Virus record (IMG/VR): IMGVR_UViG_3300009149_000298
Span: 1 to 23,046 of that record
Length of the DNA: 23,046 nt
From: a virus
Strand: one strand, 5' to 3'
The notes beneath the pieces were generated by a model that saw nothing but the letters and a program-made list of their open reading frames with translations, made no database searches and had not been told where the DNA came from. Below are positions 1-23,046 of the stretch, piece after piece. Each line of letters begins with the position of its first letter. Position 1 is the stretch's first letter. The position numbers and the translations under genes were made by a program.

Positions 1-360
1 AACATCAACCTTTTCTATTGGATTATTCTCTAAGTATGATTCGATTTTCATTCTGATAACATCCCACTCAGTGGGTAGTTCATAAACTCTAACTTTTGGA
101 TCATCACCTACGAATTTATAGAATCCTTGTTCTAAGGATATGAATATATAATTCCCATCACCACCTCTATTTTTTAGATTAAAATCATTTAAAAAAGATG
201 TGAATGCTGTTTTAATATAGATATCATCGACAGTCACATAATGTTCAACATTCTTATTAAATAATAATCTATCCAGTTTTGAATATACATCGGTATTAAA
301 TCCGGGTGATAATTTATTCTTAACTGGTGAATCTACATTCTTTTTATTCTTGTCGCTCAT
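1..360 (-). CDS. Hypothetical protein, 3' end cut off by window edge
   Basis: An open frame of 120 codons runs from an ATG at 358-360 on the minus strand to the window edge without a stop, so the C-terminus is missing. I do not recognise the family. The N-terminus is lysine/asparagine rich (MSDKNKKNVDSPVKNK) and probably disordered. The rest looks like a mixed alpha/beta soluble protein, with no signal peptide or membrane segment. The reading frame is supported by an excellent host-type promoter just upstream (390-420). The gene is divergent from the tail sheath gene, so it belongs to a different transcription unit from the virion module. Confidence 0.7.
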   Translation of the reverse strand, partial: MSDKNKKNVDSPVKNKLSPGFNTDVYSKLDRLLFNKNVEHYVTVDDIYIKTAFTSFLNDFNLKNRGGDGNYIFISLEQGFYKFVGDDPKVRVYELPTEWDVIRMKIESYLENNPIEKVDV

Positions 361-389
361 ATCTATATTTTAAAATTAATTAATTGTCA

Positions 390-420
390 CAAAGGTAGTC
401 AAGTTACGTAAATAAACAAA
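390..420 (-). promoter_or_regulatory. Bacteroidota sigma-A type promoter for the minus-strand gene at 1-360
   Basis: On the minus strand a TTTG (complement of 417-420) is followed after exactly 19 bases by TACCTTTG (complement of 390-397). This matches the Bacteroidota consensus TTTG-N19/21-TAnnTTTG at every defined position. The start codon lies about 30 bases downstream. Confidence 0.75.
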
Positions 421-490
421 ATTTATAGATTATATTTTATATATACCATAGTAACAAAAAGAGAAAACTAGAAAAATATTATTTTTCTCA

Positions 491-502
491 TTTAATATAT
501 AA
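491..502 (+). promoter_or_regulatory. Candidate late-type promoter element (TTTAATATATAA) upstream of tail sheath
   Basis: TTTAATATATAA lies 26 bases before the sheath start codon. Similar AT-only elements occur at comparable distances before the tail tube, two other virion-type genes and others in this window. No TTTG/TAnnTTTG promoter is visible here. Promoter function is inferred from recurrence and position only. Confidence 0.4.
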
Positions 503-528
503 TTATATAAAAAAACAAAACTATCGAT

Positions 529-3500
529 ATGCCAGAAGTACAAATAGGAAGCTATGGGAGACCAGGTATCTACATTAAAGAGTTTGATAACTCCGTAATT
601 GAGACACCTACTGTTCAAGGTATTCAAAATTTAGTTATAGGTTTTGCTAAGAAAGGACCATTTAATACACCAGTTGTGATTAACTCAGTAACTGATTTAG
701 AGGCTATTTATGGACCAATTGATAGAAGATTGGAACGTAAAGGGTCATTCTTCCACAGAACTATTACCAAATTATTAGAATCTGATCCAGTAGTAGCGAT
801 CAATTTATTGATCACTAATGATGCACTTGATACATTAGAGTATCAATCATTTTCAACAACAACAAAATATATTAATGATGTTGAGAGAATCGGATCATAT
901 AAGAATTTCTTTGATAGAAGTGGATTCTGGAAAAAGGATACTGAGTCATTCATTGATATGGCTAAGTTAAACGCTAATGGTGATCAGAGAATATTACATT
1001 TCACTAATATGGGTGAAAGACCAATAACTGTATTCACATTTAAATCTTCTAGAAGAGGATATGATGTAGATATGATTAAATGGTATGGTAACCCTGATGA
1101 AATTCCATTATTCGTGTATCCAACAGATTACGTTTCTGATTATATGCTTGATGTTGTAGTTTTATCTGGAGATTGGACTAATTACCAACAATTAGCTGTT
1201 GATTCAAGATGGGGTCAATATTTTAATACATCTGGTCTTAGAAAAACAGAGGTTCTTAATTTTATTAATGATCCCGCTAACACTGTATTATCATATTACC
1301 AGGGATTATCATTAATACCATACTTTAGAGATGGTAATGGAACAGATATTTTCATTGAAAATGTTATTAATAGAGATACTGATAAGACAGGATTGTTTTG
1401 TGCATATGACATGGATAGAGTACAAGGAGATGATTTCCCAACTGGAGTTATCGACTTAATCGGTAATAACTTAGCTGGGTCTGGTATCGAAGAGGTAGAT
1501 TTCCTATCTTATAAAGATGTTATTTCTGAAAAAATCACATTTGCTGAGAAAGTATTAGATACCGCAGGTAATGTACTTTCTTTTGGGGATTTATATAAAT
1601 CTGGAACACCAAGTGCCCCAGGGTTAAATAGAACTGCTTTCAATTCAGAAGGATATGTATATGATGTAACGGCTTTAACGTCAGACACTTCATACCCATC
1701 ACCATCCCCATCTCCAGGATTACCATTTACTACATCGGTTCAAACATTTGATGTTGAGTATTTAGTTGGATCTGATGCTTATTGTATAATTGGTGGTCAA
1801 AAAATTCTATTAGAAGCTGGAACACACACTTTCACGATTGATGGAGCTAATTATATTGATTTAGCTGATGGTGTTAATAATGGAACTACATTTACTTCTG
1901 TGATAGTTATAGACAGTACGGGAACAATTAAAATTGTTAATAATATTGTTAATTCTGATAATCCAATTGTAGCGGCAACAGATATAGTACTTGGTTACGT
2001 TTATTTTGATGTAGTTAATGATGGGACTGGTAATTTCTTGAATAATATTGATATAACTCACGTTACTGTGGATTTATCAGGATTCGTGGAGTTACAAAAT
2101 TCAGTTGATTATACAGTTACTGCTGATGGTAGTGGAAACATAACATGGGAATTCCTTAACACAGCTTCTGTTCCAGATACTTCTAATTATGAAGTTTATA
2201 GAAGAATCAAAATGTTTAATAATTTGATTACTAATCTTAATGGACCTAATAAAGATGAGATGACTATGTTAATTGATAATAACATAAAATCATCAATGGA
2301 GTCAATGTCAATTATTGATATTCAATCAACTAACTCAGTTAATAAAGCATTTACTTTAGTAACTAATTTAGACGAAGCTGATTTGACAGATATATTAGGA
2401 ACAGGTTCTCCAATTTATGTTGGGGTATGTTTCTACATTACTGATGATGAATTCATTTTATCATCTGATAGTTTAGTTACTAAAGATGAATACGCTACTT
2501 CTACAGAGGGAGTATCAGCTAAATACTCATCTTTATATGAGAAATATAGAGATGGAGCAATAAACACTGGTGATTTCTTCTATTCCAACCTAACAACTGA
2601 CACATATGATATTTCATTTGAAGATTTTAGTGGAACAGATTATATCGTATTTACTAACCCAACTACACCAATCGGGTTTAACACTAATGATAGAATATTA
2701 ATACCAGATGCTACAATTAACACTGGAATATTCACAATTGTTGATCCTAATAACCAAGCTACTGCTATAGGTTACACAGGATCTGGTATATATGCTTATG
2801 AAGTAGATGAAAATACATCAGTGGAGGTATTAACCGATATTGATAAAGTATGGGACGCTAATAATAAAATTTACCTTAGAATGTATATTGATAACAGTGG
2901 AATTTTACAAACAAATTTCATGGATCAATTATTACAATCAACTAATCCAATTGATTTAACAAAGAATAGTGAAATGACTATCATCTCACAAAAAACAAAT
3001 TATCAACAAACAGTTGAAATTGAAACTCCATCTGGATATGTTCAAGTACCTAATAAAGTATTAGTTAATGGAACAAGATATACAGAAGTTAAAGTGGGTG
3101 ACTATTTAATGGCTGATATTGATGAGTCTTTATTAGAAGTTGGTGAAGTTCCTAAGTATATTACTAGAATTTTATCTAAGAAACTATACGCTAATGATAC
3201 CACTTTAGTTGAAATCACTTGTGATGCAGCTATTAAGAAATCTAATTTCAATGGTGATTTACAAACGTTAAGATTTACTAAGATAGATGATTATGTAACT
3301 ACTTACAAAGGATTCGAATTGAATGGATTTAGAGTGAGAGAGGATTCTATACCAGATGGTACAGAAGAAAGACAAAATGACATCTTGAACCTTGTTGGTA
3401 ATACAACCAATATGTTTAAAGCTATAACAAATAAAGATACATTTAACTTTAGATATTTAGTAGATTCATTTGGTAATGGTCTTACTGAATTCTCTAAACA

Positions 3501-4344
3501 ACAACTAGTTGATATTTGTGGAGAAAGATTAGACTGTTTTGGATTCATAAATATGCCAAGTATGAAAGCATTTAAAAATTCAACATCTCCAACATTCTTG
3601 GATAATGAGGGTGTTTTAAGCACTGAATTCATTAAACTAGGTGGTGATCCAGAAAGCAACCCAGCTTTCCTTTACTCTCTAGCAGAGGGACCAGGTGTTA
3701 CATCAGTTGGTTACTTCACACCATACTTAACAGTTAATGATAATGGCAGACCTTTGAGTTTCCCACCAGCATCATTCGCAGCAAGTGCTTACTTGAGAAA
3801 GTTCAATACTACTCGAACTAATGTTAAACCATGGACTATTGTAGCTGGTGTTACAAATGGACAGATAACTGGAACTGCTGGTCTTGAAAAGGATTTCACT
3901 GGTGATGATATAACTAACTTGAATGAGATGAAAGTTAATCCAATCGTTTCTAAGAGAAATAGAGGATTCGTTATAGAAACTGAAAATACAGCTCAAACAT
4001 TTGTTAGATCAGCATTATCTTTCATCCACGTTAGAGAAGTTCTTATAGAATTGGAAACAGAATTAGCAGCAATGTTACTAAACTTCCAATGGCAGTTCAA
4101 TACCAAAGAGGTTAGAGCCGAAATTAAACTTAGAGCTGACCTTATTTGTGAGAAATATGTTAATCAAGATGGTTTATATAACTTCTTCAATAAAATAGAT
4201 TCTGAGAATAATACTACAGAATTGATAGATAACCAAATAGGTGTTCTTGATACTTATGTTGAACCAGTTAAAGGTATGGGTATTATAGTTAATAATATTA
4301 CCATTTTGAAAACCGGATCTATTAACGCAGGAGGTTTCCTATAA
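529..4344 (+). CDS. Contractile tail sheath protein (gp18-like), unusually large
   Basis: This is the tail sheath subunit that polymerises around the tail tube and contracts during DNA injection. The N-terminus has the typical sheath opening SYGRPGIYIKEFD (about residues 8-20), followed by a sheath-like first domain. The C-terminal ~250 residues look like the conserved sheath core: FIHVREVLIELETEL, then a helical stretch, and an ending with EPVKGMGIIVNNITI. At 1271 aa it is about twice the length of T4 gp18 (659 aa, known). The extra mass lies in the middle: a Pro-Ser linker (YPSPSPSPGLP, about residues 386-397) followed by several hundred beta-rich, Thr/Asn/Asp-rich residues, likely decorating domains exposed on the tail surface. 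The next structural gene is the tube protein, the usual T4 order, but here an endonuclease gene intervenes. A terminator follows directly. Confidence 0.93.
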   Translation: MPEVQIGSYGRPGIYIKEFDNSVIETPTVQGIQNLVIGFAKKGPFNTPVVINSVTDLEAIYGPIDRRLERKGSFFHRTITKLLESDPVVAINLLITNDALDTLEYQSFSTTTKYINDVERIGSYKNFFDRSGFWKKDTESFIDMAKLNANGDQRILHFTNMGERPITVFTFKSSRRGYDVDMIKWYGNPDEIPLFVYPTDYVSDYMLDVVVLSGDWTNYQQLAVDSRWGQYFNTSGLRKTEVLNFINDPANTVLSYYQGLSLIPYFRDGNGTDIFIENVINRDTDKTGLFCAYDMDRVQGDDFPTGVIDLIGNNLAGSGIEEVDFLSYKDVISEKITFAEKVLDTAGNVLSFGDLYKSGTPSAPGLNRTAFNSEGYVYDVTALTSDTSYPSPSPSPGLPFTTSVQTFDVEYLVGSDAYCIIGGQKILLEAGTHTFTIDGANYIDLADGVNNGTTFTSVIVIDSTGTIKIVNNIVNSDNPIVAATDIVLGYVYFDVVNDGTGNFLNNIDITHVTVDLSGFVELQNSVDYTVTADGSGNITWEFLNTASVPDTSNYEVYRRIKMFNNLITNLNGPNKDEMTMLIDNNIKSSMESMSIIDIQSTNSVNKAFTLVTNLDEADLTDILGTGSPIYVGVCFYITDDEFILSSDSLVTKDEYATSTEGVSAKYSSLYEKYRDGAINTGDFFYSNLTTDTYDISFEDFSGTDYIVFTNPTTPIGFNTNDRILIPDATINTGIFTIVDPNNQATAIGYTGSGIYAYEVDENTSVEVLTDIDKVWDANNKIYLRMYIDNSGILQTNFMDQLLQSTNPIDLTKNSEMTIISQKTNYQQTVEIETPSGYVQVPNKVLVNGTRYTEVKVGDYLMADIDESLLEVGEVPKYITRILSKKLYANDTTLVEITCDAAIKKSNFNGDLQTLRFTKIDDYVTTYKGFELNGFRVREDSIPDGTEERQNDILNLVGNTTNMFKAITNKDTFNFRYLVDSFGNGLTEFSKQQLVDICGERLDCFGFINMPSMKAFKNSTSPTFLDNEGVLSTEFIKLGGDPESNPAFLYSLAEGPGVTSVGYFTPYLTVNDNGRPLSFPPASFAASAYLRKFNTTRTNVKPWTIVAGVTNGQITGTAGLEKDFTGDDITNLNEMKVNPIVSKRNRGFVIETENTAQTFVRSALSFIHVREVLIELETELAAMLLNFQWQFNTKEVRAEIKLRADLICEKYVNQDGLYNFFNKIDSENNTTELIDNQIGVLDTYVEPVKGMGIIVNNITILKTGSINAGGFL

Positions 4345-4380
4345 TTGGTTAAAACAATTGATGTTATAAAAAATAAAAAA

Positions 4381-4411
4381 GGGTTAGATTTTAAAGTCTA
4401 ACCCTTTTTTT
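4381..4411 (+). terminator. Intrinsic terminator after tail sheath
   Basis: GGGTTAGA (4381-4388) pairs with TCTAACCC (4397-4404), with a G-U pair adding to the stem. Seven T follow, and an A tract precedes (4374-4380), so it could act in both directions. Confidence 0.85.
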
Positions 4412-4430
4412 ATAACAACAAGGTGGTGTA

Positions 4431-4442
4431 TTTTATATATAT
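4431..4442 (+). promoter_or_regulatory. Candidate late-type promoter element before the endonuclease gene
   Basis: TTTTATATATAT lies 18 bases before the ATG at 4461 and just after the sheath terminator. The inserted gene therefore seems to carry its own promoter of the same AT-only type as the virion genes. Confidence 0.35.
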
Positions 4443-4460
4443 GTAAAAATAACCAAACCT

Positions 4461-6191
4461 ATGTTAAGTCAGTCATATATAAATGAGTATAACAACAATA
4501 ATAAGTCTGGTAAAATGTCGTCAGATAAATATGTATCTTCTAACTTCACAGAAGATTATAATCTAATATTAAAATATTGTATAGACAATAACATAGACTT
4601 ACCCTTTAAGCAAAAGGTATATCATACAATAAACAATATACCTAATATAGTAGTGTGTGAAAATGAAAAATGTAAAAATCCAGTTAAATTTAAAAATTCA
4701 ACAATAGGTTATATAAAATATTGTTGTAAAAAATGTGTCGGTTCTGACCCAAATATTAAAAAGAAAAAAGTAGAAACTAATCTTAGTAAATTTGGAGTTC
4801 AACACGCTTCTTTAAATAAAGAAGTTAAAGATAAGATCAAAAAAATATATGATGATAGGACAGATCAATATAAGAATGAAATATTAAATAAAAGAATAAA
4901 AACAGTTAATGATAAATATGCAGTAAGTAATATATCCCAATTAGAGGAAACTCAGAAAAAGAGAATTGAATCATTTAAAGAAAATATTGATAAGTGGAAG
5001 ATTAACTATAAAAAAACGTCATTAGAAAGATATGGAGTTAGTCACCCATGGGAAAAGGATGATATTCATAATAAAACAATAGTATCTTCATTAGAAAAGA
5101 GAATCGAATTATATACTAAAAAAATATTGGAGAAACTACCACCAAATTATAATTTAATAGAAGTTATAAATAGAATGGATGTTAATAATAGACTGACCTC
5201 CAAGGTTAGATGTCATAAATGTGAAAATATATTTGAGATAAATAATAGTTTATTATATGATCGAACTATTAGAAATATAACTGAAATATGTACTCTATGT
5301 AACCCAATAAGTAAGGGTACTAGTGGTTTAGAAATCCAATTATTAAGTTTCATATCAAATAACTATAGCGGCGAAATAATTAATAATATCAGGTCTTTAA
5401 TATCACCATATGAAATAGACATTTATCTACCAGATTTGAAATTAGCTTTTGAATTTAATGGTTTATATTGGCATTCTGAGATTAACAAGGATAAGAATTA
5501 CCATTATAAAAAAACTAAAATGTGTTCAGATATTGATATACAATTAATTCATATTTGGGAAGATGATTGGGTTCATAAAGGAGATATAATTAAATCTATG
5601 ATACTCAATAAGTTGAATAAAAGTTTTAATAGAATATACGCTAGAAAGTGTGAAGTGAAAGAAGTTACCGATAATAGATTAGTTAGGGAGTTCTTAAATA
5701 ATAATCATATACAAGGATTTGTGGGTAGTAATATTAAGTTAGGTCTATACTACGAAGATGAATTAGTTTCACTTATGACATTCGGTAAGTTAAGACAATC
5801 TATGGGATATTCACCAAATGAAGTAGATTTTGAACTAATTAGATTCTGTAATAAATTAAATACAAATGTGATTGGCGGAGCATCTAAATTATTCAAATAC
5901 TTTATCAACCAGTATAAATTTAGATCAATAATATCTTATTCAGATAATTCATATTCAAATGGTGGGTTATATGAAACCCTTGGATTTAATTTAAAAGAAG
6001 GGATAATGAAATTGAATTACTACTGGGTTATAGACGATAAAAGAAACCATAGATATAATTTTAGAAAAAGTAATTTATTGAAAATGGGATATGATCCTAA
6101 TAAATCCGAAAAAGAAATAATGTACGAAGATGTTGGTGGATATAGAATATGGGGGAGTGGTAATAAGAAGTGGGAATTTGGGTTGGAATAA
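4461..6191 (+). CDS. Free-standing homing-endonuclease-like protein (Vsr/PD-(D/E)xK type nuclease core)
   Basis: Probably a selfish endonuclease gene inserted between the sheath and tube genes. Near residues 60-95 there is a four-cysteine, zinc-binding-like region (CENEKCKNP ... YCCKKC). Next come three spaced copies of a DNA-binding-type repeat with the core K/RYGV or KFGV (SKFGVQHAS, DKYAVSNIS, ERYGVSHPW), as found in modular phage homing endonucleases. A CxxC pair follows twice (CHKCENIF, CTLCNP). The nuclease core contains EIDIYLPDLKLAFEFNG, then YWHSE and IHIWEDDW, resembling Vsr/very-short-patch-repair-like folds, with D and E as likely metal ligands. The last ~180 residues form a separate domain that may be acetyltransferase-like (GGASKLFKYF ... 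YSDNSYSNGGLYETLGF). Its own upstream element and the preceding terminator support independent expression. The family class is confident; the target site is unknown. Confidence 0.75.
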   Translation: MLSQSYINEYNNNNKSGKMSSDKYVSSNFTEDYNLILKYCIDNNIDLPFKQKVYHTINNIPNIVVCENEKCKNPVKFKNSTIGYIKYCCKKCVGSDPNIKKKKVETNLSKFGVQHASLNKEVKDKIKKIYDDRTDQYKNEILNKRIKTVNDKYAVSNISQLEETQKKRIESFKENIDKWKINYKKTSLERYGVSHPWEKDDIHNKTIVSSLEKRIELYTKKILEKLPPNYNLIEVINRMDVNNRLTSKVRCHKCENIFEINNSLLYDRTIRNITEICTLCNPISKGTSGLEIQLLSFISNNYSGEIINNIRSLISPYEIDIYLPDLKLAFEFNGLYWHSEINKDKNYHYKKTKMCSDIDIQLIHIWEDDWVHKGDIIKSMILNKLNKSFNRIYARKCEVKEVTDNRLVREFLNNNHIQGFVGSNIKLGLYYEDELVSLMTFGKLRQSMGYSPNEVDFELIRFCNKLNTNVIGGASKLFKYFINQYKFRSIISYSDNSYSNGGLYETLGFNLKEGIMKLNYYWVIDDKRNHRYNFRKSNLLKMGYDPNKSEKEIMYEDVGGYRIWGSGNKKWEFGLE

Positions 6192-6198
6192 ATTGATT

Positions 6199-6218
6199 TT
6201 TAATATATAATATATAAA
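6199..6218 (+). promoter_or_regulatory. Candidate late-type promoter element before tail tube
   Basis: TTTAATATATAA followed directly by TATATAAA lies 33-41 bases before the tube ATG at 6252. The first 12 bases are identical to the element before the sheath gene. Confidence 0.4.
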
Positions 6219-6251
6219 ATATAATTAAGAAGAAAAAATAATTTAAAAGAT

Positions 6252-6851
6252 ATGCCTTTACCGCACTTTACACAATTACAAAGTACAAATGTCAATTACG
6301 AACCAATGTACCCTTCGTTATTTGAGATAACATTCGTGTTACCTTCATTACTACAAGACGAGGGTAGAGACGCACTAATGTTATTGGAGAACGCAACTAA
6401 TGTCGATTTCCCATTAACTCCAGATATCAGTGCTGTAGATCAAAGATTTAAGTTCTCTACAAGAGCATACTTAACTCTTCCAGAGAAAACTCATATGGAA
6501 TTTAATATTAAGTTTAACATTAATGTTAATGAAGATGGAGCAGTTTTTGTTTGGAATACATTAAGATCTTGGTACGATAAAGTATGGAACTCACAAGATG
6601 GTTCAACTTGTTATAAAAGAGATATAGTGGGGACTGTTGTTGTTAATCAACACGATAAAAAAGGGTTTGTAATAAGAAGAGTTACTTATCACAATGCTCA
6701 ACTAATGGGTATTGCTGATATTAATCTTGATTGGTCACAAAATACATCAATTATCGAACCAGTTGAAGCTAAGTTTGTAGCTGATTATTGGACAGATGAA
6801 TTTATTGATAATAACTTTGAAATAACTCCAGATAATATTTTAGGGAACTAA
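6252..6851 (+). CDS. Tail tube protein (gp19-like)
   Basis: Probably the subunit of the inner tail tube through which DNA passes. It is 199 aa, somewhat longer than T4 gp19 (163 aa, known). It has the T4-like tube pattern: an early segment with YPSLFEITFVLP, a central beta-rich body (MEFNIKFNINVNEDG), an aromatic helix FVWNTLRSWYDKVW, then the strands GTVVVNQHDKKGFVIRRVTY and a late ITEP-like segment (NTSIIEPVEAKF). Its position after the sheath gene, as in T4-like phages, supports the call. It ends in an acidic, asparagine-rich tail. The transcription unit probably runs to the terminator at 7029-7054. Confidence 0.88.
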   Translation: MPLPHFTQLQSTNVNYEPMYPSLFEITFVLPSLLQDEGRDALMLLENATNVDFPLTPDISAVDQRFKFSTRAYLTLPEKTHMEFNIKFNINVNEDGAVFVWNTLRSWYDKVWNSQDGSTCYKRDIVGTVVVNQHDKKGFVIRRVTYHNAQLMGIADINLDWSQNTSIIEPVEAKFVADYWTDEFIDNNFEITPDNILGN

Positions 6852-6866
6852 TAATTAAATAAATTA

Positions 6867-7001
6867 ATGAAGTATTTAAAGAAGTTTAATGAAAAGGAAA
6901 TAACTGGAGAAATTCATAACACACAAATTAAAGAGATTTGTGAGATGATCATACCTGACCAGGTTTCGGTGTTACTCCAACACTCAATCACGAATATCTA
7001 A
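6867..7001 (+). CDS. Short ORF, possibly the 5' part of a frameshifted mini-gene
   Basis: A 44-codon frame starts with MKYLKKFNEKEITGE 15 bases after the tube gene and ends in the less protein-like DQVSVLLQHSITNI. In the -1 frame the DNA from about 6959 to the TAA at 7019-7021 encodes a natural-looking C-terminus, PGFGVTPTLNHEYLNEQILK, ending just before the terminator. A -1 shift near 6957-6965 would join the two into about 50 residues. This could be a decayed gene, a sequencing error or recoding. The MKY..F.E start resembles other genes here (8714-9073, 11636-12109). I do not recognise a function. Confidence 0.4.
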   Translation: MKYLKKFNEKEITGEIHNTQIKEICEMIIPDQVSVLLQHSITNI

Positions 7002-7028
7002 ATGAACAAATATTAAAATAATAAAAAA

Positions 7029-7054
7029 GGATCTGAATTTTCAGATCCTTTTTT
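7029..7054 (+). terminator. Intrinsic terminator after the tail tube unit
   Basis: GGATCTGAA (7029-7037) and TTCAGATCC (7040-7048) form a perfect 9-bp stem with a two-base loop. Six T follow and an A tract precedes. Confidence 0.85.
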
Positions 7055-7088
7055 ATTTTTATATTATTTAGGTGAGGGGAATAATAGA

Positions 7089-7101
7089 TTAGATATATAT
7101 A
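7089..7101 (+). promoter_or_regulatory. Candidate late-type promoter element before the baseplate-like gene
   Basis: TTAGATATATATA lies 26 bases before the ATG at 7128 and directly follows a terminator, so a promoter is needed in this gap. It is a one-base variant of the recurring AT element. Confidence 0.35.
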
Positions 7102-7127
7102 CGTATAGGAAAAAATTATACTAAATA

Positions 7128-8102
7128 ATGGACAAAGACGAGAATAACAAAGACGAGAATAAAAAAGATAATACAGAAAAATCTTCCGAAGACTTCTTAA
7201 AGAAATATTTAGAGGAAACAGATGTTAATAAGAAATCTACCAACGAAAACGCTTTCTCACAAAACATAAAAAGTGATGCTACAGAAAGAGCTTCAGATTT
7301 TCAATACTTTCACTTCGATTCTAAAGATCTTCCACTAGGAATGTTTTACCCAAATGGGACAAGTATTATGGTAAGACCTGCTATGGTTAAGGAAATACAA
7401 GCATATTCCATGGTAGATGATAATAACTTCTTTGATATTGTTGAGAAGATGAATGATATGTTATCAGCTTGTGTTAGAGTTAAGTATTCGGATGGGTCTA
7501 TGGGATCATATATGGATGTTAAAGATGGTGATAGATTTTACCTAATATTTCTTATTAGAGAACTAACTTTCCAAAAAGGAAACTCTCTATATGTTAAATC
7601 TAAGTGTTCATGTGGCGAAGAGAATAGTGTAGAATTGGGTAGGAACTCATTCGTTTATTGGGATATGGATTCAGATTTAGAACCATACTTTGATAATGAT
7701 GAGAAAGTATTCTACTTCGAAACAATAAAGAATGATATATTTAAAGTTTCACCACCTAATATTGGTATTCAAAAATCATTTACTGATCATATAGTTAAGG
7801 AATATAAAGAGAAGAATTCTTTGAATATGAGTTTCTTAAAGATAATACCATTTACTTTATCAGATAGAAATAACATTTCATCTGATGGTATTAAGAAAAA
7901 ACTAAAGGACTTCCAAGGGTTTAGTATGGAATCTTTCCAATTCTTAAATGCAGCTGTTGATAAAATGAAATTCGGTATTAAAGAACTAAAATGCAATTGC
8001 TCATCGTGTGGTATGGAGGTCCGCACGGACATGATGTTTCCCAACGGAGCCTCAGGTATTTTCGTTGATGACAATTCCTTTACAAAGTTTATTAAGAAAT
8101 AA
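7128..8102 (+). CDS. Baseplate-hub-like protein (T4 gp26-type family) with a zinc-ribbon-like cysteine set
   Basis: The 324-aa protein starts with a charged, disordered ~50-residue tail (DENNKDENKKDN). A core follows, opening with DLPLGMFYPNG at about residues 68-78. This LPxxGxxYP pattern is typical of T4-type baseplate proteins of the gp26 class. The protein at 12203-12955 has a related opening (KLPSQGLFY). Cysteines occur as CSCG (about residue 160) and CNCSSCG (about residue 290), suggesting one zinc site built from two distant knuckles. Placed right after tail tube genes, it is probably a baseplate or tail assembly component. The exact T4 equivalent is uncertain: gp26, gp28 or an assembly chaperone are all possible. 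Its 3' end overlaps the next gene. Confidence 0.6.
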   Translation: MDKDENNKDENKKDNTEKSSEDFLKKYLEETDVNKKSTNENAFSQNIKSDATERASDFQYFHFDSKDLPLGMFYPNGTSIMVRPAMVKEIQAYSMVDDNNFFDIVEKMNDMLSACVRVKYSDGSMGSYMDVKDGDRFYLIFLIRELTFQKGNSLYVKSKCSCGEENSVELGRNSFVYWDMDSDLEPYFDNDEKVFYFETIKNDIFKVSPPNIGIQKSFTDHIVKEYKEKNSLNMSFLKIIPFTLSDRNNISSDGIKKKLKDFQGFSMESFQFLNAAVDKMKFGIKELKCNCSSCGMEVRTDMMFPNGASGIFVDDNSFTKFIKK

Positions 8103-8316
8103 AGTTCAACTTTATAAACACTATAATTTACAGGATAGTACGATAGATAACTGGCCATTTTGGATGTTCGAAGAAGTCATAAAAATAATAAATGATATCG
8201 TAGAAGAGGAAAATAAGGATCAAAAGAAACAAAAAGACGACAGTGGAATGGGTAATTTCAATCCATCATCATATATGAAATCTATGAGTAATATGTCAAA
8301 TAAATTTAAACGATAA
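8068..8316 (+). CDS. Small tail/baseplate-associated protein overlapping the upstream gene
   Basis: The 82-residue protein read from the ATG at 8068 starts 35 bases inside the upstream gene, in the +1 frame (a TTG at 8065 is an alternative start). The core holds a helical tryptophan/acidic stretch, NWPFWMFEEVIKIINDIVEE. A charged linker and a Met/Ser-rich tail follow. I do not recognise a named family. The overlap points to translational coupling, and a +1 frameshift fusion with the upstream protein is conceivable, as in tail assembly chaperone pairs, but no clear slippery site is visible. It ends just before a strong terminator. Confidence 0.65.
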   Translation: MTIPLQSLLRNKVQLYKHYNLQDSTIDNWPFWMFEEVIKIINDIVEEENKDQKKQKDDSGMGNFNPSSYMKSMSNMSNKFKR

Positions 8317-8321
8317 AAAAA

Positions 8322-8347
8322 ATGGGAGTTAATAACTCCCATTTTTT
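8322..8347 (+). terminator. Bidirectional terminator between convergent genes
   Basis: ATGGGAGTT (8322-8330) and AACTCCCAT (8334-8342) form a 9-bp stem with loop AAT. It is flanked by an A tract on the left and a T tract on the right. The minus-strand gene to the right ends inside the T tract. Confidence 0.85.
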
Positions 8348-8645
8348 ATTTATCCAAAATCACAGAAAACCTTTTATCTCTAAGAATAGGGATAACGATA
8401 TCTAAAAAATTTTCAACATTACATAAAAAAAACCACTTATCATCATCATATTCTATAACTTTGAACAAGGAATCATATTCCTTTACTAATTCAAAATCTA
8501 TACCGATGGTAGTACAAATATCTTTTAATTCCGTGAAACGATCTCTATTAAATTCCAAGTCGGAACTCTTTAGATTTAAAATATTCCCATTGAGAAAATA
8601 ATATTTCTTTTTAATAACTTCATATACTCTTTCTCTCATATCCAT
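8346..8645 (-). CDS. Hypothetical small protein with the shared C-terminal RxKRF motif
   Basis: A 99-aa soluble protein of unknown function on the strand opposite the surrounding virion genes. No catalytic motif, signal peptide or membrane segment is visible. It ends with ILRDKRFSVILDK, a form of the C-terminal motif I-R-E-x-R-[FL]-x-x-[LIF]-[LF] found in five other small proteins of this window. Upstream on the minus strand a TTTG (complement of 8677-8680) lies 19 bases from TATATTAA, a weak match to the host promoter. That would place transcription start almost at the ATG. Confidence 0.7.
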   Translation of the reverse strand: MDMRERVYEVIKKKYYFLNGNILNLKSSDLEFNRDRFTELKDICTTIGIDFELVKEYDSLFKVIEYDDDKWFFLCNVENFLDIVIPILRDKRFSVILDK

Positions 8646-8681
8646 TAAATTAATATAATTAAAAATTACGATTGTGCAAAA

Positions 8682-8702
8682 TTAATATATAACTTATAAA
8701 TA
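8682..8702 (+). promoter_or_regulatory. Candidate late-type promoter element before the gene at 8714
   Basis: TTAATATATAA (8682-8692) is followed by TATAAATA (8695-8702), the exact T4 late-promoter octamer, with the ATG at 8714. In DNA this AT-rich the octamer alone is weak evidence; the position and the shared element add some weight. Confidence 0.35.
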
Positions 8703-8713
8703 ATTTTAAGTGT

Positions 8714-9073
8714 ATGAAATATATAATGTTATTCGAAGATCACTCTAATACCGATACTAACGATTTATGGGTAGTTTTCGCTGGATTGGGGGGTGGATTT
8801 GGTGGAGCTACTGAAATGGGGATATGGAAGGGAAGTAAAGAAGATGCTGAGAGAGAAGCTTACCAAAAATCCATTGAAGAATATGATAGTTACGAAGGGT
8901 CAAATGGTCTGAGAACAATGGAAGAGATAATGGAAGAAGATGATTTAGATGAGGATGATGCTCAAATGACATATAATGATGAGAGAGAGTCTTGGTTAGA
9001 CTACTATGTAGAATTATACGATCCAGAAAAACACGAAACAGATCCAAGCGATCAAAGAAATATTTTAAATTAA
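8714..9073 (+). CDS. Hypothetical acidic protein with MKYxxxFE start
   Basis: A 119-aa protein I cannot assign. The first residues, MKYIMLFED, resemble the starts of other genes here and loosely the T4 capsid-targeting peptide. Next come a glycine-rich segment (FAGLGGGFGGATEMGIWKG) and a strongly acidic C-terminal half (EEIMEEDDLDEDDAQ). The gene is followed after four bases by the gene at 9078, so the two are almost certainly co-transcribed. A virion or internal-protein role is possible but not shown. Confidence 0.7.
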   Translation: MKYIMLFEDHSNTDTNDLWVVFAGLGGGFGGATEMGIWKGSKEDAEREAYQKSIEEYDSYEGSNGLRTMEEIMEEDDLDEDDAQMTYNDERESWLDYYVELYDPEKHETDPSDQRNILN

Positions 9074-9077
9074 ACCT

Positions 9078-9956
9078 ATGCCGCACATACAAAGAACTAA
9101 TGACCAATCACCCAAAGATGGTGACCAATTTACACCAGATGTATTGAAGAAAATGAAAGTTGAAGAACTGGAAAAAGTAAGAATGGAAATGGAAAAAAGA
9201 CTTAAACAAAGAGGTTCTAGTCGTCCAGTCACAACTGGTAATAATTGGTTTGACTCTAAGAAGAACGAGAGAGATTATTTAAATATGGTCAGAGATATTA
9301 TATCTGATAAAATGATGAATGAAGGAAAAATGAATGTTAAATATTTCAATCAATTCATTTTAGAATCAGCAGAAGAGGATTATGACAATGGTACATATAA
9401 AGAACAATTAAGGTCAATGATGGACGCTCTTAAAGAAGTTATAGTATGGATGCAAATTGGTAGAGCTTTCATGAAAAGGATCGAAATTGAAAAGAATTTG
9501 GATAATATGATTAGCCAAATAATGGATGATCTGAAATCTCAAATATCAAGTATAGAGAAGTTAAAAAACGATAGTGATAAGATAGTAAAATCAATTGAAG
9601 AGGGATTCATTAAATACAAAGATGGGATGATAGATAAGGATTTCAAGAAATATCTTAGTTTAGCACTAATACATTCTTTCAATACGATAAAAGAATATAA
9701 AGAAAAAAAGTATAAGGATGAAACTCTATATCCTAATACAAAACCAAATGATTTTGATGAGTCCAATCTAAGTAATAGGGAAGTTAGAGATCTTATCGAT
9801 CAAGCTCTAGATAAAAGAGACTTTGAAGAAGTGAAAAGACTAACCTTTCTACTTAAAGAATCAGTGGATATTGTTGAAGATGATCTAGGTATTGATGTGT
9901 TTAAAAGAATATCAGAAACTTTCATTAGTATTATTATTGATATTTTTAATAAATAA
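9078..9956 (+). CDS. Hypothetical helical protein with UVR-like motif and an internal MNVKYFNQFILES start-like segment
   Basis: A 292-aa, mostly alpha-helical charged protein. The first ~84 residues form a basic region with a coiled-coil-like stretch (EELEKVRMEMEKRLKQRG). From residue 85 the segment MNVKYFNQFILESAEED resembles an N-terminal targeting peptide. Its ATG (9330-9332) is preceded by GAAGGAAAAA, one of the few SD-like stretches here, so a shorter ~208-aa product may also be made. Near residues 236-260 the pattern DQALDKRDFEEVKRLTFLL matches the UVR-type helical hairpin known from UvrB/UvrC, ClpC and McsA. Co-transcribed with the gene at 8714. Function unknown. Confidence 0.7.
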   Translation: MPHIQRTNDQSPKDGDQFTPDVLKKMKVEELEKVRMEMEKRLKQRGSSRPVTTGNNWFDSKKNERDYLNMVRDIISDKMMNEGKMNVKYFNQFILESAEEDYDNGTYKEQLRSMMDALKEVIVWMQIGRAFMKRIEIEKNLDNMISQIMDDLKSQISSIEKLKNDSDKIVKSIEEGFIKYKDGMIDKDFKKYLSLALIHSFNTIKEYKEKKYKDETLYPNTKPNDFDESNLSNREVRDLIDQALDKRDFEEVKRLTFLLKESVDIVEDDLGIDVFKRISETFISIIIDIFNK

Positions 9957-9970
9957 CCAATTTAAATTCT

Positions 9971-9978
9971 TATCTTTG
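9971..9978 (+). promoter_or_regulatory. Host-type -7 box (TATCTTTG) before the nucleotidyltransferase gene
   Basis: TATCTTTG fits TAnnTTTG exactly, 25 bases before the ATG at 10004. A clear TTTG -33 partner is not visible; only a T run lies about 23 bases upstream. Confidence 0.5.
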
Positions 9979-10003
9979 TTTTTAGAAATTAAAAAACATA
10001 AAG

Positions 10004-11011
10004 ATGGGAGGATTATCACTTAAAAATTTACCAGAGGACAAAAAGACTAGAAGATATCATAAAGATGAATACTTTAATCTTTCGGAAGAATTACTCCCGA
10101 AAATTAAAGAAATATTCAACACTGATATTAGTCTAGTAATGTCTTATCATAACAAAGAAACTTTTGGTGATATGGATATTCTTATTCTAAATAAAGGATA
10201 TGATAATATTCCCAAACTAATTCAAGAGTTAGAACCATCAGAAATTAACGGAAATGGTAACGTTTATTCATTTGATTATAAAAATCTACAAATTGACTTA
10301 ATCATGACCGATCCAGAAAACTGGGAAGCATCTAACATCTTCTTTCAATGGGGAGATTTAGGTAACTTAATGGGTAAGTTATTTAATTCATATGGTAATA
10401 TGGATAACTTTATCCTAAAGTATGGATTCGATGGTATGAAAATTAAAATGATTTATAACGGATATAGTAAATACTTATCTTTAACCAAAGACAATAAAAA
10501 AGCTTTTGAATTTTTAGGTCTAGACTTCGAAAGACATAAGGAAGGATTTAATGATCAATTTGAGATGTTTGATTATATCATTGGATCAAAATACTTCTCA
10601 TATGATATCTTCCAATGGGAGAATTTAACTTCTGTTAATAAAAATAGAAATAAAAGAAGACCAGTTTTCATTGAATTTCTCAAATATATTGAGAGTCATA
10701 AAAATATAATTACTTATGACGAGAAAAATGAAATATATTTAGAAAATTTAAGTAGATTTTTTAATATTAATATCAAAGAAGAATACCAAATGTTAGTTGA
10801 TAAGGTTGAATATGATAAATCTATCAGTGATAAATTTGGTGGTAAATATATTATGGAATCATTTAATTTAGAATCTGGTAAGGAATTGGGTAAAATGATG
10901 TTAAATTTTAAAATGGAAATTGAATCTAATAATGGAGATTATAATGATTTTATCAATAATCACTCCCGTGAAGAACTAAAATCCATGTTTAAGAGATTGA
11001 ATAATTTATAA
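10004..11011 (+). CDS. Nucleotidyltransferase of the DNA polymerase X/beta type
   Basis: A 335-aa protein whose first third is a polymerase-X-type palm. The stretch SYHNKETFGDMDILIL (residues 47-62) follows the family signature GSYRRGKETxGDIDIL, with D56 and D58 as metal ligands. The third carboxylate would be D98 in LQIDLI. WEASNIFFQWGDLGN then takes the place of the family segment around the FTGS loop. Unlike true Pol X enzymes, no N-terminal helix-hairpin-helix 8-kDa domain is present. The C-terminal ~170 residues are not recognised. It could be a repair polymerase or a terminal/RNA nucleotidyltransferase; the sequence does not suggest a CCA-adding enzyme. The rnpA gene follows after 13 bases, so both probably share the promoter near 9971. 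Confidence 0.72.
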   Translation: MGGLSLKNLPEDKKTRRYHKDEYFNLSEELLPKIKEIFNTDISLVMSYHNKETFGDMDILILNKGYDNIPKLIQELEPSEINGNGNVYSFDYKNLQIDLIMTDPENWEASNIFFQWGDLGNLMGKLFNSYGNMDNFILKYGFDGMKIKMIYNGYSKYLSLTKDNKKAFEFLGLDFERHKEGFNDQFEMFDYIIGSKYFSYDIFQWENLTSVNKNRNKRRPVFIEFLKYIESHKNIITYDEKNEIYLENLSRFFNINIKEEYQMLVDKVEYDKSISDKFGGKYIMESFNLESGKELGKMMLNFKMEIESNNGDYNDFINNHSREELKSMFKRLNNL

Positions 11012-11024
11012 TAAATAGAAACGA

Positions 11025-11327
11025 ATGAAAAATACGATAAAATCTATAAAAGAAATAGACTCTGTTTTCAGAGGTAAGACTGTTGTTGGCAAATCCGTTT
11101 TGATTAAATATTCAGATAGTGATTCATTAAAATATTTAGTTACAGCTCCAATTAAAACATGGAAGAGAGCGGTTGATAGAAATAGAATCAAGAGACTTAT
11201 GAGGGAATCCATAAGAGGAATAGAGATACCTAAGAATATAGCATTTGTTTATATCGATAAGGAAATCCGATCCTTGGTGGAAATAAAAAAGGATATCGAA
11301 ATTATTTTAAAAAAAATTAAGTATTAA
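11025..11327 (+). CDS. rnpA: Ribonuclease P protein component (phage-borne RnpA)
   Basis: RnpA is the protein cofactor of RNase P, which binds the catalytic RNA and removes 5' leaders from pre-tRNAs. The 100-aa protein carries the hallmark RNR motif: KRAVDRNRIKRLMRESIR at residues 47-64, with R52, N53, R54, K56, R57 and R60 as expected RNA contacts. The N-terminal part (IKEIDSVFRGKTVVGKSVLI) matches the first helix and strand of the family. The KRAVDRNRIKRL form is close to Bacteroidota RnpA, which suggests capture from a host. It is slightly short for the family (about 110-130 aa). Expressed behind the nucleotidyltransferase gene and closed by an 18-bp palindromic terminator. No RNase P RNA gene is seen in the window, so it presumably pairs with host or distant phage RNA. 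Confidence 0.88.
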   Translation: MKNTIKSIKEIDSVFRGKTVVGKSVLIKYSDSDSLKYLVTAPIKTWKRAVDRNRIKRLMRESIRGIEIPKNIAFVYIDKEIRSLVEIKKDIEIILKKIKY

Positions 11328-11334
11328 TATAATA

Positions 11335-11372
11335 AATAAACCCCTTTATAATAGATTATAAAGGGGTTTATT
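11335..11372 (+). terminator. Bidirectional terminator after rnpA (18-bp perfect palindrome)
   Basis: The arms 11335-11352 and 11355-11372 are perfectly complementary around a two-base centre. The core is CCCCTTTATAA / TTATAAAGGGG, with TTTATT after it. It separates rnpA from the convergent minus-strand gene at 11378. Confidence 0.88.
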
Positions 11373-11377
11373 GATAT

Positions 11378-11626
11378 TTAAATATCCATCTTTAATTGAG
11401 TTCCACTTTTAGGAGGAGTCGTTTTCGGATCTATAACTACCTTAGCCATTTCCTCAGAAAGTGATATCAAATAATTTTGAACATCAGTACCTTCTTCGAT
11501 ATCGTAACCAAGTGAATTCAATAAATCATTCACTTTGAAATAGATCTTGTCAGATAGATCTATATAACTATCATGTATCTTGTTCTCATCAATAGCATAT
11601 TGAGTAAATTTCTTAATACCACTCAT
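11378..11626 (-). CDS. Hypothetical small protein
   Basis: An 82-aa protein of unknown function. The start MSGIKKFTQYAIDENK loosely resembles the short N-terminal FxxF/YxxE signature of nearby genes. The body looks helical (DLSDKIYFKVNDLLNSLGY). The C-terminus is polar and proline-containing (DPKTTPPKSGTQLK). It starts nine bases after the stop of the gene at 11636-12109 and is therefore the second gene of a two-gene minus-strand unit. That unit ends at the bidirectional terminator. Confidence 0.7.
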   Translation of the reverse strand: MSGIKKFTQYAIDENKIHDSYIDLSDKIYFKVNDLLNSLGYDIEEGTDVQNYLISLSEEMAKVVIDPKTTPPKSGTQLKMDI

Positions 11627-11635
11627 AAAGACAAT

Positions 11636-12109
11636 TTATTTCTTTTTAGATTTAACACCTTTAGTGTTTTTCTCAGCAGATTTCTTTAACTCACTTCTTT
11701 TCGATACTTTATCAGCGTTCATCTCTTTAGATTTAGCCTCAAGATCTTTTTTAATTTCTTTAGCTTCATCAGAAGTTAAATCAACATAAAAATGAGGTAC
11801 AAGTTCATTACCATATAAATAATCTTTAACCTTAATAGATTTAAGTTTAAATTCTTTATCGTTCTGTAAAACATTAATAGCTGAATCTACATTATCTGAT
11901 GTGAAACCAGCATCTTTAAGGTATTTCTTAATAGAAGATAATGGATAGATACCTTTAACATCTGGATAACTTTTAGAATAATCATTATAGTGTTTATCAG
12001 ATGGTTTTCCTCTATCTGATATCTTAGGCTTTTTCTTAAGCATTTTCTTCAATTCGGCAACACAATCATCTTTCTTAGATTCAGTGATGAATTCAGTATA
12101 TTTTAACAT
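11636..12109 (-). CDS. Lysine-rich protein with T4 capsid-targeting-like N-terminus; candidate internal (capsid) protein
   Basis: A 157-aa, very basic protein. The N-terminus MLKYTEFITESKKDD closely resembles the ten-residue capsid targeting peptide of T4 internal protein III (MKTYQEFIAE, known). That peptide is cut after the Glu by the prohead protease; the equivalent cut here would follow E10 in FITE. The remainder is Lys/Asp/Ser rich, with a middle segment (YPLSSIKKYLKDAGF) that looks folded and a basic tail ending in TKGVKSKKK, fitting a DNA-associated internal protein. It has its own upstream AT-only promoter-like element on the minus strand. The internal-protein role is inference. Confidence 0.7.
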   Translation of the reverse strand: MLKYTEFITESKKDDCVAELKKMLKKKPKISDRGKPSDKHYNDYSKSYPDVKGIYPLSSIKKYLKDAGFTSDNVDSAINVLQNDKEFKLKSIKVKDYLYGNELVPHFYVDLTSDEAKEIKKDLEAKSKEMNADKVSKRSELKKSAEKNTKGVKSKKK

Positions 12110-12139
12110 AATTATAAAAATATTTTTTATTTCTTTTAG

Positions 12140-12150
12140 TATATATAAAA
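12140..12150 (-). promoter_or_regulatory. Candidate late-type promoter element, minus strand
   Basis: On the minus strand TTTTATATATA lies 30 bases before the ATG at 12109. It is back to back with a plus-strand copy at 12172-12183, so the 93-base gap holds two divergent elements. Confidence 0.4.
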
Positions 12151-12171
12151 CTTTTACTACGGAAATATAAC

Positions 12172-12183
12172 TTTTAATATATA
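12172..12183 (+). promoter_or_regulatory. Candidate late-type promoter element, plus strand
   Basis: TTTTAATATATA lies 19 bases before the ATG at 12203, inside the palindrome TTAATATATATTAA. It is the same element type as before sheath and tube. Confidence 0.4.
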
Positions 12184-12202
12184 TTAAAAATAAACTTATT
12201 CT

Positions 12203-12955
12203 ATGTTATCTAACTTACTAAAGGGTCTTTTCAACAGAAAATCATTAACAGAGCTTAATTTGAAAAAATTACCATCTCAAGGTCTTTTTTATTCTGATGA
12301 ATTCAAGATCTCAATAAAGAAAGCTGATGTAGATGGTATAATCTATTATAAACACAATTATAAGGACGACCCACTAAGTGTTATATGGTTGATAAAAAAG
12401 ATAGTAAAGAATAATATACACTTAACTAAAGGATATAAGTTCGAGGATATATCATCCATTGATATAGTCTTTATATTTTTAGAAATCGTAAAATTAACAA
12501 CTAATAATGATATAATTATGATCCATACAGATGATGTCGTAACATTTGATTCCGACCACTTTAATTATTTTAATATAGATAAAGATCTTATGGATAAATA
12601 TGATAGAGATAAAAAGGAGTTTGTTATTGATGATTTCAGATTTAAATTACCGACAATTGGAGTTGAAGGATCAGTAACTAAATTTATAACTGAGAGTGCT
12701 TCATTAGGAACATTATCAGAATTTAGTGATAAGTCATACGATTTCATGTATTTTCTTGGTGATAGAACAGATCTATCATATGACGATATTGTTAATCTAA
12801 TAACAATATTCAATGATGAATTGGGTGATAAAGAGATGGAAACTATATCGAATATAATGGAGAATTTTTCACCATTCAATAAATATACTTTGAAGAGTGA
12901 TAGTGGTAGAATACTAGATGTCGGGAAACTTGACCTTTCTAAGATTTGGGATTAA
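12203..12955 (+). CDS. Baseplate-hub-like protein (T4 gp26-type family)
   Basis: A 250-aa protein with the characteristic opening KLPSQGLFYSDEFKISIKKA (about residues 21-40). This LPSxGxFY...IxIKKA pattern belongs to the T4-type baseplate gp26 family. The rest is consistent with that family: an alternating helix/strand pattern, then FKLPTIGVEGSVTKFI and a helical C-terminal half. It is distantly related in its opening to the protein at 7128-8102 but lacks the cysteines. The last 17 bases overlap the end of the convergent gene on the other strand, so no terminator separates them. Probably a baseplate hub or hub-assembly component; the exact T4 counterpart is not certain. Confidence 0.65.
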   Translation: MLSNLLKGLFNRKSLTELNLKKLPSQGLFYSDEFKISIKKADVDGIIYYKHNYKDDPLSVIWLIKKIVKNNIHLTKGYKFEDISSIDIVFIFLEIVKLTTNNDIIMIHTDDVVTFDSDHFNYFNIDKDLMDKYDRDKKEFVIDDFRFKLPTIGVEGSVTKFITESASLGTLSEFSDKSYDFMYFLGDRTDLSYDDIVNLITIFNDELGDKEMETISNIMENFSPFNKYTLKSDSGRILDVGKLDLSKIWD

Positions 12956-13313
12956 ATGATGTTGGGAAATAGTTTTTTAATTTATTTGTCTCACCAAACA
13001 ACGTTTTAAACCTTTCCTCCCTTTCCTGTCTGATATAAAAATCTCTAATATCTTCATAATCATCATAGTATCCATCAGGTCTACAGAATTCACATAAACA
13101 ATGACGAGAAGATCTATAAGTGAAATCACAAATTTCATCTTCCACATATCTTATCGAAGAGTATCTTAATTTATATGATACATTTCCTTTATTTACATAT
13201 TGATAAACACTCAAAATATAATCACAATTAATATGTTCTTTCATTTGATTTAAGAACCATCTATCAAGATCCCTAATTAAAATCTCTTTCTTATTTCTAT
13301 TATCTCTTTTCAT
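12939..13313 (-). CDS. Hypothetical protein with CxCxxC cluster and RxERF motif
   Basis: A 124-aa protein of unknown function, third and last gene of the minus-strand unit that begins with the RNA ligase. It is basic at the N-terminus (MKRDNRNKKEIL) and has a cysteine cluster CLCEFC at about residues 70-75. With the nearby His or the earlier Cys this could hold a zinc ion. An acidic tyrosine-rich stretch follows (DGYYDDYEDIRDFY). The motif REERFKTLF (about residues 99-107) is a form of the C-terminal motif shared by six small proteins here, but a ~17-residue tail follows it. Its start overlaps the upstream gene by 14 bases and its end overlaps the convergent baseplate-like gene. Confidence 0.7.
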   Translation of the reverse strand: MKRDNRNKKEILIRDLDRWFLNQMKEHINCDYILSVYQYVNKGNVSYKLRYSSIRYVEDEICDFTYRSSRHCLCEFCRPDGYYDDYEDIRDFYIRQEREERFKTLFGETNKLKNYFPTSFNPKS

Positions 13314-13641
13314 CTAAAAAATTTGATAGTCTTTTTTCCCTAATTAAGATCAATAATTCGGTATTAACAAAGTTATATAATTCCACAAAATGAGAAGACC
13401 AACTATTTTTAAATTCGATATGTGGAACACTAAATGGGAATATCAGTATGGTTTTATAACCCAAATTGAATCTTATTATTTCCAAATTATCGATATCGTT
13501 ACGAATGGAAATATTGTTATCATCTATAAATACAGAACTAGAAATATTAACAGAACTTAAATATTCTGATATTATACCAACTCCAATATTTACAACCCTA
13601 TCAAATTCACTATCATTAAATTTAACTCTTCTCATATTCAA
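13300..13641 (-). CDS. Hypothetical protein with C-terminal REKRL motif
   Basis: A 113-aa protein of unknown function, middle gene of the RNA-ligase unit. It follows the ligase gene by six bases and overlaps the next start by 14. The body is beta-rich and hydrophobic in parts (KTILIFPFSVPHIEF) without a clear membrane helix. The C-terminus ILIREKRLSNFLDEKR carries the recurrent motif I-R-E-x-R-[FL]-x-x-[LIF]-[LF]. Tight coupling suggests it is made together with the ligase. Confidence 0.7.
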   Translation of the reverse strand: MNMRRVKFNDSEFDRVVNIGVGIISEYLSSVNISSSVFIDDNNISIRNDIDNLEIIRFNLGYKTILIFPFSVPHIEFKNSWSSHFVELYNFVNTELLILIREKRLSNFLDEKR

Positions 13642-13647
13642 ATAAAA

Positions 13648-14277
13648 TCATATCATATCTTCACTAACAGCGTTTTCACCAAACTCCCCTCTCAACCTAT
13701 CAATCCAATCATTTGTCTTTATTTTGGATATCCAAACGATATCATTACCCTTTGTTTTACGAACACCTTTAGCCATAACACCTTCCTTTAATCCATAGAC
13801 ATTATCTTTAACATTATTGATAAAATTAACATCAAGAATCCCTTTATATACTAAATCTGGAATGTGTAAATGTGAGAAATTTGATACAAAATCTTTGGGA
13901 GATATGAACCCCTTTTGGAATTGAACTATGTCAAATATAACAACATCCATCTCATCATTCTCATCATGTAATCCAGCAAATGAGTTTTCACCTAAATATT
14001 CCCCGAAAACAGTAAATGTTCTAGAATTTTTATATATCTTCTCAGTTCTGAAAATTTTATCTAACTCATCACCATATTTATCTAGAAAAATCGGTATAGA
14101 CTTACCGAACTGAGAATGATTTTCATCTATCATAGTTTTCCTAGTTCCAAATTTATACCAACCCCTCTTAGGGGACCACTCAAATCTTATATTACTACCA
14201 TCTAACTTATCAAAGGCATAAATATTCTCACCCAAAATGGATTCTGTCCAATAATTTAATTTAGGGTATTGTTTCAT
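13648..14277 (-). CDS. Minimal RNA ligase (Rnl2-like nucleotidyltransferase domain)
   Basis: Probably an ATP-dependent RNA ligase that seals RNA nicks, for example tRNAs cut by host defence nucleases. All nucleotidyltransferase motifs are visible: motif I KLDGSN with K24 as AMP-accepting lysine, motif III VFGEYLGE, motif IV EGVMAKG, and motif V WISKIKT. At 209 aa it is close to the bare catalytic domain. T4 Rnl2 has 334 aa with a C-terminal domain for nick recognition (known), which seems absent here. A DNA ligase is less likely because no OB-fold domain follows. First gene of a three-gene minus-strand unit with a host-type promoter (14285-14315), divergent from the NusG unit. Confidence 0.82.
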   Translation of the reverse strand: MKQYPKLNYWTESILGENIYAFDKLDGSNIRFEWSPKRGWYKFGTRKTMIDENHSQFGKSIPIFLDKYGDELDKIFRTEKIYKNSRTFTVFGEYLGENSFAGLHDENDEMDVVIFDIVQFQKGFISPKDFVSNFSHLHIPDLVYKGILDVNFINNVKDNVYGLKEGVMAKGVRKTKGNDIVWISKIKTNDWIDRLRGEFGENAVSEDMI

Positions 14278-14284
14278 AATAATT

Positions 14285-14315
14285 CTAATTTACTAATATT
14301 ATAGAGACATCCAAA
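14285..14315 (-). promoter_or_regulatory. Host-type promoter for the RNA ligase unit
   Basis: On the minus strand TTTG (complement of 14312-14315) is followed after 19 bases by TAAATTAG (complement of 14285-14292). It has one mismatch to TAnnTTTG and ideal spacing. Confidence 0.6.
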
Positions 14316-14319
14316 AATT

Positions 14320-14350
14320 TTTGAGATATGATTTTAAATTATTATATTTG
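14320..14350 (+). promoter_or_regulatory. Host-type promoter for the 14383-15720 unit
   Basis: TTTG (14320-14323), 19 bases, then TATATTTG (14343-14350): a perfect Bacteroidota sigma-A match, 32 bases before the ATG at 14383. Its -33 box and that of the divergent ligase promoter are the two ends of the palindrome CAAAAATTTTTG (14312-14323). Confidence 0.75.
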
Positions 14351-14382
14351 TAGAAAGTATAATTAAAAATCAAATTGAATTA

Positions 14383-14736
14383 ATGATAGAAAACGGGTTA
14401 AATATTAAAGGTTTCGTGAAATATAAAGGAGATTTCAATATAGAAAATTTTTACGATTCCAACAGATTTAAAAACACTAGAGTAGATAGAGAATTCCTTA
14501 CTAAATTAATAAATATTCACATAGGATATGTTAAAGAGGAATCAAAAAACCCATTTGATGGAATCTTAAAAGTCCCTGTATTATATAGATTTGAGGTTAG
14601 AAAATACATAAATGGGAATTTAAGGTATTTTAAAAATACAGCATTTGTTAAGAATGGAGTTTTTGAATGGAAGATTTTATCTAGACAGACTAAAACTTAT
14701 AACGAAAAGTATGATATACTCATGAGTAATCCATAA
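14383..14736 (+). CDS. Hypothetical protein, first gene of the NusG unit
   Basis: A 117-aa protein I do not recognise. It looks alpha/beta with several basic and aromatic residues, for example YRFEVRKYINGNLRYFKN (about residues 69-86). No signal peptide, membrane helix or catalytic motif is seen. It follows a very good host-type promoter and precedes the clamp-loader-like gene by eight bases, so it is expressed together with the replication and transcription genes of this unit. Confidence 0.7.
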   Translation: MIENGLNIKGFVKYKGDFNIENFYDSNRFKNTRVDREFLTKLINIHIGYVKEESKNPFDGILKVPVLYRFEVRKYINGNLRYFKNTAFVKNGVFEWKILSRQTKTYNEKYDILMSNP

Positions 14737-14744
14737 TATTATAT

Positions 14745-15164
14745 ATGAGTAATCTAAAAGAAGTTATCAATTGTTTAATTAAAGATAGATCTAACTATCG
14801 TAAATTATCTCTAAAGGATAAAGAAGATAACTTTTTCATAATAAATAGATTATTGTCAAAAAAATATACCATATTCGCTAATAAATTAAACCTAAAGAAC
14901 ATAGATAAATCATTAGCTCTAGACGTATGGTTTATATTTTTAGGAGGTGAGATAAAGAATGGTAACATAGATTTTAGGTTTTGGAAATGGTTTTGGTCAA
15001 AGAGTCCAAAAGAAAAGATAGACAACAATTTATCAGAAAAAGATAATAAGTATCTTATTGAAAGATTAGATATAGATCAAGAGGATTTAAATTTCTTACT
15101 AAAATTTTATGAGGAAGATGTAATGGATGAAATGAAATATTTTAAAAAACTAGATAAACAATAG
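14745..15164 (+). CDS. Possible clamp-loader small subunit (gp62-like)
   Basis: A 139-aa helical protein. The opening pattern FFIINRLLSKKYTIFANKLN, then IDKSLALDVWFIFL and RFWKWFWSK, resembles small clamp-loader subunits (gp62 type) of T4-like phages. In those, an INRxLS motif, an ANxLN stretch and a basic aromatic FxKW segment occur in the same order. In T4, gp62 works with the ATPase gp44 to load the sliding clamp on DNA (known). The C-terminus is helical and acidic (DIDQEDLNFLLKFYEED). gp44 and the clamp are not in this window. The assignment rests on pattern resemblance only. Confidence 0.45.
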   Translation: MSNLKEVINCLIKDRSNYRKLSLKDKEDNFFIINRLLSKKYTIFANKLNLKNIDKSLALDVWFIFLGGEIKNGNIDFRFWKWFWSKSPKEKIDNNLSEKDNKYLIERLDIDQEDLNFLLKFYEEDVMDEMKYFKKLDKQ

Positions 15165-15171
15165 TAGTAAT

Positions 15172-15720
15172 ATGATAAAAGAGAAAAACACCAAATGGTA
15201 TGCTATCAGAACAGTAGCTGGAAAAGAAAAAGTAGCTAAAGAAAATGTCGAAAGAGAAATAAACGACAACAATATCGATAAATGGGTCGGTCAAGTAGTC
15301 CTACCAACTGAGAAATTATACAAACTAAGAAATGGTAAGAAATTTTCCCGAGATAAATTAGTTTTCCCTGGTTATATATTTATGGAATTAGAATTAATAG
15401 GTGAAGTAGAGAGAATAATCAAAAATACCAAGAACGTTATTGGATTCACTGGAGATAGAAACAATAAACCAATCGCTTTAAAACAATCCGAGATCGAGAG
15501 AATAATTGGTAATATGGAAAAAGTGGAAAGTGGAGACACAGAAATCCCATTTATAGCTGGAGAGCAGATTACAGTTATCGATGGACCATTCAATAACTTT
15601 ACAGGTGAAGTTGTTAGCATAGATCATGATAAGAAAACATTGGAAGTTATAGTTAAAATATTCGGTAGAGAAACCCCTTTAAAACTATCTTATTTACAAG
15701 TAGATAAATATAGAGATTAG
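15172..15720 (+). CDS. nusG: NusG-like transcription elongation factor (phage-borne)
   Basis: A 182-aa full-length NusG (E. coli NusG 181 aa, known). The N-terminal NGN domain starts with KWYAIRTVAGKEKVAKENVE and contains the RNA-polymerase-contacting region around VLPTEKLYKLRNGKK and VFPGYIFMELEL. The KOW domain is clear at the C-terminus (GEQITVIDGPFNNFTGEVV), and the ending VKIFGRETPLKLSYLQV is very like Bacteroidota NusG. NusG binds RNA polymerase and controls pausing, termination and coupling. A phage copy could prevent termination in phage operons or compete with host NusG. It ends the 14383-15720 unit, seven bases after the preceding gene, and is followed by a strong terminator. Confidence 0.9.
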   Translation: MIKEKNTKWYAIRTVAGKEKVAKENVEREINDNNIDKWVGQVVLPTEKLYKLRNGKKFSRDKLVFPGYIFMELELIGEVERIIKNTKNVIGFTGDRNNKPIALKQSEIERIIGNMEKVESGDTEIPFIAGEQITVIDGPFNNFTGEVVSIDHDKKTLEVIVKIFGRETPLKLSYLQVDKYRD

Positions 15721-15744
15721 TCGTTATTAATTAACGAAATTAAT

Positions 15745-15780
15745 AAAACCCCCCTTAATATAAAACCAAGGGGGGTTTTT
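15745..15780 (+). terminator. Intrinsic terminator after nusG
   Basis: AAAACCCCCCTT (15745-15756) pairs with AAGGGGGGTTTT (15768-15779) across an 11-base loop, with further T after it. It holds the most GC-rich run in the window. A smaller hairpin, TCGTTA-TTAAT-TAACGA (15721-15737), directly follows the nusG stop. Confidence 0.9.
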
Positions 15781-15873
15781 TATTTCCATAAATTAATTAA
15801 TTAATGATCCAAATAATTAAACAAAAGACGATATATTAAATACATATTTTAGAGATAAAAAATAAAAGTCTAC

Positions 15874-17793
15874 ATGAAATTATTTGATAAAATTAAAAAA
15901 AATCACACCGACTTGGAAGATGAAATGTCTATCCAAGATTATCTAGAGTTGTGTAAAAAAGATCCTAAAGCATATGCTTCACCAGCTGAAAGAATGTTAG
16001 AAGCTATTGGTGATCCACAATTCGTTGATACCAAAACAGATGATAGATTAAACAGAATCTTCTTTGGTAAAACAATAAAAATGTACCCAGCTTTCTCAGA
16101 ATTCTATGGTATGGAGGAAACTATAGATCAAATCGTTAGTTTCTTCAAACACGCCGCACAAGGGTTAGAGGAAAAGAAACAAGTATTATACCTATTAGGT
16201 CCAGTTGGTGGTGGTAAATCTTCATTGGCTGAGAGGATCAAATCTTTGATGGAACAAAGTCATGTTTATGTCTTGAAATGTGGTGGTGAATTATCACCAG
16301 TATTCGAATCACCATTAACTCTATTTTCAGAATATAAATCGGAATTAGAAGAAGAGTATGGTATCGCTAAAAGATACATTCCAGCTTGTATGAGTCCATG
16401 GGCGATTAAGAGATTAGATGAATTAGGTGGTGATATAAATAAGTTCAAGGTAGTTAAAGTAAAACTGAATATACAAAAACAAATTGGTATCTCTAAAACT
16501 GAACCTGGTGATGAAAATAACCAAGATATATCAACTCTAGTTGGTAAGGTTGATATTAGTAAATTAGCTGAATATTCACAGGATGACGCGGATGCGTATT
16601 CTTATAGTGGATCTCTTTGTAAAGCTAATCAAGGTATAATGGAGTTTGTGGAGATGTTTAAAGCTCCTATAAAAGTATTACACCCATTACTAACCGCTAC
16701 TCAAGAGGGCAATTATAATGGAACTGAATCCATATCATCAGTTCCATTTAATGGAATTATACTAGCCCATTCAAATGAATCAGAATGGGAAACATTCTCG
16801 AATGATAATAAGAATGAAGCTTTCCTTGATCGTATTTATGTAGTAAGAGTTCCTTATTCATTAAGAATTAATGAAGAAGTTAGTATATATGATAAACTTC
16901 TTAAAAGTTCTTCTTTATCGGAAGCTCCATGTGCTCCACAAACATTAGAGATGTTATCTAAGTTTAGCATTCTAACAAGAATTGCTCCAACAGAACATTC
17001 TAACAATTTTTCTAAAATGAGAATATATAATGGTGAAGATCTTAAAGACGTAGATCCCAAAGCTAAGTCAATACAAGAATATAAAGATATAGCTGGAGTA
17101 ACCGAAGGAATGTCGGGAATATCTACTAGATTCGCTTTCAAAGTCTTATCTAAGGTATTTAACTATGATTCTAGAGAGGTTGCTGCTAATCCAGTACATC
17201 TTCTATATGTTTTAGAAAAAGAGATTATTAAACAACAGTTTAATAAAGAGAAAGAGGAAGAGTATTTGAATATAATTAAAGATCTATCTACTAAATACGC
17301 TGAATTTATCTCAGAAGAAATTCAAAAAGCATACGTTGATTCCTATGATGAATATGGTCAAAATATTTTTGATAGATATGTTCTTTACGCTGACCATTGG
17401 ATTCAAGATTTGGATTATAGAGATCCAGACACTGGAGAGCAGTTTGATAAGAAGATCTTAGACGAAGAATTATCAAAAATTGAGAAACCTGCTGGGATAG
17501 CTAATCCCAAAGATTTCAGAAATGATATAGTCCAATTCTATTTAAGATCTAAATCACATGATGGAGTAGCACCAAAATGGAATGAATATGCTAAAATGAG
17601 ATCGGTTATAGAAAAGAGATTATTCTCTAAAACCGAGGAACTATTACCTATAATTTCCTTCTCATCTAAATCTAAGGAAGATGAAGAGAAACATAAGAAA
17701 TTTGTTGATAGAATGTCCGAAAGGGGATATACTGAATTACAAATAAGACTACTAGTAGAATGGTATCTTAGAGTGAGAAAAAGAGAAGTATAA
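15874..17793 (+). CDS. prkA: PrkA-family serine protein kinase / AAA+ protein (YeaG-like)
   Basis: Full-length PrkA (639 aa; E. coli YeaG 644 aa, known). The N-terminal AAA+ domain is clear: RIFFGKTIKMYPAF, then EFYGMEETIDQIVSFFKHAA, and the Walker A loop GPVGGGKSS at residues 109-117 with K115. SPVFESPLTLF follows. Later family segments include ILAHSNESEWETF and YVVRVPYSLRINEEV. The C-terminal third corresponds to the PrkA kinase-like domain and ends in a basic helix (LLVEWYLRVRKREV). In bacteria prkA forms a stress/stationary-phase system with yeaH (DUF444) and often spoVR. Here the DUF444 gene lies downstream, but spoVR is not in the window. Role in phage infection unknown. A terminator follows. 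Confidence 0.92.
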   Translation: MKLFDKIKKNHTDLEDEMSIQDYLELCKKDPKAYASPAERMLEAIGDPQFVDTKTDDRLNRIFFGKTIKMYPAFSEFYGMEETIDQIVSFFKHAAQGLEEKKQVLYLLGPVGGGKSSLAERIKSLMEQSHVYVLKCGGELSPVFESPLTLFSEYKSELEEEYGIAKRYIPACMSPWAIKRLDELGGDINKFKVVKVKLNIQKQIGISKTEPGDENNQDISTLVGKVDISKLAEYSQDDADAYSYSGSLCKANQGIMEFVEMFKAPIKVLHPLLTATQEGNYNGTESISSVPFNGIILAHSNESEWETFSNDNKNEAFLDRIYVVRVPYSLRINEEVSIYDKLLKSSSLSEAPCAPQTLEMLSKFSILTRIAPTEHSNNFSKMRIYNGEDLKDVDPKAKSIQEYKDIAGVTEGMSGISTRFAFKVLSKVFNYDSREVAANPVHLLYVLEKEIIKQQFNKEKEEEYLNIIKDLSTKYAEFISEEIQKAYVDSYDEYGQNIFDRYVLYADHWIQDLDYRDPDTGEQFDKKILDEELSKIEKPAGIANPKDFRNDIVQFYLRSKSHDGVAPKWNEYAKMRSVIEKRLFSKTEELLPIISFSSKSKEDEEKHKKFVDRMSERGYTELQIRLLVEWYLRVRKREV

Positions 17794-17804
17794 TTCTTTA
17801 TAAG

Positions 17805-17840
17805 ATGGTGGATCAAAATATTTGTTCCACCATTTTTTTT
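17805..17840 (+). terminator. Intrinsic terminator after prkA
   Basis: ATGGTGGATCAAA (17805-17817) pairs with TTTGTTCCACCAT (17821-17833) with one mismatch around loop ATA. Seven T follow. Confidence 0.85.
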
Positions 17841-17885
17841 ATATATAGTGTATATAAAGAAAGTAATCTATTTTATTGTAAATCA

Positions 17886-17902
17886 AAAGTGGAAGCCACT
17901 TT
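17886..17902 (-). terminator. Small hairpin downstream of the minus-strand gene at 17964
   Basis: AAAGTGG (17886-17892) and CCACTTT (17896-17902) form a 7-bp perfect stem with a three-base loop. Read on the minus strand it is followed by TGATTT, so it may be a weak terminator for the minus-strand gene. The distance of ~60 bases from that stop is long but acceptable. Confidence 0.4.
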
Positions 17903-17963
17903 CTTATGTGATGAATACCTTTTAATAAATTATTACAACGTTGATTTCCAAAGGTTGAAGAAT

Positions 17964-18326
17964 TTAATCTTTAAATAACTTCTTGAATCTCTTTTCTCGG
18001 ATAATTATTTTAGATTCAGATACCATTTCTTGAGTGATATTTCTACTAGATCCTAAAATACCAGTATAAGACTTGGATTTTTCTTCAAGATAATCGAAGT
18101 TCCAATATGATATATGACCACCATATATTTTATAAATGGGATCATCTACAAATGATTTAACTTTACTACCATAAACTATCATGTAACATGGATGATCTTC
18201 ACTTAACTCGATAACATCTAATACTTTATCGTAAGTATAATTCCACCCAGTTTTATCTAATTTCCGTTCATCATCTGTGAGTTTTCTATATTTAGTTACA
18301 ATTACCAACATGATGTAAATATACAT
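17964..18326 (-). CDS. Hypothetical protein with C-terminal IREKRFKKLF motif, lying between prkA and yeaH
   Basis: A 120-aa protein of unknown function, transcribed against its neighbours. A second start, ATG at 18309-18311 (MLVIVTKYRKLTDDE), removes five residues and seems equally or more likely given the promoter. TAACTTTG on the minus strand (complement of 18343-18350) fits the host -7 box. The body is beta/alpha mixed with aromatic residues (YGGHISYWNFDYLEE). The last residues IIIREKRFKKLFKD are the clearest example of the C-terminal motif shared by six small proteins. The position splits the usual prkA-yeaH pair, which suggests later insertion. Confidence 0.7.
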   Translation of the reverse strand: MYIYIMLVIVTKYRKLTDDERKLDKTGWNYTYDKVLDVIELSEDHPCYMIVYGSKVKSFVDDPIYKIYGGHISYWNFDYLEEKSKSYTGILGSSRNITQEMVSESKIIIREKRFKKLFKD

Positions 18327-18342
18327 ATAATAATAATTATCA

Positions 18343-18350
18343 CAAAGTTA
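18343..18350 (-). promoter_or_regulatory. Host-type -7 box (TAACTTTG) for the gene at 17964-18326
   Basis: TAACTTTG on the minus strand matches TAnnTTTG. No TTTG -33 box is found at 19 bases. It sits 16-32 bases before the two possible start codons. Confidence 0.45.
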
Positions 18351-18407
18351 TTTATAAACAGATGTGAATATTTTAGATATAAAGATTAGAAAAATGTGTC
18401 TAAATAT

Positions 18408-19667
18408 ATGAGTAATAGAAGAATTGTAGATAGAAGAACTAGTCCATCAAAAAAGTCTTTACCAAATAAACAAAGATTTGTTAAAAGAGTTGAGGATCAG
18501 ATAAAAAAAGCTATACCTGATGTCGTTGATTCAACTGGGATAAAAGATTTTGTTAAAGGTAATGGTAAGGTTAAGATTCCTATAAAAGGAATCAAAGAAC
18601 CACAATTCCAATACGATAATAAAACTGGTGATAAGAAATATATCCACCCAGGTAACAAGGAATTCACAGAGGGTGATAAAATTAAAAAGCCTCAAGATGG
18701 TCAGGGAGAGGGAAGTGGTAAAAAGGGTAGTAAAGATGATAGTCCAAGTGAAGACGAATTCACCATTTCCATATCGAAAGAAGAGTTCATGGATTACTTC
18801 TTTAAAGATCTCGAATTACCAGATATGATAAAAAGGGAACTTCAAAATATGACCGAGTTTAAATATAAAAGGGCTGGGTATAGCTCCGAGGGAATTCCAT
18901 CTAGATTAAATGTAATAAACTCATATAAACAAAGTTTGGCTCGTAGATTAACTATGAAGGCTCTATATGATAGGAAGATTAAAGAACTTGAAGAAGAACT
19001 ACTAAGAATAGTTGATGAATCAGAAAGATCTATTATCTTAGAAAAGATAGAGAAATATAAAAACCTAGCATTGTTAGTTCCGTATATGAATGATGTTGAT
19101 TTGAGATATAATAATTTTGAAGCTAAACCAATTCCTACTGTAAGTGCTGTTATGTTCTGTATTATGGATGTGTCGGGATCAATGGGTGTAAATGAAAAGG
19201 ATATAGCTAAGAGGTTTTTTATATTATTATATTTGTTTCTGAATAAGAATTATGAAAACATTGATATAGTCTATATTAGACATACTACAACCTCCAAAGA
19301 GGTAGATGAGAAAGAATTCTTTGAAAGTAGGGAGAGTGGTGGAACTATGGTATCACCATCATTAAAACTAATGGATGATATATTAAACGAGAGATATTCA
19401 AAAGGTTGGAATATATACGCTTGTCAAATATCCGATGGAGATGTTTGGGATAAACAAGACGCTGATGATTGTTATAAGATACTATCAAATACTATTCTTA
19501 GTAAGTTACAGTATATGATATATGTTGAAGTTCTTAGAGATGGTAGGGGAGATCTATTTAAAAATTATACCTCTTTAAGTAAAGAGAAAAAGAATTTTGT
19601 AGTTTCTCAAATAAGTGATGTTAAGAACATTTGGACAGTATTTGTAGATTTATTCAAAGTCACTTAA
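18408..19667 (+). CDS. YeaH/YhbH-family VWA protein (DUF444), partner of PrkA
   Basis: A 419-aa DUF444 protein read from the ATG at 18408, giving MSNRRIVDRRTSPSKKSLPN as expected for the family; a GTG at 18396 would add four residues. The N-terminus is a basic region with the family's RQRF-like KQRFVKRVEDQIKKA. A disordered Gly/Lys/Ser/Asp linker follows (about residues 85-125). The von Willebrand A domain then carries the metal site DVSGSMG (about residue 253), IRHTTTSKEVDEKEFF, ESGGTMVSPSLKLM and the late ISDGDVWDKQDADDC. These match E. coli YeaH (427 aa, known) segment by segment. In bacteria it works with PrkA; the partner gene lies just upstream. TTTTAGATATAAA (18371-18383) before the start may be a promoter element. 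Confidence 0.9.
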   Translation: MSNRRIVDRRTSPSKKSLPNKQRFVKRVEDQIKKAIPDVVDSTGIKDFVKGNGKVKIPIKGIKEPQFQYDNKTGDKKYIHPGNKEFTEGDKIKKPQDGQGEGSGKKGSKDDSPSEDEFTISISKEEFMDYFFKDLELPDMIKRELQNMTEFKYKRAGYSSEGIPSRLNVINSYKQSLARRLTMKALYDRKIKELEEELLRIVDESERSIILEKIEKYKNLALLVPYMNDVDLRYNNFEAKPIPTVSAVMFCIMDVSGSMGVNEKDIAKRFFILLYLFLNKNYENIDIVYIRHTTTSKEVDEKEFFESRESGGTMVSPSLKLMDDILNERYSKGWNIYACQISDGDVWDKQDADDCYKILSNTILSKLQYMIYVEVLRDGRGDLFKNYTSLSKEKKNFVVSQISDVKNIWTVFVDLFKVT

Positions 19668-19724
19668 ACATTTTTAATTTTTTTTAATAGTATTAATATT
19701 AATTTAAATTAATTTAAATAAAAT

Positions 19725-20072
19725 ATGAGAAAAATTCTATACTTATTGATAATACCTTTCTTATTGTCAAATCAATCATGTACAAAAGATTGTTTAAATT
19801 CTGATATTGCATATGTAAATGTTGATGTTTTTAATGGTTGGGGGAATGTCGTGGATTTCATATTCACTTACGATTCATGTAATGAATGTGTGAATAATTT
19901 CACCATTGTCAATAATACACAATACCAATTATCGTATAACTTCAATATATATCAAAATGGTATATTAGTATATACAGGATATTTCATAGTATCACCATAT
20001 GGATCAGTGTATTTCAATAATGCCTTTAATAATTGTTCTATGAATCCATATACCGAAGTAACAATATATTGA
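19725..20072 (+). CDS. Small secreted lipoprotein
   Basis: A 115-aa protein starting with a classic lipoprotein signal: MRKILYLLIIPFLLSNQSC, a short basic start, a hydrophobic core and a Ser-Cys lipobox, which is frequent in Bacteroidota. The lipidated cysteine would be C19, followed by TKDC. The mature part has further cysteines (C19-TKD-C23, C52 and C55 in DSCNECV, and one in NNCSMN) and looks like a small Asn/Tyr-rich beta sandwich (QYQLSYNFNIYQNGILVYTGYF). No family is recognised. Phage lipoproteins are known to change the infected cell surface and block superinfection (for example T5 Llp); that role is only a hypothesis here. It may be monocistronic, ending at the hairpin at 20087-20118. 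Confidence 0.75.
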   Translation: MRKILYLLIIPFLLSNQSCTKDCLNSDIAYVNVDVFNGWGNVVDFIFTYDSCNECVNNFTIVNNTQYQLSYNFNIYQNGILVYTGYFIVSPYGSVYFNNAFNNCSMNPYTEVTIY

Positions 20073-20086
20073 TATGTATGGGAGGG

Positions 20087-20118
20087 ATTTGATTTGAATA
20101 TATAATTTCAAATCAAAT
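20087..20118 (+). terminator. 12-bp perfect hairpin after the lipoprotein gene
   Basis: ATTTGATTTGAA (20087-20098) and TTCAAATCAAAT (20107-20118) are perfect inverted repeats around TATATAAT. No strong T tract follows on the plus strand, so it may be a weak terminator or an RNA structure before the next gene. A protein-binding operator is also possible. Confidence 0.45.
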
Positions 20119-20130
20119 TTATTTAAATAA

Positions 20131-20415
20131 TTGGACCCATATAAGAAAAAAGTAAAAGAAGAAATAATGGATCGATTATCATGTCTTGATAACTTCGATG
20201 AATTAAATAAAATTCTTATATCATTAGTTAATGAAGGTATGATATCTAAATTCTATATCTCAAAATCTATACTAAATGAAAATCTAGTTAAGTCTGTTAC
20301 TATAACATCTGATTTAGATTTCGATTACGTAATCTCATTTGAAAATATAAAGTCAGATTATAGGGAACACAGATTAAATAAAATTTTACTCAAAAAATAT
20401 AATAATAAAATATGA
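20131..20415 (+). CDS. Hypothetical protein with C-terminal REHRL motif
   Basis: A 94-aa protein of unknown function. The frame opens with a TTG directly after an in-frame stop; the first ATG (20167) would give an 82-aa protein, MDRLSCLDNFDELNKIL. The N-terminus is helical and basic and the middle is beta-rich (KSVTITSDLDFDYVISFENI). Near the end, DYREHRLNKILLKKYNNKI carries a variant of the recurring C-terminal motif. The stop overlaps the next start as ATGA, so the two genes are translationally coupled. Confidence 0.65.
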   Translation: MDPYKKKVKEEIMDRLSCLDNFDELNKILISLVNEGMISKFYISKSILNENLVKSVTITSDLDFDYVISFENIKSDYREHRLNKILLKKYNNKI

Positions 20416-20678
20416 ATATGAAATCAATGAAAGAGGATACTATCCAAAAGTTTATCTTGGATATAGATTTCAACTCTGACTGGAGTGTAGATATGATAAA
20501 AGAAGGAATTAGAAGAATGACTGGTGAATCTCCTGGTATTAAAGTTAATTACGTAAAAGATGTCCTAATAAATGAGATAAAGGGAGAAGCTACTGAATTC
20601 AAGAAATTAAATTCTATTGAAATTGTATTCACTGACTTAGATGATCAAATAAAAAGGGTTGAATATATTGTAAATTAA
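20412..20678 (+). CDS. Hypothetical small protein coupled to the gene upstream
   Basis: An 88-aa protein of unknown function. Its ATG overlaps the upstream TGA (ATGA), a coupling arrangement that often indicates partners. Sequence features are a helical N-terminus (MKSMKEDTIQKFILDIDF), a middle segment MIKEGIRRMTGESPG, and a beta-rich C-terminus ending in KRVEYIVN. The overall strand/helix layout resembles the body of the upstream gene product, but no clear homology can be stated. Confidence 0.65.
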   Translation: MNMKSMKEDTIQKFILDIDFNSDWSVDMIKEGIRRMTGESPGIKVNYVKDVLINEIKGEATEFKKLNSIEIVFTDLDDQIKRVEYIVN

Positions 20679-20697
20679 TCATATTTATAAACAAGTT

Positions 20698-20716
20698 ATT
20701 GTATTATAAATACAAT
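20698..20716 (+). other. Hairpin just upstream of the start codon at 20721
   Basis: ATTGTATT (20698-20705) and AATACAAT (20709-20716) are perfect inverted repeats with loop ATA, ending four bases before the ATG. In RNA this could limit ribosome access. Confidence 0.4.
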
Positions 20717-20720
20717 TTAC

Positions 20721-21104
20721 ATGACGTTGTTTTTTAAAAATAGATACCGAATAGATATTAGTGATATATCAACAGAATGGATAGACACGTTGATGGGATC
20801 ACTACCAATTAGTGTAGTGAATATAAACCTATATAGAAATAACTTCTTCTATAATAAGAAGTTATTATCGGTAAAAATAGAATTAAGTAGTAATCACAAA
20901 TTACCATTCCCACAACCCTCATTCAGAACATTTGATAAATGTCCTATTATGGAATATATAGATCACCCTAAATTATATGAGAATAATATAGATCGATATG
21001 TGAAAATAATTTCTAATAATATTAGTAGTTTTAACATATCTGATAATTTTTCTTATAAATCTTATATAAGGGAACAACGTTTTAAAAAATTATTAGATAA
21101 TTAA
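20721..21104 (+). CDS. Hypothetical protein with C-terminal IREQRFKKLL motif
   Basis: A 127-aa protein of unknown function. It is rich in Tyr, Phe and Asn, beta-rich in the first half (VVNINLYRNNFFYNKKLLSV), with a proline segment KLPFPQPSFRTFDK in the middle. The last residues SYIREQRFKKLLDN are nearly the same as the end of the gene at 17964-18326 (IIIREKRFKKLFKD), although the rest of the two proteins is unlike. Its stop shares one base with the start of the exonuclease gene (TAATG), so they are coupled. Confidence 0.7.
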   Translation: MTLFFKNRYRIDISDISTEWIDTLMGSLPISVVNINLYRNNFFYNKKLLSVKIELSSNHKLPFPQPSFRTFDKCPIMEYIDHPKLYENNIDRYVKIISNNISSFNISDNFSYKSYIREQRFKKLLDN

Positions 21105-22084
21105 TGAAAATTAACTTAATTATTGATGGAAATTATATTTTAAATAAAAACGTTTTCACATTACATAAATACAATGTTCTTTTTGGAGAATTACACGAAT
21201 CACTAGAAAAATCAGTGAATAACTTTAAATCCCTACACTTTTTCGATAATATATTCTTCGTTAGCGATAGCGGAACTTCTTGGAGAAAGAATCTTTATTC
21301 TGAATACAAAGCTCAGAGATCTAAATCTAGTGATATAGATTGGGATTTCGTATATACAGCTTACAAAGAATTTAAATCCGATTTACCACCCAACATAACA
21401 TTATTAGAAGAAACATATATAGAGGGAGATGATTGGATATCACAGATAGTCTTGGAGAGTAATAAAGAAGGTTATGCCAATGTCATAATATCAAATGATT
21501 ATGACATCAAACAATTAGTTAGGTTTTCTACCTCACCATTGTATATAAATATAATGAGTAATGAAATGTTCAATAGTGAGAAGGTATTCTTACCCAAGAA
21601 CTACGAACTATTTATGCAGAAATTGATGGAAAAGTCCAACGAGGTAGATTTATTCGAGTTATCCACTGATTCAGAAACACTAGCTTTCTTCAAAAGATTC
21701 ATAGAGAGAAGAGATCCCCATTTAGTAGATGATAAAGAAGTATTGATTACTAAGATAATATCTGGTGATAAATCTGATAACATAAAATCTTCTTATGAAA
21801 AACCTACAAGTACTGGCAAGATGCGTGGGATTGGCGAAGCTGGATCTAAGAAGATATATGATAAGTATCAGGAAGAGTTCGGGGATTTAGATTTAAATGA
21901 TGAAGATCTGTATGATAATATAGCTGACCTTATATGTGAATATAAGAAAGCTTCATATCAAGAGATAAATTTAATAAAGAAAAACCTATCTGATAATATG
22001 CAACTAATAAGTCTATTCGATATTCCAGATCACATTAAAGATCAAATGGATAAAATTTTATCAAATAAATTTAAAACTATTTAA
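21104..22084 (+). CDS. 5'-3' exonuclease / RNase H of the T4 rnh (FEN) family
   Basis: A 326-aa flap-endonuclease-family nuclease, close in size to T4 RNase H (305 aa, known), which removes RNA primers and flaps in replication. The metal-binding carboxylates are visible in order: D8 in LIIDGNY, VSDSGTSWRKNLYSEYKAQR with the conserved Arg/Lys, IEGDDWIS, VIISNDYDIKQLV, and ISGDKSDNI. The helix-3-turn-helix DNA-binding element GIGEAGSKKIYDKY follows. The C-terminal part is helical. It overlaps the upstream stop by one base and lies near DHFR, in a replication and nucleotide-metabolism stretch. Confidence 0.88.
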   Translation: MKINLIIDGNYILNKNVFTLHKYNVLFGELHESLEKSVNNFKSLHFFDNIFFVSDSGTSWRKNLYSEYKAQRSKSSDIDWDFVYTAYKEFKSDLPPNITLLEETYIEGDDWISQIVLESNKEGYANVIISNDYDIKQLVRFSTSPLYINIMSNEMFNSEKVFLPKNYELFMQKLMEKSNEVDLFELSTDSETLAFFKRFIERRDPHLVDDKEVLITKIISGDKSDNIKSSYEKPTSTGKMRGIGEAGSKKIYDKYQEEFGDLDLNDEDLYDNIADLICEYKKASYQEINLIKKNLSDNMQLISLFDIPDHIKDQMDKILSNKFKTI

Positions 22085-22105
22085 TATAAAATAAATAAAT
22101 AGAAT

Positions 22106-22501
22106 ATGGACATAAATTATTATTTACAAGAATTGTATGATAAAATTAGATGGGGGGATATTGTCTATAAAGGAAGAACTGGTAATTCCTACTATTTATG
22201 TAGTGATAAACAAGAGGTCTGTTATAGTATATTATTGGAGTCTATATCAGTAGCAGAATTTAACAATAATGGAAAGAAATGGATTCTTTACTTAGATAAA
22301 AGTAACCTTAACCATTCAGAATTTGATGAATATTTATTCAATTCAATTTTTGAAATAATTATTGAAATTATAGCAACGGAAAAAGAGGTAGATAGATTGG
22401 AGTCAGAAATGAGATCCAATGTCTTATCCGAAAATTTCGAAACCGCATCTAAATATAGAGATGTGATTAATAATATTAAATTAATACTAAATAAATTATA
22501 A
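22106..22501 (+). CDS. Hypothetical protein with a C-terminal UVR motif
   Basis: A 131-aa protein whose last ~35 residues match the UVR helical hairpin: RLESEMRSNVLSENFETASK followed by YRDVINNI. Compare LExxMxxA...dFExAAxxRDxI in UvrB, UvrC, McsA and ClpC (known). UVR motifs mediate protein-protein contacts, for example UvrB-UvrC or McsA-McsB/ClpC. The N-terminal ~95 residues form a beta-rich unknown domain (IVYKGRTGNSYYLC ... GKKWILYLDKSNLN). There are no catalytic motifs. It lies between the exonuclease and DHFR genes, 21 and 3 bases away. A role in repair or as an adaptor is possible. Confidence 0.7.
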   Translation: MDINYYLQELYDKIRWGDIVYKGRTGNSYYLCSDKQEVCYSILLESISVAEFNNNGKKWILYLDKSNLNHSEFDEYLFNSIFEIIIEIIATEKEVDRLESEMRSNVLSENFETASKYRDVINNIKLILNKL

Positions 22502-22504
22502 AAT

Positions 22505-22990
22505 ATGATATCAATTATTGTAGCATCATCAGAAAATAACGTCATAGGAAATGATAATAAATTAGTTTGGAAACTACCAAATGATCTTAAAAGATTTAAA
22601 GAAATTACGAGTGATAATACTGTGATTATGGGAAGAAAAACTTACGAATCAATTGGGAAACCACTACCGAATAGGTTAAATATAGTTATATCCAGAAGTA
22701 AGATAGGAATTCCAGGAGCCATTGTAGTTGGTAGTGTAGAAGAAGCTATAAAGAAATCACCAATCAATAGAGAAATATTTATAATTGGTGGTTCTCAGAT
22801 ATACAATTCATCCATTAAATATGTTAATAATATATACTTAACTAAAGTACATTCAGAATTTGATGGTGATTCATTTTTCTACAGTGAAGAAGATTTAGAA
22901 TCCATGGGATTTAAAGAAGTTGATAGGGTTGAGAATCCATCTGATGATCAGAATGAATTCCCACACACCTATATATCATATAGAAAATAA
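22505..22990 (+). CDS. Dihydrofolate reductase
   Basis: A 161-aa complete DHFR that reduces dihydrofolate with NADPH, supporting phage dTMP synthesis; T4 encodes one too (frd). The family pattern is continuous: SIIVASSENNVIGNDNKL, then VWKLPNDLKRFKEIT with the catalytic acid (D in LPNDL), VIMGRKTYESIG (NADPH site), PLPNRLNIVISR, and IFIIGGSQIY. It starts three bases after the preceding stop, so it is part of that unit. No thymidylate synthase is in the window. It is convergent with the partial gene at the right edge. Confidence 0.93.
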   Translation: MISIIVASSENNVIGNDNKLVWKLPNDLKRFKEITSDNTVIMGRKTYESIGKPLPNRLNIVISRSKIGIPGAIVVGSVEEAIKKSPINREIFIIGGSQIYNSSIKYVNNIYLTKVHSEFDGDSFFYSEEDLESMGFKEVDRVENPSDDQNEFPHTYISYRK

Positions 22991-22992
22991 TA

Positions 22993-23046
22993 TTACCCAT
23001 TCAAGTTATCTAAATCCTTATAGATAGCATCCAATATTGTTTCCAC
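22993..23046 (-). CDS. C-terminal end of a minus-strand gene (partial)
   Basis: On the minus strand an open frame enters from the window edge, encodes ETILDAIYKDLDNLNG and stops at TAA (complement of 22993-22995). The peptide looks like a normal helical C-terminus and the gap to DHFR is two bases. It is too short to identify, and could be chance. Confidence 0.35.
   Translation of the reverse strand: METILDAIYKDLDNLNG

Follow-up and report, generated by a model that had tools for sequence, protein, structure and literature searches.

A short peptide tag at the C-terminal end of otherwise unrelated proteins was identified in one clade of huge phages, whose hosts are probably Bacteroidota; it is carried by approximately 5-20% of their genes and, as judged from genome comparison, is restricted to that clade. 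The DNA analysed (23,046 nucleotides, positions 1 to 23,046 of IMG/VR record IMGVR_UViG_3300009149_000298, hereafter the window) is a piece of a huge-phage genome, kin of the complete genomes LR745206, LR756502 and LR756504 (~640 kb). We favour, with somewhat better than even confidence, the reading that the tag is a short linear docking or sorting signal for non-late accessory proteins with one common partner, both the docking and the partner being inferred; the evidence for this reading is sequence throughout, with no expression, localisation or binding data. Neither the tag nor the purpose of a signal on about one-fifth of a phage's proteins was found described in the open-access papers searched.

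C-terminal tags were called at a false discovery rate of 5% in 196 of 922 proteins of LR745206, 184 of 926 of LR756502 and 173 of 882 of LR756504, with a consensus of approximately R-x-x-[K/R]-[I/L/F]-x-x-[I/L]-[L/G] that usually lies 0-7 residues before the stop. Tagged proteins are 41-731 aa long and mostly small (~100 aa), and tag copies at internal positions are a minority. A fixed, unfitted pattern, R[DEN]x[KR][IL]xx[IL][LIFG], with the expectation taken from internal positions, matched C-terminally 92 times in LR745206 and 91 times in LR756502 (0.8 expected in each), 30 times in G006 (0.2 expected), 22 times in G013 (0.1) and 15 times in G002 (0.1). Motif finding without a prior, using the last-25-residue segments of proteins as input, returned '.RD.KLnkIL' for LR756502, a near-twin for LR745206 and 'e.Rk.kIe.L' for LR756504, and randomly truncated proteomes used as a control gave 0-3 matches. 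Five more relatives carry the tag on 5-17% of their proteins; it was looked for without success in a 735-kb relative, Lak, LR756500, LR756511, two cultured phages and bacterial contigs.

A preliminary description of the window had reported six small proteins with a common C-terminal motif. All six peptides are in frame, each with a different codon string, and in five of the proteins the stop follows 2-8 residues past the tag. On the minus strand, the genes at 8346-8645 (99 aa; tag RDKRFSVIL, 8355-8381), 13300-13641 (113 aa; REKRLSNFL, 13315-13341) and 17964-18326 (120 aa; REKRFKKLF, 17973-17999) reach their stops 2, 4 and 2 residues on, respectively; on the plus strand, those at 20131-20415 (94 aa; REHRLNKIL, 20362-20388) and 20721-21104 (127 aa; REQRFKKLL, 21069-21095) do so 8 and 2 residues on. 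Unlike these five, the tag of the gene at 12939-13313 (minus strand, 124 aa; REERFKTLF, 12996-13022) is sub-terminal, with 18 residues still to come, and the 3' end of this gene overlaps the convergent gene 12203-12955. The functions of all six proteins are unknown: PHROGs and Pfam yielded no credible family for any of them, blastp of the 8346-8645 product against LR745206, LR756502 and LR756504 yielded no homologue, and a viral-contig scan confirmed no relatives of the 17964-18326 and 20721-21104 products. The pattern R[DE]xR[FL]xx[LIF][LF] gave five terminal matches and one other in the window, against a mean of 0.0008 terminal matches (maximum 1) in 5000 shuffled window proteomes; it was defined post hoc on the window, and the independent genomes confirm it. 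The six-protein set is thus real and part of a far larger one (~170-200 proteins per genome, some with internal copies), and the motif is far rarer in shuffled proteins and at internal positions than at C-termini, equal frequency there being an outcome that the preliminary description had said would refute it.

As originally proposed, the tag is kept as a peptide and not as DNA, an assignment made from nucleotide data because synonymous codons (Arg, Leu and Ile) at the tag are near genome background usage and convergent genes are tagged as frequently as same-strand genes separated by over 30 nt. A ribosome-binding or terminator signal misread as peptide might be suspected from the Gly codons at +8 in LR756502, which favour GGA/GGG and are possibly ribosome-binding sites of downstream genes; this nucleic-acid explanation, and chance with it, is refuted by the codon and convergent-gene tests and by the near-zero controls, and is given practically no weight. 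Comparison of reciprocal-best-hit partners places the tag under selection. It was retained in 42 of 49 tagged cases, with a degenerate tag visible in most of the seven exceptions, and only 2 of 184 untagged genes had a tagged partner; across 48 tagged pairs, identity was 100% at the arginine (R0), 71-74% at positions +4 and +8 and 44% over the body, and in families A5 and A6 the tag was retained at 23-51% identity. Some internal copies are also conserved between orthologues, so the chain end is not required.

The bodies of tagged proteins are dissimilar, as had been stated for the six. No tagged body relative was present within the same genome for 167 of 171 tagged proteins of LR745206 and 151 of 161 of LR756502, and profile-profile comparison (HHalign) of 33 tagged families revealed no common fold, with no pair above 95% probability and one above 80% (none in the untagged comparison). 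The initial suggestion of a remnant of one diversified paralogous family draws support from LR756504, in which about one-third of tagged proteins are paralogous in body to another tagged protein, but is made very unlikely by these two results and by the spread of lengths, and plain paralogy, the second outcome named as refuting, does not apply. Body charge, membrane segments and CxxC content did not set tagged proteins apart. The viral-contig scan found no relatives of the conserved tagged family A4 and only two loci for family A3.

Tagged genes are accessory and non-late, as assigned from conservation and promoter content, and appear mostly fast-turning-over. Only 4 of 183 core genes are tagged, and the tag is absent from those core replication and virion proteins that were examined. 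The late promoter element, TTAATATATA, precedes 5-7% of tagged genes, against a random level of 4%; for other genes the share is 14-37%, and for capsid-targeted genes 50-64%. In the window, no exact TTAATATATA was found before the tagged genes, and the exact, late-promoter-like copies belong to the contrast class: 492-501 (plus strand), upstream of the tail sheath gene; 8682-8691 (plus strand), upstream of 8714-9073, whose product has the N-terminal capsid-targeting-like motif MKYIMLFEDH; and 12178-12187 (minus strand), upstream of 11636-12109 (N-terminal motif MLKYTEFITES). A host-type promoter, TTTG-N-TAnnTTTG, was over-represented ahead of tagged genes only in LR745206; it was less frequent before tagged genes than before other genes in LR756504 and at chance level in the window. 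With no clear early-promoter enrichment beyond LR745206, the genes can be called 'not late' with more certainty than 'early'.

These data bear on virion targeting, another of the first suggestions, in which tagged proteins would be loaded into the head and injected. Precedent exists in the T4 internal proteins, diverse defence proteins with only a capsid-targeting sequence in common (PMC3012670), and like the T4 CTS (IPI-IPIII) the tag is a short peptide on unrelated, fast-evolving small phage proteins, read, by inference, by one partner. However, the CTS sits at the N-terminus and sends its carriers into the prohead core, and neither T4-type criterion, N-terminal position or late expression, is met by the C-terminal tag, whose genes lack the late promoter. 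The tagged phages moreover own a separate T4-like N-terminal motif on 82, 74 and 48 proteins of LR745206, LR756502 and LR756504, respectively (~5-9% of proteins, late genes), which seldom occurs together with the tag on one protein (Fisher P = 0.0002, 0.0004 and 0.04); run on 30 T4 genes, the motif pattern retrieved ipII and ipIII only. By these measures the tag is distinct from the capsid-targeting signal, and packaging is considered improbable.

PIP-box clamp-binding peptides, including T4 gp45 client motifs, have a similar hydrophobic spacing, of the form [D/E/N]-x-x-[I/L/F]-x-x-[I/L]-[L/F], and are often C-terminal. A sliding clamp, also among the partners first proposed, could on that resemblance bind the tag; yet the homologues of DNA polymerase, ligase, primase(-helicase) and nuclease, known types of clamp client, have C-terminal ends without it in the tagged phages, and some 180 unrelated clamp clients are implausible, so that this partner is disfavoured to the same degree as packaging. 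Slightly less credible still is a membrane-anchoring amphipathic helix: REKRFKKLFKD, a variant from the window, resembles a basic amphipathic tail, but the helical moment of tags (0.88-1.09) nearly equals that of random 10-mers (0.94-0.98), aromatics are few, net charge is low outside the window, and a near-invariant Arg is unnecessary for membrane binding.

Few functions emerged when 70 larger tagged proteins were annotated (riboflavin kinase, DUF6011, BtpA-like, AAA). The riboflavin kinase of LR756502 has an extension of ~86 residues ending in ..ELRNIKIRKIIE, the tag thus being appended to a known enzyme. CCA-enzyme and WG-repeat matches in LR756504 rested on weak tag calls and were not relied on. 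Structures were predicted with alignment rows from viral contigs only; the one good model has a predicted terminal helix with confidence dropping at its tip, which is the tag, and a second, low-confidence model was left out. Foldseek of the good model against the PDB and viral structures gave no match at E<=0.001.

The tag varies by genome. LR756504 has 41 matches to RKx[KRI]IxxL[LIN], of which each of the other genomes has 0-1; the R[DEN]x[KR] type occurs 92 and 91 times in LR745206 and LR756502 and only 4 times in LR756504; and in the window variant position +4 is predominantly Phe and position +3 predominantly Arg, both rare in its relatives. Each phage's variant is common to its unrelated tagged proteins, and this implies that the tags have co-evolved with one partner; that the partner is single is inferred from this co-variation alone, without binding data. 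Because the signal is clade-confined and its residues change in concert within each genome, the partner is most likely phage-encoded, again by inference. A presence/absence search for the receptor reduced 35 candidates to 23, conserved across the clade and missing from most of the 735-kb relative, with no obvious binder among them.

The main rival, possible though far from favoured, retains the protease of the initial proposal as partner: a phage Clp-type protease (ClpP with a ClpA-like unfoldase or adaptor) would read the tag as a timed degron and clear accessory proteins once the late programme starts. Degrons of the ssrA and MuA type are likewise short C-terminal tails for one machine, read at the chain end. 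The tag is mostly terminal, nonpolar ends (..IL, ..LGI) are common, the gene class is of a transient type with core and late proteins untagged, and in each of LR745206, LR756502 and LR756504 an AAA+ protein of ClpA/ClpC size accompanies two full-length ClpP homologues. Against this, the fixed distance from a free carboxyl end expected of an ssrA-type tail is not met; the variable distance (0-8 residues) and the conserved internal copies indicate that recognition does not use the carboxyl end. The AAA+ protein also occurs in the tag-free 735-kb phage, ClpP in tag-free Lak and LR756500, and both together in Lak, and no ClpP was detected in tagged G002, G006 and G013 (fragments only).

Docking to one partner, as first proposed, remains the best reading, the partner being inferred. 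The tag meets the criteria of a short linear motif, being short, conserved at the peptide level, position-tolerant and present on unrelated proteins. The signal, R-[D/E/N, or K in LR756504]-x-[K/R]-[I/L/F]-x-x-[I/L]-[L/F/G], would normally form the last helical turns of a protein, and one common partner would bind this helix and gather tagged proteins at one place or complex. Cargo-loading peptides of encapsulins and bacterial microcompartments similarly recruit unrelated cargo by a short terminal helix or peptide, but they differ in sequence, no shell is known for the tag, and the tag has far more cargo genes. The strong preference for the last 0-7 residues counts against docking, since it fits a degradation signal too.

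Tentatively, and with less than even confidence, the tagged phages may sort proteins proteome-wide to two addresses, an N-terminal label directing ~5-9% of proteins (late) to the virion and the C-terminal label directing about one-fifth, the accessory non-late ones, to a hub or compartment as yet undescribed; if so, newly acquired genes would be enrolled by evolving a nine-residue tail. The tag shows how a phage can bring new, mutually unrelated genes into a common process, and suggests protein addressing to at least two destinations. Small genes without an explanation make up most of a huge phage's gene set, and one tag on 15-20% of them splits this dark matter into functional classes by sequence alone. 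Its receptor would be a single handle on up to ~200 unknown proteins per phage and a tractable target, and the tag itself a usable recruitment peptide.

All six peptides for which the preliminary description had proposed a shared C-terminal motif were found in frame where it had placed them (genes at 8346-8645, 12939-13313, 13300-13641, 17964-18326, 20131-20415 and 20721-21104) and are encoded by differing codons; terminal placement held for five, and in 12939-13313 the peptide lies 18 residues before the stop. Shuffling hardly ever reproduced a single such peptide, 5000 shuffled window proteomes giving a mean of 0.0008 and a maximum of 1. The window comes from a 23-kb virus record, and the nearest relatives of its tail sheath and other genes were the complete huge-phage genomes LR745206, LR756502 and LR756504 (634-642 kb). 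Since remoter sheath relatives, besides a 735-kb phage and LR756500, include Prevotella Lak phages, Flavobacterium phage MaF61 and Tenacibaculum phages, the host is likely, by inference from sequence, a member of the Bacteroidota.

Other window genes include a PrkA/YeaG serine kinase and YeaH (DUF444) pair (15874-17793 and 18396-19667), present in all three complete relatives and matched along most of its length, at 61-72% identity, by genes on numerous further contigs that are viral or apparently bacterial; a ribonuclease P protein (11025-11327; PF00825, 9e-11), relatives of which occur in two of the huge phages; an RNA ligase (13648-14277); and a NusG-like transcription factor (15172-15720). 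YeaG/YeaH also occupies the end (1-3308) of the otherwise lambda-like record MN688132.1 (Enterobacter phage LAU1), where the stretch is host DNA or an assembly chimera.

Genes in the compared genomes were called anew (approximate calls) and protein ends were searched for the tag, approximately R-x-x-[K/R]-[I/L/F]-x-x-[I/L]-[L/G]. A fitted profile identified 171, 161 and 148 tagged proteins in LR745206, LR756502 and LR756504, respectively, against 2-3 expected from internal windows; with the false-discovery threshold set at 5%, the tagged fractions were 196/922, 184/926 and 173/882. The tag threshold lets through a few per cent false calls, such as window 9078-9956 and 22106-22501. The latter encodes a protein of 131 aa with a UVR (UvrB/UvrC) motif at its end, a type that also occurs in Clp adaptors; its RDxI is tag-like, yet out of register with the tag. 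An unfitted fixed pattern, R[DEN]x[KR][IL]xx[IL][LIFG], matched 92 proteins in LR745206 and 91 in LR756502 against 0.8 expected. With several outgroups sampled only in part, this pattern had no match in the 735-kb phage (778 genes), LR756511 (710), LR756500 (268), Lak-A1 (233), MaF61 (153), PTm1 (147) or 1366 genes from contigs that bear YeaG but fall outside the clade and are presumed mostly bacterial. The tag was present on five additional viral contigs that had played no part in choosing the pattern (G006, 17%; G013, 17%; G012, 15%; G002, 8%; G001, 5%). A prior-free motif finder recovered it when given the last 25 residues of the proteins, but not when given internal segments. Proteomes cut at random points gave only 0-3 tag hits.

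The conserved entity is the peptide, and synonymous codon choice at the tag is close to genome usage. Service as ribosome-binding site of the next gene was ruled out, because 18-25% of small genes with a convergent neighbour are tagged. The bodies are indeed dissimilar, as first suggested: for 167 of 171 tagged LR745206 proteins, no other tagged protein of that genome has a related body, and comparing 33 tagged families profile against profile revealed no common fold. When LR745206 and LR756502 were compared by reciprocal best hits, 42/49 partners of tagged proteins were tagged, versus 2/184 of untagged ones. Across 48 tagged pairs the Arg was 100% identical, positions +4 and +8 from it 71-74% and the bodies 44%; two families tracked across up to seven genomes kept the tag at body identities down to 23%. 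The tag also varies by phage, with R-K-x-[K/R/I]-I-x-x-L in LR756504 (41 copies, against 0-1 in any of the other genomes), R-[D/E/N]-x-K-[I/L] in LR745206 and LR756502, and R-E-x-R-[F/L] in the window (six copies only). Because many unrelated proteins of one genome share the same shift, it would be best explained by one co-evolving partner, inferred from sequence and unidentified.

Most tagged proteins are small, with medians of 97-108 aa, and the class is accessory: of the 183 genes common to the three genomes, only 4 bear the tag. No tag was found on those homologues examined of DNA polymerase, clamp, ligase, primase, terminase, portal, capsid, RNR or thymidylate synthase. Tagged genes concentrate near record ends, reaching 76% of genes at 620-640 kb of LR756502; there, a 20-kb block (622-642 kb) with almost all genes tagged suggests one regulated accessory region. 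The LR756502 riboflavin kinase bears its tag at the end of an approximately 86-residue extension past the enzyme domain. A tag-like sequence conserved in two phages lies within a DEAD_2-type helicase (LR745206 235077-236744; LR756502 256301-257968), a type that makes up the DinG/XPD group.

Anything functional beyond conservation is inference. The tag may act as a docking helix for an unidentified partner; the conserved Arg, the hydrophobic +4, +7 and +8 positions, a predicted terminal helix in which confidence drops at the tip, position tolerance (some internal copies are conserved) and genome-wide co-variation fit this reading. Partner candidates are 23 clade-conserved proteins missing from the sampled tag-free genomes. 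The main rival, that the tag is a degron, draws on two full-length ClpP homologues (LR745206 75197 and 123568; LR756502 58622 and 112104; LR756504 291828 and 370879) and a ClpA-like AAA+ protein of ClpA size in each of the three complete tagged genomes, but parts of this set also occur in tag-free relatives. One ClpP per genome lies directly 5' of a tagged gene.

The element TTAATATATA, which lies upstream of sheath and tube genes, was taken as the late promoter by analogy with T4-like phages. Five exact copies occur in the window (492, 6200, 8682 and 12174 on the plus strand, 12187 on the minus) against 1.45 expected. It precedes 5-7% of tagged genes, the random level (about 4%), and 14-37% of others. 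Host-type promoters were clearly enriched before tagged genes in LR745206 only; the claim, inferred from promoters, is therefore limited to 'not late', and 'early' is not claimed. An N-terminal motif, MK[Y/H]LKxFNE / MIxKYxxFIxE, was found on 82, 74 and 48 proteins of LR745206, LR756502 and LR756504 (9 expected) and in the window at 6867-7001, 8714-9073 and 11636-12109. The late element precedes 50-64% of counted N-motif genes, and N-motif and C-terminal tag coincide on one protein more rarely than expected. Applied to 30 T4 genes, the pattern matched ipII and ipIII only, and it agrees with the T4 capsid-targeting sequence as described (PMC3012670). There thus appear to be two addresses, one for the virion, carried by late proteins, and another carried by non-late accessory proteins, with expression class inferred from promoters; the N-terminal motif would allow the internal head proteins of such phages to be predicted.

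Follow-up and report, generated by a model that had tools for sequence, protein, structure and literature searches.

The window, by which the whole stretch of DNA analysed is meant, is a virus record of 23,046 bases, a fragment in which genes for a tail sheath, a tail tube and other phage proteins are present, together with genes for a phage NusG, an RNA ligase, a 5'-3' exonuclease, DHFR and a PrkA/YeaH-like pair. A homologue of rnpA, the gene for the protein subunit of RNase P, is flanked on either side by phage genes, including those for sheath and tube. The window is phage DNA, and its phage is probably a huge phage of Bacteroidota. The features at the locus are as follows:

10004..11011, plus strand: polymerase-beta-type nucleotidyltransferase gene upstream of rnpA (phrog_24943, E 2.8e-24).
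11025..11327, plus strand: rnpA, RNase P protein subunit homologue with an ATG start and 100 amino acids, a phage-type short form (PF00825 at E 9.4e-11, predicted fold, nine phage homologues).
11145..11210, plus strand: RNR region inside rnpA, residues 41-62, APIKTWKRAVDRNRIKRLMRES.
11335..11372, no strand assigned: strong terminator-like hairpin between convergent genes (17-pair stem, -20.8 kcal/mol, z -4.65).

Lying on the same strand, the nucleotidyltransferase gene stops 13 bases short of rnpA, and the two are probably co-transcribed. The scan scored the hairpin on the minus strand; acting on the rnpA strand as well, it would probably terminate the rnpA transcript. A functional unit of nucleotidyltransferase and RnpA was rejected because relatives of the former occur in jumbo phages that lack rnpA; such relatives are found in LR756504, LR756501 and isolated jumbo phages, and the gene is common in jumbo phages, those without rnpA included. 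No close relative of the window nucleotidyltransferase was found among the viral contigs searched. Neither a tRNA gene, nor any Rfam match, nor an RNase P RNA was found in the 23,046 bases of the window.

Almost all cells have the ribozyme RNase P, for which a host housekeeping gene supplies the protein subunit. The open reading frame at the locus contains KRAVDRNRIKRLMRE, and its sole Pfam match is PF00825 (Ribonuclease_P), at 42.2 bits and E 9.4e-11 against a curated cut-off of 22.3 bits; a search of the whole record led to the same locus (E 3.7e-12). Its best NCBIfam match is the equivalog rnpA (TIGR00188), where a score of 31.9 bits lies below a cut-off of 38.35 that stands for assured functional equivalence and not for family membership, and no PHROG family was matched. 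Taken together, these three outcomes characterize the protein, at the level of profiles, as a divergent member of the RnpA family and not as an assured equivalog. In the RNR region, R48, A49, R52, N53, K56 and R57 are invariant among the eight phage RnpA proteins aligned.

The predicted structure agrees with this assignment. An AlphaFold2 model built on an alignment of 8 phage proteins reached a pLDDT of 80 and a pTM of 0.69, with two of the five models being poor (pLDDT 54-58), and gives the element order alpha-beta-beta-beta-alpha-beta-alpha. The best PDB matches of this model found by Foldseek are all RNase P proteins, from S. aureus, B. subtilis and T. maritima (best E 1.5e-5). In VIA-align, RNase P proteins fill ranks 1-10 with Z scores of 8.8-11.6, led by B. 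subtilis 1a6f (Z 11.6, 95 residues aligned, 2.6 A), and the first row that is not an RnpA has a Z of 8.2; nothing was retrieved at E 0.001 from a viral fold library. The model thus has the predicted fold of RnpA. The initial annotation had named the gene from its RNR signature, and that identification is borne out by the Pfam score, the predicted fold match and the motif itself, with no other family assigned by the profile searches.

Nine further phage copies were found, 36-52% identical to the window protein and all exceeding the PF00825 cut-off (40.7-53.1 bits). A tblastn search of 50,697 phage records gave convincing matches in only two genuine phage genomes, LR756502 (642 kb) and LR745206 (635 kb), in keeping with the earlier remark that phage copies are rarely noted, and two scans of IMG/VR yielded seven further copies, carried by contigs of 476, 15.7, 58, 242, 24.9, 159 and 508 kb. 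When a Flavobacteriaceae RnpA was used as query against the phage records, only apparently host-derived records were added. Records of Salmonella, Campylobacter and Acinetobacter in the phage collection were set aside, as they match bacterial RnpA and are probably host DNA. Four short faecal records labelled 'Bacteriophage sp.' (MT838814, MT836169, MT838815 and MT839959) carry a bacterial-type RnpA and are probably mislabelled host DNA as well.

The phage proteins are 93-105 residues long, as opposed to mostly 110-140 in complete RnpA of Bacteroidota, and the difference lies in a shorter C-terminal end and a shorter stretch after the RNR helix. Two copies vary in the motif itself: in L042 (6007-6306) RNY replaces RNR, and in L043 (5986-6300) the motif is the divergent KRANKRNRVKRLMRV. 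By a simple count method, dN/dS in the closest pairs is about 0.11 (L003-L004), 0.19 (L005-L007) and 0.34 (L002-L042), values that indicate purifying selection on phage rnpA. These ratios, well under 1, together with the nine homologues, rule out a chance reading frame.

The tail sheath of the window is found in the five largest carriers at 66-71% identity and, because of this, the carriers are classed by sheath sequence as huge phages of one broad clade. Within this clade rnpA behaves as an accessory gene of sporadic occurrence, with neighbours that vary between phages. It is not seen in 45 other relatives recognized by sheath or PrkA, many of which are short fragments and the longest 465 kb, nor in LR756504 (636 kb, sheath 60%), LR756501 (735 kb) and LR756500 (462 kb). 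A search for an empty site was made in the closest sheath relatives (81-82%), which are without the genes adjoining rnpA, so that insertion or loss is not visible there.

As for its origin, the best 80 bacterial matches of phage RnpA are nearly all from Bacteroidota, mostly Flavobacteriales, at 27-50% identity. The initial annotation had proposed placing the protein in a tree with Bacteroidota; in a tree of 85 proteins over only 126 columns, no phage protein falls inside any sampled bacterial family. The ten phage proteins form one side of a branch with support of 58/81 and Bacteroidota form another with 92/69, neither of them well supported, and the window protein pairs with L040 (98/89). Judging from these sequences, the gene was probably acquired once, long ago, from Bacteroidota or a related group.

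Most carriers are rich in tRNA genes. The numbers of matches are 50 in LR756502 (642 kb), 61 in LR745206 (635 kb), 59 in the L002 record (476 kb), 68 in the L043 record (508 kb) and 36 in the L042 record (159 kb); the 15.7-kb and 58-kb contigs hold 20 and 25, the 242-kb contig holds 1, and the 24.9-kb contig has none over the cut-off. In three loci, L003, L004 and L042, rnpA has tRNA genes of its own strand around it, and these loci amount to two lineages since L003 and L004 are close kin; in L042, rnpA is at ~110.75-111.06 kb of the contig, with tRNAs at 107-108.6 and 113.5-116 kb. The four largest carriers have rnpA tens of kilobases or more away from their tRNA arrays. Over half of the spacers in the five large carriers that were sampled measure at most 20 bases, with a median of 5-6 among those and often 4-7, and a CCA end is seldom encoded, so that with such short spacers the tRNAs can be released only by cutting at their 5' ends. 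Two relatives of the same sheath family that lack rnpA (636 and 735 kb) carry 45 or 66 tRNAs, and their arrays are as tight as those of the carriers; therefore, phage tRNAs can mature without an rnpA gene. Neither the number nor the spacing of tRNAs was retained as the reason for carrying rnpA, given these tRNA-rich and equally tight relatives.

No match to RF00010 or RF00011 over the cut-off was found in the window or in the nine carriers, most of which are fragments and in which a divergent RNA could be missed, while the RF00010 search detects RNase P RNA in a Bacteroides genome used as positive control. Sub-threshold matches, one of 53 bases in LR756502 (11.4 bits, E 0.06) and two in the 508-kb contig (11 and 10.3 bits), were taken as chance. 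The check advised in the initial annotation, a search for tRNA genes and RNase P RNA, thus gave tRNAs in most carriers, none in the window, and no RNase P RNA over the cut-off. Bacterial-type RnpA alone has no catalytic centre and, as no RNase P RNA was detected in the carriers, the partner RNA would be that of the host. The earlier suggestion that the protein redirects host RNase P RNA is consistent with this outcome as far as the sequences go.

The reading preferred here, and regarded as reasonably probable, is that phage RnpA attaches to the RNase P RNA of the host and assists in maturing phage pre-tRNAs. During infection, the phage protein would bind the host RNA, either replacing host RnpA or acting beside it, and the hybrid ribonucleoprotein would cut 5' leaders off phage tRNA transcripts, many of them in tightly packed arrays, perhaps at times when host RnpA is limiting. 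Proteins of the RnpA family make contact with the 5' leader of pre-tRNA, and in this way the phage version could shift preference towards phage leaders. We infer that rnpA is expressed, that its product binds host RNase P RNA and affects phage pre-tRNAs, and also that tRNAs are encoded by the phage to which the window belongs. The family assignment, the predicted fold, the conserved RNR core, purifying selection, the clade and the tRNA-rich carriers are all consistent with such a hybrid enzyme. The points against it are the tRNA-rich relatives without rnpA, the distance between rnpA and the arrays in the four largest carriers, the window fragment without tRNA and the altered motifs in L042 and L043. 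The initial proposal that the gene serves to mature phage tRNAs is accordingly supported in part, by the tRNA-rich carriers and the three loci among tRNAs, and weakened by the tRNA-rich relatives that lack the gene and by the window. A further step, according to which an RnpA lineage that arose within the huge-phage clade refits the host ribozyme during infection, with a viral subunit moving onto the cellular catalytic RNA, and changes which pre-tRNAs mature, is put forward only tentatively, being given rather less than an even chance.

Other explanations start from the same observations. The phage protein might instead displace host RnpA and slow or narrow the processing of host tRNA and other RNA, with a benefit other than tRNA maturation, and its shorter length with the RNA-binding motif retained, as well as the failure to detect a phage RNase P RNA, would suit such a competitor; nevertheless, carriers with tRNA arrays would harm themselves, rnpA is embedded among tRNA genes in three loci, and all secondary-structure elements of RnpA are retained in the predicted model, which makes this explanation unlikely. 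The location among tRNA arrays in those three loci, along with the conserved residues of the RNR region, also speaks against RNA binding or mRNA decay separate from RNase P, as proposed for S. aureus RnpA. This role, considered improbable, draws on the fold match to S. aureus RnpA, on the PDB title of 6ov1 (S. aureus RnpA), which mentions mRNA degradation activity, and on the four largest carriers, where rnpA does not adjoin tRNA loci.

A complete phage RNase P, with an RNA too divergent for the Rfam models, could be accommodated in genomes of such large size and might be hinted at by the sub-threshold match in LR756502, but that match is just 53 bases long and chance-like, the search does detect the RNA in the Bacteroides control, and the other carriers gave nothing over the cut-off, so this possibility is judged very unlikely. 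Least credible is that host DNA, present as a contaminant or as an integrated host locus, was mistaken for phage: short faecal 'Bacteriophage sp.' records bearing RnpA do resemble host pieces, yet in the window sheath, tube and other phage genes flank rnpA on both sides, homologues are present in phage genomes of 635 and 642 kb, five carriers share the window sheath, and the tree places no phage protein within any of the bacterial families sampled. The placement of the gene in phage DNA, which the initial annotation had made dependent on the absence of an integrated host locus, is upheld by the same facts.

The RnpA proteins of B. subtilis (1a6f), T. maritima (1nz0/3q1q) and S. aureus (6d1r) share with the window protein the family, the predicted fold, the order of helices and strands and the RNR region, whereas the window protein is phage-borne, shorter, under the equivalog cut-off and outside the sampled bacterial branches. 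Huge phages carry tRNAs, tRNA synthetases, IF1/IF3, S21, L7/L12 and other such genes (Al-Shayeb et al. 2020, PMC7162821); the kind of genome (460-735 kb phages) and the theme of translation takeover are the same as here, but the main text of that work names no RNase P component, and RNase P is not mentioned in a 2026 review of jumbo phages (PMC13282480). Phage-borne processing of phage tRNAs has likewise been proposed, in gut phages that infect Bacteroidota and Bacillota, for tRNA-associated theta ribozymes (PMC10879173), although these work in cis on the 3' trailer, whereas the target of RnpA would be the 5' leader, in trans. Text searches of the open literature turned up no description of a phage RnpA, and an annotation in supplementary tables or subscription papers is quite possible; this is a well-known protein family that is apparently undescribed as a phage gene.

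The recurrence of rnpA in several giant phages, most of them with dozens of tRNA genes, suggests that giant phages steer the tRNA-trimming ribozyme of the host instead of just borrowing it. If true, huge phages would govern tRNA maturation besides tRNA supply, and a phage lineage that has the protein half alone would exemplify a subunit exchange, occurring in nature, on a ribozyme of the cell. Compact and divergent, phage RnpA also offers material for working out which regions of the protein are required.

Some observations concern the other genes of the window. The RNA ligase (PF09414; 13648-14277, minus strand) is a possible tRNA-repair gene that shares the fragment with rnpA. Between sheath and tube lies a gene (4461-6191) for a 576-aa DUF7487 protein, endonuclease-like in look, which in related contigs is variable in position or absent, as with a mobile endonuclease gene. 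The full-length NusG (15172-15720) passes its NCBIfam equivalog cut-off at 158.5 bits and directly precedes PrkA in the window, while in related contigs the two are several kb apart and on opposite strands. The PrkA serine kinase (15874-17793; NCBIfam equivalog, 1095 bits) has relatives in LR756502 and LR745206 (70-71% identity) and in no fewer than 80 viral contigs (61-72%); with its YeaH/YhbH-like partner gene (18396-19667), it forms a stress-kinase pair that is a conserved module of huge phages.
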